Source: Begonia masoniana
Taxonomy: Eukaryota; Streptophyta; Magnoliopsida; Cucurbitales; Begoniaceae
Assembly (NCBI GenBank): GCA_022432975.1
Contig: CM039512.1
Span: 38,131,936 to 38,195,935 of the forward strand
DNA length: 64,000 bases
Direction: 5' to 3'
Program-made: the position numbers and the translations under genes
The notes under the pieces: model-generated
Seen by the model: the letters and a program-made list of their open reading frames with translations, nothing else
What the model was told of the DNA's origin: nothing
Database searches by the model: none
In this document: positions 1-64,000 of the stretch, piece by piece
How the letters are laid out: each line of letters opens with the position of its first letter
Numbering within the stretch: the stretch's first letter is position 1

Positions 1-130
1 TGAACGAAGAATATGAACGATGAACATGAATGATGTATATGAATGATGATTATGAACAATGAATATGAACGATGAATATGAATGATTTATATGAATGATT
101 ATTATGAACAATGAATATGAATGATGAACC
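1..130 (+). repeat. Short degenerate tandem repeats (ATGAAYGATG-like) in element I LTR
   Basis: Runs of ATGAACGATGAAT and ATGAATGATGTAT repeat with a period of about 12-13 bp. The same tract is at 9629-9760 in the 3' LTR, with several substitutions between the two copies. It sits just upstream of the acceptor-like arm, where other LTR families here carry other minisatellites. Confidence 0.75.
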
Positions 131-256
131 AGGATGAAGACTTGAATATGAGTATGAATAAGAAAAGATTCATGAGCATTTATTTCCTCAAAATGAGCAT
201 TCATGCATACTTATTAGTACTGCATTCCTTACTAAGCATTAGGCTTATAGTTTAAA

Positions 257-290
257 CCTTATGATGTAGGTGACGAGTTTTCAGGTGAGG
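257..290 (+). promoter_or_regulatory. Acceptor-like arm and following donor-like site of the LTR leader module
   Basis: CCTTATGATGTAGG (257-270) contains an acceptor-like TAG about 35 nt after a branch-point-like TTACTAAGC. After 15 nt comes CAGGTGAGG (282-290), a good match to a plant 5' splice site. The matching first arm is outside the window here but is seen in the 3' LTR at 9253-9264. Splicing is inferred. Confidence 0.4.
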
Positions 291-612
291 ATCTCAAAGT
301 TAATGAGGATGTCTAAGCTTGGTTGCTGGAAGGTTTTCAGGGAGCAAATCTGTGACTGGATGGCAAAGGAGACCCCTGGTTAATGTTTTTATGATTTTAG
401 TTATGATAACGAATATGATAGTTTAAGTAGGATGAGTCTATTTCATAACATTGAGTCTTCTTTTAAAGATGTCTGTTGACCACTAAATCTGGAAATAATT
501 TTAAGGAGGATTGGTTGGTCTGTTTGCTTAAGTCTTCCGCTATATGAATTCTGGGTGAGTTACTGATTTTCATTAATATGAATGTTATGCCATTGAAGTT
601 TGAAGTCAGTGA

Positions 613-955
613 AGGTTAAGCTATCGGATGATGAGAGTGCTATTTTGTCATCTAGTGATCGGTAGATGTAGTGCGTTTAAGCTATCGGATGATGATAGTG
701 CTATTTTGTCGTCTAGTGATCGGCAGATGAGGTGTATTTAAGTTACCGGATGATGTAAGTGTTATTTCATCGCCCAGTGACCGGTAGATGCAGAGTGTTT
801 AAGCCATCGGAAGATGTAAGTTTAATTTTGTCGTCAAGCTACCGGATGATGTGAGGGTTATCTTGTCGTTTAGTGACCGGTATGAGTAGTGTATTTGTGT
901 CACCGGATGATGAAGACGTTATTTTGTTGTCTAGTGACCGGTATGTGTAGCGTAT
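613..955 (+). repeat. Degenerate 61-bp tandem repeats in U5-side of element I LTR
   Basis: About five units of roughly 61 bp contain ATCGGATGATG near their start and TAGTGATCGGTAGATG near their end (some units CCGG for TCGG). The homologous tract is at 10251-10590. Related ATCGGYAGATG words occur in the nested solo LTR at 8320-8840. Confidence 0.8.
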
Positions 956-1488
956 TGCTGATGTTGAACGAGGTTAGTAAACCACGAGTGATGCACGTGC
1001 CCACCGGATGATATCTTCTATTTAGTGAAGTTTTAAAGGGTCACGTGTTAAGCACGTGCTCATCGGAAGATGTCCTCTATTAGGCGGTGATAAGTGAGTC
1101 ACACGAGTTTCACGTGACAAATCGGATGATGAAATCTTTCTCTACCGGAAGATGTGAACTCCTTGCTTGTCATTTAGCGACCGGCAGGAGTAAGTGATTA
1201 AGTATAGAAATCTGTTGGGGTATGATCGGCAGATGCAAGTTTATTTCTCCATCGGTAGGTGCAGCTTAAGAGCTAAAGTCTTTTATCGGATGGAGCATTT
1301 TATCCTGCCCGCCGGCAGATGTATAATGTACTCCTCTGCCGAGCGATGCCTAATGTGTGATATCTTAAGCTAAATTATGTTTCAGAAAAATATATATTAC
1401 CAAAAATGAGTAAAGTGTGAGTAATAAGAATTAAATGATTAAGAAAGTCATGAATTATTTGACGATTCCTCTGGGGTTGTTACAATTA

Positions 1489-1500
1489 TGGTATCAGAGC
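1489..1500 (+). other. Primer binding site (methionine tRNA), element I
   Basis: TGGTATCAGAGC lies 4 bp after the LTR end. It is complementary to the 3' end of plant methionine tRNA, the usual primer for minus-strand DNA synthesis in this group. The same 12 bases follow the 5' LTR of element B. Confidence 0.95.
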
Positions 1501-1574
1501 AAAACCGGGTTCTAAAATCGATTCTGTAGACTGCCACCCTGCACAGATTGCCATCTGAGTACAGTTCAGCAACT

Positions 1575-1637
1575 GTAAGTATTTATGATTTCAGTAAATG
1601 TCATTAAGTTAAGATGTATCTATAATTATTTGTCTAG
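1575..1637 (+). other. Candidate short leader intron before gag, element I
   Basis: CAACTGTAAGTAT gives a donor-like GTAAGT at 1575, and TTTGTCTAG/G gives an acceptor-like AG at 1636-1637, 12 nt before the gag ATG (1650). Element B has the same arrangement (35266-35330), and element A has GTAAGT just after its primer site on the minus strand. At 63 nt it would be short for a plant intron. Splicing is inferred. Confidence 0.4.
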
Positions 1638-1649
1638 GAATCCCAAAAA

Positions 1650-2640
1650 ATGGTTAGAGGTCAGCAGAGAGAGACCAATGAGGATAACAATACCATTGCT
1701 CAGTTGATAGAGTTGGTCATACGCCAATCTCGCCAGATCGAACAGCTGATGACTGCTAGAGAGGAACAAGGCAACTCAAGTACTAATGCAACTCATGATC
1801 ATGGGGGTGAGCGTTTCCACCGGCTTCGACCCCCGTTATTTAATGGACATGTTTCAGATCCTATTTATGCTGAGGAATGGGTTCAAAAGATAGAGGACAT
1901 GTTTAAGTATGCAAAGGTTGACGAAGGAGATAAGGTCACGTATGCTGTCTTTCATTTGGAATTGAGTGCAAGGCATTGGTGGGATTCAATCCAGAACACC
2001 GCTAACGCAGGAGCTATGACCTGGGAAATGTTTAAGACTGCCTTCTTTGACAAGTACTTCAATAGGACTGTTTGGGCCAACAAGAAGAAGGAGTTCATGA
2101 ATCTGTGACAGACTGGCTCTGTGACGGATTACATATGCAAATTTGATACTTTATCACGGTTTTCTCCCCGAATGATTGAGGATAATGAGGACAGGATTTA
2201 CCAATTTGTTCAAGGAGTGAAGCCGAGTTTGTACATGAAAGTAAAGACTGCTGGGATACACAATGTACTTTATGGTGAAGTGAAAGCTAAGGCCTTTGAG
2301 CTGGAAGAGGCTGAAATGACAGCATATGCACAGCGTGAGCAGCCAAGAAAATTCATGAAGGAAACTCAGCCGCCACCACGTCAGAACAAAGGATGGCAGC
2401 CGCAACAGAACAGGGGACCACCACAACAACATCAAGGTATAAAGAGACCCTACAATCCAAATGATGATCAGGGAAAAGGAAAGCGACCAATGGCCCCTCT
2501 ATGCCCCACCTGTCAGAAGAACCATCCCGGAGAATGCAAGTTACTTTCTGGCTGCTATTTTAGATGTGACAAGGTCGGACATGTAGTCAGAGACTGCCCC
2601 AAACCACCCGGTCCAAACCGAGCAAGAGTAATGCCCCGAG
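1650..2640 (+). pseudogene. gag: gag of element I (capsid and nucleocapsid), interrupted
   Basis: The frame opens MVRGQQRETNED and contains the plant Retrotrans_gag region, with AEEWVQKIEDMF, ARHWWDSI and FFDKYF in order. A TGA at 2106 breaks it, but the frame continues with the same homology. A proline/glutamine-rich linker precedes the zinc knuckle at about 2560-2600. That knuckle reads CYFRC...H...C, so three residues rather than two separate the first cysteines, owing to an extra TTT codon. The first glycine is also replaced by aspartate (CDKVGH), which probably weakens nucleic-acid binding. Gag normally packages the element RNA in cytoplasmic particles. Identification is firm; function is unlikely. 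Confidence 0.92.
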
Positions 2641-2990
2641 TCTTTGCTATGATGGAAGACGAAGACACCATGCAGCATACGGTCATAACAGGTACAATTA
2701 TGATCTATGGTGTTTCTGCTTATACACTTATAAACACGGGTGCCCCACACTCATTTATTGCAACCTTGTTTGCGTGTAAGCATAAGTTAGAATACTTACC
2801 AGCTGATAAGCCATTTAGTGTTATGTTACCATCAGGAAAGTCCTTGTATTCTGAGTAGATATTGAAAGGCAATATTGTGTCCCTATGAGATAAGAAGTTA
2901 TATGTAGAACTGATTGTAGTTGACATGAAGGGATATGAAGTTATATTAGGAATGAATTGGTTATCCAGGCATTATGCCACGATAAGTTGT
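2641..2990 (+). pseudogene. Aspartic protease domain of element I, active site mutated
   Basis: It continues gag in the same frame. The catalytic motif expected as LIDTGATHSFI reads LINTGAPHSFI, so the active-site aspartate is asparagine. Two stops follow (TAG 2856, TGA 2886), before the conserved [11 protein letters not shown] region that closes the domain. The family enzyme cleaves the Gag-Pol polyprotein. Element B keeps the intact DTG. Confidence 0.88.
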
Positions 2991-4735
2991 AGGTCTGGAT
3001 TAGTCGAGTTTCGACCCCGTAATGGAGATCAGTACACTTTCCAAGCTATCCCAAAAATAAGTAAAATATCGATTATATCCTCGCTAAAGGCTCAGCGGTT
3101 ATTGAAAGATGGTTGTGAGAGCTATCTAGCTAGTGTAATCGATATTTGGGTAAAGAACAAAGTAGAGCTGCAAGATATTTCTATAGTTAAAGAGTTCCCT
3201 GATGTGTTTATGGATAAATTGCCAGAATTACCACCCGATAGAGAAATAGAATTTGTAATTGATACATATCCCGAGGCACTACCCGTATCTAAGAATCCTT
3301 ATCGCATGGCACCTGTTGAGCTAAAGGAGTTAAAAGTCCAACTACAGGAATTAGTAGACAAGGGATTCATACGCTCCAGTAGTTCTCCCTTGGGTGCGCC
3401 TGTGTTATTCGTTAAGAAGAAAGATGGTTCCCTAAGGATGTGCATAGATTACCGAGAACTGAACAAGTTGACAATTAAGAATAAATACCCCTTGCCCCGA
3501 ATTGACGACTTATTTGACCAATTGCAAGGAGCTAAGGTGTTTTCAAAGATTGACTTGCGTTCGGGGTACTACCAACTGATGGTTAAGGAAAGTGATATAC
3601 CTAAGACAGCTTTTAGGACCCGTTATGGACATTATGAATTCCTTGTGATGTCGTTTGGGTTAACCAATGCACCTGCAGCTTTTATGGATTTGATGAATCG
3701 AGTGTTTCGTGATTACTTGGACGAGTTTGTGATTGTATTTATAGATGATATTCTCATATACTCACAGACTGAAGCTGACCATATAGAATACTTAAGGATA
3801 GTTTTGACCACCCTGAGACAACAACAACTTTATGCTAAGTTATCCAAATGTGAGTTCTGGTTGTATAGGGTTAACTTTTTAGGCCATGTCATTTCTGCTG
3901 AGGGTATATCAGTAGATCCAATTAAGATTCAGGCTGTTAAGGACTGGCCACAGCCGAGGAATGTCAGTGAAGTCCGTAGTTTTCTTGGTTTGGCAGGCTA
4001 TTATAGGAAGTTTATTAAAGGATTTTCTATGATAGCTAAGCCTTTAACTAGTTTAACAAAGAAGGACACCAAGTACTCTTGGACCAAAGCTTGTGAAGAT
4101 GGCTTCCAGACACTTAAGCGGAAGTTAACGACAGCCCCACTTTTGACTCTCCCAACTATAGGAGGAAAGTTTAGTGTTTATTGTGATGCATCCAAAATTG
4201 GACTGTGGTGTGTTTTGATGCAGGAAGGCAAGGTTATAGCGTATACCTCTAGGCAGCTAAAGAACTATGAACAGAACTACCCCACTCACGATTTGGAATT
4301 AGCCGCAGTTGTTTTTGTATTAAAGATTTAGAGACATTATCTATATCGACAACAGTGTGAGGAATTTTCCGACCATAAAAGCCTGAAGTAACTCTTTACT
4401 CAAAAGGAATTAAACATGAGACAGAGACGTTGGTTAGAATTTGTTAAAGACTATGACTTCGAAATTAAGTATCATCCAGGCAAGGCTAATGCTGTAGCTG
4501 ATGCTTTAAGCAGAATGTCAACGACAATGCAACTCGCGTTATCAACCATGTCTATACCTTTGACGAAGGAAGTTCAGAGGTTCGAATTGGAAATAGTTCC
4601 CGAGCTGTCAGCTTTACTGGCTGGTTTATCTATCCGACCAACTATTTTGGACAAGATCAAAGAGGCACAACGAAAGGATTCAAAAGAGAATAGTAGCATG
4701 ATGAAAGTTAAAGGACGCCTCCTCGCAGTTCAGTC
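2991..4735 (+). pseudogene. pol: Reverse transcriptase and RNase H of element I
   Basis: A 468-codon open stretch from 2925 runs through the protease end and all of reverse transcriptase. It has [10 protein letters not shown], the [12 protein letters not shown] palm entry, [25 protein letters not shown] and the catalytic FIDDIL (about 3737-3754). RNase H follows, with [30 protein letters not shown] and DHKSLK. TAG at 4329 replaces a tryptophan and TAA at 4389 comes after SDHKSLK; the frame then resumes at [33 protein letters not shown]. The domain set is complete, but stops would prevent a full product. Confidence 0.95.
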
Positions 4736-4739
4736 TCTC

Positions 4740-6069
4740 TAATGATGGTATTTTGAAATTTAAGAACCGATGGTACATTCCGAATGATAAGGAGTTGCGC
4801 GAGTTGATCTTGGCTGAAGCCCATTCTTCTTCCTTTTCTGTACATCCTGGTAGCCCCAAAATGTATCGGGATTTAAGGTTACATTATTGGTGGCCAAATA
4901 TGAAGAGGGATGTTGCTATGTATGTGGAGTCATGTTTGGTATGCCAACAGGTTAAAGCAGAACACCAACGCCCAAGAGGTACCCTTCAACCTCTACCAAT
5001 CCCTGAGTGGAAATGGGAAAACATTGCCATGGATTTTGTTGTAGGTTTGCCAAAAACAACTAAAGGACATGATAGTATTTGGGTCGTGGTTGATAGAATG
5101 ACAAAATCGGCACACTTTATACCTGTAAGAATGACTTTCACAATGGACCAGCTTGCTGATCTGTATGTCCAAGAAATCATCAGATTGCATGGAATTCCTT
5201 TATCTATTGTATCCGATCGTGATCCTAGATTCACCTCAAGGTTTTGGCAAAGTTTGCAAGGCACATTAGGATCAAAGTTATCTTTCAGCACTGCCTTCCA
5301 CCCACAAACCGATGGACAATCTGAACGGACAATTCAAATACTCGAGGACATGTTGAAGGCATGTGTGCTTGAGTTCCAGACGTCGTGGAGTCGATACCTG
5401 CCATTGGTTGAATTCTCTTACAACAATAGTTACCAGTCCACCATAGGTATGGCACCTTATGAAGCACTGTATGGCAGAAAGTGCAGGTCACCTTTGTACT
5501 AGGATGAGGTCGGTGAAGCAAAACTCCTAGGTTCCAAGATTTTGCATCAGATGTCGGACAAGATTGCCACTATTAGGAAAAGAATGATAACTGCACAGAG
5601 CCGACAGAAGAGTTATGCAGACCAGAGGAGAAGAGACCTTGAGTTTTCTGTTGGTGTTGAAGTTTTCCTGAGGATTTTACCATTTAAAGGAGTTTTTAGA
5701 TTTGGTAAGAAAGGAAAGCTAAACCCATGATTTATTGGACCATTCCCCATCTTAGAAAGGATTGGCAGTACGTCTTATAGATTGCAATTGCCTCCATCAT
5801 TGGAAACGATTCATAATGTCTTCCATGTGTCAATGTTAAGAAAATGCATACGGAACCCTACTCAAGTTGTTAAACCAGTGGATTTTGAGATTGAGCCGAC
5901 ACTAACGTATGAAGAGAAGCCAGTACGAATTTTGGAATCTGCAGTGAAAACTCTGAGGAATAAGGAAATCCCCCTTGTGAAAGTTTTATGGATGAATCAT
6001 GGTATTGAGGAAGCCACATGGGAAAGACGGCAGGACATGATGGACAAATATCCAGAACTCTTCGCTTGA
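4740..6069 (+). pseudogene. pol: Integrase of element I with C-terminal tail
   Basis: After a frameshift near 4740 the integrase reads in a new frame. The HHCC zinc finger is seen as AHSSSFSVHPG then CLVCQQVK. The DDE core includes [23 protein letters not shown] and HPQTDGQSERT with a following glutamate. Stops at 5500 (TAG for the tryptophan of YWY/YWD) and 5728 (TGA for arginine in KLNPRF) break it. The C-terminus has GKLNP, YRLQLPP, HNVFHVSMLRK and the chromodomain-like tail LVKVLWMNHGIEEATWERRQDMMDKYPELF, typical of plant chromoviruses. The final stop at 6069 lies 42 bp before the 3' LTR. Confidence 0.94.
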
Positions 6070-6096
6070 TCAATTTTCGGGGACGAAAATTTTGTT

Positions 6097-6110
6097 TAAG
6101 GAGGGGTGGA
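6097..6110 (+). other. Polypurine tract, element I
   Basis: TTAAGGAGGGGTGGA ends directly before the TGTAACACC start of the 3' LTR. It is the expected plus-strand primer. Confidence 0.85.
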
Positions 6111-6270
6111 TGTAACACCTGACAACTTCAATCAGGTGACTTCCTAACTGAATTAACGGCCATGATTATTCAATCTTCACGGTTTAGAATTTTATGCCAA
6201 GCTTAATTAATTACATGTGGATTTAAACTAGGTTGAGTGGCAAAGTTGTAATAATGGAGGATTGAGACCA

Positions 6271-6280
6271 GTATTTAAAG
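6271..6280 (+). promoter_or_regulatory. TATA-like box in element I LTR
   Basis: GTATTTAAAG is followed at 6340-6390 by a CT-rich stretch suited to transcription start. The related solo LTR has the same motif at 6766-6774 in the same context. Confidence 0.5.
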
Positions 6281-6765
6281 AAAAAGGAAAGGATTCAAAC
6301 CTCATTTAAACCACTGTAGCCGTCATCTCTTACTCTCGGCAATTTCCCCTCCCGAGCTCTCGCTCTCTGTCAGCTGGAAATTCCTCTTTCGACAATCGGT
6401 TTCCTTGCTGCTTCTCGGCTACTTTGTGCTCGAGGTACGAGTTTGGCAATGTACCTATCTTTTAGTTGTTAAGCTCTGTTTTCTGCTATGTGTTGAAGTT
6501 CTGGGTTCTTCAATGGCCGAGTATTAGTAAGGGTATTTTAAAATCTGAAAATGGTAATGTCATTCCGAATCGATTTTGGACATTAAACAACCAACCCTGA
6601 ATTATTGTAACACCCGAGTTACGACTAGGTAATTTTCCTAACTGTATTAACAGTCATGAATATTTAATCTTCGCGGTTTAGAATTTTAAGACAAGTGTAA
6701 TTAATTGCATGTGGGTTTAAACTAGGTCGAGTGGCAAAGTTGTAATAATAGAGGGCTTAGACCGA

Positions 6766-6774
6766 TATTTAAAG
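6766..6774 (+). promoter_or_regulatory. TATA-like box in solo LTR 6606-9009
   Basis: TATTTAAAG sits in the same position as in the host LTR, about 70 bp before a CT-rich tract. Confidence 0.45.
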
Positions 6775-7305
6775 GAAGTGGAAATGATTTAAACCTCATT
6801 AACTCACTGTAGCCGACATCCTCCATTCTCGGCGATTCCTTCTCTCGCAAGCTCTCGCCCTCTGCCTGCCTGTAATCCTTCCTTCGACGACCAGTTCCCT
6901 TACTATTTCTCGGTTACCTTACGCTCGAGGTATGAGTTAGACAATGTAGTTATCAGTTAATCGTTTAGCTCTGTTTTCAGCTTGAACCCGTAACTCAAAT
7001 CCTTAAACAACAGGGTAATAATATAGTTCATTGTTAATCTGAGAGTGATAATGTCATTCCGAATCAGTTTTGGACATTTAAAAACAATCAACCCTGAGTA
7101 ACCGATAGTCGAATCTGTCTATTTCAGTTCTTGGATTTCAGATTTTGCACAGAGCGTTAGACTAAGGATTCAGGATGGCTTTGTCTATTAGACCCTAGGA
7201 TGACTTGAGATTAGAACTTATACGACTTTGTTTTAACTACTGCAATGTGAATGTTTTAGGTGAAGAAGTTTGAAGAGAAAGAGCTCAAAGTGCTAAGGAG
7301 ACCAA

Positions 7306-7958
7306 GTAAGTGAATGTATAGGTTTCTCGGTCAATAGGACCCTACATCAAAGGATGCTAAGTAGAAACTCGTACGATGATTAGTAGTTCTTTCATGTTAC
7401 TGTCTAGCATTTATGTCGACGATTGGTTCGATAGTAAGCTTTTCATACTGGCTGAATGTTCTGTCCTACAGCTTGGACGAGTTAAAGAACCCCATGCTCA
7501 TGCATTATCAATGTTTTATGCACATGAAAATGTTTTAAAAGCATGTTCTCTCATGAACAAGATAAGATGATAAAATCCCTACAACGTGGATGAGTGGGGG
7601 TTGGGGGCGGTTCGGCGTATGTCACAGTCCACAGTAGGACATATGAATACAACCCGCAGTAGGGACCATGATCAAACTCACTGTCGAACACCCTTTACCG
7701 GCACAAATCCTCTCTCATCCCACGCAACATGAACAATGATATGAATAACGAATATGGTTCAGCGATATGGACTATAATACGAACGATGAATGTGTTTCAG
7801 CGATGTGAATTATGTTATGAATGATGAATATGGAATAATGATTATGAACAAGAAAAGACTCATGACCACGTTTTTCTCTGAATTATGCATTCATGCAGTC
7901 ATGTTATTGTTGCATTCCTTACTAAGCATTAGGCTTATAGTTTAAACCTTTGATGTAG
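7306..7958 (+). other. Candidate LTR leader intron with complementary arms (solo LTR 6606-9009)
   Basis: The donor-like GTAAGT is at 7306. The hairpin GGTC-AATAG-GACC (7329-7341) precedes arm 1, CTACATCAAAGG (7342-7353). Arm 2, CCTTTGATGTAG (7947-7958), is its exact reverse complement and ends at the acceptor-like AG. A branch-point-like TACTAAG lies about 35 nt before the AG. The next donor-like site, CAGGTGAGG, follows after 15 nt. The complementarity is observed; splicing is inferred. Confidence 0.45.
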
Positions 7959-8319
7959 GTGACGAGTTTTCAGGTGAGGGATTCAAGTTAAATGAGGAAG
8001 TCTAAGTTTGGCTGTTGGAGAATGCTCAGTGTGACAGTGAAGGCTGGATTGGCGAATAAGTTCTCTGGTTTATGCTCTATGAACATTATTAATGATTTTA
8101 ATATGGAAGTATAAGTAGAATGAAGTTATTCCATAGTACTGGGATTGGAAATTATCTGGATGCTCACTGGATAGAGGATGGTACAGTTTATTGAATATCT
8201 TTTGTTTAAGACTTCCGATATATGTACTCTGAGGGAATTATTGATTTCTGTTTATAGAAATGTTAAGTCTAGAAAGTTTGAGACTTGTTCATGATTATGT
8301 CTATTGGGAGATGTTGTTT

Positions 8320-8840
8320 AGTCCTACCGGTAGGAGTGGTGTGTTTTCTATCGGTAGATGCAGGGTGTTTTCTATCAGTAGTTGTAGTATGTTATCAGTC
8401 GGTAAATATAAAGGATTTCTTTTGCTATCGGTAGAAGTAGTGAGATTTCTGTCGGTAGATACAGTGTGTTTATATCGGGTGATGTAGGAGTCTTTTTCTC
8501 TGTTGCCTAGTCATCGGTAGATGTAGTTTATATATTTTTCCTGCTGACGTCATCGGCAGATACAGTTTGTTTATCTTCCTGCTGACGTCATCGGCAGATG
8601 TAGTTTATATACCTTCCTGCTGATGACAACGGCAGACGCGGTTTGATTATCTGCCGGCTGACGTCATCGGCAGATGCGGTTTGTATATCTGCCGACGAAC
8701 GTTTAATGAATCACGTGAAATGCACGGGATAACCGGAAGATGTAGCTTTGGTTTATCGGTAGATGTGAGCCCTCTCCTGCCTTGTCGTTTAGTGATCGGC
8801 AGATGAGAGTGAAGTTTTGTCGTTGAGTTCGGTAGATGCC
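8320..8840 (+). repeat. Degenerate repeats with ATCGGYAGATG core
   Basis: More than ten variants of CATCGGCAGATG or TATCGGTAGATG are spaced at 25-50 bp, some coupled to CTGCTGACGTCATCGG. They lie in the U5-side position where element I has its 61-bp repeats. Confidence 0.65.
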
Positions 8841-9216
8841 TTTTTTTTTAAAATCCCCCAACCAAATGTCTTATTTCATTGTCCATGTCCTACATGTGAC
8901 TACAGAATTAGTATTTCCGCTGCTTAGTAAAAAAAAATAAAATATATAAAAGAGTGAAAGGAGTGAGTAAAGTCATGAATTACGTGGCGATCCTTCCCGG
9001 GTCGTTACAATTATCGCTAACCGTATCTGTCTGTTTTGGGTTTTGGATTTCAAACTGCACAGAGAACTATACTAAGGATTCGGGAGTGACTATAGCTATT
9101 AGACCCTAGGATGACTTGTGATTAGAACTAATAGGATTTCGTTTTAACCACTGCAATGTAAGCGTTTTAGGTGAAGAAGTTGAAGAGAAAGGAGCTCAAA
9201 TTGCTAAGGAGACCAG

Positions 9217-9907
9217 GTAAGTGAATGTGTAGGTTTCTAGGTCATTAGGACCCTACATCAAAGGATGCTAGGTAGAAACCCATATGATGATTAAAAGTTT
9301 CCCCTTATGTTACTGTCTAATGTTTATGCTGATGATTAGCTCAGTGGTAAGGTTTCACGTCAAATGGTGCTCTGTTCAGTAGCTTGATGGTTTAAGAATC
9401 TTCATGTTCATGCATCATAAATGTTTTATGCATATGAAAATGTTTTAAGAGTATACTTTCTCATGAACAAGATAAGAATATAAAACTTATGCAACGTGAA
9501 TTAAGTGAAGGTTGAGGGCGGTTTGGCGTATGTCACTGTCCAAAAGAAGGACCATGATACGACCCGCAAGGGAACTATGTGCACTCTCACTGTCAAACCC
9601 CCTTTACCGGCACAAATCCTCCCTTAATCCAGACAACGTGAACGAAGAATATGAACAATAAACATGAATGATGTATATGAATGATGATTATGAACAATGA
9701 ATATGAACGATGAATATGAATGATGTATATGAATGATGATTATGAAAAATGAATATGAATGATGAACCAGGATGAAGACTTGAATATGAGTATGAATAAG
9801 AAAAGATTCATGAGCATTTATTTCCTCAAAATGAGCATCCATGCATACTTATTAGTACTGCATTCCTTACTAAGCATTAGGCTTATAGTTTAAACCTTAT
9901 GATGTAG
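9217..9907 (+). other. Candidate LTR leader intron with complementary arms (element I 3' LTR)
   Basis: The donor-like AG/GTAAGT is at 9215-9222. The hairpin is GGTC-ATTAG-GACC (9240-9252). Arm 1 is CTACATCAAAGG (9253-9264). Arm 2 is CCTTATGATGTAGG (9895-9908), complementary with one extra base. TTACTAAGC at 9867-9875 is branch-point-like. The AT-rich short repeats lie between the arms. Confidence 0.42.
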
Positions 9908-10250
9908 GTGACGAGTTTTCAGGTGAGGATCTCAAAGTTAATGAGGATGTCTAAGCTCGGTTGCTGGAAGGTTTTCAGGGAGCAAATCTGTGACTGGATG
10001 GCAAAGGAGACCTCTGGTTAATGTTTTTATGATTTTAGTTATGATAACTAATATGATAGTTTAAGTAGGATGAGTCTATTTCATAACATTGAGTCTTCTT
10101 TTAAAGATGTCGGTTGACCACTGAATCTGGAAATAATTTTAAGGAGGATTGGTTGGTCTGTTTGCTTAAGTCTTCCGCTATATGAATTCTGGGTGAGTTA
10201 TTGATTTTCATTAATATGAATGTTATGTCATTGAAGTTTGAAGTCAGTGA

Positions 10251-10590
10251 AGGTTAAGCTATCAGATGATGAGAGTGCTATTTTGTTATCTAGTGATCGG
10301 TAGATGTAGTACGTTTAAGCTATCGGATGATGAGAGTGCTATTTTGTCGTCTAGCGATCGACAAATGAGATGTATTTAAGTTACCGGATGATGTAAGTGT
10401 TATTTCATCGCCCAGTGACCGGTAGATGCAGAGTGTTTAAGCCATCGGAAGATGTAAGTTTAATTTTGTCGTCTAGCTACCGGATGATGTGAGCGTTATC
10501 TTTGTCGTTTAGTGACCGGTATGAGTAGTGTATTTGAGTCACCGGATGATGAAAACGTTATTTTGTCGTCTAGTGACCGGTATGTGTAGC
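10251..10590 (+). repeat. Degenerate 61-bp tandem repeats (3' LTR copy)
   Basis: This is the same array as at 613-955, with a few substitutions between the LTR copies. Confidence 0.8.
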
Positions 10591-11123
10591 GTATTGCTGA
10601 TGTTGAACGAGGTTAGTGAACCACGAGTGATGCACATGTCCACCGAATGATATCTTCTATCTAGTGAAGTTTTAAAGGGTCACGTGTTAAGCACGTGCTC
10701 ATCGGAAGATGTCCTCTATTAGGCGGTGATCAATGAGTCGCGCGAGTTTCACGTAACGAATCGGATGATGAAATCTTTCTCTACCGGAAGATGTGAACTC
10801 CTTGCTTGTCATTTAGCGACCGGCTGGAGTAAGTGATTAAGTATAGAAATCTGTTGAGGTATGATCGGCAGATGCAAGTTTATTTCTCCATCGGTAGGTG
10901 CAGCTTAAGAGCTAAAGTCTTTTATCGGATGGAGCATTTTACCCTGCCCGCCGGCAGATGTATAATGTACTCCTCTGCCGAGCGATGCCTAATGTGTGAT
11001 GTCTTAAGCTAAATTATGTTTCAGAAAAATATATATTACCAAAAATGAGTAAAGTGTGAGTAATAAGAATTAAATGATTAATAAAGTCATGAATTATGTG
11101 ACGATTCCTCTAGGGTCGTTACA

Positions 11124-12200
11124 GGCTCGACCTACGACAAATATTAAAACTTCATTAAAGTCGAGCCTACATTCACCAATTTACTCTCAAACTACTATTT
11201 CTATCCTAATCCAACTAAAACCTAACCAAACGGCCACTAATTTGGGTTCGTTAAAAACTGACCCAAAACTTCAGACGCGCGTAACTTTTGCGTCGGTTAT
11301 CGGAGTCGAATGATTCTAGCGGCCACGTACTCCTCTAATAACCTATTTTAACCTGCCAAAAGGAATTTTAAAACAAACGACCGTAGCTAGGTCAAAATGG
11401 CAAAAACTCGATTCTGCCCTAAATCGAATTTTTCCCATTTTCTTAGTTTTCATCAATTCATATCAATTTCGTCACCAATCAATCCCCCTCAAATCCAATT
11501 AGCACAATTTAATGGAATTCCAGGGCTTAACCTAGAGAACCCGAACCCCACACATTGGGAGTTCTTTGTTTTTAGCCCCAATCGGCACTCTCTCTTGCCC
11601 GACCATTCACGTCGGTCTAAGCCCAACCATTTGATGCCGAGACTAGCCAAAAAAATGGCCGGTGGTCGGAGCCTAAGCTGGCTCGCCATTCATGGCCTCA
11701 AGCAGAACGAAAACAGGGAAGAGAAGCTACCTGTTTTCGGTCGGGTCTGGCGCGGAGAAAGCCGAACCGAGCTCTTGCTTCAGCTCGCCGGAGTTCGCTC
11801 GTCTGAACGGTGGCCGGAATCGCATGGTCGCCATCGAAGGGAGGTTGCTCGCGCTCTTCTCTCGTCGGGGCTCGGGTTACAGAAGCAAAGCAGAATGGCT
11901 TCTTCGTGAAGCCATTCTGTTTCTATATTTTTTTTTTATTTTTTTTTATTTTAGTTAAATGACTAAATTGCCCTCACATATTTGAACTTCCGTATTTCCA
12001 TTAATTTCGCGTCCACTCGACCTAAAATTTTAGAAACCCTCTTCCAAATAAAATCCCAAGTTTTTAATAAACTAAATAACCCGTTAAATTTCATAAATTG
12101 ACTCTCCAATCCTTCATTTCTAAATTTAAATAATTTTAAGATCCATAACTTAATTAAATCAAAAGCAGTACACATTGAGGAAAAATTCTCGGGTGTTACA
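11124..12200 (-). repeat. 3' LTR of element A (5' portion), truncated by element I
   Basis: It is nearly identical to 23873-24952. On the minus strand it starts TGTAACACCCGAGAATT at 12200. Open frames at 11397-11958 have exact counterparts in the other LTR and no protein homology that I recognise, so they are not called as genes. Confidence 0.9.
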
Positions 12201-12225
12201 TTCCACCCTCCTTAAAAAAATTTTG
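12201..12225 (-). other. Polypurine tract region of element A
   Basis: On the minus strand GAGGACAAAA is followed by an A/T run and AAGGAGGGTGGAA, directly before the LTR. Element I ends in the same way (GGACGAAAAT then AAGGAGGGGTGGA). Confidence 0.75.
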
Positions 12226-13090
12226 TCCTCAAAATTTGAACTTAGTTAATTCTCAACTTACATTCAACTTACCTACCCTACGGTCCTACACATCTATCGG
12301 TCACTTCTCAAATAATGATCATTCCTACATCGTGAAGTTTTAACTTCACCTCCACCTAACTAATTCCTCACTTTTCTAATTCGAACACGTATCCATCAAA
12401 CAATTACCTAACTATCTCTAACCTCCAAAGCCATCTCAATAGCCTAACACTAAAACCTACGGAGTAAACTTCTTACCCTTAGTTCTAGATTTCAAATTTC
12501 CTTCGATCTTACTATCGCATCTTACACCTAATTACCTCGTACCGCATTCTAACATCATCCACATATTCTAAATTCTCACTACCTAAATTAATTAACTATA
12601 CACCCGAAGTACTAACTGAGTTTTCATTCACTCTAAATTGTCAACTCTCTACGACTCTAAGTTGTGTCATTCTAAACTATACACCCCAACGCTCAATAAT
12701 CTCTACAATTATTGACTTCACTACACTTTTCTACATCTCCCAAAGTTTTCATTTGCCTAACTTTGCTCCCTATAGCTTGAGTATTTATACGTCCCTTAAC
12801 TTTAATTAAATCAATTATCACTTATACTTTCAAACTTTTCCAACTTATTTCCAACTCTAACTTCTCTAATCCAATGTTCATCAACACTTACATAACTACC
12901 TCATATCTCTAAGATACCATAATGCTGTAACACTAAGAACTCAGTACATAAACATCTTACCCTAAATCCTTAAGTTTTAACTTTCTTTCTATTCTACCAT
13001 CTCATTTCTACTTATCACTCCTATCTTTTACACTTACTTATCTCAGCCAATTAAGACAATTTATACCTCGAACAATCATGACATTTCATT
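12226..13090 (-). other. Interior of element A, 3' half: no coding sequence seen
   Basis: AT-rich sequence, C-rich on the plus strand, with no frame or motif that I recognise as gag or pol. It continues at 18914 after the nested solo LTR. Confidence 0.6.
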
Positions 13091-14347
13091 AATTATGTAA
13101 CATCCGGAATTTCTATTACACGCGTTGTCCTAGTGAGGTCAAGTAGGAGTGATAGGATGACTTAGTTTGAAAAGTCAAACTAATAGAATGCTATTGTGAA
13201 ATTGCATTAAAGGGTGAAAAGTGGTTAAAGAGGGACATTCACGTTGGACATTTAAGTGAAGAAGAGAATTGAAAAGGATTAGGTTTGAAATGTTGAAAAG
13301 TCAAAGTGTTTAGTGTTTGAAAAGTCAAATGGAATGAACCAATTAAATTTTAAAGAAATTGTGTGAATGAAATAATGGTGATTTAATGATGGTTTTGGCG
13401 TTGGATTTAAAGAGAGAAAGTGTGGGAGAGAGTTTGACAATTCAAACTCTTATGATTGGTTGAAATGGGTGTTTGAAAATTTCAAACTTTGAAAAGTCAA
13501 ATTACATAACCAATCAAAAGTTTAGTAAAAATGTAATGGAAATGTGGAGTGGTTTTGTGTGGTTTACGTTGGCTGCCATGGGGAGGAAAAGAAAGGGTTT
13601 AATTGTAAATTCATATGGTCATTAAAGGAATAAAATAAAAGGAAAAATAATGGTATTAAATGTTAAGGTTTTTATTTGTTCTTCTTCTCCTCCATCGCCC
13701 TTTCTCCCTTTCCTCCATAGCCGACGCCACTCCTCCTCCTTTCTTCATTTTCTCAAGGCAATCCAAGGTAATTTCTCATGGGTTTTTAGTTTATTACACT
13801 AAGGAGTTGATTTGTAGTGTTTTTAGGGTGGTTGTGATGGATTTGGTTAGGGTTTGGAAAACCCTAACCATGAATTCCGAATTTTGGTTTCTAAAGTTGG
13901 TTTTCTTTCCAAATTTGGTTAGTTAATTGTCAAATATGTTAGTTTAGGTTAATTAAGTGTTTAGATTGAAGATTGGATGGAAGTTACACAAAAACCGGAA
14001 TTGTGCATCAAAGGGCCGATTCTGTTTTTAAGGAATTCGAGTTGGCTAAGTTGTGTATTTGGTTAATTTAATCATTTCAATGGATAGTAGACGTGTAGAG
14101 CTTTCCGAGTTGGGGTGGCACGTCAAAATCTGTTGAAAAACGAGAAAGTTATGACCGTTTGAAGTTTGATGGTCAATTTTGGGTAAAAATCGGGTTTGAG
14201 TGTTTAGGTTGAAAGATTTGTGTTAGTTGATTTAGTTGAATTCTTTAGAATCCTTTGGAGTATTACTAAGTTGAGTTTTCGTTATTTTAGGTGATTGAAC
14301 GTGTGATTTGGTTGGACGAAGTGGACGAGAGCGTATCGAGCGATCAG

Positions 14348-17300
14348 GTAAGTAGAGGACGTTATGTATTGCCTTCGGGCCTACACCACAGAACGGTAGG
14401 GAATTGTTGTTGGTTGATTTCTTTGCTTTGTTTGAATTGTTGTTATTGTTAGTGTTTGGGTATTGTTGGATAAATTGCTGGTTGTTGTTATTAGTTGGTT
14501 GTTGTTTGCTGTTGGGTGTTTGAGTAATGAACTGCTTGGTGGTTGTTTGTTGCTTGGTGTCTCGAAAGAGATGTACGCTTGGTGTCTCGAAAGAGATGTG
14601 AGATGTACGCTTGGTGTCTCGAAGAGATGTACGCTTGGTGTCTCGAAAGAGATGTACGCTTGGTGTCTCGTAAGAGATGTACGCTTGTGTCTCGAAAGAG
14701 ATGTACGCTTGGTGTCTCGTAAGAGATGTACGCTTGTGTCTCGAAAGAGATGTACGCTTGGTGTCTCGTAAGAGATGTACGCTTGGTGTCTCGTAAGAGA
14801 TGTACGCTTGGTGTCTCGTAAGAGATGTACGCTGGGTGTCTCGTAAGAGATGTACGCTTGGTGTCTCGAAGAGATGTACGCTTGGTGTCTCGTAAGAGAT
14901 GTACGCTGGGTGTCTCGTAAGAGATGTACGCTTGGTGTCTCGAAAGAGATGTACGCTTGGTGTCTCGTAAGAGATGTACGCTTGGTGTCTCGTAAGAGAT
15001 GTACGCTTGTGTCTCGAAAGAGATGTACGCTTGGTGTCTCGTAAGAGATGTACGCTTGGTGTCTCGAAAGAGATGTACGCTTGGTGTCTCGAAAGAGATG
15101 TACGCTTGGTGTCTCGAAAGAGATGTACGCTTGTGTCTCGAAAGAGATGTACGCTTGGTGTCTCGAAGAGATGTACGCTTGGTGTCTCGAAAGAGATGTA
15201 CGCTTGGTGTCTCGAAAGAGATGTACGCTTGGTGTCTCGAAAGAGATGTACGCTTGGTGTCTCGTAAGAGATGTACGCTGGGTGTCTCGTAAGAGATGTA
15301 CGCTTTGTGTCTCGTAAGAGATGTACGCTTTGTGTCTCGTAAGAGATGTACGCTGGGTGTCTCGTAAGAGATGTACGCTTGTGTCTCGAAAGAGATGTAC
15401 GCTTGTGTCTCGAAAGAGATGTACGCTTTGTGTCTCGTAAGAGATGTACGCTTGGTGTCTCGTAAGAGATGTACGCTTGGTGTCTCGTAAGAGATGTACG
15501 CTTGGTGTCTCGTAAGAGATGTACGCTTTGTGTCTCGAAAGAGATGTACGCTTGGTGTCTCGAAAGAGATGTACGCTTTGTGTCTCGAAAGAGATGTACG
15601 CTTGTGTCTCGAAAGAGATGTACGCTGGGTGTCTCGTAAGAGATGTACGCTTTGTGTCTCGTAAGAGATGTACGCTTGGTGTCTCGAAGAGATGTACGCT
15701 TTGTGTCTCGAAAGAGATGTACGCTTGGTGTCTCGAAAGAGATGTACGCTTGGTGTCTCGAAGAGATGTACGCTTGTGTCTCGAAAGAGATGTACGCTTG
15801 TGTCTCGAAAGAGATGTACGCTGGGTGTCTCGTAAGAGATGTACGCTTGTGTCTCGAAAGAGATGTACGCTTGTGTCTCGAAAGAGATGTACGCTTGTGT
15901 CTCGAAAGAGATGTACGCTTGTGTCTCGAAAGAGATGTACGCTTGGTGTCTCGAAAGAGATGTACGCTTTGTGTCTCGAAAGAGATGTACGCTTTGTGTC
16001 TCGTAAGAGATGTACGCTTTGTGTCTCGAAAGAGATGTACGCTGGGTGTCTCGTAAGAGATGTACGCTTTGTGTCTCGTAAGAGATGTACGCTTGGTGTC
16101 TCGAAAGAGATGTACGCTTTGTGTCTCGTAAGAGATGTACGCTTTGTGTCTCGAAAGAGATGTACGCTTGGTGTCTCGAAAGAGATGTACGCTGGGTGTC
16201 TCGTAAGAGATGTACGCTGGGTGTCTCGTAAGAGATGTACGCTGGGTGTCTCGTAAGAGATGTACGCTGGGTGTCTCGTAAGAGATGTACGCTTTGTGTC
16301 TCGAAAGAGATGTACGCTTGGTGTCTCGTAAGAGATGTACGCTGGGTGTCTCGTAAGAGATGTACGCTGGGTGTCTCGTAAGAGATGTACGCTGGGTGTC
16401 TCGTAAGAGATGTACGCTTTGTGTCTCGTAAGAGATGTACGCTGGGTGTCTCGTAAGAGATGTACGCTGGGTGTCTCGTAAGAGATGTACGCTTTGTGTC
16501 TCGTAAGAGATGTACGCTGGGTGTCTCGTAAGAGATGTACGCTTTGTGTCTCGTAAGAGATGTACGCTTTGTGTCTCGAAAGAGATGTACGCTTGGTGTC
16601 TCGAAAGAGATGTACGCTTTGTGTCTCGTAAGAGATGTACGCTTTGTGTCTCGTAAGAGATGTACGCTGGGTGTCTCGTAAGAGATGTACGCTGGGTGTC
16701 TCGTAAGAGATGTACGCTTTGTGTCTCGAAAGAGATGTACGCTTTGTGTCTCGTAAGAGATGTACGCTGGGTGTCTCGTAAGAGATGTACGCTGGGTGTC
16801 TCGTAAGAGATGTACGCTGGGTGTCTCGTAAGAGATGTACGCTTTGTGTCTCGTAAGAGATGTACGCTGGGTGTCTCGTAAGAGATGTACGCTTTGTGTC
16901 TCGAAAGAGATGTACGCTTTGTGTCTCGAAAGAGATGTACGCTTTGTGTCTCGTAAGAGATGTACGCTTGGTGTCTCGAAAGAGATGTACGCTTTGTGTC
17001 TCGTAAGAGATGTACGCTTGGTGTCTCGAAAGAGATGTACGCTGGGTGTCTCGTAAGAGATGTACGCTTTGTGTCTCGAAAGAGATGTACGCTTTGTGTC
17101 TCGTAAGAGATGTACGCTTTGTGTCTCGTAAGAGATGTACGCTTGGTGTCTCGAAAGAGATGTACGCTTTGTGTCTCGTAAGAGATGTACGCTGGGTGTC
17201 TCGTAAGAGATGTACGCTTGGTGTCTCGAAAGAGATGTACGCTGGGTGTCTCGTAAGAGATGTACGCTTTGTGTCTCGAAAGAGATGTACGCTTTGTGTC

Positions 17301-18342
17301 TCGTAAGAGATGTACGCTTTGTGTCTCGAAAGAGATGTACGCTTTGTGTCTCGAAAGAGATGTACGCTTGGTGTCTCGAAAGAGATGTACGCTGGGTGTC
17401 TCGTAAGAGATGTACGCTTGGTGTCTCGAAAGAGATGTACGCTGGGTGTCTCGTAAGAGATGTACGCTTGGTGTCTCGAAAGAGATGTACGCTTTGTGTC
17501 TCGAAAGAGATGTACGCTGGGTGTCTCGTAAGAGATGTACGCTTTGTGTCTCGAAAGAGATGTACGCTTTGTGTCTCGTAAGAGATGTACGCTTTGTGTC
17601 TCGAAAGAGATGTACGCTTGGTGTCTCGAAAGAGATGTACGCTGGGTGTCTCGTAAGAGATGTACGCTGGGTGTCTCGTAAGAGATGTACGCTTGGTGTC
17701 TCGAAAGAGATGTACGCTTTGTGTCTCGTAAGAGATGTACGCTTTGTGTCTCGTAAGAGATGTACGCTTGGTGTCTCGAAAGAGATGTACGCTGGGTGTC
17801 TCGTAAGAGATGTACGCTGGGTGTCTCGTAAGAGATGTACGCTTTGTGTCTCGTAAGAGATGTACGCTTTGTGTCTCGTAAGAGATGTACGCTTTGTGTC
17901 TCGTAAGAGATGTACGCTTTGTGTCTCGTAAGAGATGTACGCTTGGTGTCTCGAAAGAGATGTACGCTTGGTGTCTCGAAAGAGATGTACGCTTGGTGTC
18001 TCGAAAGAGATGTACGCTTTGTGTCTCGAAAGAGATGTACGCTGGGTGTCTCGTAAGAGATGTACGCTTTGTGTCTCGAAAGAGATGTACGCTTGGTGTC
18101 ACCCGAGGGTCCTCTATGAAGACTTAAAGCAATGAACAGCAAGATTAAAGCAACGAACAACAAATAAGCACAACTGAGTGATAGAAATTGCATGTGTTAG
18201 GTTGATTGCACTGTGTGTGTCGTGTTGAGTGGAGTTGTGTTGTTTTGTAGGGTAGGATGGTGTGTGCATGTTCTTGTTATATTTGTTACTCCCTACTTGC
18301 TAAGCGTAAGCTTACGTGTGTGTGTGGTGTTCTGTGGTGTAG
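14348..18342 (+). other. Candidate LTR leader intron with 15-bp complementary arms around the minisatellite
   Basis: The donor-like CAG/GTAAGT has its GT at 14348. The hairpin is GCC-TTCG-GGC (14371-14380). Arm 1 is CCTACACCACAGAAC (14380-14394). Arm 2, GTTCTGTGGTGTAGG (18329-18343), is its perfect reverse complement about 4 kb away and contains the acceptor-like TAG. CTAAG at 18300-18304 is branch-point-like. The 25-bp array lies between the arms. Confidence 0.5.
14556..18103 (+). repeat. 25-bp minisatellite, about 140 copies, GNRA-hairpin unit
   Basis: The unit is GTGTCTCGAAAGAGATGTAC plus GCTTG or a variant. The main variants are GAAA or GTAA in the middle and TTGG, TGGG, TTTG or TTG (24 bp) at the junction; some units have GAA only. 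The left third is richer in 24-bp variants, while from about 16000 the array is almost purely 25-bp. TCTC-GAAA-GAGA and TCTC-GTAA-GAGA can both fold as GNRA tetraloop hairpins. Long open frames on the minus strand (14381-18193) result from a stop-free repeat and are not a gene. Confidence 0.97.
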
Positions 18343-18913
18343 GTAACGACAGGTGTATAGGTGAGCTATGTGAGTCAGCCAAGACTTGGGAGCAGTCGGA
18401 GACGCACGGGGCGTGCCCGGTGCGGGCAGTTGTGGGGCAACTCCACTATGGTCTTCGGGAGATGTGGGGTATATTTGATAGTTTATTTTAGATGTTTGTT
18501 TGTAGAAATGATGGGAAAGTGTACCTAATTGTAATTGTTGTATATAGTTAGGTTAAGGGTGTTGTGTCGCCCTGTATTTGGAGGTTTTTATATGTGGGAT
18601 TGTTGATTGGATAGCTGGTTAGTGAAGTGAGATTATTCTGGATTGTTTGGGATTGGATTGTATGCAGGTATCTAGCATTTTGGAGGCGCCATTTTCAGGC
18701 GTTACTTTGCCGAAATTTTCGGGAAGGACGCCGTGGTGCTTAAAGGTTAGGATTAAAGGAGTCTAGGCAACTAGGTATGACCTAAAATAGTTTTAGAAGA
18801 TTTAGTTTAAATCCTACGGTGTTAATTTTATTTTTTTTAATGAGGTTTTAGCGTGGGATTAGTTAGCAAAGTAGCGTTCCGAGCCAGGGTGGGTTCGGGG
18901 GCGTTACAAATTA

Positions 18914-19818
18914 TTTCAACACAACTCTCATACTCAAAGCTCTCATCTCTTAAACCTATCACCTATTCCTCAAAGTATACTATGAATCTTCGTACTTACA
19001 TTCTCTATACTCAATTTGTCTAATTCACGTTCACTATACTCAATTTGTCTAACTCCTAATTTAAGTCATTACCAAACACTCAAATTCTTAGGTCTAAACA
19101 AACTTGTTCCCAACTTTACACTCAACACTCATCACCCAAATACCTTAAATGATCTATACCCACTTTGACTTCGACCTCATTAATTTCAAAATTGAAACTT
19201 CCCTAGATTCCCAGCCTTCTGGAATTACTCTTACTAGGTAAACTTTCTTTCCTTCTATCTGATATTCTCTAAATACCGTAGTTTCTCACGGAACTCTAAA
19301 TAACCAATGATTTAGCTCTTCCCTCTTAAGTCCATCCAAAATTCATAATCTAATCTAGCACTTCTTCTATCTATATTGCATAATCCCAGCATTTGAGTTC
19401 TAACTTACATCCTATACTTAAACCTATCCACTCTTAAGCTCGCCAACTCTTAAGCTTATCAACTCTAGCCTAATCTATTTACGACATTAGTATTTTCGAC
19501 TTCGTTACATACGAGTCGAACCTTTAAACTTTCTAACTTAACATTATCCCTAAATCACTCACACACTTTTCGTACAATTTCTCATTTCTCTTACTCAAAT
19601 AATTCCATACAATTCCATAACTTAAAATCTAAACTTTCGTAACTTTCCCAAACTCTCCCAAACTAAACTTCCATTATAATCACAAAACAAACAGGGGTTA
19701 AACCAATTTAATCTTAGATATAAACTAACTAAAATTGAAGAAATACTTACAATCGGTGAAGCACGTTGCATAGTAGCCGGCATTGTCGGGTAATCCTTTG
19801 AACGACTCAACCATTTAT
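18914..19818 (-). other. Interior of element A, 5' half: no coding sequence seen
   Basis: AT-rich with no recognisable gag. On the minus strand a donor-like GTAAGT lies about 75 nt after the primer site (plus 19741-19755), as in elements I and B. A short duplication (TATACTCAATTTGTCTAA) occurs near 19007 and 19034. Confidence 0.55.
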
Positions 19819-19830
19819 ACTCTGATACCA
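19819..19830 (-). other. Primer binding site of element A (minus strand)
   Basis: The minus strand reads TGGTATCAGAGT three bases after the LTR end (TTACA at 19834), so the primer is again methionine tRNA. Confidence 0.9.
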
Positions 19831-20584
19831 TCTTGTAACGCTCCCGAACCCACCCTGGCTCGGTGCGCTACTTTGCTAAGCAATCCCATGCTTAAACATA
19901 ATTTAAAATAAAACTGACACAGCAAAATTTAAAGCTAAGTCTCCCAAAGCTCTCTCTCATGTCATACCTAGCTGCCTAGACTCACTAATTTTCTTTTATC
20001 CTAACCATTAGGTACCACGGCGACCTCCCCGAAAATTTTGACAAAGTAGCGCCTGAAAATGGCGCCTCCAAAATGCTTACCTGCAAACGAATAAATCCTA
20101 ACCAATCTAGAATACTCCTATTCAACTTATCCAGCATACGAAATCACCAAATAGTCGTAAAGAGGGAAACTAAAATACTAACAAATCTAAGTGAAGAAAG
20201 TCCACAGTATAGGGCGACGCATCACCCTTAACTATGACTATATACAACAAATACAATAAGTTACGCATTCCCATCGTTTCTACAAACAAACATATAAAAT
20301 AAACTATCAAAATATAAAGCCCCACATCCCCCGAAGACCATGGTCGAGGCTCCCCAACAACTGCCTGCACCGGCATGCCCCGTGCGTCTCTGACTGCTCC
20401 CAAGTCCTGGCTTACTCACTTAACTCACCTGTAACCGCGTCGTTACCTACACCACAGAACACACACACACGTAAGCTTACGCTTAGCAAGTAATGAATAA
20501 CACGAATGTAAACAAACACAATGCACACACCGCCTCCTAACACATGCCAATGCTACTCACTCTGCTATTTTCTTACTCACTCAT

Positions 20585-20910
20585 GCACGTTAACGACGAG
20601 ACGTTAAACCCTCTAGTGCTACTTGCACTTTAACAACGAGGCGTTCAACTCCCTAGGGCATGCTCTAGCACGTTAACGACGAGTCGTTAAATCCTCTAGT
20701 GCATCTTGCACTTTAACGACGAGGCATTTAACTCTCTAGTGCATACTCTAGCACATTAAGGATGAGACGTTAAATCCTCTAGTGCATCCTGCACTTTAAC
20801 GACGAGGCATTTAACTCTCTAGTGCTTACTCTAGCACCTTAACGACGAGTCGTTAAATCCTCTAGTGCATCCTGCACTTTAACGACGAGGAATTTAACAC
20901 TCTAGTGCTT
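20585..20910 (-). repeat. Tandem repeat, about 41-bp half-units (83-bp pairs), hairpin-forming
   Basis: Roughly eight half-units alternate between GCACGTTAACGACGAGTCG and GCACTTTAACGACGAGGC types, each ending CTCTAGTGC. TTAACGAC-GA-GTCGTTAA is a perfect inverted repeat within alternate units. The array lies between the arms of the leader module, where solo LTR 13096-18908 carries the 25-bp array instead. Confidence 0.85.
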
Positions 20911-21519
20911 TTCTTACACGTTTCATGCTTACCACTCTTATTTTCATAGCTTCAACATTACATATGCCATTCACACAATATTCGCTTACCACTCTTATTT
21001 TCATAGCTTAAACATTACATATGTCATTCACACAATATTCAAACACCAAACAACAACCAAGAATTTCATCACACAACACTCAAACACCAAATAATAACAA
21101 CCCAGCAATTTATCAAACAATACTCAAACACTAACAATAACAACCCAGCAATTCATCAAACATTACTCAAACACCAAACAATACACTATCAAACAATAAA
21201 TCCTACCGTTCTGTGGTGTAGGCCTGAAGGCGACAAAACACAAAATCCATTACTTATGTAACACCCCTAGTACTGTACCCGTATTTCCCGTACTATATTT
21301 ATTTATTTATTTTTTTTTTTTTTATCCTCACATTTTATAACTTTAAAACCTAACGTTAAAGCGGAATTGAAATCGAAACCGAAACCGGAATCGAAGTTTG
21401 TTTGGTAAATCATTTAAAACATAAACTAAAACAATTTAAATAAAACTTAAAACATTTAAATATTTAATAAAAATTAAAGCAGGGGCAGAATCGGAACCAT
21501 TCGCTGCCAAAAGGAGGCG

Positions 21520-21670
21520 GCGATCGATCTCTGCAAACTGCAGAGATCGATCGCTGCATGCTTGCATGCAGCAAGCGATCGATCTCTACTTTTAAGCAGA
21601 GATCGATCGCTGCATACCAAGCAAGGGCGGCGATCGATCTCTGCTTTTTCAGCAGAGATCGATCGCTGCA
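21520..21670. repeat. Array of three long hairpins built on GCGATCGATC
   Basis: Three near-perfect inverted repeats have arms GCGATCGATCTCTGC and its complement, centred near 21537, 21593 and 21650. The loops are short and differ from each other. GCTGCATGCTTGCATGCAGC between the first two is also self-complementary. The tract lies at the U5 side of the solo LTR. Confidence 0.9.
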
Positions 21671-22246
21671 CACTATGCAGTGATCCCTCCCTTCCTTCAT
21701 TCAATAGACTTTAACACTTCATACTTCACAGCATCAAACACATCGATTTGTTCTCTGGAATCCGATTTCCAGGGAGAAAATCATCTTCTTCCTTTCACTA
21801 GTAATCACCATAACTCACAACCTGCACTCAACCGATTAAAACATAATCTAAACTCAATCGACTCGCGTCGGACTTTGCGAAGTCCAACTGCGTGGACAGC
21901 TCTAAAAACCGAGCCTATCCGTAACCACCTAAAAGCATTTCAAAACATTTTCTATAACATTCAAATAAAAGACTTAACAAAACGTTTTAAATACGATTAC
22001 CCAAAACATTTGAAACGTCAAAAGTAAACCTATCAACTACCAGACCAAGCATCCTAATATGCTCAATACAAATTAACATCAGCCCAAACATCCTGAAAAT
22101 CCCAAAATCTATACATACTTCCCCCACGGGTCATAACGCGCCTCGACTGCCCAGCGCACTCTCACGGGCCATCATCCATCAACTACCTCAGACATCAGAA
22201 GGAGGAACGTCGTCCTCACCTGGATCTATGTCACCTAGAACGTCAC

Positions 22247-22811
22247 CTACACCATAAAGACATCTATGAGATAATGAAATCTCAGTAAGCTACGTAAATG
22301 CAGATGCATGCGTGCGTATGCCATTCAGAAATCATGCAGATTCAGATTCAGATACAGATTCATTACGTCGCAGACAGACAGATTGTCACCGAGATCGCAA
22401 CCCACTAACCAGAGAGAGCCCATCCTGCGGTCGGACTACTCTTTCCAGCTAGAGGAGGGGGTACACGCTTGCAACACGCACAGCCGTGCCTGAGCCCCAC
22501 CTCGCGTGACCAGATACAGACAGATTACATTCATTCATTACAGAGGTTCGTTTTCTTTTCTTAAAACACGTGCGGAAATTCATTTTCATGACATTTGAAA
22601 TACGTGATGCATGAACAGATATGAGCATAATATAAACATACAATAAACAAGCACATGTATACCATCAAGACTGAAATAGAATAACCTAAAACAATCATAA
22701 ACCTATCTACCCAACCAAAGCAATTTTAAACAAATAACGCTTCAGGGATCCTCGATACGACAACGAAGTATGGTGTAGACCAATTGGTCAGAGTAAGTCA
22801 CGGAAACTTAC
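22247..22811 (-). other. Candidate LTR leader intron with complementary arms (solo LTR 21257-23821)
   Basis: On the minus strand the donor-like AAG/GTAAGT (plus 22806-22813) is followed by ACTTAC, which can pair with GTAAGT. The hairpin is GACC-AATT-GGTC (22778-22789). Arm 1 is CTACACCATA (22769-22778). Arm 2 is TATGGTGTAG with the acceptor-like TAG/G (22246-22256). CTTACTGAG is branch-point-like. Confidence 0.45.
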
Positions 22812-24952
22812 CTTGAGCGCACAGATTCTCGAGCTTCGTCCAAGAGAGTCGTTCACCTAAGCAATTCGAAGCTCTTATCGTTAAAACAAATTTAAACTTC
22901 TAAACGTCCAACTTCAACGAAACCTTAACTAAGGGATTTCTTAAAACTTCTAGCTCATCAAATCGAGATACTTAAACGACTAATTCATACTCGATGGTTC
23001 GAAATTACAATTAACGAACTTTTCCAAAAATTCCTAATTTTTAACCTTTTTACGATTTGATTTAACTTCGTCTAATAACGTCAAATACGTCAAATATATA
23101 CTTAATCATGGCTAACCTATTAATTACGAACCCTAAATCTCATTTTTAACGAAAATCGATCGAAACCCTAATTACCTAAAACGCCGTAAACGTCAAAATA
23201 AAAGCTCTAAGAACGTAGATGCATACCTAGGATAGCGAGAGGAGGAGAAACCGTGAAGGTTCGAAGTCGATCGGAGGTCGGAACGGAGCTCGGCGTCGTC
23301 GGCAGAGGAGAAACCGAGGGTTTCTTCTCTTCTCTGGTCGCGGGAGAAAGAAAAAGACAGAATGGAAATTGATTCTGCCGAAGGAAGAGGATTTTTGTTT
23401 TATAAATTAAATATTTACTTTGTAAATTACCATTTTGCCCTTCTTTAGTTTTTATATTAGTTTCGTCCTTCGGTTCGTTAATCGTCCAGCTGTTTGGTTT
23501 CACTAAACCTCCTTATTTCACCAACAAGTCCAATGTAATATTTCGGATTTAATAAAACTGTCTGTTCGCAAATCGGACCTCGTTTACTATTTTTACAAGA
23601 ACGTCTTTTACATTACGAAAAGTGTATTTACTCAGAATATAGTATTTGATCTCCGAAAATTTTCATAAATTCCTTAAAATTCTTATTATTCGTTAGAATC
23701 GTAATGACGCTTTCTTTTCGTGAAACGGACCTGATTTGACATATTTACCAAAAGTGTCATTATATAATAGAATAACAATAAAATATATTATATCTGAAAT
23801 CCGTACAAGCCGGATATTACAACTTACCTGGCATCCTAGCTCGCTGGGTTTGGCACATCACGTCACCTATGGCTCGACCTACGACAAATATTAAAACTTC
23901 ATTAAAATCGAGCTTACATTCACCAATTTACTCTCAAACTACTATTTCTATCCTAATCCAACTAAAACCTAACCAAATGGCCATTAATTTTGGTTCGTTA
24001 AAAACCGACCTAAAACTTCAGACGCGCGTAACTTTTGCATCGGTTATCAGAATCGAACGATTCCAGCGGCCACGTACTCTTCTAATAACCTATTTTAATC
24101 CGCCAGAAGGAATTTTAAAACAAATGACCGTAGCTAGGTTAAAATGGCAAAAACCTGATTCTACCCTTAAATCGAATTTTTCCCCTTTTCTGGTTTTTCA
24201 TCAATTCACACCAATTTCGTCACCAATCAATCCCCCTCACATCCAATCAGCACAATTTAATTGAATTCCAAGGCTTAACCTAGAGAACCCGAACCCCACA
24301 CATTGGGAGTTCTCGGTTTTTAGCCCCAATCGGCACTCTCCCTTGCCCGACCATTCACGCCGGTCTAAGCCCAGCCATTTGATGCCGAGACTAGCCAAAA
24401 AAATGGCCGGTGGTCGGAGCCCAAGCTGGCTCTCCATTCACGGCCTCAAGCAGAACGAAAACAGGGAAGAGAAGCTACCTGTTTTCGGTCGGGTCTGGCG
24501 CGGAGAAAGCCGAACCGAGCTCCGGCTTCAGCTCACCGGAGTTCGCTCGTCTGAACAGTGGCCGGAATCGCATGGTCGCCGTCGGAGGGAGGTCGCTCGC
24601 GCTCTTCTCTCGTCGGGGCTCGGGTTACAAAAGCAAAGCAGAATGGCTTCTTTGTGAAGCCATTTTTTTTCTATATATATATATTTTTTTATTTTTTTTA
24701 TTTTAGTTAAATGACTAAATTGCCCTTACATATTTGAACTTCCGTATTTTTGTTAATTTCGCGTCCACTCGACCTAAAATTTTAGAAACTCTCTTTCAAA
24801 TAAAATCCCAAGTTTTTAATAAACTAAATAACCCGTTAAATTCCATAAATTGACTCTCTAATCCTTCCTTTCTAAATTTAAATAATTTTAAGATCCATAA
24901 CTTTATTAAATCTAAAGCAGTACACATTGAGGAAAAATTCTCGGGTGTTACA

Positions 24953-26140
24953 CTATGTACAATGTCACATTTACTAACTATGACTACTAACACAACAAGT
25001 AATAATTAAATATGCTTAAAATTCAAACTATAACATTTTTCCTCTTAAAGAAATTTCTTCTCAAAATTTCATTCTTTCTTGTCATCTAAAAAGACGAGGG
25101 TACTTCTCCTTGACCTCATACTAAAGCTCCAAAGTTGCCTCCTCAACTTCATGACAATTTCATAGTACCTTAACAATTTGAATAACTTTATTTCACAACA
25201 CTTTATCTTGAGTATCCAAAATTACCACGGGTTCGACTATTTCAACAATATCTTGTTGGAATTCAATTATTTCCAATCCAATACATTTGAAGGATCTAGT
25301 TGATAGTTTCGAAGTTTTGACACATGAAAACATCATTTATACCTATTATTTATAGATGTAATGTTAGAGAGTATTGTACAAGCCTAACACGTTTCAAAAT
25401 CTCGAGTGGCCTAACAAATCATGGAGCTAGTTTGCCACCTTTTTCATATTTCTTTATGCTTTTATAAGATCTGATTTTTATAAGTATATGTATCATGGGT
25501 TCAACTATTACAACGATATCTTGTTGGAATTCAATTCTTTCCAATCCAATACATTTGAAAGATCTAGTTGATAGTTTCAAAGTATTAACACATGAAAACA
25601 TCATTTATACCTATTATTTATAGATGTAATGTTAGTGAGTATTGTACAAGCCCAACACGTTTCAAAATCTCGAGCAGCCTAACAAATCATGCAGCTAGTT
25701 TGCCATCTTTTTCATATATCTTTATGCTTTTTACAAGATCCGATTTTTATAAGTACATGACCACCCTCATCAAATTTAGAGGTTGTCGTCTTTTATCAAT
25801 ATAACTTTTCTAACGACTCTGAGCAATAATTAATCTCTATCAAATGAGTTTGACTTTATCAATGGTCTTCTATATCAAATTATGTCTCAAAAAAACTTTA
25901 TCGCCTGTCTCTGCCCAATAAATTGGAAATCTATATGGTCGACTATATGAAGCTTGACAAATTGTCATGTCAATACTAGTGTGAAACTTTTATTATGTGT
26001 AAACTCCACCAAATGTAGGTGATCTTTCCAACTTCCCTATAAATCCATAACATAGACTCTCAGCATATCTTCAAGTATTTGTATTGTCCTTTCTGATTGA
26101 TCATCAGTTTGAAGATGTTATATTGTGCTTATGAATGAGT
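24953..26140 (-). pseudogene. Old Ty3/gypsy integrase 3' end and LTR start, minus strand
   Basis: Translating the minus strand from 26140 downward gives a heavily stopped integrase with [57 protein letters not shown] and DVF. It ends with a chromodomain-like tail resembling VLRNK...VKVL...EVEEATLEL...KYPRLF (25084-25210). A polypurine-like AAGAGGAAAAA precedes TGTTATAG at 25036, a probable 3' LTR start, which is cut at 24952 by element A. Part of the C-terminal region is duplicated. It is much older than elements I and B. Confidence 0.8.
25229..25763 (-). repeat. Direct tandem duplication, 268-bp period, inside the integrase remnant
   Basis: 25229-25496 and 25497-25763 are about 95% alike by eye. 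Shared blocks include TCTTGTTGGAATTCAATT and AGTATTGTACAAGC. It duplicates the integrase C-terminal segment. Confidence 0.9.
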
Positions 26141-26279
26141 CCTAAATCAGAGCTTAATCCATAAGTGGGAGTTGACACTTATAATGGGGAGTCGACACTT
26201 CAAAACTCTCGGGTTTCTATCAAAAATGGCCTGTCAATCGACACTTCCTTCTTAAGTGTGGACACCTTTTGAAAAATAA

Positions 26280-26965
26280 AATGTACACGATTGACACTTT
26301 CTTCAAGCATCCTTCCATCCATAAACAGATGAGTAAACAGAAGTTGTAAACCAAACCATGGGCGCCTTATTGAGGATGACTGTGGGAAAACGTCTAACCA
26401 ACTAGGACTTACTACTCCCTCATGTTAAATTTTCCTACAATCTAAGTGTTCATAGTACTACTCAACAAACTCCTTTTGAAATAGCCTATGGATAACACTC
26501 TCACTCACATGGATCTTATTCCTCTACTAGTGGAAGGAATGATTAATCACAAGTGACAAAGCAAAGTTGAAAAGAGAAAGCTATGCATGAACAGGTAAAG
26601 AAGATCATTGAAAAGAAGAATAAAGTCAATGCCAAAGCCGCGAAAAAAGGGCGGAAATCTATGAATTTTAAAGAAGGCGATTTTGTTTGGCTACATTTGA
26701 GGAAGGAAATATTTCCAAAACAATGGAAATCAAAACTCTGACTAGTGTCGAAGGTCCTTTCAAAATTCTAGAAAACATAAATGATAATGTTTGCAAGTCA
26801 GATTTACTAAGCAAGTATGGCGTCTCCGCTACATTTAACATCCATGAACTTTTGCTTTATTTTGAAGACGAGTTCAAGGAGGATTCTAAATTAGAGGATT
26901 TAAGGACAAATCCTCTCTCGACTGGAAAGGATGATGTGCCACGAGGAGTCACCACTAGTTCTTAA
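26280..26965 (+). pseudogene. Ty3/gypsy integrase C-terminal remnant, plus strand
   Basis: Several frames together give a decayed integrase: CGKTSNQL, a stretch resembling VNRST..PFEIVYG, then VKKIIEKKNKVNAK and NFKEGDFVWLHLRKEIFPKQWKSK across a frame change. An open stretch at 26687-26965 includes SVEGPFKILENINDNVCK, KYGVSATFNIHELL, FEDEFKEDSKLEDLRTNPL and DVPRGVTTSS. The motif order is that of the integrase tail of plant Ty3 elements unlike I and B. It is degraded by shifts and stops. Confidence 0.8.
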
Positions 26966-28873
26966 AGCTGACAGATTTCTAATCATTATCTGGCATGTTA
27001 ATTTTTAGAAACTAACTTTCAAGATGATTTGGCCCAACCATGATACATAAGGAAAGTCCCAAGCAAGTTCTCACATGGAACATAGAAGATGAGGCAGATG
27101 GGTCACGAGAATTCAACCCAAATTTGTGAATTTGGGTTTCAAGATTTGCGAGCATCAAGATGTGGCGTGATCCAAGGACCTAAAAAATTTTAACCATGCC
27201 ACAACCATATCTTGAAGAAGACATTTTTGCTTTTTTTTATCTCATATTTTCTTTTCAAAAATTAGTTATTAGATTAGTTTTGGATCTAGTTGGTAACGGC
27301 CTAAAAAGGACCCAAGACAGAATGTGAAAATTACCCAACCAGAAAATCCAATCAAGTCGCCTAACCGTAATTTGTCCATGGCCCAAAAATGATTAGATAA
27401 AATGATGTGTCACGGAAACCTAACACAAGGCAAGCACCATGGAGACTAACCTTATGTTTTATTTCTCTTTGTTTTTGTAGGAAAAGTTGCATACTAAGAA
27501 GCAAGAAAGAGCCTCCACCACAAATTCACAAGGAGATGTCAAAATTAAGAGGAGTTCTAAGAATCCAAGAACATGCGTTAGTGTGAGAGCTAAAAAGGAA
27601 TGACCCGAGAGCTCAACACTTCGGCCATGGAAATCACTTGAGGAACCACGACTCTTATCATCTTTTTGAATTCATTAGAGACATCTACTCAAGTAGAAAA
27701 TGCTTAGTGGACATTATTTTCGTGAAGCATAGATGGAAGATGAAGCATCTCAACCTACATGGAGTTAAAGAATCGAGACCACTTAAAGAGGACCACAAGA
27801 TTAAATCCACTCATCCATTTCCAAGCCCAAGATGAATTCAAGTGTGTTTTTCCTTAAAGGCAACAGAGGAGGAGTTGAAGTGCAAGGAGGTGCCCAAAAC
27901 ATTGTAACATTTTGAAGGAGCCAAAACATTGCAACATTTTTATGTATTTACTAAACTTTAGGTTTGTTAATTTGTATTTGATGGGGGGGACCAATTTAGG
28001 TTTAAGGGGACAAAAAAGGCTTGGGAAAACTAAAATTTGTTTCTTACCGGATTTGACCAAGCATATTTTTTGGTGTTTGTCTTTTGGGTCCAAAACTCTT
28101 CTAGGGTTTTTGTAACCTTAATGGCAGTTCATGGGATAATATTTTTACATCCTTATGAGCCATTGTAAAGGTCTTTTGCTGATAAAAAATTGTGGTTGAA
28201 TTTTCTTCAAGCTTGGAGTTCAATCTCCCCAAATCGGCAACTCTCTCCTTGGTGTGTAATATCCGAGCAGTTGTGAGGCACCGTTGAGACCACTTTTATG
28301 AGTATAAATAGATATTCTCTTAGACTATTCCCTTCATCTTCCTCTTGCCTTAGAGGTAGATATCTTTAGCAATGGTATAACCAACTCTCTCATACAAGAT
28401 CATCGGAAGGTTCTCCTCAAGAAAACTGAAAAAGTCAAGAAAGTGCGACCTTAACATTTTCTGGACCAACATGCCACTCTTCATCCATATCTTTTCATTC
28501 TCATCGATTCATACCTAATTTTTAAACACAAGTACCCTCACACATCAGGCAGCATCCTGCTAAAATTTCAGATCCATTTGACTTCACGCGGAAGAGTTAT
28601 GTCATCCACAAACCGACCCATCTTCTCACCCAAAGGTGTAATCCGAGTCTCCGGTGACCTCCACTTCATCTAGCATAACTTCTGTTTCTTAGCGATTATT
28701 TGCAATATATTTTAAGGGCCTATTTCCAACATCCACTGCTAGAAGTTGTTAAAATTTCCGCCCCAAAATATAAATACAGCTTGAGTTGTTGTTGTTCAAA
28801 GTTGCTGTCTGTTTCAAGCAAAACAACGCAAGTCTGATTTTCATGTACTTTGAAGTTTCCCCATTTTGAGGCA
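26966..28873 (+). repeat. Probable LTR-containing region of an old Ty3 element, no gene seen
   Basis: It lies between an integrase tail and a primer-site-like sequence. GAGTATAAATAGATATTC (28300-28317) is TATA-like, and the preceding ACTCTCTCCTTGG and GAGGCACCGTTGAGACCAC look like LTR sequence. The LTR start is not clear. The end is placed at GGCA (28873) by analogy with 50372. Small frames (27638, 27912) have no recognisable homology. Confidence 0.45.
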
Positions 28874-28880
28874 CGTCATT

Positions 28881-28892
28881 TGGTTTCAGAGC
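28881..28892 (+). other. Primer-binding-site-like sequence
   Basis: TGGTTTCAGAGC differs by one base from the methionine-tRNA site used by elements I and B, and follows an LTR-like end. Confidence 0.55.
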
Positions 28893-30550
28893 CCCTTTCT
28901 TTCTTGTTGATTTTCTGCCTTTTTTAGGATGTTTTTGTTGCTTAAAAATGTTGAGAGAAATTCATCCAAAATTTTATCAAAACTGTTATGATTTTGTTGA
29001 ACAACCGAGTTATATTTTTATTTAAAATTCTGCACAAACTTTTCAAGAAGAAGATTATAAAATTTTTGCATTTTTCCTTCACATTGGTCATGGTCTTGAA
29101 AGGTTATCCAAGTTTACTAGAGAGTCGACTCATACTATGGTAAAGGAGAAGAAAATATATTTTGATTATTGTGAACAAATAGGTGACAATTGGTTGAAGT
29201 TGTTGGGAGAAAGTCTTTTAGAGCCTCCACCACCAAATGGTTGTTTTGATTCTTTGTGTATTTTGAATGATGTGGATAACTACTCCCATAGTGTGGAATT
29301 AGTCATTTCAAAGGATGATGAAGTAGCTCCTTCTCAAGATGAATAGCCCGTGAACTCCGAGAATTCACAATTCTTGATGGTTAATGGGATTGTCTCTTTG
29401 CATGACCGAGATGTTGTGTGTCCGAAGAAAGAAATTTTGGTAAGGAAATATGAAGAGGAGTTCTTCACAGCAAACGTGGAAGAGGGAATCTTATGTAAAA
29501 AAAAACATTATTCCCTCTTGATGATTCAAAAACCTCCGAGTCTAGAAAATCGAGAGGAGGTATTGATAAAGGTGCAAGATTTCTACATTCCAAGGTGGCC
29601 CAAGGTTGAGGTTTGTTTTTATTTCTTAAAAAAATGGATTCTTGAAAAGGAAGTTTTCTTGTTTAAAGGACACGAAGAATTCTTAAGGGTATTATTTTCA
29701 GGAAAATTTGGCCATATGATAAGAAGGTAGTATATAAAGATTACAAGAAACCAAGTTCATTTAAGTCTAATGGAAAGGATCTCAAACGAACTCGTTCCAA
29801 CCTAGAAAAATCACTCTTGAGCACCAAGTCATGACGGAAAAGTGAGTTAATGAAACTTGGCTAACATCATCAAATGACTCATGGAGCATTCCACTCATCA
29901 TCACCCCACATGGCTCAAGACAACTTACCTTACAAGGATTTCATCTCCACGGTTGAAGAATGGAGGAGCGCGAGCGCGCACAGTCAAGATCAACCGATCA
30001 GATATTTTCCTTCTCTTTAAACCCGAAACCATTCACCACCCTAGCTCGTATTTAATTCTCATTTTGAGAACTTTGTACTCATTTTTTTATGATCAATAAA
30101 AATCGGCTTGTTTCTCTTAAGGATCAAATGAGCAATCAGCTTCCAAGGTGAGTGCCTCAACGGATCTTTGGTCGAGTGGAGTGTGCCTCCATTACTTCAA
30201 GCTTTTGGTTGCTTGTAAGTTCTTATTGACATATTTTCTCTCCAAAACCTCCGAAAAATAGTAGAAAATGTGGAAACTATTACCCAAGTGTTGTTGTTGC
30301 TCTCCTTAGAAAATAACATTAATCGAAAGTGCTCTAGGTTGCTTATCGGACCAACCATGGGTTTCTTTGCATATCTTTTTCGTTTCATCATATTTTTATG
30401 TGAAATTTTCAAGGCTTAATCTTAATTTATTATATAAGTTTTTTTTAAAATTTTGTTTCATTTGGAGCTTATTTGAGAAAGTTGTGCTTGCTACAATAGA
30501 AGTGCTTATCAGATTAAGTCGAGAAGCACTGATCCTTCTCTTTGATTGGT
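28893..30550 (+). other. Retrotransposon-derived sequence with two unrecognised open stretches
   Basis: After the primer-like site, two adjacent frames (29137-29346 and 29350-29730) give acidic, unremarkable peptides. One has DNWLKLLGESLLEPPPPNG, the other FYIPRWPKVEV. I do not recognise them. They may be diverged internal sequence of the element. 29880-30240 resembles an LTR end region, with TGATCAATAAAAATCGGC and GTGCCTCAACGG. No host gene is seen. Confidence 0.35.
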
Positions 30551-30574
30551 TTATCTTATAATTTGCATGGCTTT

Positions 30575-31184
30575 GGGACATCAGATTGGCTAGTCGCTAT
30601 GCAAGTTGAGATATCAGCTCTAAATGATACCAATACTTAGAAGTTTGTTTCAACTCCAAGAGGGGATAAAATTATGGGTGCAATTGGGTTTTCAAAACAA
30701 AACTAAATTAAGATGGCACAGCCAACCAATATAAATCCCATTTAAAGGCAAAAGGGTATGATCAGACAGAGGGTATTGGTTATGTTGAGTCGTTCAGTCC
30801 AGTTGTAAAACCAACCTCCATTCGCACTACTCTTTCCTTGGTCGTTTCTTTTGGTTGGACTATTAGACAACTTGATATAAATAAGGCTTTTCTACATGGA
30901 GATCTGACTGAAACGATATTTATGCAAACAATCTTCAGGTTTTGTAAATCCCTTTCACCCCAATGTTGTTTGCTTACTACGTAAAGCTCTCTACAACCTC
31001 AAACAGTCCGCTCGTGCTTGGTATACAAAGTTGTACAATGCTCTACTTAGTCGGGGTTTCTCGGCATCCAAGTCAAATTCTTCTCTATTCATTCATCACA
31101 CGCACTCTACCATTAATTATTATGTTGGTGTATGTTGATGATATTGTTCTAACTGGAAATTCTGCCTCTCTGCTGGATAAATTA
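30575..31184 (+). pseudogene. copia reverse transcriptase, first part
   Basis: The translation gives LNDTNT*KFVSTPRG, GCNWVFKTKLN, KAKGYDQTEGIGYVESFSPVV and GWTIRQLDINKAFLHGDL. After a frame change come ALYNLKQSARAWYTKLY and LVYVDDIVLTGN, with the copia YVDD catalytic box at about 31129-31145. Stops and shifts show it is dead. It breaks at LLDKL, where a solo LTR is inserted. Confidence 0.9.
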
Positions 31185-32351
31185 TGTAACACCCGGTAAA
31201 TTTCCTCTACGTGAGTTGTCTTAGAGTAGATTATGTTATGGGAACTTGACAAAGACCCTAGAATTAAACTAAATATGTGATCTAGAAAGAGAAAATTTGA
31301 GAGTTAATAAAAGGGGTTAAGGTAGTGTGGTTTGAGGTAGTGTGGTTTGATGAAATGTTATTTTAATTAAAAAAAAAAAATAACCAAAAGTGGAAGAAAA
31401 GGGAGTCTTCTACGTTGAAGAGGTGGAAGGTGGGTTGGTTTATAAATTTCTTTAATTTACTGGTAACTTTTAAAAGAAGAATAAGTTGAGTATTAAAAAG
31501 AGAGAAATGAGGGAGTAAAAGACAAATGATTGTCTTCTTCCTTCTCCTCTCACAAGTTGAAGCACAGCAGCCATGAGAGCCTTTCTCCACCATTCTTCCT
31601 CCATTTTCTTTGCAAGATCAAGGGTAAGTTTAGTTGGTTTCGTAGTTTATACATGTTTTTAGTAATTTTAGGTGTTTTTAGTAGGTTTTAGTGGGTTTTG
31701 AAAGAGATGTGGAAACCCTAGATGGGAATTCTGAATTTTCCTTTTTCTTGCTGTGTTTTCTTGCCATTTTGGATGTTTAGACATTAGATAGAGTGGTATA
31801 GATCGATTATATAGAAAGAATAGACGTTAGGTTGAATATCGTTAAAAACCAGAAATTTGGCAAGATGTAGCCGATTCTGTTCTGTGATTTCTGACTGAGT
31901 GGGTTGTTTTGTTTTGTAAATTTGATTGAGGCATTGGATAGTAGACATGTAGAGGTTTACAGAATGGAGTGGATCATTTAAATCCACGATTCTTGCGCCG
32001 ATCGATCGGCACCTAGGCACGTGATTGCGCACACGCGGCGTGTTGTTGCACTCGCGATGCGCGCGGGCCGCGCGCTACCTGGGCGACATGTGCACCCAGT
32101 GCGCGTGCGTGCCCCTTGTGGCCCACTTCGGTTTTTTTAAAATTTTACACCTTTCAAATATGTTTTAACCCGACCTTTTCTGAAATATTTTGTACGTATT
32201 TTACGCACGTTTTCCAACTATTTTTGAGGGTTTAAAAAAATCCAAAAATCGAGTCAAAATTTTTATCGAAAATTATTTTAAACTTTGTTTTAAACGTAGT
32301 ATTGGTGAGCAAAGTAGCGCACCGAGCCGAAGTAAGTTCGGGGGTGTTACA
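31185..32351 (+). repeat. Short solo LTR (1167 bp), TSD AATTA/AATTG
   Basis: It starts TGTAACACCCGG and ends GTGTTACA. AATTA precedes it (31180-31184) and AATTG follows (32352-32356). It is related to solo LTR 13096-18908 at both ends and in the middle (TGGATAGTAGACATGTAGAG against TGGATAGTAGACGTGTAGAG). It lacks the donor-to-acceptor module and the minisatellite, and has a GC-rich tract in their place. Confidence 0.9.
31990..32125. other. GC- and CpG-rich tract within an AT-rich LTR
   Basis: It includes GCCGATCGATCGGC, GCGCACACGCGGCG and GCGCGCGGGCCGCGCGC, several of them palindromic. The flanking sequence is strongly AT-rich. Confidence 0.8.
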
Positions 32352-32610
32352 AATTGCTTGCTTACCTGCATTTCCAATTTAAGGTCAGAGATCTCAGACC
32401 ACTCTTTTATTTTTTTTTTTGGATTTCAGTTACTCATAACCCCACTGGCCTGAGTTTATCTAAATCACGATACATCTCTAAGTTGCTTCACAGGGCAAAC
32501 ATGGTGTCCTGCAAACCGGTTCCTCTTCCCATGGTTTTAGGACCAATCATATCCAAAAATACTGGTCAACCTCTATCAGTTGGTTTTCTCTACCATAACA
32601 TTGTTGGGAG
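32352..32610 (+). pseudogene. copia polymerase, second part (reverse transcriptase end)
   Basis: It resumes after the solo LTR with FKVRDLRPLFYF, then TGLSLSKSRYISKLLHRANM and CKPVPLPMVLGPIISKNTG, and stops at NIVGS where element B is inserted. These are standard copia blocks after the YVDD box. Confidence 0.9.
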
Positions 32611-33599
32611 TGTAACACCCGGTTCTTTACGGGATATTAATATTTTAATGTTGATGACAATTTTGAATATATATCAAATCAAGTCCATTTCATGAAAAGA
32701 AAGCGTTATTACGATCCTAATAATTAATAAAGATTTTAAAAAATTTTCGGAAATTTAGGAGTTGTAAAGCTAATTTTACGAGAATTACGCTTCTCGTAAT
32801 ATAAAGGACGTTTTAGTAAAAATAGTAACTGAGGGCCGATTTGCAAACGGACAATTTTAATAGAACCCTGGTAGTAAGTTGGATTTATTGGTGAAATAAG
32901 AAAATTTGGAGAAACCGAATCGTTAGACAATTAACGAAACGAGCGACGAAACAAATAGAAAATCAAAAGAAGGACGAAATGGTAATTTACAAAGTCAAAA
33001 ATTTAATTAAAAACATAAGTTTTCTCCTCTTCTCCCTCATTCACGATTTCTCTCTTTTCCTCTAAAAAACTCTAAGGCGATTTTTCTCCCTCAACGGCTT
33101 TCTCCCTCTCCGTTGACGATTCGTCTTCTGTTCGACTCGTTTTCTTCATGTTTTCTCCTCCTCTCGCAACCCTAGGTATGATTCTATAGTTTTGGAAAGT
33201 TATTGTTCTGTTTTCGCGAGGTTTCACGGTTAGGGTTTTGTTTAGGTTTTGTTAAAAACGTGAATTAGAGTTCAGAATCGATAGCTTTACCATATTTGTG
33301 AGTATATTAAACGTATTAAACGTTATTGGACGAAATCTAGAGGGAATACGGTGTTTAGGTTTAAAACCAGACATTTGGAGCTTGAAAATCTCCGTCAATG
33401 GAGTTTAGAAAGTTACGAGCGTGAGTTGCTCGGTAAAATGTCTCATTGAGTTAAGTTAGAATTTTAGGAGAATTTACTTAGTTAAGGTTTCATTAAATTT
33501 GGACGTTAAACAGTTTAATCTCGTTTTAACGACAACTATTGTGTTTTTCCTCAGACAAACGACGCTCGTGGACAGAGGTCGAAGTTCAGCGCGCGCAAG

Positions 33600-34151
33600 G
33601 TAAGTTCTCGTGACTTACTTGGCCGAGTGGCCTACACCGTACCTCGATGTCACTTTGAGGAATATTGGAGTTTATTTGTTTATATGCTTTGGTCGAGTAG
33701 ATAGGGTTAGTTCCTTATATGTTATGTTTTTTATAGTCTTGATGGTATGCATGATGATTGTTTACTTTATGTCTTCAACTGTTCATGCATCACAAATTTT
33801 AAAATAGCATGAAAAAGGATCTCTGCACGTTTTATGAAAATAAAATGGACTAATGCAAAGAAAATACGTAATCTGTTATCTGTTATCTGGTCATGAAAGG
33901 TGGGGCTCAGGCATGGCTGTACAGGTTTTAAGCATGTACCCCCCCTCTCTAAGTGGAAAGTGTTGTCCAACCGCTGGAAAAGCACTCTCCATTTAGGGGG
34001 TTGAGACCTCAGTGGCATCTCTGTATCTGTTATCGGAACGATCTATAATGTTAAGTAATCTGCATAGTTTCTGAACTTCATACGCACAGCATGCATCTGC
34101 ATTTACGAAACTTACTAAGCCTTTAGCTCATAGTGTGTCTGTATGGTGTAG
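33600..34151 (+). other. Candidate LTR leader intron with complementary arms (element B 5' LTR)
   Basis: The donor-like AAG/GTAAGT has its GT at 33600. GTAAGT can pair with ACTTAC at 33613-33618. The hairpin is GGCC-GAGT-GGCC (33621-33632). Arm 1 is CCTACACCGTAC (33631-33642). Arm 2 is GTATGGTGTAGG (34141-34152), with 11 Watson-Crick pairs and one G-U. CTTACTAAG (34111-34119) is branch-point-like, 34 nt before the AG. CAGGTGAGG follows after 15 nt. Confidence 0.48.
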
Positions 34152-34745
34152 GTGATATCGAAACAGGTGAGGACAACGTTCCTCCTCCTGAAGCATGAGT
34201 TTAGTTGAAGAAGAATGATTGCGGGAGTGTGCTGCCGCAGTCGAGGCGTTTCATGACCCGTGGGGACGTATGTAGGTATTTTGGGTTGTTTTGTGTAGAA
34301 CATGTGTAGGTAAATTAATCGTACAATTAGAAACATTCTAGGGTGTTTGGATCTGGATAGTGGATAGGTTTATGTTTTGATTGTTTGGAAACTTATTTTG
34401 GTAAAATATTTTCGGAAAGTCTTTTATTGAAAATATATTGGAACTGTGTGGTAATTTAAAACAGGGGAAGTTGGTTAGTTTTTACACGGATCCATGCAGT
34501 TCGTTTTAGTTGAAACGTATTTCGTGTTAAATTTGTCTCGGGTCAGTTTTGAGTGAGATTATGGAGGATGTATGAGTATCGGGTGGTTGGCCGTCAAATT
34601 GTATTGTGAAGGTGTATGTGGTGTTATTGGTAATTGAGGAAGAAGTTGTGTGTTAGGTGTTTATAGATGTTGTGCAAGAGAAGAAGAAAGAAAGGAGGAC
34701 GGAAGAGGAGGGAGCCGAGCTCTCTGGAAAAATTCCAGAGAGCTT

Positions 34746-34921
34746 GGCGATCGATCGCCTGTTTTGGACGATCGATCGCCCCTCCTTGGTCGCGCCTAGA
34801 AGTGCTATCGCCTGGAGAGGCTATCGGTGGGAAAAATGAGATCGCCTGGAATGGGGCGATCAATCGCCCCTCAGTTTTTTTAACAGGCCATCGATCTCCT
34901 GTTTTGGGCGATCGATCGCCC
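34746..34921. repeat. Palindromic GGCGATCGATCGCC block, element B 5' LTR
   Basis: Four or more GCGATCGATCGC-type palindromes are separated by short spacers such as TGTTTTGG. The 3' LTR counterpart (41969-42122) differs from it by several small indels. Confidence 0.9.
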
Positions 34922-35182
34922 CTGTGTAAAATGGGACAATTTTCCCTTTTGTCCCTCAAGGTGTTTTCTGTTGTTTTTAATTATTTTAAATTTGTTTTAT
35001 AATTTGTTTTAAGTTTTGTTTAAATGGTTTATAAACATAGACTTCACCGATTTCAATTCCGATTTCAATTCCGACTTTACAAGTTTTAATTCTGCTCAAA
35101 CGTTATTAAAGTTATAAAGTTAATAAAGATAAAAAAAATAATACGTGAAAATTAGGATACGGGTAAGGGTCGCTACAAGTTA

Positions 35183-35194
35183 TGGTATCAGAGC
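35183..35194 (+). other. Primer binding site, element B
   Basis: TGGTATCAGAGC lies 5 bp after the LTR end; methionine tRNA. Confidence 0.95.
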
Positions 35195-35265
35195 CCCCGG
35201 GTTTTGAAAACGGTTCTGTAGACTGCTCGACTGCACAGCAACTACGCGGACATCCTTCCTCAACT

Positions 35266-35330
35266 GTAAGCATGTTTAAATGCTTTCTTCGATTTTGATT
35301 TCTTAGGATTACTTGCTTTTAAATTTATAG
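35266..35330 (+). other. Candidate short leader intron before gag, element B
   Basis: CAACT/GTAAGC is followed 65 nt later by a T-rich TTTATAG/G, ten bases before the gag ATG at 35341. The position and flanks match element I (1575-1637). Confidence 0.4.
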
Positions 35331-35340
35331 GAATTATACG

Positions 35341-36250
35341 ATGGTTCGAGGAAAAGATCCTAGAGACGACGTCTTAGATAGACTTACAAAATTGTTGGAC
35401 CGTCAATCTTAACACATGGACTGACAAGCACAACAAATTGAGAGCTTAGTGAACCGAGAGAATCAGAGGGCCCAAGATTTGGTGGTTCCTAATAATTTGG
35501 GCATGCAGAAATTCCAAAGCCTACGGCCTCCAGTATTCGACGGCCGATCATCGGATCCAACGGTTGCTGAGGAATGGATCAGGGTGATGGAGGATATGCT
35601 AGAGTATGCAGAGGTAGGGAATGGGAGCAAGGTGGCTTACGTCACCTTCCATTTGGCTTTAGATGCCCGTTTCTGGTGGGATTCGATCAAGTCGACAACG
35701 GATGTATCGGTTATGACATGGGATCAGTTTAAGACCGTGTTCTTCGATAAGTACTTCAGCCGCACTGTAAGAGTGGCAAAGAGAAATGAGTTTACGCAGC
35801 TGAAGCAAACGGGTTCAGTTGCGGATTATATACGGAAGTTCGAGGCTTTATCACGATTTGCACTTCGCCTTGTCAGCGACAATGAAGACAAAGTGCACCA
35901 ATTTATGGAGGGGCTGAATCCGGAGATCCAGATGAACATTGTTGTGTCAGGTATTATAGACGTGCCCTATTCTGATATTGCAGCTAGAGCTTTGGACTTC
36001 GAGGCTGCCTGGGCAACTTGTGTTAGGCCGAGGGAGCCAGCTAAGGGTTTCTTCCGTGAGATCTGTCCTCAGCCACAAAACCTAGGTTGGCAGCCCAGAG
36101 CACCACAGCCCCGCAGCAGCAAAAGGGTGTAAAGAGGCCTTTAGAGGGAGGCAATGATCAAGGGAAAGGCAAGCAAGTACAGGAGACTTCTCAGATACCC
36201 TGGTGCCCTAAATGTCAGCGAGAGCACAGTGGTGAGTGCCGGGTTGGCAC
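35341..36250 (+). pseudogene. gag: gag of element B (capsid), interrupted and frameshifted
   Basis: The ATG at 35341 opens MVRGKDPRDDVLDRL. Stops near 35410 and 35422 follow, then the frame is open from 35449 to 36132 with SLRPPVFDGRSSDP, AEEWIRVMEDML, ARFWWDSI and FFDKYFSRTV. A single-base change near 36105-36115 shifts the frame, and the proline/glutamine-rich linker continues in the frame opening at 36087 as QQQKGVKRPLEGG. Homology to element I gag is continuous. Confidence 0.93.
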
Positions 36251-36740
36251 TAATAAATGTTATAGATGTGGTGAAGTCGGCCATTTTGTCAGAGATTGCC
36301 CAAAGCCGGGCCGAGATCAGTTGGGCAGAGACCAGAGAACGGTTATGCCGAGGATCTTTGCATTTATCGAGCTTGGCGATATCGATGATGAGACTCAGCC
36401 TTCCGTGATAGCAGGTACTATATTGATTATGGGCGTAGTTGTATTTTTGCTGATAGACACTGGAGCTACGCATTCCTTTATTTCAACTGCTTGCATGGCT
36501 AGATTGGGGTTAGCGTCTGAGTTACCAAAGATCAAGTATAGAGTGATGCTGCCTTCGGGAGAGCATATGCAGTCGGATCGTATTCTCCAGGGCAATGTCG
36601 ACTCAGTGGGGGATGCTACCCTTTATGCTTGTCTGATAGTTATGAACATAGAGCAGTACAATCTTATCTTAGGGATGAACTGGCTTTCACAGCATTTTGC
36701 CACCATCGATTGTCGATCCAGGATTGTGACTTTTTGACCC
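36251..36740 (+). pseudogene. Zinc knuckle and aspartic protease of element B
   Basis: The knuckle CYRCGEVGHFVRDC is canonical (C-X2-C-X4-H-X4-C). The protease has the intact LIDTGATHSFI and closes with [13 protein letters not shown]. The frame ends at TGA 36735, just after RIVTF, where relatives continue RPPG. This is the best-preserved part of element B. Confidence 0.93.
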
Positions 36741-38260
36741 CCGGGTAAAGTCGAGTTTGCTTATCAGGCGATGCACAGGTGGAGTGGGTTGCCTACTTCC
36801 TATTCCATGAAGGTCAACGAACAATTTAAAGGTCAGTGCTCAATTTATTTGCCCACAGTAGTTGATATTCAGTTGCTCAGCGGAGTAAAGCTGAGTGACA
36901 TTCCTATAGTCAGAGAATTCTTTGAGATATTCCTTGATGATCTTCCCAGATTACCGCCGGACAGGGAGATCAAATTTGTTATTGATGTATATCCTAGCTC
37001 CGCGCCAGTGTCTAAGAATCCATACAGATTGGCGCCCGCTGAATTGAGAGAATTGAAGACTCAGCTAGAGGATTTACTGGATAAGGGTTTCATCTGACCC
37101 AGTTTTTTACCCTGGGTTGCGCCCGTTCTATTCGTCAAGAAGAAAGACGGGACTCTCAGGATGTGCGTGGATTACAGGGAGATGAATAAGCTCACAGTGA
37201 AGAATAAGTATCCACTACCTCGGATCGATGACTTATTTGACCAACTACAAGGTGCCAGAGTATTTTCCAGGATTGACCTACGCTCGGGTTATTATCAGTT
37301 GAAGGTCCGGAAGGAAGATATTCAGAAAACGGCGTTCCGCATGAGGTACCGGCATTATGAGTTCCTTGTTATGTCTTTTGGACTTACTAATGCTCCTGCA
37401 ACGTTTATGGACTTGATGAACCATGTCTTCAAGGAGTACTTGGACAAATTCGTTGTTGTTTTCATCGACGATATTCTGATTTATTCTAAGACAAAGGAGG
37501 AGCATGAATAGCAATTACGGATTGTTCTGGAAATTTTGCAACGACACCAACTATATCCAAAGTTCTCCAAATGTGAGTTTTGGCTGGATCGGGTCAGTTT
37601 TCTCGGCCATATTGTATCACAGGAAGGGGTTTCTGTAGATTCGAGCAAAATTCAGGTGGTCAGAGATTGACCACAGCCTAAAAACAAGTGTGAAGTACGT
37701 GGATTTCTTAGGTTGGCTGGCTATTATCAGAAATTCATAGAGGGTTTTCGAAGAATGCAATTCCTCTTTCACGCTTGACTCGGAAGAATGAAAAGTTTAT
37801 ATGGTCGGCTGCTTGTGACAACAGTTTTATGGAGTTAAAGCAGAGATTGACTACAGCTCCAGTGTTGACATTACCTGTTGAAGGTGATAAGTTCAGCATA
37901 TATTGCGATGCGTCCGGAGTTGGGCTCGGATGCATGCATATGTAGGAAGGTAGGGTGATTGCTTATGCTTCTAGGCAGTTGAAGCCGTATGAGCAGAATT
38001 ATCCTACGCACGACCTGGAGTTAGCAGTCGTGGTCTTCACACTGAAGATTTGGAGACATTATTTACATGGGCAGCAGTGCGAGATATTTTCAGACCACAA
38101 GAGCTTGAAGTACTTGTTTACGCAAAAGGAGCTTAATATGCGGCAGCGCAGGTGGCTGGAATTTGTCAAAGACTACGATTTCGATATCAAGTACCACCTA
38201 GGAAAGGCGAACAAGGTCGTTGATGCTTTGAGCCGAATGCCTACTGTGAGTCAGCCTTCA
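36741..38260 (+). pseudogene. pol: Reverse transcriptase and RNase H of element B
   Basis: It contains [52 protein letters not shown] and FIDDIL (37461-37478). Stops at 37098 and 37509 and near 37668, plus a shift near 37750, break it. RNase H resumes from 37955 with [20 protein letters not shown] and then [12 protein letters not shown]. Most stops can be explained by C-to-T or G-to-A change in CGA, CAG or TGG. Confidence 0.95.
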
Positions 38261-39789
38261 CTTGCAGCAATGTCAGTTATGTTGAGGTCTGAGATTGAGA
38301 GTTTCGATGTGAAGATTGTGGCAGAGTTGTCCAGTATGCTCACCAACATTTCTCTGAGGCCAACTATTCTAGATAAGATACGTGAAGCTCAGCAGAAATA
38401 TGTAGAATGTGAGGAGCTTCGATTGAGCATGACATCTGGAGACTTATCTGAATTTAATTTGTCAGACGATGGTATTCTGAAGTTCAGGCACAGGTGGTAC
38501 GTGCCTAACGATGAGGAGCTAAAGAAGGAGATATTGGCCAAGTCACATTCTTCAGCTTATTCTGTGCACCCGGGAAGTACCAAGATGTACCGGGATTTAA
38601 AACAACACTTTTGGTGGCCGAACATGAAGAGGGAAGTTGCGAAGTATGTTGAAACCTGTTTAGTTTGTCAACAGGTTAAGGCGAAACACCAGAGGCCGGC
38701 TAGAACATTACAGCCACTGCCGATTTCGGAGTGAAAATGGGAGCAGATCTCCATGGATTTTATTGTGGGGCTTCCGAGGACGACGAAAGAACATGACGGC
38801 ATCTGGGTGATCGTGGACCGATTGACAAAGTCGTCTCACTTCTTACTGTGAAGATGACGTCTTCTATGGATCAGCTCGCCGAGCTTTATATACAGGAGGT
38901 TGTGAGACTGCATGGAGTGCCAGTTTCTATTGTCTCAGATCGAGATCCGAGATTTACATCGAAGTTCTGAAAGAGTGTGCACAAAGCTATGGGGACTCAA
39001 CTGAATTTCAGCACGGCATTTCATCCTCAGACTGATGGTCAGACAGAGATAACGAATCAAATTCTAGAGGATATGCTCAGAGCTTGTGTGTTGGAATTTC
39101 AGGGATCGTGGAGCAGGTATTTGCCATTGATCGAGTTCTCTTATAACAACAGCTTCCAGGCTACCATTGGTATGGCTCTTTATGAAGCTTTGTATGGTCG
39201 AAAGTGTAGATCTCCATTATATTGGTACGAGGTTGGTGAAGCCAGTATTGTTGGTCCCGAGATTCTACAACAAACGGCAGAAAAGATTGCCGTTATCAGA
39301 CAGCGCATCGAGATAACTCAGAGTCGACAGAAGAGCTATGCTGACACGAGATAGAGGGAACTGAATTCGAAGAAGTTGATGAAGTCTATTTGAAGGTTTC
39401 TCCGTTTAAAGGTGTAATGCGATTCGGAAGGAAGGGTAAGTTAAACCCTCGATATGTGGGGCCCTTCCTTATTTTGAAGAAGATCGGGAAGATGGCGTAC
39501 CGACTACAGTTTCCAGCTTCAATAGAAGGCATCCACGATGTATTTCACGTGTCTATGCTTCGAAAGTTTCTACACGATCCATCGCATGTTGTGGAGGCAA
39601 GAGAGATCGAGGTACAGCTACCTTGACATATGTGGAGAAGCCAGTACGTATTCTAGAGTCTTCCATTAAAGTATTGCGCAACAAAGAGATTCCGCTAGTT
39701 AAAGTTCTATGGCAGAACCACGAGGTTGAAGAAGCGACTTGGGAGCAACAGCAAGATATGATGGCTAAGTATCCCGAGTTGTTTGTGTA
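38261..39789 (+). pseudogene. pol: Integrase of element B with C-terminal tail
   Basis: The zinc finger is [11 protein letters not shown] then CLVCQQVK. The core includes [23 protein letters not shown] and HPQTDGQTE. Stops occur at 38732 and 38968 (tryptophan expected), with a shift near 38850, another stop at 39352 and shifts near 39360 and 39620. The C-terminus has GKLNPRYVGPF, IHDVFHVSMLRK and LVKVLWQNHEVEEATWEQQQ, ending KYPELFV at 39789. Confidence 0.94.
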
Positions 39790-39816
39790 ATCAAATTTTG
39801 AGGACAAAATTTTAAA

Positions 39817-39830
39817 TAAGGTGGATAGAA
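39817..39830 (+). other. Polypurine tract, element B
   Basis: TAAGGTGGATAGAA directly precedes the 3' LTR, after the family's GAGGACAAAATTTT. Confidence 0.8.
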
Positions 39831-40820
39831 TGTAACACCCGGTTCTTTACGGGATATTAATATTTTAATGTTGATGGCAATTTTGAATATATGTCAAATC
39901 AAGTCCATTTCATGAAAAGAAAGCATTATTACGATCCTAATAATTAATAAGGATTTTAAGAAAATTTCGAGAATTTTAAGAGTTGTAACGCTAATTTTAC
40001 GAGAATTACGCTTCTCATAATATAAAGGACGTTTTAGTAAAAATAGTAAATGAGGTCCGATTTGCGAACGGACAGTTTTAATAGAATCCTGGTAATAAGT
40101 TGGATTTATTGGTGAAATAAGGAAATTTGGAGAAACCGAATCGTTAGACAATTAATTAAACGAGCGACGAAACAAATAGAAAATCAAAGGAAGGACGAAA
40201 TGGTAATTTACAAAATCAAAAATTTAATTAAAAACATAAGTTTTCTCCTCTTCTCCCTCATTCACGATTTCTCTCTTTTTCTCTAAAAAACTTCTCAGGC
40301 GATTTTTCTCCCTCAACGGCGTTCTCCCTCTTCGTTGACGATTCGTCCTCCGTTCGACTCGTTTTCTTCGTGTTTTCTCCTCCTCTCGCAACCCTAGGTA
40401 TGATTCTATAGTTTTGGAAAGTTATTGTTCGGTTTTCGCAAGGTTTCACGGTTAGGGTTTTGTTTAGGTTTTGTTAAAAACGTGAATTAGAGTTCGGAAT
40501 CGATAGCTTTACCGTATTTGTGAGTATATTGAACGTATTAAACGTTATTGGACGAATCTAGAGGAAATACGGTGTTTAGGTTGAAAACCGGACATTTGGA
40601 GCTTGAGAATCTCCATCAATGGAGTTTAGAAATTTACGAGCGTGAGTTGCTCGGTAAAATATCTCATTGAGCTAAGTTAGAATTTTAGGAGAATTTACTT
40701 AGTTAAGGTTTCATTAAATTTAGACGTTAAACGGTTTAATCTCGTTTTAACGACAACTGTTGTGTTTTGCCTCAAACAAACGACGCTCGTGGATGGAGCT
40801 CGAAGTTCAGCGCGCGCAAG

Positions 40821-41373
40821 GTAAGTTCTCGTGACTTACTTGGCCGAGTGGCCTACACCGTACCTCGATGTCGCATTGAGGAATATTGGAGTTTATTTGT
40901 TTATATGCTTTGGTCGGGTAGATAGGGTTAGTTCCTTATAGGTTATGCTTTTTATAGTCTTGATGATATGTATGATGCTTATTTACTTTATGTCTTTAAC
41001 TGTTCATGCATCACGTATTTTAAAATAGCATGAAAAAGGATCTCTGCACATTTTATAAAAATGAAATGGATTAATGCAAAGAAAATACGTAATCTGTATT
41101 TTTTATCTAGTCATGGAAGGTGGGGCTCAGGCATGGCTGTACAGGTTGTAAGCATGTACCCCCCCCCTCTCTAAGTGGAAAGTGTTGTCCAACCGCTGAA
41201 AAAGCACTCTCCATTTAGGGGGTTGAGACCTCAGTGGCATCCCTGTATCTGTTATCAGAACGATCTGTAATGTTAAGTAATCTGCATGGTTTCTGAACTT
41301 CATACGCACAGCATGCATCTGCATTTACGAAACTTACTGAGCCTTTAGCTCGTAGTGTCTCTGTATGGTGTAG
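40821..41373 (+). other. Candidate LTR leader intron with complementary arms (element B 3' LTR)
   Basis: The donor-like GT is at 40821. The hairpin GGCC-GAGT-GGCC lies at 40842-40853. Arm 1 is CCTACACCGTAC (40852-40863) and arm 2 GTATGGTGTAGG (41363-41374). Both arms are unchanged from the 5' LTR, although the region between them has diverged. Confidence 0.48.
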
Positions 41374-41968
41374 GTGATATCAAAATAGGTGAGGACGACG
41401 TTCCTTCTCCTGAAGCATGAGTTCAATAGAAGAAGAATGATCGCGGGAGTGTGCTGCCGTAGTCGAGGCGTTTAATGACCTGTGGGGACGTATGTAGGTA
41501 TTTTGGGTTGTTTTGTGTATAACATGTGTAGGTAAATTAATCATACAGTTAGAAACATTCTAGGGTGTTTGGATCTGAATAGTGGATAGGTTTATGTTTT
41601 GATTGTTTGGAAACTTATTTTGGTAAAATATTTTCGGAAAGTTTTTTATTGGAAATATAATGGAACTGTGTGGTAATTTAAAACATGGGAAGTTGGTTAG
41701 TTTTTAAACGGATCCATGCAGTTCGTTTTCGTGAAAACGTATTTTCTGTTAAATGCGTCTCGAGTCGGTTTTGAGTGAGATTATGGAGGATGTATGAGTA
41801 TCGGGTGGTTTGGCGTCAAATTGTATTGTGAAGGTGTATGTGGTGTTATTGGTAATTGAGGAAGAAGTTGTGTGTGTTAGGTGTTTATAGATGTTGTGCA
41901 AGGGAAGAAGAAAGAAAGGAGGAAGGAAGAGGAGGGAGCCGAGCTCTCTGGAAAAATTCCAGAGAGCT

Positions 41969-42122
41969 TGGTGATCGATTGCCCCTCCTTGGTCGCGCCT
42001 GGAAGAGCGATCGCCTGGAGAGGCGATCGCTGGGAAAAATGAGATTGCCGAAGGGCGATCGATCGCCTGGAATGGGGCGATCGATCGCCCCTCAGTTTTT
42101 TTAACAGGCGATCGATCGCCCC
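41969..42122. repeat. Palindromic GCGATCGATCGC block, element B 3' LTR
   Basis: It has a different number and order of palindromes from the 5' LTR. Extra GGCGATCGCT and GGGCGATCGATCGCC units are present, and the first 5' unit is lost. Confidence 0.9.
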
Positions 42123-42365
42123 TGTGTAAAATGGGACAATTGTCCCTTTTGTCCCTCAAGGTGTTTTCTGTTGTTTTTAATTATTTTAAATTTGCTTTAT
42201 AATTTGTTTAAATAGTTTATAAACATAGACTTCACCGATTTCGATTCCGATTTCAATTCCGACTTAACAAGTTTTAATTCCGCTCAAACGTTATTAAAGT
42301 TATAAAGTTTATAAAGATAAAAAAAATAATACGGAAAAATTAGGATACGGGTAAGGGTCGCTACA

Positions 42366-43011
42366 GGTGGTCTATAGTACTGTTGTCTTACTCGTCTCGA
42401 TATTGCCTTTGCTGTAAACAAAGTTTCTCAATTCATGCATGCACCCTCAAATGTTTATTGGTAGGTCGTCAAGCAAATTTTACGATACCCTCAAGGTACT
42501 TTAACCTTAGGTATCTCTTTCTCACCATCCACTTCTTTTGACTTAACATGTTATACGGATGCTGATTGGGCTTCCTACCCAGATGATCATAAGAGTACGA
42601 GTGAGTTTTGCATATTCTAGGGCTCCAATCTTATATTTTGGTCATCTGCTAAACAATAGGTCATCTCGCGTTCTAGTACAGATATTGCAGCTCAGCGAAT
42701 GGCGCCGTTGAAGTCTTATGGCTACAGTCTCTTCTAAGCAAACTGGGTTGTGTACCCACCAAGGTTCCACTCCTTCTTTGTGACAATATCAGTGTAACCT
42801 ATCTTGCCTCAAACTCTGTATTATACTCTAAATTCAAACATGTTAAAATTTACTTTTATTTTATTCAGGAAAAAGTCCTCAACAAGACACTAATGGTCAG
42901 TTTCACACCTTCAGAAAATCAACTTGCTGTTGCTCTTACATCTTCCACCGTCATCTTTTTCTACGTTTCTGTTCAAGATATTCGGCCTACAACCTTAATA
43001 TTAAAGGGGGA
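42366..43011 (+). pseudogene. copia RNase H, third part
   Basis: It resumes after element B with a stretch resembling SLDIAFAVNKVSQFMHAPSN, then LTCYTDADWASYPDDHKSTS, ISRSSTDIAA, CDNISVTYLAS and FKHVKI, ending SFTPSENQLAVALT. These are the copia RNase H motifs, including TDADWAS. Stops and shifts are present. AAAGGGGGA (43003-43011) is the polypurine tract. Confidence 0.9.
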
Positions 43012-43260
43012 TGTCACAGTATACAATTTTAGTTTACCATTTAGTTCTGTCTTGTTTAATAGTTTAGTTGTCGTCGTTTCAATCATTGTTTCCCTCATCA
43101 TTTATTCTGCTGCTTGTACATATCTCGGCTTACTGAAAAGAAAATTAATTTACAGAAGCATTCCTTTCAGATTTCAATTCTTTGTGTACTCATCTTCTTC
43201 ATCCTCCTCGTCTTCTTCTTCTTCAATATTCTGTTGTCCTGTTTGATTTTCTAACTGCAA
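43012..43260 (+). repeat. Probable 3' LTR of the copia element (about 249 bp)
   Basis: TGTCACAGTATACA directly follows the polypurine tract. The end is placed at CTAACTGCA (43260) by the TG...CA rule. No 5' copy is available to confirm it. Confidence 0.55.
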
Positions 43261-44641
43261 GGGTACTAAACTTCAACACCCCGGTGCTGAGTCGCTGAAT
43301 TCCGACCTACGTCCTCTGAATTCCGATCTATGTCCTCTTTGAAGTCCGGCCAGCACAAAAAGCTGCGGTATTTCCTTCCCCAAAATCGCAATAAAGGTTG
43401 TAAAGAAAATCTTGCATTACGCACACAAAAGGCTAAAGGAAGTTGACTTACCCAGTTTTGTTCTTCCTCCGTTCCAATTGTAGAAAATGTTTGTTCCAAC
43501 GTTACAAAAAATCGTTGAGAGAGACAAGAGAGACCAATGAAGAAAAGGCAATCTGCTGCTTAAAGGAGGAGGATTTTCTTTCTTTCCTTCTATGTCTTCA
43601 ACGCCTCTGTAAGGTAAGGAACGCCTAAGGAAAGTAAATTCTTTCCTTTACTCGGATTTTTCTCTTTTTTTCTTTTAATTCAAAATCTATGGTTACAACG
43701 TAATCTAATTATTCTCTTTTTTATTATTTTCTAGTTTTCCTTTTGCCATTAAAACAATATTTAATTGGTGTATGTAAACACCACAAAGACATTCTCTTTT
43801 AATTAGTTTTCTTCTTCTTGCCTAGGCAAAGATTGCTCTAATGAGCGTCCCTACTCTTACTGGTTTCGTTTACTTGCAATTGTCATTCCGAATTGTGAAT
43901 TTTTGTAAGTATAGTTCTCTTATGTTTTTTTGTATAATCTTCTCATCATTGGTGAATATTTTTTGTAAAATTATACAACTCTCAAGATTGTTAATTGATG
44001 TTTTTTTTAAGGAAGACATTGGCAATATAAAAATTATAGCCTTTAGCAATTTTTACCAACAAACTTGCAAACAATATTTTGTTGCACGTCATCTTCCTTT
44101 CAGCTAATTGGTTGTCATTCAAATTTTTAGTGCTTTAGGAACTCCAGCCATATGAATTTCTTCTTAATTTTGATCGAACCATGTTTTACCTTTGTCCACC
44201 AGTACTTGCATTTCAAAATACTAGTTGCTCTTATTTGTTCATTTTGACCTCGAAATACTGGTGGTTTGAATTTTGAAATTCCGCTAGTACTTGCATTTCT
44301 CTTGGCTCAACTCTGCAACCCATGACGTTTCTCCAGAAACTCAGGCTACTGGCTCTGCCAGGTTTTTCACAACCGTAAGTATCTCTATGATCTCATCTTT
44401 ATGACCTCGACCACCACGAAATGGTTCACCATATACCATTTGATTATTGTGTAATTACTGTTCATTTAATAATACTAATAAACTCACGTTCTCGATTAAT
44501 TCGTGAGGGGTGTGAATTAATAAAGATTTCACTAGAAAAATAAAAGAAAACACTTGGTGATACTTGCTTAAATTATTACAAGTAGTTGTAGAGCAAAAAC
44601 CCAAGTTTATTCTTGGTCTTTATAGAGCATCTTCCTCCAGA
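43261..44641. other. AT-rich sequence, no gene recognised
   Basis: Short frames (43443, 43841) have no recognisable homology. There are no LTR ends or transposon terminal repeats that I can see. This is probably host intergenic DNA next to the RALF-like gene. Confidence 0.5.
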
Positions 44642-44647
44642 TTTATT
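44642..44647 (-). terminator. Polyadenylation signal candidate for the RALF-like gene
   Basis: The minus strand reads AATAAA about 20 nt after the stop codon, and a second AATAAA lies at 44606-44611. Plant signals are loose, so this is tentative. Confidence 0.35.
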
Positions 44648-44666
44648 CTTTGAATTTACATAACAT

Positions 44667-44906
44667 TTAATCCGAATGTCCCTTTCTGCATCTCATAAAG
44701 CTGATGCAGCCTCTAGTGTAACCATTTCTTACTTCCTTTTCACAATCCGGTGTGTTGCAGCCACGTTTGTTCTCCGGCAACATATCGCCAACGTCGATGC
44801 GACGAAGCACTCGTGTTGCCTCTACATTTTTCACCGTCATTTCATTGGCGAGCAGCAAAGCGAATGCCACGATAAGGAGCAGCGTTGTTGCCTTGGAAAT
44901 CGCCAT
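44667..44906 (-). CDS. Small secreted cysteine-rich peptide precursor, RALF-like
   Basis: This is an intronless 79-residue frame. Residues 1-30 form a classic signal peptide (MAISKATTLLLIVAFALLLA, then a predicted cut after VEA). The remaining 49 residues are basic, with a dibasic RR and four cysteines. The C-terminal NGYTRGCISFMRCRKG matches the RALF pattern (N-x-Y-x-R-G-C-x5-C-R). RALF peptides are secreted and act through FERONIA-type receptor kinases on growth, apoplast pH and fertilisation. The first cysteine pair (CNTPDC) is closer than in classic RALFs, and the YISY receptor motif is missing; IDVG stands where it would be expected. It therefore resembles the short divergent RALF class. 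A TATA box lies about 88 bp upstream. It could also be a recently silenced copy; expression data are lacking. Confidence 0.68.
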   Translation of the reverse strand: MAISKATTLLLIVAFALLLANEMTVKNVEATRVLRRIDVGDMLPENKRGCNTPDCEKEVRNGYTRGCISFMRCRKGHSD

Positions 44907-44993
44907 TGTTGGGGAGGTCGAAAGAAGAAAGCTTTAGCACTGGTTATATATATATGGTGTGTTCGAGTGGGTAGTATCAGAGAAAACTTGCTC

Positions 44994-45004
44994 TATTTAT
45001 ATAA
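44994..45004 (-). promoter_or_regulatory. TATA box of the RALF-like gene
   Basis: The minus strand reads TTATATAAATA, about 88 bp before the start codon. This spacing leaves room for a 5' leader of about 55 nt. Confidence 0.6.
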
Positions 45005-45689
45005 GGATTTTTTTTCCTTGTATGGTTTTTGTTAAAGTTGTTGACAACAAAAAAAACTAAAAACAAATTAGGGTTTCAATTCTAAATCGCCATTTGTGTT
45101 GTTAGAATATTTTTTTACTATTATAAGCAATACCAGATTTAATGAACCAACATAAAGTCTATTAGAGGCATAACTACTTACTCAATCTGATTCCTGTAAG
45201 TCTAATGTCAATACTTACAAATTACTTACATACCACGTTGACAAGGCTCGGTCCTTGCACATGTCAGGCTACCCAATTTTGATTCGTGGATTCTTAAAGT
45301 AGGAAGAAAACGTGCCAATATTTGTCAAACATATCATTACACATTGCTATTGAATTGTATTAACTCAGGATCTCCAAGTGAGATTTAATACCAACATGAT
45401 CAGATAGTAATGCAAAACTTGCCGTTTAACTGCAAATTCTTTTTATTTTTACTTATTCATCATGAATGTTATTCAAACCAGTTTATTTATCTATCAATTG
45501 ATTTATCATACAAGCAACCTAATACATATATCTATGTATTCCTATATCACATCCATATATACTATGTTTTAAGTATTTTAGGTCAGAAATATTCACAACA
45601 AAAGTGCAAACCTCGAATCTCACGCAGGTAGCCACCACCCACTTGATACTATCTTGCTCTTGCCTTTGATTTTCCTTTGATAAAGCTTA
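45005..45689. other. AT-rich intergenic sequence, no gene recognised
   Basis: It lies between the RALF-like promoter and the next solo LTR. No repeats or frames can be supported. Distal promoter elements of the RALF-like gene may lie here. Confidence 0.5.
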
Positions 45690-46259
45690 GTAAGTGATAA
45701 GTGTGTATTTTATACACTTTATTGTACTCTTTTATATTTGATATGATAAGTTTTACTTAAGTATGTAAATGATTCTAATAACTTTGGTGTAAGTGTGTAA
45801 CGACCCCAAAATTTAATTTGAATTTTTCCCCAATTTGAAAACCCTAAAAATTTTTCCCCAAATTGATTTGCAAATTAGGTTAAATTGGATCGTTATAAAA
45901 CCCTAATTTTCTTAATTTAAAATTTTTGAAAATACAAAAATCATTTAATAAAGCGGAATCCTTAAAATTAATATCAATAAATATTTAGAACATTAAATGC
46001 TAAACAAATATTAAATAAAAACTTCATTCATAAAATCTTTTAAAAACAATAACGTACTTAATAAAAATCCTAGCAGTTGATGTAATAAATTATTCCAACT
46101 TAAAATAAAATGCAACAAATTATAAAATATCTTTTAAATAGATATAAAAGCATAACTTAAATTTTTATTCAAAACCAATGGCAACATCCTCCTCTGTATG
46201 CTCTCCTGCCTCTGGAGGATTCTCGAGCACAGCTAGTTCTTCCTCAGATAAAAACTCAC

Positions 46260-46762
46260 CTACATCACAAAATTAAATACTATGAGAAAAACTCAGTAAG
46301 CGAAAATATGTGCAAGTGTCAACTTTTACTTTTTCTCAAATCCTGTTTTATCAGTTACATACTGGTTAGAACTTGTTCCAACCCTCGGTCAAACATCACC
46401 TCTAGTTAGAACTTGTTCCAACCGTCGGCCAAATATCACATATAGTTGGAACTTGTTCCAATCACCTCTAGTTAGAACTTGTTCCAACCGTCGGTCAAAT
46501 ATCACATATAATTGGAACTTGTTCCAATTATCACCTCTAGTTAGAACTTGTTCTAACCGTCAGCCAAATATCACATACTTTCCATCAATTCCATCGTTTT
46601 CATACACATGCAAATATCCTATCAAATTTTATCTTTTTAACAAATTCTATGTCAATATCTACAGCTCAAATATCAAAAATATAAAATAAAGCTGTAATAA
46701 AATATAGATTTTGTGATGCAGGGCATAGCCAAAACATTTGAAAAAGTGATATTTTCACTTAC
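46260..46762 (-). other. Candidate LTR leader intron with complementary arms (solo LTR 45796-47905)
   Basis: On the minus strand the donor-like CCAG/GTAAGT is at plus 46757-46766. The hairpin is GGC-TAT-GCC (46722-46730). Arm 1 is CTGCATCACAAAAT (46708-46721). Arm 2 is ATTTTGTGATGTAGG with the acceptor-like TAG (46259-46273). The arms pair over 14 positions with one G-U. CTTACTGAG is branch-point-like. Arm sequences differ from all other families here, yet the pairing is kept. Confidence 0.48.
46365..46577 (-). repeat. Tandem repeat, composite unit of about 66 bp, between the module arms
   Basis: The unit pairs TAGTTAGAACTTGTTCCAAC plus CGTCGGYCAAATATCACATA with a shorter TAGTTGGAACTTGTTCCAAT plus CACCTC. 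About three composite units are present. GGAACTTGTTCC is itself palindromic. Confidence 0.85.
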
Positions 46763-48005
46763 CTGGATTCCGAGCAATTAGGGAAATAGGATTTTAATTA
46801 TTTTTCCCGAGCGTTGAAATAATCTTCCTGCTTAAAAATTAGGGACTTTTAAATTTTATTCCAAATAATCATTTTGAAAATAATTCGGGTAGAGATTTCT
46901 TTACCAATAAAATCCCAACGTTGGGTTTTCGGATTGATTTAGGCGTCCTTGACGATCCAAAATATTCAATTAATGATTTTGGGCTGATTTGGTCAACTGG
47001 GCCGGTTCAGACTGAGCTTTTAACAGAAACTCGGTCTAACTTTAAAATGGCTGGTGGTCTGGTTCGGTTCAGAATAGAAATTCTGAACCAACCCCTATCT
47101 TCCTTCTTCTTCACGCCTAATCTGTCGAGAGAGTGAGAACAGAGAGAGGCGAGTGAGAGCGAGAAGCAGAGAGGGAGAGCGAGAACGAGAGGGAGAGAGA
47201 TCTATCTTACGTGAGGGTAGTTTCTAACGGCGGCCGAGATGGGTCTGATCACGCGAAGATGGGACTCGGCCGAGAGAAGGAGAAAGTCGTCGAAGGAACG
47301 CTCGGCGTTCAGAGTAGGGCAGAAACTTCCACAGAGAATTTCGGCCAAATCTGAGCAACGTACGGTGGTCGGAGATCGAGGACGGCAGTTTCTTCTTCCT
47401 CAGAGACGTTCGCCGGAGTTTGTATAGCTCTTGGTGGTCGGAGGTCGTGTACGGCGATTATCGGTCGCGGCGGTTCTGTGAGGTGAGTGTTTTTCTTCGA
47501 TTTCTCTGTGATTTCCAGAAGTCGGGAGGAGCAATTTTATGGTGTTGGTGTGATTTCCTTGTCAATGCCAAACACCCGATTACGGGAATAACTTTTTCCC
47601 AAAATCTTTCCTAAAATTTGATACGAAATCTGATCACAATTTGATCAGATTCGCCGTCGGTTTAGGAATAAATTTCCATATTCTTCCGATTGTGATACAC
47701 CGAATATCACAGTGTTGTTTTAGAAATAAATCTCTGATTTTGTGTTAGAAATTCCAAACTAATTTCTGAAATTAGGGTTTAGTGTGATTAAAATTGGGGA
47801 TTTTCGTATTTAATGTAATCTAGGGTTTTTATTTGGTTTCCTTAAATTGGGATTAGGAAATAATTTGATTTCCTTAATTTAGGGTTAAAGTTTTGGAATG
47901 TTACAAAGTGCGTAGAGAAATTGAAGAATTATAGATTTTGTGAATTCGATCCGGTGTAGAAAAGAAGAAGGATAAAAAGAAAAATAAGCAGAGGACTTGC
48001 ATATC

Positions 48006-48372
48006 TATCGGCCACAATGCAAGCGATCGATCGGCTGAAGAAAAGACGAAACTATTTTTGTAGAGGAGTTGTCGATCGATTGGTTGAAGCTATTATAAGA
48101 GAATGAAGATATAAGCATAGCCGATCGATCGATCACATTTGGGGCGATCGATCCGCTAATGAGGAGAAGAACGAGAAAGCAGAAGAGTTGTCGATCGATC
48201 GCCGAAATCTAGGCGATCGATCGGCTGAAGCTAATACAAGATGATGGAACAGAAATATAGCAGATCGATTGGCCACATTTAGGCAATCAATCAGCTGAAG
48301 CAGAGAAGTTCGTTTTCTTTTGGGCAGAAAGACAGCCGATCGGTCGGCTCTTGTGCTGCGATCGATCGGCTG
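48006..48372. repeat. GATCGATCGGCTGAAG-rich degenerate repeats
   Basis: About ten copies of CGATCGATCGGCTG or close variants are spaced 30-60 bp apart, mixed with GCGATCGATC and TCGATCGATCGCC. The tract lies within the Tat-like LTR part after 47905 and shares its core word with four other LTR families in the window. Confidence 0.85.
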
Positions 48373-49389
48373 TACGATTTAATTTCTTTTATCTAAATTT
48401 GATTAATCTGGGCCATCGATCAAATCTTGCGACAACAGATTAGGTTAAAAGAGGCAATAGAGGCTAGAGACATGAATTCGGAGATTGAGATAGACACCGG
48501 AACGGAGCGAGAGCATCGAGAAAGGAGAATTCGAATCGACAACCCTAGTTTTTCTTTCTCCTTCTCTTTTTAATTATCAACATCTCTATTTGTTCACGTT
48601 ATTTTAGCATGAACTAATTTCTTTTTATAGGGCTACGATGTATCCATGTTATGAATATTGAATATTTCTTTTAATGCAAATTGTTAATTTTCTGTTTCGA
48701 TATTGTGTTGAGTAAATTATTATGTTCTTAATGCTTGCGATTGCCTGATCAACAATAGCATGTTTGTAGGATTGTTTTGAGACCGAGAGGTAATAAATAA
48801 TCATGCACTGGATAATTTACCATGAAAAGGATGTTAGACTAGAGATAGCTAATGCGTTCATGTGGTAGTTTAATATTTCATTCTTAATGTATTCAATTAA
48901 TTCTCAGGATTAAAGACCGAGAGATAATAATTCGTTAGTTGAATAAGTTTATCATTACTCGAGAGAGATTGATAATTACTTTTATGAAATTGTCATCAAC
49001 ACATGGAAATAGAAAGTAATGATTTGGATTAGAAATACTAAATAGAATTAATTTAGGTGAAATCAGAAATCCTAGAGCTCTTTTATTATATTCTAAAACT
49101 CGTTTAATTTTATGTTATTTAAAAAATTGCTCTTGCTTTGCTTTGAATCCAAATTCACTAAAATATCATTATTCAAATTAGACTGAAATTAATTTTTTTT
49201 ATTATTAATTAAAAAGTTCTCATTGGTTCGACACTCTATTTACCACTTTATTACTTATTGCAACTCGTACACTTGCGAATTATTTTTCGCAACAGTAAGT
49301 TAACCCTAACTCAAAAGACTTCTCAAATATAAGTCAAACTAGATGATCGAGGTAAGTTTTAAATCTCATGAATCATGGTAAGTGTTAAT

Positions 49390-49640
49390 AATGATACAAC
49401 CTGTAACTCATAATGATGTGCCACAAGGGTCGATCACAAGAGCACAAGCTAAGCACAACCTTCTGAGCTCTCTTTATTTTGCAGATAAAAACCTTTTAGA
49501 AGCCTTATAAGAGTCCCCTCAAGTATTTACAAAGCGAGGCCCAAGCATTTGATTGTTTGGGTGCCCATGGAGGTGGAGAAGGAGATTAGAGCTGCAGCCA
49601 TGTTGCTATAATGGGCCGATTCTCCAACACGGATTGGCTT
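49390..49640 (+). pseudogene. C-terminal tail of a Ty3/gypsy polyprotein
   Basis: It reads NDVPQGSITRAQAKHNLLS then LYFADKNLLEAL, ending with stops. This is the 'PxGxxTRARAK' tail of plant Ty3 polyproteins. The rest of pol upstream is missing. The counterpart at 26920-26965 reads DVPRGVTTSS. Confidence 0.65.
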
Positions 49641-50372
49641 AAACACTTATCTATTTGGGCTCCTAATCTATCTACTTTATGATTTTTTTTTTATTTAGTA
49701 TATTGGAGATGGATCATTTAATTTTCATGTGAACCTTAAAATGTAAGTCTCACTCGATTTACCCTAGCGACGGAGTGGGCTAATTTGTTTTGTTGTGTTG
49801 TTTGTTTATTGCTTATAATTGGTTGTCCAAGAACCCTAATGTTTTTGAGATGTACATAAGCTTCTCTTAGGGTTCCTGGCAGCCACTTTAGAAGAATACA
49901 TATCTGTTAACGAATTGGAACACTTTCTTTTTCAAAGCACACATCCAGTTTGGTAGTTTTATATGAATTGTTTGTGTGCAAACAAGTAATGTTTGACCTA
50001 GTGAGCTTGGTTAAGCACTCCTATAGTGCTACTTTCTCATTGCTTATCCTTCGTAAGTGGTGAATTCATCAGCAAAGTAGCATCCATGCTGTCAAGAAAT
50101 TAGATTGTAGTGTTCATTCTTGCGAAGGGGCAACCCAAGCAGTGAAAAGGAACAATTGGATCTTTTTTGGACCAACCAAGATTCATCCAATCTCAAGTTT
50201 CTTTCCTTGGAGATTCCAACCACAAAATTGGGAGAGTTAATTCTTCCCTTATAGAAATTTCATTCCAAGGAGACATGTTTAAGGTAAGCTACAAATCACT
50301 CAATATTCACCAACTTTTTGAGCAATATCTGAGAAGCACACGCATCATACTTCCATTTCCAATTTTGGTGCA
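49641..50372 (+). repeat. Probable LTR between a pol tail and the next gag
   Basis: It ends TTTTGGTGCA (50372), eight bases before a primer-like TGGTGTTAGAGT (50381-50392). The end resembles 28865-28880. Its start is not defined and no second copy is present, so the extent is approximate. Confidence 0.5.
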
Positions 50373-50380
50373 CCATCATT

Positions 50381-50392
50381 TGGTGTTAGAGT
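50381..50392 (+). other. Degenerate primer binding site
   Basis: TGGTGTTAGAGT resembles the methionine-tRNA site with three changes and precedes a gag frame. Confidence 0.5.
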
Positions 50393-50447
50393 CATTTCTC
50401 CTATTTTTGTTTTGATTTTTGGAGATTTTTTTCCTTGAGAAAAATTG

Positions 50448-52570
50448 ATGACTAGAGGTGGAGCAAACACTACTCAAGAACGAGAGAATAATCAATCAAA
50501 CAACCAAACGACTAAGCAGCCTCATTTGAGAAATGAAGAATTGAGTGTGTCAACCTCAATGGATGAAGTATGTCATATGTTTGCTAGCATGCATCACCTT
50601 TTACAGTAGCATTTAATCTTGAATGAAAGAGATGCTACAAATTGTAGACAAAGGGGTACGATTGAAGGAGAGAAGAGAAGGTTCGGCCATGAGGAATCTA
50701 TAGATGAAGAATGATGAGGATGAATCCTATTTTGAACATCCACCAAGCATGCGACGTAGAAGAAACCCCGACAATGAATTGAGACATGTGAAGCTCTCTA
50801 TTCCAACCTTTAAGGGTTCTTGCAATGGAGACGAGTTTCTTGATTGGGTGGAAAAAGTTGACAAGGTGTTTGAATGCTACAACTACTCGGAGAGGGCAAA
50901 AATCAAGTTGGTAACGCTTGAACTATTAGACTATGCAAGTTTATGGTGGGAGAATGTTAAGGCTCAAAGGAGACATTATGAGGAGGAAAAAATGCAAACT
51001 CAGAGGATGATAAAGACTTTGATGAGAAGAAGATTTGTTCTCATACATTATAAGCAAAGGGAATTTTCAGTTGAGGAATATCTAACAGAGTTTAAAACTT
51101 TGAGGTTTAAGTGTGGTGTGGAATAACCGGAGGAGCAAACCATTGCTTGATTACCGAGGGCCTCAATAGAGAAATCAGAGATGTGGTTGAGTTACAAACA
51201 TATAAAGTGATGGATAGTTTGGTGCAACTAGCCATGAATGTGGATTAGCTCTCGGCCAAACCCGAAGCTTCCGTATTCAAGCAAGTTACAATCCAAGTTA
51301 GATTATAAGAATGATATATCTAAGTTAGTCAATCATAAAAATGTGGAAGAAAGGAAGTTTTGTGGTGACTCTTCACAGCCAAAATTAAGAGAGATCAAGT
51401 ATTTCAAGTGTCTAGAGTTATGACACACTTTCAAACTTGATGAATTAGAAGTAAGTAGAAGATGGAAAAGAATAAGGTAGACCCGTGGGGGTGCTCAACC
51501 CTATTCTTGTGCTGATGGATTTAGAAAGCATGCTAATTGATAAATGGACGTTGAGATGAAGGACTAGCTTGAGTAATTCAAGCTAGCTAAAAAGAACACT
51601 TACACTCCTTGGATATGACTCACCAAGCCTAGTGGAGGCAACTTGAAGAGAAATCTTCAAGTTCGTGAAGATGAACTTCAATAATAGTTTAATAATTTTT
51701 TTGCAATAATTCAAAGATGCTTACAAATATAGCTTTAGGGGGTATTTAAGCCCTAAATTTTGAAATTCAAATTACAATAATATCCTAAAGAAATAAATGT
51801 GAGGATAAAGGCACCTCTTCAATGGTGCCTTTTCGCAAAGGCACCTCTTCACTAGGTTAACAAAGAATTAATGATGGTCTTCTTCAACATTCTAAGATCT
51901 CCATCTTCACGCACATGATTAATAATGGTCTTCTTCAGCACTCCAAGGTATCCATCTTCATATTAGCTTTTATCTCACACACAATAACCAAGATAAAATG
52001 CATGTATGCACTTGAGACCGAGTTTTTGTGTGGGCTGAGTTAATACATTATTTAGTAACTCTAATTATAAATCTAACTAGACAAAATAGAATGCAATAAC
52101 TTAATTAAAAGGTTCTAATGATTAATCTAATTCAAAGAGGTTGAGTGGATGCAAGGAGTTTGGTGGACTCCTTAGTGGCCCGACGCGGATTAAACGTGGC
52201 GTGCGTGCCATCCAGGTGTAGTGATCGGGCCTCCTCCATTTGTAGACTTAGGTCCATCAATTGAACACAATGTGTGGGCTTCTCCTTGTCCTTGGAGGAT
52301 GGGGTGCCCTCTAAGCTATCTAGAGTGAAGTTCCTAAAAAATGAACAAACAAGTTAAGAAACTTCTAGGATTGAGACCGAGTGATAGTCCCCGTACATGC
52401 ATCAAGTTAGGGCACATATCATCTCAATGCCCTAACAAGCGTGTGAGTACTTAAAGAGGAAACAAATGAGATTAAAAGTGAGAATGACTTGGTTGATTTG
52501 GCCAAAGAAGAAGGGGATGAACAAGATGTAGTTATTTATACACAAGATGGACCTCTCCTGATGGTCATTT
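50448..52570 (+). pseudogene. gag: gag of a second Ty3/gypsy lineage, split by a 984-bp insertion
   Basis: From 50448 the sequence opens MTRGGANTTQERENN, with early stops, then is open from 50704 to 51126: LSIPTFKGSCNGDEFLDWVEKVDKVFE, ASLWWENVKAQR and FSVEEYLTEFKTL. Beyond further stops the zinc-knuckle start KYFKCLEL (51400-51420) is separated from its second half GHISSQCPNKR (from 52410) by the insertion. The frame then continues NDLVDLAKEEGDEQDVVIY. It differs clearly from the gag of elements I and B. Confidence 0.85.
51421..52404. repeat. 984-bp insertion, probable solo LTR, TSD AGTTA
   Basis: It starts TGACACAC and ends GCATCA, with AGTTA at 51416-51420 and 52405-52409. It interrupts the gag zinc knuckle. 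CTTTAGGGGGTATTTAAGCC (51732-51751) and the paired CTTGAAGAG and CTTCAAG words resemble 56150-56250. No full-length relative is in the window, so the class is inferred from the TG...CA ends and the 5-bp TSD. Confidence 0.8.
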
Positions 52571-52624
52571 GAAGGGCTTTCACTAACCAAGTTCGAGAGT
52601 AGAAATGTCAAAGGAGTAACATTT

Positions 52625-53000
52625 TCCATAGTCCTTGCTTGATACAAGACATATGTTTGTTGATTGTGGATGGGAGATGTTGCACCAAGTTGGCTACTCT
52701 GGATGTCGTCGAGAAATTAAAATTGGAGACAACCTTGCAGCTAACCCCCTTTAAGTTACGGTGGCTGAATGACTGTGAGGATGTCAAGGTAACAAAGCCA
52801 GTTTGGATACCATTTTCAATTGGTGGTTGTGTAGACAATGTGTTATGTGACGTTCTACCAATGAGTGCTAGTAATTTTCTCTTGGATAGGTCGTGACAAT
52901 TTGATCGAAGTGTTACACATAATGGTTACTCTAATTGCTATTCTTGTAAGTTTACTGGAAGAGTCATTATAGTAGACCAAACCAAGTGGCCTTAGGTTAT
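52625..53000 (+). pseudogene. Aspartic protease domain of the second Ty3 lineage
   Basis: It reads ICLLIVDGRCCTKLATLDVVEKL, where this family has a glycine-serine after the active-site aspartate; here these are arginine and cysteine. It continues LRWLNDCEDVKVTKPVWIPFSIG and NVLCDVLPMSASNFLLDR, then a stop and SVTHNGYSNCYS. Inactive by its active-site changes. Confidence 0.82.
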
Positions 53001-53109
53001 GAGAAGATGAAGGAGAGAAGAGACAAGTTTGTTCTACTCATGTCTAAGAATGAATTGAAGCTTATTTGATGGGTGGTGGGCCAATTGTGATGCTTATGGT
53101 TTGAGAGAG

Positions 53110-53907
53110 GCTTGAGGAATACAGAAAAATTTTGAAATTGGTGCAATCTCTATTGGACTACTATCAAGATGTCTTTCCGGAGGAGCTTCCTCATGGTCTT
53201 CCTCCCCTTAGAGGCATAGAGCACCAAATTGACTTGTTGCCCAAAGCAGTGCTACCTAATCGACCTTCATATAGAATTAATTTCGAAGATGCTAAGGAGC
53301 TACACCAACAAGTCACGAAATTCCTCACCAAGGGGTACATCCATGAGTCATTAAATCCTTACGTCATACCAACTTTATTGGTTCCTAAAAATGATGGCAC
53401 CTTATGAATGTGTGTAGATAGTCGAGCAACTTACCAAATTACCATTAAGTATAGATTTCTTATGTACTGCTGGATGAATTAAGTTATGCTACAATCTTCT
53501 CAAGAAGACATGTTGGATGAATTAAGTTGTGCTGCAATCTTCTCAAGGTTGATTTAAAGAGTGGATATCACCAAATTCAAATGAAGGAAGAAGATGATTG
53601 GAAGACGGCTTTCAAAACAAAGTATGACCTTTATAAGTGACTACTAATGCCCTTCAACCTATTTAATGCCCCAAGCACTTTCATGAGATTAATGCACCAT
53701 GTTCTTAGAGAGTTTTGGGGAATGATTGTGGTAGTGTATTTTGAAGACATTCTTGTGTATAGCTCAGATTTTCAAGCTCACTTGGATCACCTTCAACATT
53801 TGTTCGAAACTCTTAGGGAGGTCAAGCTCTTTGGTAACCTTAAAAAATTTTCTTTTGTCCAAGAGAGGGTGTATTCCTTGGTTTCATCATCACTAAATTT
53901 AGCTTGA
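53110..53907 (+). pseudogene. pol: Reverse transcriptase of the second Ty3 lineage
   Basis: 53132-53407 gives DVFPEELPHGLPPLRGIEHQIDLL, SYRINFEDAKELHQQV and VPKNDGTL, then a stop. 53647-53907 gives FNLFNAPSTFMRLMHHVL and YFEDILVYS, with the second catalytic aspartate replaced by glutamate (YFED for YFDD). Between them the frame is broken and holds a short tandem duplication. Confidence 0.88.
53468..53547 (+). repeat. 43-bp tandem duplication within reverse transcriptase
   Basis: GGATGAATTAAGTTATGCTA at 53472 recurs at 53515 with two changes, followed in both copies by CAATCTTCTCAAG. It duplicates the LLDEL...ATIFSK segment. Confidence 0.85.
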
Positions 53908-53944
53908 AGTGGATAAGGCAGAGGTGGAGGCAATTAAGGGGTGA

Positions 53945-54667
53945 TTGATCCAACAATCCATTTCAGAAGTAAGAAGCTTTTATGGATTGACTTCCTTCCA
54001 TCAGAGGTTCATACAAAAGTTTACGACCATCATAGCTCCTATAACCGATTGCACCAAAAAGAGTAGAGAGTTCCAATGGTCTCTAGCTTGTCAAGTAAGC
54101 TTTGAAGCAATTAAAGAGAAGCTATGCAATGGTCCAATACTCGTTTCTACATGACTTTGACAAGGTATTTGAAGTGGAGTGTGATTCATTTGGGTTAGGC
54201 ATAGGAGCAATCCTTATGTAAGAGGGCAAGCTGGTTGTTTACTTTAGTGAGAAGCTCAAGGGAGCGACCTTGAATTATTCTAACTATGATAAGGAGTTTA
54301 TGGCTTTGGTTAGAGCACTTATAATTTGGCAACACTATCTCCTCCTGAAAGAGTTCATTATCCACACCGACCATCAAGCTCTTAAGCATATCAAAAGTCA
54401 AGGAAAACTCAATCATAGGCATGCAAAATGGGTGGAGTTTATTGAACAATATCCTTATATCATCAAGTACAAAAAGAAAGAGATCAATGTGGTAGCCGAA
54501 TCACTTTTCCAAAGGTACACTCTACTCTCCAAATTGATAACTTAGCTTTTTGATTTTGATTGGATTAAAGAGATTTATGTGAATGATGCTGATTTTAGTC
54601 GATGGTATTCAACTTGCTCTCAAAGGGCTCATAGTGGTTATTTTGTGGTGGATGAACCCATGAAATA
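53945..54667 (+). pseudogene. pol: RNase H and integrase start of the second Ty3 lineage, truncated
   Basis: It includes VRSFYGLTSFHQRFIQKF, KSREFQWSLACQVSFEAIKE and, after shifts, [55 protein letters not shown] and a stretch resembling VADALSRR. The integrase leader (SGYFVVDEPMKY) then stops abruptly where a copia-like LTR begins. Confidence 0.88.
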
Positions 54668-55430
54668 TGTTGTTTAATTTCTTGAGAAAATTATTTAAAA
54701 ATAAATATTAAAAGCTTAACAAAAATAAATAAAGGTAAAATTTATTTTAAACTCTTAACTACGACAGACTTGACAGCCTGAACCTAAACAGAATCTCTCC
54801 ACTAACGAATTAACCTTGACATTAAAAACTATTTTAAAATATTCATTGACGACACTTGTTAAAACTCATTGATGCTCTCTTTCTCAGTAAACTTTTTGTT
54901 TAAGTTGTTTCACTTATTGCCCTTACTCTTGCAGGTGATTTTTCATTACTAAATTCCATTATTTTTTGCTCTAGACCAGTTTTGCTAGAAATGAACAGTA
55001 AGAATTGTTTGCAACGATTTTGTTGTGTTTACTATCTGCAATGGTGAACATCATATTCTCTCCTCAACCCCTAGTAGAATCTTTAATGAATTCTAAGCCT
55101 AAAGTTTGCTCCCCTTTTTGTTGCAATTGTAGGAATTTTAGTAGGTACTTTTCTTCTAGTAAGCTATTATTAAGGAAAGTAAATCATAATCTCAAATTTT
55201 ATTCACCAAAATAATTTGTTATTATTTTTAATAAGAAAAGTTATTACAGATTATTCTCTGTAATAATTTTTTATTAGAAGGAAAGCACATATAATTTAGT
55301 AAATTCCTTACTTTGTAAATATTCTAATTTTGTATTACTGACCAGGTTCATTGTATCATGTACTCTATATACATTGTAATACTCTCTCAATAATAATGTC
55401 ATATTTTGTTTTCATTCTCCCGTCTCTTTA
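54668..55430 (+). repeat. Probable copia LTR
   Basis: It starts TGTTGTTTAATTTC directly after the interrupted Ty3 frame. Its 3' part has CTATATACATTGTAATACTC and CTCAATAATAATG, typical of copia LTR ends, and a primer-site-like TAGTATTAGAGCAAA (55431-55445) follows. The exact end is uncertain. Confidence 0.55.
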
Positions 55431-55445
55431 TAGTATTAGAGCAAA
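55431..55445 (+). other. Degenerate primer binding site (copia)
   Basis: TAGTATTAGAGCAAA differs by two bases from TGGTATCAGAGCAAA. Confidence 0.5.
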
Positions 55446-56790
55446 TTCTTGGAATTCGCAAATCCAATTTTTTCCTCTGTGTTTGATCAAATTCAACTTC
55501 ACTTATGGCTGATGCATGCTTCAAAATGGTGGTTGAAGTTTAGAACTCAAAGTTGACTTGACTTTGGACTGTTTTGGCTTAGAAGAGCAGCAACATTCAA
55601 CATGCACAACTTCTCCAATCTTGCCCAGATGCAACTGACACTTGGACAGCTTCTTGTGGGGGAGTGAATACGATATGTTCCAAATTCGATGATCAAAAGT
55701 TTCGTGGAGTGAAAGTTATGCTGAAAATGGTAAGGGGTGCTGGGAACTTGGAATTCTGTTCTTGCCGATAAAATCGGTCTCCTTTGGGAGGATATAACTC
55801 GTTCATTTTAACACTTTTGGATGTGATTTTTGGACATAATGAGGATGAATGTCTCAAAAAATGAGGGGTTGAATCGTTGTGGATAAAAAGTTATGGATGT
55901 GGGAATCCAAGTTGGTACAAAAAGTGTTACGGCTGCACCTCCTTTTTGTTCTTCTGCCTTCTTGATTGAAAACCTCCAACTTGCTTCTACGAGAGTTTTA
56001 TACCTTTGCTAGTGTTCAACCTCTATGGAATAGCAAGTAATGGATTCCACCTAAACTCACAAAAAGTGGAACCAAAATATCAACACTCCAATCAGATATT
56101 ACTCATCGAATTGGGTGCAATCACTTGAAGGAAACTTCCAGTTTGAAGAAAAAAACTTCAACAAGCTTTCTTTGCATTTCAAAAACTAAGTTTTACTGTA
56201 GCTCATAAGGATGTTCTATAGAACCTTTAGGGGGTATTAGATTTGCAACCCTAATTGCCCTTTTATAAGGACAAAGCCAAAAGAGGAATGAAGTGCCAAA
56301 AGAGGAATGAAGTGCCAGGCTAGACTTACTCCAAATAGTCGAGAACAAAATGTTCTAAGGCTAGCCTTTGACTAATGCATCTTCTCTAGCACTCTAGTAC
56401 ATTAAGACCATAATTCAAAAACAACAACAACACATAGTTCACTCAGCCAACTAAGATGAGCCGAGTGAAAGTTACACTTAGTGACTTTGTTCCAAAATGA
56501 GTAAAAGACCTAAAATAAGGTCCAATGTTAAAATAGTACAACTTAAACATAAAAGGAGTATATCAAAGAGATGGTCTACAAGCTTCACAAGAAGATGAAG
56601 TCGTGGCACAAAATGATCTCCAATATGTCTGAGGCGTAGAGTCCATGAGCATCTTCCAATTGAATTCCCATTCTAGCATGTCTTTGACCTGTTTTTTTCG
56701 TATGATATTGGTGTCTCCTCCAAGCCTTCTTGAAATATTTCCCTACAAAATAAAAGGAACTAAAAATGTAGTTGGTTGTCCGGTTTGTGA
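55446..56790. other. Non-coding retrotransposon-derived sequence, no gene recognised
   Basis: A short ATGGCTGATGC start at 55506 stops within 13 codons. 56150-56290 resembles part of the 984-bp insertion at 51421 (AACCTTTAGGGGGTATTAGA, CTTCAACAAGC), so a related LTR may lie here. I cannot define its ends. Confidence 0.35.
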
Positions 56791-56794
56791 TTTT

Positions 56795-56952
56795 CAGATT
56801 GAACCCCGAGACAAATCACTTGATGAAACCACTCAACCAACATTCCTCAATATACTAGACTCTACAAAACTTTTAGTCATCATCAACATCAACGATATTT
56901 TTAAACTTAATACTACCAACTTTGTCCTAGAAACTCTAAATGAAAGTGCTAT
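56795..56952 (+). pseudogene. copia gag, first part
   Basis: The stretch ending TKLLVIININDIFKLNTTNFVL resembles the start of plant copia gag (INISDIVKLNSTNYLLW). It stops near 56952, where a large LTR-like insertion begins, and homology resumes at 59760. Confidence 0.55.
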
Positions 56953-59743
56953 TGTAATGTCATTTTTCTAATATTGATTTTTCCAGAGTAAATTTTTTGC
57001 GTTGTTCGAGGTCAACTTGTTTCGTGTTGTCTCTAGTTTTCTTATTTTTTGGTACTTGGTCACGTGTAAATTTTCGAACAAATCAGTCAAACCCTTGGTT
57101 TTCGTTTCGTGCGTAGTGAGATCAGTGTTTTGTCTTTGGGTTGTTAGTGGGCAATTCCTAAAGCAATAGGATTTTCAACGAATTTTAATATTTTTTTAAA
57201 AGGTTGAGTCCTAGGAAATTTGATTAAATAAATTAAATTGTCGTGGGTGAAATTTAGTTTAAAGTTTAGAAATCTTTCTTGTTTGGATTTGAGGGTTTTT
57301 TTTTTTAAGATTTTGGTTGAGAAGCTGAGATTTGATGGTTTATTTAATATATAGAATATAATAAATTATGTTATATTATTAAATAAATTTTATTTAATAT
57401 TTGTAATTTTTAATTTTGTTAATAACAGAGGAAGGACTCCTCCCTTCCTTATAGTGCGCGGCCGAAAGCGTAGGAGGGAGGGAATGAGAGCCATTTGGGG
57501 AATGGCAAACCTCCGTCACTTGCCTCATCTTTGTCTCATCCCTATCTCGATGATTGGTAAAGGGGGTAAGTCACTCTTCAACTCAAACTTAGATTTTTGT
57601 TTATGTCGATTTTGGATTCAAACCTAGAAACTCGGTCCTTTTGGTATTTTTGTGTTGTTTTGGTATATTTGAAGTTTATGTTGGTTCTAGTGTTGATTGG
57701 TGGTGAAAATCATTGGATTGGGACGGTTTTCTACTACTTTTGTCGTTGGAAACGTCGTCTCTAGTCTACTACTAGCTAGTCTGATAGACCGGAGAATCTC
57801 TCTGTCAACTGCCAACCTTGGGGTCTCCCCACAGGTCGACTCTGGGGTCTACCCATAAGTCGATCTGTGTCGGCGACTAGTCGAGCCTTGTAGTGTCTCA
57901 TTGGTCTCTCCATGGCCCTGGTCGACCTCTGTGGTGTTTGATCGACCGTTATGTGGTTTTAGTCAACAATTTCGGATTCTGTGAGGAATTAGGACATGTC
58001 TCTTGGTTGGGTTCCTAGTGTCGATGTAGGATCCACCTACGATTTGTCTTAGTAAGCTGATTAGGGTTTTAACGTCTTCTCTTGTCGATTAAGGTTCCAT
58101 TCCTTATTTATTTTCTTGGAATCTTTCGTGTTATTATTTGGGGTTTGATATCGGGTTGATTATAGGTTCTGAATATGTCCCTGTTCTTGATGCCTCAATT
58201 CTAGTGCATGATTTTGCTAATGTTTTCGGATTGTTCGTAAGTCTAAGGTCAACATTGAGGTTGAGGTTTCTATATTGTACAATTTTACTTTGAATTGCAT
58301 GGTTCTCAAAAACTTATTTTGGTGGATTGACAACTATGGAAATCCTGACAGGGTCTGGTTGCCAACACGTTAGATTTTTACTCATATGTATGTACATTTT
58401 ACATGTCTAGATTTCAAGTGCATGGTGTTCAATTTTGTTTTTTTATAACAGCATGCCCAGTGGGTTGTTTTACTTTTTGGATTGGATGAGTCTTTCTTGG
58501 GCCAGGCTTTAGTTTTTTGTTGATGAACTGACAGGAAAAACAAAATAAATGGAGTTAGACCTGATGTTTGTTTAGGAGGAGCATGCCTCTTGATATCAAT
58601 TTTTGGTTGTTCTTGGTTGTACTTGACTTAGCAATCAAAGCAACAAGACTCAGATTTGTATGCATCTTTTGCTTCATGAAGGTTGCTTGTTTATACAATG
58701 CGAAATGAGTTATAGGGTAGTGATGACGATCTCCTTGGGTTTCAAATCCCTATACCTACCCAGGGTGTTTTTATGTGATATGTGGGTTGTGTTGAGATAG
58801 AGCTTGCTCGCAGACCAATAGTTGTTGTTAGGTAGATTGTGTTGCCGCTGACTGGTTCCCTGACCTTCCTTTGATTAACGGATTGTACCATCGCTATGTT
58901 ATTCGCAGGTAGCCTAGGTGACGTAGTTGAATATTCAGATCACCATCATTTTTCATTTTCTTTTCTAGATCATGAGGTGCGACCGTGTTTACAATTCGCC
59001 ACCTTTCTATGATGGTGTGCCAGAGGAATCTTTGAGTGACCCTCTTTTTTTACTTTGATTGTTTTCAAACAAAAACAGTTGCGGCTTAGTTTACATATAG
59101 CAACATGTGTAGCCATCGCTTGTTGATTCTATTTTAAAATGGTAATAAGGAGTTGATAATTTTTAAAATCCTTGGCTCGTGGAGCGTGTTTTAAAATGAT
59201 AAGAAAGTAATTTGGATATAAATTCATGCACTGTATTTTTCATAACTGTTCAGAGTTTTGAAAGAAAATGATAAAATCAATTTTACATATGCATTTGAGT
59301 ATACATTGGGTTCCCTACTGAGTTAGTCACTAACCTCAAAGACCTCACTCCATTTTTCAGGTTAGGATCGTGCGAGTTAATGTTGTTGTTGCTCGCTAAG
59401 GAGTGGTCTTGCTCTTGCTTCTTTCCTTTTAACTTGAGAGTTATTCTTTGTTTTGGTGAGGAGTTCTTGGTTTATATATTTTCCTTAATCTCATTCTGTA
59501 TAATTATGAGTGGTTGTTATTTTTTTTCCTACACAATACCTATTGAATTGATCTAAAAGTGCATTATCTTATTTTTATGTGATTACTATTTGGACATCGG
59601 CTCATTCTTTGTTAGTCAGAGTTCAGTTTAAATTAAAGTCTTCCGCTGTCAACCTTCTCTTGGGCTGAGTGGTCAGATTCTCTCAGAGAATTTGGTCGCT
59701 CAACTTGGCATTTTCTGTCTAGGCCTACCTCTGTGTTGTTACA
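56953..59743 (+). repeat. Probable solo LTR (about 2.8 kb) inside copia gag
   Basis: It starts TGTAATGTC and ends GTTGTTACA, with copia gag on both sides. The flanks GCTAT and GTTGCTAA are only partly alike, so the TSD is degraded. CCCTACTGAG, a T-rich TTTTTCAG/GTTAGG (59350-59366) and GGTAAGTC (57563-57570) resemble splice signals at the positions used in other LTRs here. I found no clear complementary arms. Confidence 0.55.
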
Positions 59744-60126
59744 GTTGCTAATTGGATACGATCTCTTATGAAAACTTATGATGGAAGCGTTGCTAACTCG
59801 ATACGATCTCTACAAATTTGTTGATGGGTCACAACTTATTTCTTCATCTACAATTACCGCCAACATTCCAATTCCAAAATATCGAACATGGTTTTGATAG
59901 GACAAGTTATTTTTAGAGCTCTTGCTGGATCCCTCAATACTTCTCCTATTCCTATCATCTCCCAACCACAAACCTCTTATGATGCATGGCAAGTTCTTGC
60001 AATGCTTATGCAAGATCATCTCGCGGATATATCAAACAAATAAAGAGCAGATCAAAACATTACCAAAGGAACAATATCAATTTTAGAATAGATGTAGTTT
60101 CTCAAGGCTCCTGTTGATGATCTTTC
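59744..60126 (+). pseudogene. copia gag, second part
   Basis: Across two frames it gives VDGSQLISSSTITANIPIP, then RTWF, QDKLFL, RALAGSLNTSPIPIISQPQTSYDAWQVLA, a KQIKEQIKTLPKG-like stretch, and FLKAPVDDLS. This is the UBN2-type gag domain of plant copia elements. TTGCTAAYTSGATACGATCT occurs twice, 47 bp apart (59745, 59792), a short duplication. Confidence 0.82.
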
Positions 60127-60774
60127 TTGTCACGACTCGTACATCGCGACACACTTGACATACATTTAAACTTTCAAAAAATTAAAATAACCGAACTTGA
60201 AGTTTAAATTCCTTTAAATCCTTTTAAAATAAGTGGGAAACATTTATAAAATAAGTTTGGAAGAATTCATTGAAAGTTGGATGATTGACAAATGAACGGT
60301 AATTAATCGGCTCAAAGGAGTGACTAAGGTGTCATTAAAAGATACAACAAGATAGGCTAAGAAAACTCAAACGGTTCAATGATGGCCTAAGTCATTCTCT
60401 TATTTGTGAAAAACTTCAATTTGTTTTCGTGGATGTTGGGCAAAACCAAGAAAGATTTTTCTTACTAGCACTCGTTAAATTTATCTAGAGTTCCGCTGCC
60501 TTACTGTGTTTAGACTTTACTCTTAGTAGACTACATGAATATAACACCAACAGATCAAATAAAAAAAAAGAATGAAATCGTGCCCAGGATTTTGAGTTTA
60601 ACTTTGTAAGCTCAAGTCAATGCTAACTTAACAAGTCATCTTTTACTTAGAGTTTTTCTAGGGACTAAAGCATAATTTATTTAAAATTTCAGTCATAGAC
60701 ACCTCAACCAATATTTTCAATTACAACACTACAGTAAAAACATATCAGAATCATAATATAAGCTAAAATCACTC
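60127..60774. other. AT-rich non-coding sequence, no gene recognised
   Basis: TGTCACGACTCG at 60127 could be an LTR end, but no partner or TSD was found. On the minus strand this region lies downstream of the Tat-like tail and may be its LTR. Confidence 0.35.
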
Positions 60775-61187
60775 CCCAAACTAAAAACAGATAGTGTCCT
60801 CAATGTAAGAAAAATATAAATGGTGAGGTAAAGTAGCATACCTTATGATGTCCGCGGTTGATCGTCGTCCTGACCCTCTTGTGAAGGGTCATATGGATGA
60901 AGTAAGTGCTCCGGGAAGACAGGTAAAGGGGGTTGGATGGATCCGAATGGTTATATCGAGAATTTAATGCGCCTACATTTCGTGCTATAAAAGATGTCTG
61001 CTCCAGTGCATGGCTTTGCATGCTCATCAATCGATGTTCCATGCGGGTTTGTTGAGCAGTAAGATTTTTCATCATTCGCCCTAACTCATCAATTGGGAAT
61101 GAACGGGGTGGTATGGTTGATGATGATGATACGTTTTGATCATGTTGTGTAGAGGAATGACCTTCATATCGCTGTTTAAGGTGATTT
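60775..61187 (-). pseudogene. 3' tail of a Tat/Athila-like element, minus strand
   Basis: The minus-strand frame from about 61187 gives LKQRYEGHSSTQHDQNVSSS, then FPIDELGRMMKNLTAQQTRM and EHRLMSMQSHALEQTSFIA, a glutamine-rich coiled-coil-like segment. It is followed by CATTGAGGACACTATCTG and TAGTTTGGGGAGTG. That coding-end plus polypurine arrangement is characteristic of plant Tat/Athila-type elements and their non-autonomous derivatives. The upstream part is cut at 61187 by the next LTR. Confidence 0.6.
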
Positions 61188-61978
61188 TGTAACACCTGAT
61201 TTTACGGGTTTTTAGATTTTCTGTATAATGACATTTTAGTGAATATTGTGAATTAAGTCCGTTTTACGAACGGAAAGTTTTATTGGAACCCTCGTGGTTT
61301 GTCAGAATTTGTGGAGAAACCAAAATCGATAGTTAACTAACGAGATAAATGAAAAATCAAAAGGAGGGGCAGAATAGTAATTTGACAAGTCAATTGTATT
61401 AAAAATCACACAACCCCTCCCCTTTCCCAGCACTTCACGATTTTTCATCCCAAAAACCACTCTCTGGCAATTTTTTTCTCCTCCCCTACGATTCTTCACG
61501 GTTCAAATGCTCCTCCTTCAACCGATCAATTTCCTTCACGTTTTCTTCCTCAATCGCGACCCTAGGTAAGGTTCTAACGTTTTGGATGTTAGTCTTCGAT
61601 TTTTAATGTTGTTATTCAATTAGGGTTTGTTGAGTTAGGGATCGAAATTATGGAATTCGTTGTAAATGGATAGTTTAACCATAGTAATGCTCATTGATGA
61701 TACATTTATGAGTAGTGGTAATAGTTAGTGAAACTTGTAGTTGATGATGGATTTAGGTTGTTGGAAAACTGTTAATGGGGGTTTTTGTAATGTTGAGCTC
61801 AAATTGTTTGACGAAATGCCCCAATGAAGTAGAATGCAGTTTAGGAAGTTTCCTTTAGCTTGGAGTTTCGTCTAGCTTTGGAATTTAATTATTGAGGGCT
61901 GATTCTAATAACGAAAATTGTGAAATATCCTAGATAGACGAAGCTTACAGACGGCACTCGGCTCGCTAAGGACGTCAG

Positions 61979-62445
61979 GTAAGTTATCGTGACTTGCTTG
62001 GCCGATAGGCCTACACCATACGTCGAGTTTTCCATTGTTGAGGATAAATGGTGAAATGTTTGTTTATGTACTTTTGGATGTGTAGTTTATGTTTAGTTGT
62101 CCCGTAGGATATACTTTTATGTTGTTTTGATGGTACTCACGTTCTTTATGCTTATGTTATGCATTTAACTACCCATGCATCATGTTTTTACAAAATGTCA
62201 GGAAAATAGATTTATGCATTGATTTCATGAAAAAGAAATTAATGAAAGTAAAGTGAAATGTAAATAACCTAAGACGACTTAGACGACTAAGACGACTAAG
62301 ACGATTGAGATGAATGAGACGACTAAGACGACTGAGACAACTAAGATGACTAAGACGACTGAGATGAATTACATATACATGTTTATGCATAGCATTTACG
62401 TAGAATTTACTGAGATTTATCTCATAGGCGTCTCTATGGTGTAAG
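61979..62445 (+). other. Candidate LTR leader intron with complementary arms (LTR 61188-64000)
   Basis: The donor-like CAG/GTAAGT has its GT at 61979. The hairpin is GGCC-GATA-GGCC (62000-62011). Arm 1 is CCTACACCATAC (62010-62021). Arm 2 is TATGGTGTAAGG (62435-62446), paired over nine bases with one extra A. TTTACTGAG is branch-point-like. The duplication creates a second copy of arm 2 at 63369-63380. Confidence 0.42.
62266..62360 (+). repeat. Short precursor array of the GACGACTAA minisatellite
   Basis: GACGACTTA, GACGACTAA, GACGATTGA and GATGAATGA units form an irregular 9-bp-based array just before the acceptor-like arm. The 27-bp array at 62743 is built from the same words. Confidence 0.85.
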
Positions 62446-62743
62446 GGATCTCGAATAAGGTGAGGACAACATTCCTCCACTTGAGAATGCGCTGGTTGAA
62501 GAAGGTTGCCTGGGGGAGTGCGCTGGCATAGTCGGTGAGAAATTTGACCCGTGGGAGCAATTGATTAAGTATTTTGAGGTTTTGGGTTTATTTTGGGCTG
62601 AAGGGTGATAATATAGAAATTTTATAGAAAACTCATTTCAGGTGATTGGTATCTGGATAGTGTATGTATAGGTTTTTTGATGTTTTGGTTATATTTGTGA
62701 ACAAAGGCATAGAATGTCTATTTTGATAGGTTATATAGACGAG
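62366..62743 (+). repeat. Direct repeat, copy 1 (378 bp)
   Basis: It matches 63299-63678 with two single-base indels and very few substitutions, so the duplication is young. It includes the acceptor-like arm, the donor-like AAGGTGAGG and CTTGAGAATGCGCTGG. Confidence 0.95.
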
Positions 62744-63245
62744 CGACTGAGATGAATGAGACGACTAAGACGACTGAGATGAATGAGACGACTAAGACGA
62801 CTGAGATGAATGAGACGACTAAGACGACTGAGATGAATGAGACGACTAAGACGACTGAGATGAATGAGACGACTAAGACGACTGAGATGAATGAGACGAC
62901 TAAGACGACTGAGATGAATGAGACGACTAAGACGACTGAGATGAATGAGACGACTAAGACGACTGAGATGAATGAGACGACTAAGACGACTGAGATGAAT
63001 GAGACGACTAAGACGACTGAGATGAATGAGACGACTAAGACGACTGAGATGAATGAGACGACTAAGACGACTGAGATGAATGAGACGACTAAGACGACTG
63101 AGATGAATGAGACGACTAAGACGACTGAGATGAATGAGACGACTAAGACGACTGAGATGAATGAGACGACTAAGACGACTGAGATGAATGAGACGACTAA
63201 GACGACTGAGATGAATGAGACGACTAAGACGACTGAGATGAATCA
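62743..63245 (+). repeat. 27-bp minisatellite, about 18 copies, essentially perfect
   Basis: The unit is GATGAATGAGACGACTAA plus GACGACTGA. Copies are identical by eye across the array. Because 27 is a multiple of three, both strands have long open frames encoding 9-residue repeats (plus MNETTKTTE, minus HLSRLSRLI). These are not believed to be genes. Confidence 0.97.
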
Positions 63246-63298
63246 AGACAGCTGACACGTACTGATAAATGAAATGACATGGATGAACTATTTCATAT

Positions 63299-63678
63299 AA
63301 ATTACATATACATGTTTATGCATAGACATTTACGTAGAATTTACTGAGATTTATCTCATAGGCGTCTCTATGGTGTAAGGGATCTCGAATAAGGTGAGGA
63401 CAACATTCCTCCACTTGAGAATGCGCTGGTTGAAGAAGGTTGCCTGGGGGAGTGCGCTGGCATAGTCGGTGAGAAATTTGACCCGTGGGAGCAATTGATT
63501 AAGTATTTTGAGGTTTTGGGTTTATTTTGGGCTGAAGGGTGATAATATAGAAATTTTATAGAAAACTCATTTCAGGGTGATTGGTATCTGGATAGTGTAT
63601 GTATAGGTTTTTTGATGTTTTGGTTAGATTTGTGAACAAAGGCATAGAATGTCTATTTTGATAGGTTATATAGACGAG
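63299..63678 (+). repeat. Direct repeat, copy 2
   Basis: This is the second copy of 62366-62743, about 934 bp downstream. The 27-bp array lies between the copies. Confidence 0.95.
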
Positions 63679-63880
63679 GCCACTGTCGAACCAGTGTATG
63701 TCATTCTGCTGTTTTGTAGATATTGATGAACTTGATTTATAGATGTGTATTATGGTGGATTGAGGAGAGTATGAGGTAGTGGTATTTTAGTATAGTTAGT
63801 GGAAAAGTGAAATGAGGGGGGAGGAGACGTGTGAAGAAAAAGTAAGAAAGCAGCACTCTGAAATTAAAGTCCAAAGAGCT

Positions 63881-63920
63881 TGCCGATCGATCGCCAAGGA
63901 GGGCGATCGATCGGCTGATG
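63881..63920. repeat. GCCGATCGATCGCC block in LTR 61188-64000
   Basis: Two CGATCGATCG palindromes in the context AGAGCTTGCC correspond to the block in element B's LTRs (AGAGCTTGGCGATCGATCGC). Confidence 0.9.
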
Positions 63921-64000
63921 TTTTACGGGTGATTCTGCCTAAGCTCATTAAGTGTTCTAGCAAGGAAGACATCGTCCGATTTTGTGGTTGAAGACGTCGT

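What the first reader, a model, noticed from the sequence alone, without database searches (positions are those of the whole stretch)
7306..62445. Covarying long-range stem bracketing a variable region in eight LTR types
Eight LTR types (element I 9217-9907; solo 7306-7958; solo 14348-18342; element A minus 20447-23827; solo minus 22247-22811; element B 33600-34151 and 40821-41373; solo minus 46260-46762; LTR 61979-62445) each carry two arms that are reverse complements over about 9-15 bp. The arms differ between families (CCTACACCACAGAAC; CCTACATCAAAGG; CCTACACCGTAC; CTGCATCACAAAAT), but the partner changes with them, with some G-U pairs. Matching changes in sequences 0.5-4 kb apart are the signature of a conserved RNA stem. 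The loop holds unrelated, fast-changing tandem repeats. I know of no described LTR feature of this kind.
Basis: partly seen in the sequence, partly recalled or inferred. Interest (0 to 1): 0.92.

Follow-up and report, generated by a model that had tools for sequence, protein, structure and literature searches.

The report
Self-locking intron inside plant retrotransposon LTRs
The end repeats of several jumping-gene families in one plant genome each carry an intron-like stretch whose start and end are matched by two sets of co-changing complementary words, predicted to fold over both splice sites; this would likely let the element keep some of its RNA uncut as a genome to copy.

Summary
The nine listed segments are not LTRs. 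Each starts at a GTAAGT 5' splice site and ends at TGTAG|G (TGTAAG|G in one) inside a longer LTR (2.1-5.8 kb where delimited), so it is laid out as a spliceosomal intron in Ty3/gypsy elements (probably Tekay). I found a second covarying long-range helix (P0): the 5' splice site (+1..+14) pairs with about -50..-37. P0 and P1 cross (a pseudoknot). Short covarying hairpins abut P1 (HP2) and P0 (HP3). A scan of 1,365 window pairs gave these two peaks only; upstream intron 1 gave none. Over 27 pairs in 9 copies, 94.6% of cells pair, 10 pairs change on both sides, and covariation is twice that of shuffles. Limits: four sequence groups, one genome, no RNA data; within single introns, helices of this length are not rare. 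Most likely the fold hides the splice sites and keeps part of the RNA unspliced as genome. The rival is that it bridges a variable-length intron and helps splicing.

The parts
32611..35177 (+). 5' LTR of element B (3' LTR 39831-42365); iMet-type PBS follows at 35183
33025..33175 (+). B5 exon 1 (inferred; start chosen from a TATA-like box): CT-rich leader ending CCCTAG before GTATGATTC
   Evidence: reading of sequence
33176..33554 (+). B5 intron 1 (inferred), 379 nt, ..TTTTTCCTCAG; no conserved end pairing (negative control)
33555..33599 (+). B5 exon 2 (inferred), 45 nt
33600..34151 (+). B5 structured intron 2: GTAAGT..TGTAG
33600..33613 (+). P0 5' strand = 5' splice site
33632..33643 (+). P1 5' strand; hairpin HP2 (GGCC-GAGT-GGCC) lies just before and shares its first C
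34102..34115 (+). P0 3' strand, ends ACTTAC (also branch-site-like)
34116..34130 (+). hairpin HP3 next to P0 (one mismatch in B5)
34140..34151 (+). P1 3' strand = 3' splice site
34152..34166 (+). exon 3 (inferred), 15 nt before a possible further 5' splice site AG|GTGAGG
35266..35330 (+). possible intron between PBS and gag ATG of B (GTAAGC..TTTATAG, 65 nt)
1575..1637 (+). possible intron between PBS and gag ATG of element I (GTAAGT..TTTGTCTAG, 63 nt)
40821..41373 (+). structured intron 2 in the 3' LTR of B: P0 40821-40834/41324-41337; P1 40853-40864/41362-41373
7306..7958 (+). structured intron 2 in solo LTR 6606-9009: P0 7306-7319/7909-7922; P1 7342-7353/7947-7958
9217..9907 (+). structured intron 2 in 3' LTR of element I: P0 9217-9230/9857-9870; P1 9253-9264/9896-9907 (one bulge)
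190..299 (+). 3' end of intron 2 and start of exon 3 in the 5' LTR of element I (5' side outside the window)
14348..18342 (+). structured intron 2 (3,995 nt) in solo LTR 13096-18908: P0 14348-14361/18287-18300; P1 14381-14392/18331-18342
20447..23827 (-). structured intron 2 of element A, split after GTAAGT by solo LTR 23821-21257; 811 nt without it; P0 3' strand 20499-20486; P1 21221-21210/20458-20447
22247..22811 (-). structured intron 2 in solo LTR 23821-21257: P0 22811-22798/22298-22285; P1 22778-22767/22258-22247
46260..46762 (-). structured intron 2 in solo LTR 47905-45796: P0 46762-46749/46309-46296 (14 bp); P1 46721-46710/46271-46260
61979..62445 (+). structured intron 2 in the LTR starting at 61188; one extra A in the P1 3' strand; its 3' end is duplicated at 63300-63406

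Best explanation
Each bracketed segment has the borders of an intron lying inside the LTR of a plant Ty3/gypsy element, and its RNA is predicted to fold into two crossing, covarying long-range helices that cover the 3' splice site (P1) and the 5' splice site with a branch-like sequence (P0), which would likely hold part of the transcripts unspliced so that they can serve as the genome. Shown by sequence: the borders, their place inside LTRs, the two helices and two flush hairpins, and their covariation between sequence groups. Inferred from the copies: the nine LTR copies, both LTRs of B included, carry the segment, and a search for a copy with exons 2 and 3 joined found none, so the RNA that was reverse-transcribed for these copies was unspliced here, whichever promoter made it. 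Inferred: splicing of the leader (exon 1, intron 1, exon 2, intron 2, exon 3) gives a short leader with 0-1 ATG before gag-pol translation, while the locked, unspliced form keeps the primer-binding site and the intron. Untested: that the fold forms in cells, that it lowers splicing, and that loop length (0.4-3.9 kb) sets how late the lock can close after U1 snRNP has had its chance to bind.
For: Borders: AG|GTAAGT in 8 of 9 copies (AA|GTAAGT in 7306); TGTAG|G at the 3' end in 8 of 9 (TGTAAG|G in 61979). P1: best of all tested windows of its own intron in 9 of 9; permutations among six representatives reach the observed helix run in 6 of 720 and the observed pair count in 12 of 720, and 1 of 24 (the minimum) with four group representatives. 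P0: own mean -12.2 vs cross-group -7.0 kcal/mol; permutations 7 of 5040 and 1 of 24; without the invariant GTAAG, 26 of 5040, 1 of 24, and 2 of 24 with other representatives. Scan of 1,365 window pairs on 8 of the 9 copies (B3 left out): only P1 (z -7.0) and P0 (z -5.7) stand out; intron 1 as control (seven copies) has nothing below -3.04 kcal/mol. Combined: 94.6% of 242 cells paired vs 85.0% in shuffles, 10 of 27 pairs changed on both sides (1 of 500 shuffles as high), covariation 0.364 vs 0.181 (0 of 500), slid registers at most 0.079. HP2 ends at the P1 arm in 9 of 9; such a G-C-rich hairpin ends at 7.4% of background positions. Sense orientation: 12 G-U vs 4 A-C cells. No intron-less exon 2-exon 3 join in the window (the profile is weak for 14348, A and 46260). 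Parallel: sequences of the HIV-1 major splice donor are sequestered by pairing in the packaged fold (PMC4576207, passages).
Against: No RNA data. Four sequence groups from one genome, so the real number of independent changes is small, and the structure was derived from the same sequences. The number of further pair types is not above shuffles (338 of 500; 179 of 500 for P1 alone), and for P1 alone the number of pairs changed on both sides is not either (94 of 500). Whole-intron folding without pseudoknots puts P1 in the minimum-energy fold of 6 of 9 copies, not in I3, B3 or 61979. Longest-helix length is not unusual against shuffles in I3, 22247, B5, B3 and 61979. For P0, a few windows elsewhere pair better in 5 of 9 copies. 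Burying splice sites could be a by-product of bringing them together. ATG scarcity in the inferred leader is no greater than composition predicts (76 of 300 shuffles at or below the observed count). Intron 1 was not assigned in the 45796-47905 LTR, and AG|GTGAG of exon 3 is absent from 46260. The nine copies were found by their intron borders, so intron-less relatives outside the window are not excluded. In sunflower, Tekay was absent from the set of expressed elements (PMC7730604, passage), so transcription itself may be rare.
Confidence: 0.5

Rival explanations
1. The two helices act as a bridge: they loop out the variable repeat and bring 5' splice site, branch region and 3' splice site together, so that the intron is likely spliced efficiently whatever its length.
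For: The arms keep nearly fixed distances to both splice sites (P1 starts at +33 to +42 and ends at -1) while the loop ranges from about 0.4 to 3.9 kb. P0 joins the 5' splice site to the branch-like CTTAC. Bridging by long-range pairing is known, e.g. Dscam1 (review PMC11802352, passages).
Against: Both splice sites lie inside helices rather than beside them, and pairing begins exactly at the first and last intron bases, which a bridge does not need. The nine copies kept the intron and no intron-less join was found, so the RNA copied into them was not spliced here.
Confidence: 0.22
2. The fold is mainly a tag of unspliced RNA, such as a packaging, dimerisation or export signal; covering the splice sites is how the tag is tied to the unspliced state.
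For: All helix strands are intronic, so splicing would remove the structure. HIV-1 packaging structure likewise includes the splice donor (PMC4576207, passages). A structured export element is reported for mouse MusD (review PMC12786077, passages).
Against: No protein-binding or packaging evidence; the variable loop would be odd in a compact signal.
Confidence: 0.14
3. The segment is not removed as an intron; the arms serve another RNA function such as end-to-end pairing of the genome RNA, with transcription starting inside the segment.
For: RNA-level cyclisation by LTR sequences is recalled from yeast Ty1 and Ty3 and was not looked up here. No transcript ends are known for these elements.
Against: It does not explain the invariant GTAAGT and the conserved TGTAG|G at the exact helix ends, nor the intron 1, exon 2 and PBS-gag intron signals around it.
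Confidence: 0.08
4. Chance complementarity plus shared ancestry: arms inherited within families, without selection on pairing.
For: Few independent groups; helices of 9-11 bp are common inside these introns.
Against: Same two places in all four groups, with both strands changed, even between the close relatives A and 14348 (own -13.9 and -13.7, swapped -8.9 and -8.8); nothing comparable elsewhere or in intron 1.
Confidence: 0.06

Closest known systems
HIV-1 leader / packaging signal with sequestered major splice donor (PMC4576207, passages seen)
   Same: A retroelement leader whose 5' splice site is base-paired in the fold of unspliced RNA.
   Different: Here both splice sites are covered, by two crossing long-range helices, and the whole intron lies in the LTR; no packaging data.
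BARE1 (Ty1/copia, barley), spliced and unspliced RNA pools (PMC3735527, passages seen)
   Same: Plant LTR element that divides transcripts between translation and replication, with splicing involved.
   Different: BARE1's 104-nt intron is in the coding region near the end of gag, not in the LTR, and the passages seen describe no splice-site structure.
[quoted passage not shown]
   Same: Partial splicing of a plant Ty3/gypsy element.
   Different: The Ogre intron is internal and its removal allows translation of the whole polyprotein; here the intron is in the LTR.
Nonconventional introns of euglenids (PMC4770533 and PMC6221363, abstract openings in the search listing)
   Same: RNA structure that brings both intron ends together.
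   Different: Those have non-canonical borders; these are GT-AG with a GTAAGT 5' splice site.
Conserved long-range pairings near processing sites of human pre-mRNA (PMC8052449, abstract opening in listing)
   Same: Long-range complementary regions tied to RNA processing.
   Different: Host genes; nothing seen there about both splice sites of one intron inside a repeat.

Membership tests
Tekay/Del chromovirus (Ty3/gypsy) | gag, protease, RT, RNase H and integrase domains of Ty3/gypsy order | tested here: met
   Pfam hits RVP_2, RVT_1, RT_RNaseH and Integrase_H2C2 in I; Retrotrans_gag in B; rve in I just below cut-off
Tekay/Del chromovirus (Ty3/gypsy) | C-terminal chromodomain | tested here: inconclusive
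   PF00385 at 21.2 bits, E 2.7e-4, under the 25.1-bit cut-off, element I only
Tekay/Del chromovirus (Ty3/gypsy) | placement in the Tekay clade of a pol tree | not tested
   no tree made; Tekay is recalled from the TGTAAC..TTACA LTR ends and iMet PBS
U2-type spliceosomal intron | GT-AG borders with U1-matching 5' splice site | tested here: met
   GTAAGT in 9 of 9, terminal AG in 9 of 9 (A read across its nested solo LTR)
U2-type spliceosomal intron | branch site and pyrimidine tract | tested here: inconclusive
   CTTAC (CTTGC in A and 14348, TTTAC in 61979) followed by TRAG, about 36-43 nt from the 3' end, inside P0/HP3; no U-rich tract by eye
U2-type spliceosomal intron | removal from RNA | not testable with these tools
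   no transcript data; the genome search 'own' did not complete in 8 tries
Group II intron or other catalogued ribozyme (hammerhead, retrozyme) | match to a curated RNA family | tested here: not met
   no Rfam 15 family at gathering threshold in the window
Euglenid nonconventional intron | non-canonical borders | tested here: not met
   borders are GT-AG
HIV-1-like leader switch | 5' splice site paired in unspliced RNA | tested here: inconclusive
   predicted by P0 covariation; no probing
HIV-1-like leader switch | selective packaging of the folded RNA | not testable with these tools
   needs particles and RNA

The most novel reading that the evidence does not exclude
Plant Ty3/gypsy elements carry in their LTRs a pseudoknotted intron in which 5' splice site, branch region and 3' splice site are all locked in two crossing helices. 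The lock is a built-in switch between spliced mRNA and unspliced genome, and also the mark by which genome RNA is recognised: a plant counterpart, evolved separately, of the HIV-1 leader switch, in which the variable repeat in the loop tunes the switch kinetically.
Probability: 0.27. Interest if true: 0.87.

Novelty: new variant of a known kind. Interest (0 to 1): 0.72.

Why it matters
An intron inside an LTR should be lost whenever a spliced RNA is copied, so its presence in four sequence groups poses the question of how an element stops itself from losing it; a covarying fold that covers both splice sites gives a direct, testable answer. It would tie splicing control to genome RNA in plant Ty3/gypsy elements. 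A 2025 review says that plant LTR elements generally lack introns, naming Ogre and EVADE among the exceptions (PMC12786077, passage). It would also explain how tandem arrays can grow freely inside LTRs: they sit in the loop of a locked intron.

Tried and rejected
Coding reading of the exons: the phase-1 frame is open across the junction in several copies (39 codons in B5), but B5's ATG is GTG in B3 and ACG in the 21257 and 61188 LTRs, other copies have stops or a shifted frame, and the differences between B5 and B3 in exons 2 and 3 that I read all change the residue (by eye). Dropped as a protein.

Terminal inverted repeats of a DNA transposon: the 5' arm is 32-41 bases inside the segment, and exon-like sequence outside is conserved. 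Ribozyme families: no Rfam match at gathering threshold.

A hairpin of the 5' splice site with ACTTAC (ACTTGC in 61979) at about +15 occurs in the B group only (by eye), so it is not part of the common fold.

More copies from elsewhere: integrase and RT searches of viral contigs (one locus, a chimera without the borders; none) and genome contigs (three loci; neither border profile reached E 1 in any). RT against plasmids gave 3 records below 60% identity, not followed. L002, a plant-like contaminant in a bacterial assembly, holds an LTR tail that I also read by eye without finding the module. The B5 intron segment against plasmids: no match. Integrase against the protein database: 7,999 hits, 120 listed; the named ones are mostly eudicots and give no species.

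Intron-less LTRs: a profile of exon 2 joined to exon 3 matched only one-sided pieces at the known copies in the window, apart from four weak hits of E 3 or more; it is weak for 14348, A and 46260.

Literature: searches, in an open-licence library only, showed in their listings no report of an intron wholly inside a plant LTR or of this fold; subscription papers are not held.


Full report
1. What the segments are. Each starts with GTAAGT after AG (8 of 9; AA in 7306) and ends with TGTAG before G (8 of 9; TGTAAG in 61979). They lie inside longer LTRs. Four of these are solo LTRs with 5-bp target-site duplications: 6606-9009 (ATTAT), 13096-18908 (AATTA), 23821-21257 minus (TAAGT) and 47905-45796 minus (CACTT). 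Element B has two LTRs, 32611-35177 and 39831-42365, the first followed by an iMet-type primer-binding site at 35183 (the PBS motif is recalled). Solo LTR 6606-9009 sits in element I's 3' LTR. Solo LTR 23821-21257 sits directly behind the GTAAGT of element A, so A's segment is 811 nt without it. The elements are Ty3/gypsy by Pfam. A chromodomain in element I is weak, 21.2 bits against a cut-off of 25.1. The clade name Tekay is my inference and no tree was made.

2. A gene-like leader. In most LTRs printed a CT-rich, ATG-poor stretch follows a TATA-like box and ends at a 5' splice-site-like AG|GTATG, AG|GTAAG or similar. An intron 1 of 327-612 nt then ends in AG; it was assigned by eye in 7 copies and in B3, not in the 45796-47905 LTR. 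Exon 2 is 45-57 nt in the six LTRs measured. Both I and B carry one more intron-like stretch of 63 and 65 nt between PBS and the gag ATG. In the six LTRs measured, the inferred spliced leader of 165-227 nt holds 0-1 ATG while intron 2 holds 19-150. The scarcity in the leader is no more than composition predicts (76 of 300 shuffles at or below the observed 3).

3. It begins with the last intron base paired to a C at +33 to +42 and runs inward. The own-arm duplex beats all other tested windows of the same intron in 9 of 9 copies (0 of 66-252 windows on one side, 0 of 74-260 on the other). In strict register the helix run summed over six representatives reaches the observed value in 6 of 720 permutations, the plain pair count in 12 of 720. 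Without the invariant first five pairs, the distal duplex energy reaches it in 10 of 5040. On seven distinct rows 5 of 14 pairs change on both sides (94 of 500 shuffles as high), 11 cells do (0 of 500), and the covariation score is 0.310 against 0.158 in shuffles (0 of 500).

4. P0, found here. While listing the longest helices I saw 13-14 bp starting at intron +1 in A and 46260. In all nine copies +1..+14 pairs with the bases that end at -36 to -43, just before hairpin HP3, with bulges or internal loops in I, 7306, 14348 and the B group; own mean -12.2 against -7.0 kcal/mol across groups. A and 14348 are close relatives with identical P1 arms, yet in P0 both strands have changed: own -13.9 and -13.7, swapped -8.9 and -8.8. 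Without the invariant GTAAG the permutation counts are 26 of 5040, 1 of 24 and 2 of 24. An unaimed scan of 1,365 window pairs (8 of 9 copies, B3 left out) put P1 (z -7.0) and P0 (z -5.7) at the top with their overlapping neighbours and nothing else beyond z -3.0. Intron 1 (seven copies) gave no cell below -3.04 kcal/mol, against -6.31 for P1 and -5.18 for P0.

5. Whole module. P0 (1-14 with about -50..-37) and P1 (from +33-42 with -14..-1) cross, so together they are a pseudoknot. HP3 (TRAG..CTYA) follows P0 directly, because P0's end was placed by that motif. Counted together on nine rows: 94.6% of 242 cells paired, 10 of 27 pairs with changes on both sides (1 of 500 shuffles as high), covariation 0.364 (shuffles 0.181, 0 of 500 as high; slid registers at most 0.079). 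The number of further pair types is not above shuffles (338 of 500 at least as high). The 27 pairs include 12 G-U and 4 A-C cells, as expected for the sense RNA.

6. Results against. Within single introns the helices are not unusually long for five of nine copies, and for P0 some windows elsewhere pair better in five of nine. Folding without pseudoknots keeps P1 in 6 of 9 minimum-energy folds, 14348 being a shortened construct. Copy 61979 has an extra A in the P1 3' strand, also present in its tandem copy at 63300-63406. The data are four sequence groups from one genome; the shuffles do not correct for relatedness, and the structure was read from the same sequences. L002, a plant-like contaminant with an LTR tail, does not match the border profiles, so generality outside this genome is open.

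7. Mechanism. If splicing removed intron 2 from the RNA that is reverse-transcribed, the new LTRs would lack it. The nine copies have it, and a profile of exon 2 joined to exon 3 found no intron-less copy in the window (a weak profile for three copies), so the RNA behind these copies was unspliced here. This holds whether the genome RNA starts upstream of the intron (intron in R/U5 at the 5' end) or near the LTR end (intron in U3 at the 3' end); the promoter was not determined. A fold that pairs the first and last intron bases, and covers the branch-like CTTAC, is the kind of structure that would hide the intron from the spliceosome. I therefore commit to a splicing lock (0.5), with a bridging role as main rival. 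The HIV-1 leader, whose splice-donor sequences are sequestered by pairing in the packaged fold (PMC4576207, passages), is the nearest functional parallel; BARE1 is the nearest plant parallel for separate RNA pools (PMC3735527, passages). Resemblance to either is of function, not membership. In sunflower no Tekay element was in the expressed set (PMC7730604, passage), so the RNA may be hard to catch.

8. Novelty. In the searches named under Tried and rejected I saw no report of a whole intron inside a plant LTR or of covarying helices at both its splice sites. The 2025 review says plant LTR elements generally lack introns, with Ogre and EVADE as notable exceptions (PMC12786077, passage). The library is open-licence only, so this is a lead, not proof of novelty.

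Noticed in passing
window 1575-1637 and 35266-35330: Both element I and element B have an intron-like stretch between PBS and gag ATG with similar borders (ACT|GTAAGY .. TAG|GAAT).
   Followed up: partly
window 62744-63243: 18.5 copies of a 27-bp unit at 100% matches, next to a duplication (62269-62749 ~ 63197-63685) that also copies the 3' end of intron 2 and exon 3; it looks recent.
   Followed up: no
window 14552-18100: About 142 copies of a 25-bp unit expand one intron 2 to 4 kb; the array is open in all three minus-strand frames over more than 1,200 codons.
   Followed up: no
window 34748-34930 and 63880-63915: Palindromic GCGATCGATCGC-like words recur in the 3' part of LTRs of the B group (by eye).
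   Followed up: no
window 21257-23827: A solo LTR of one family inserted directly after the 5' GTAAGT of another family's LTR intron, TSD TAAGT.
   Followed up: yes
L002 1-1230: A scaffold filed under Labilibacter sediminis encodes a plant-like Ty3/gypsy element (RT 79% identical to element I in the best segment) with an LTR tail and tandem repeats: probably contamination.
   Followed up: partly
L001 1-240: An IMG/VR contig begins with a plant-like integrase fragment joined to phage-like genes: probably a chimeric assembly.
   Followed up: no
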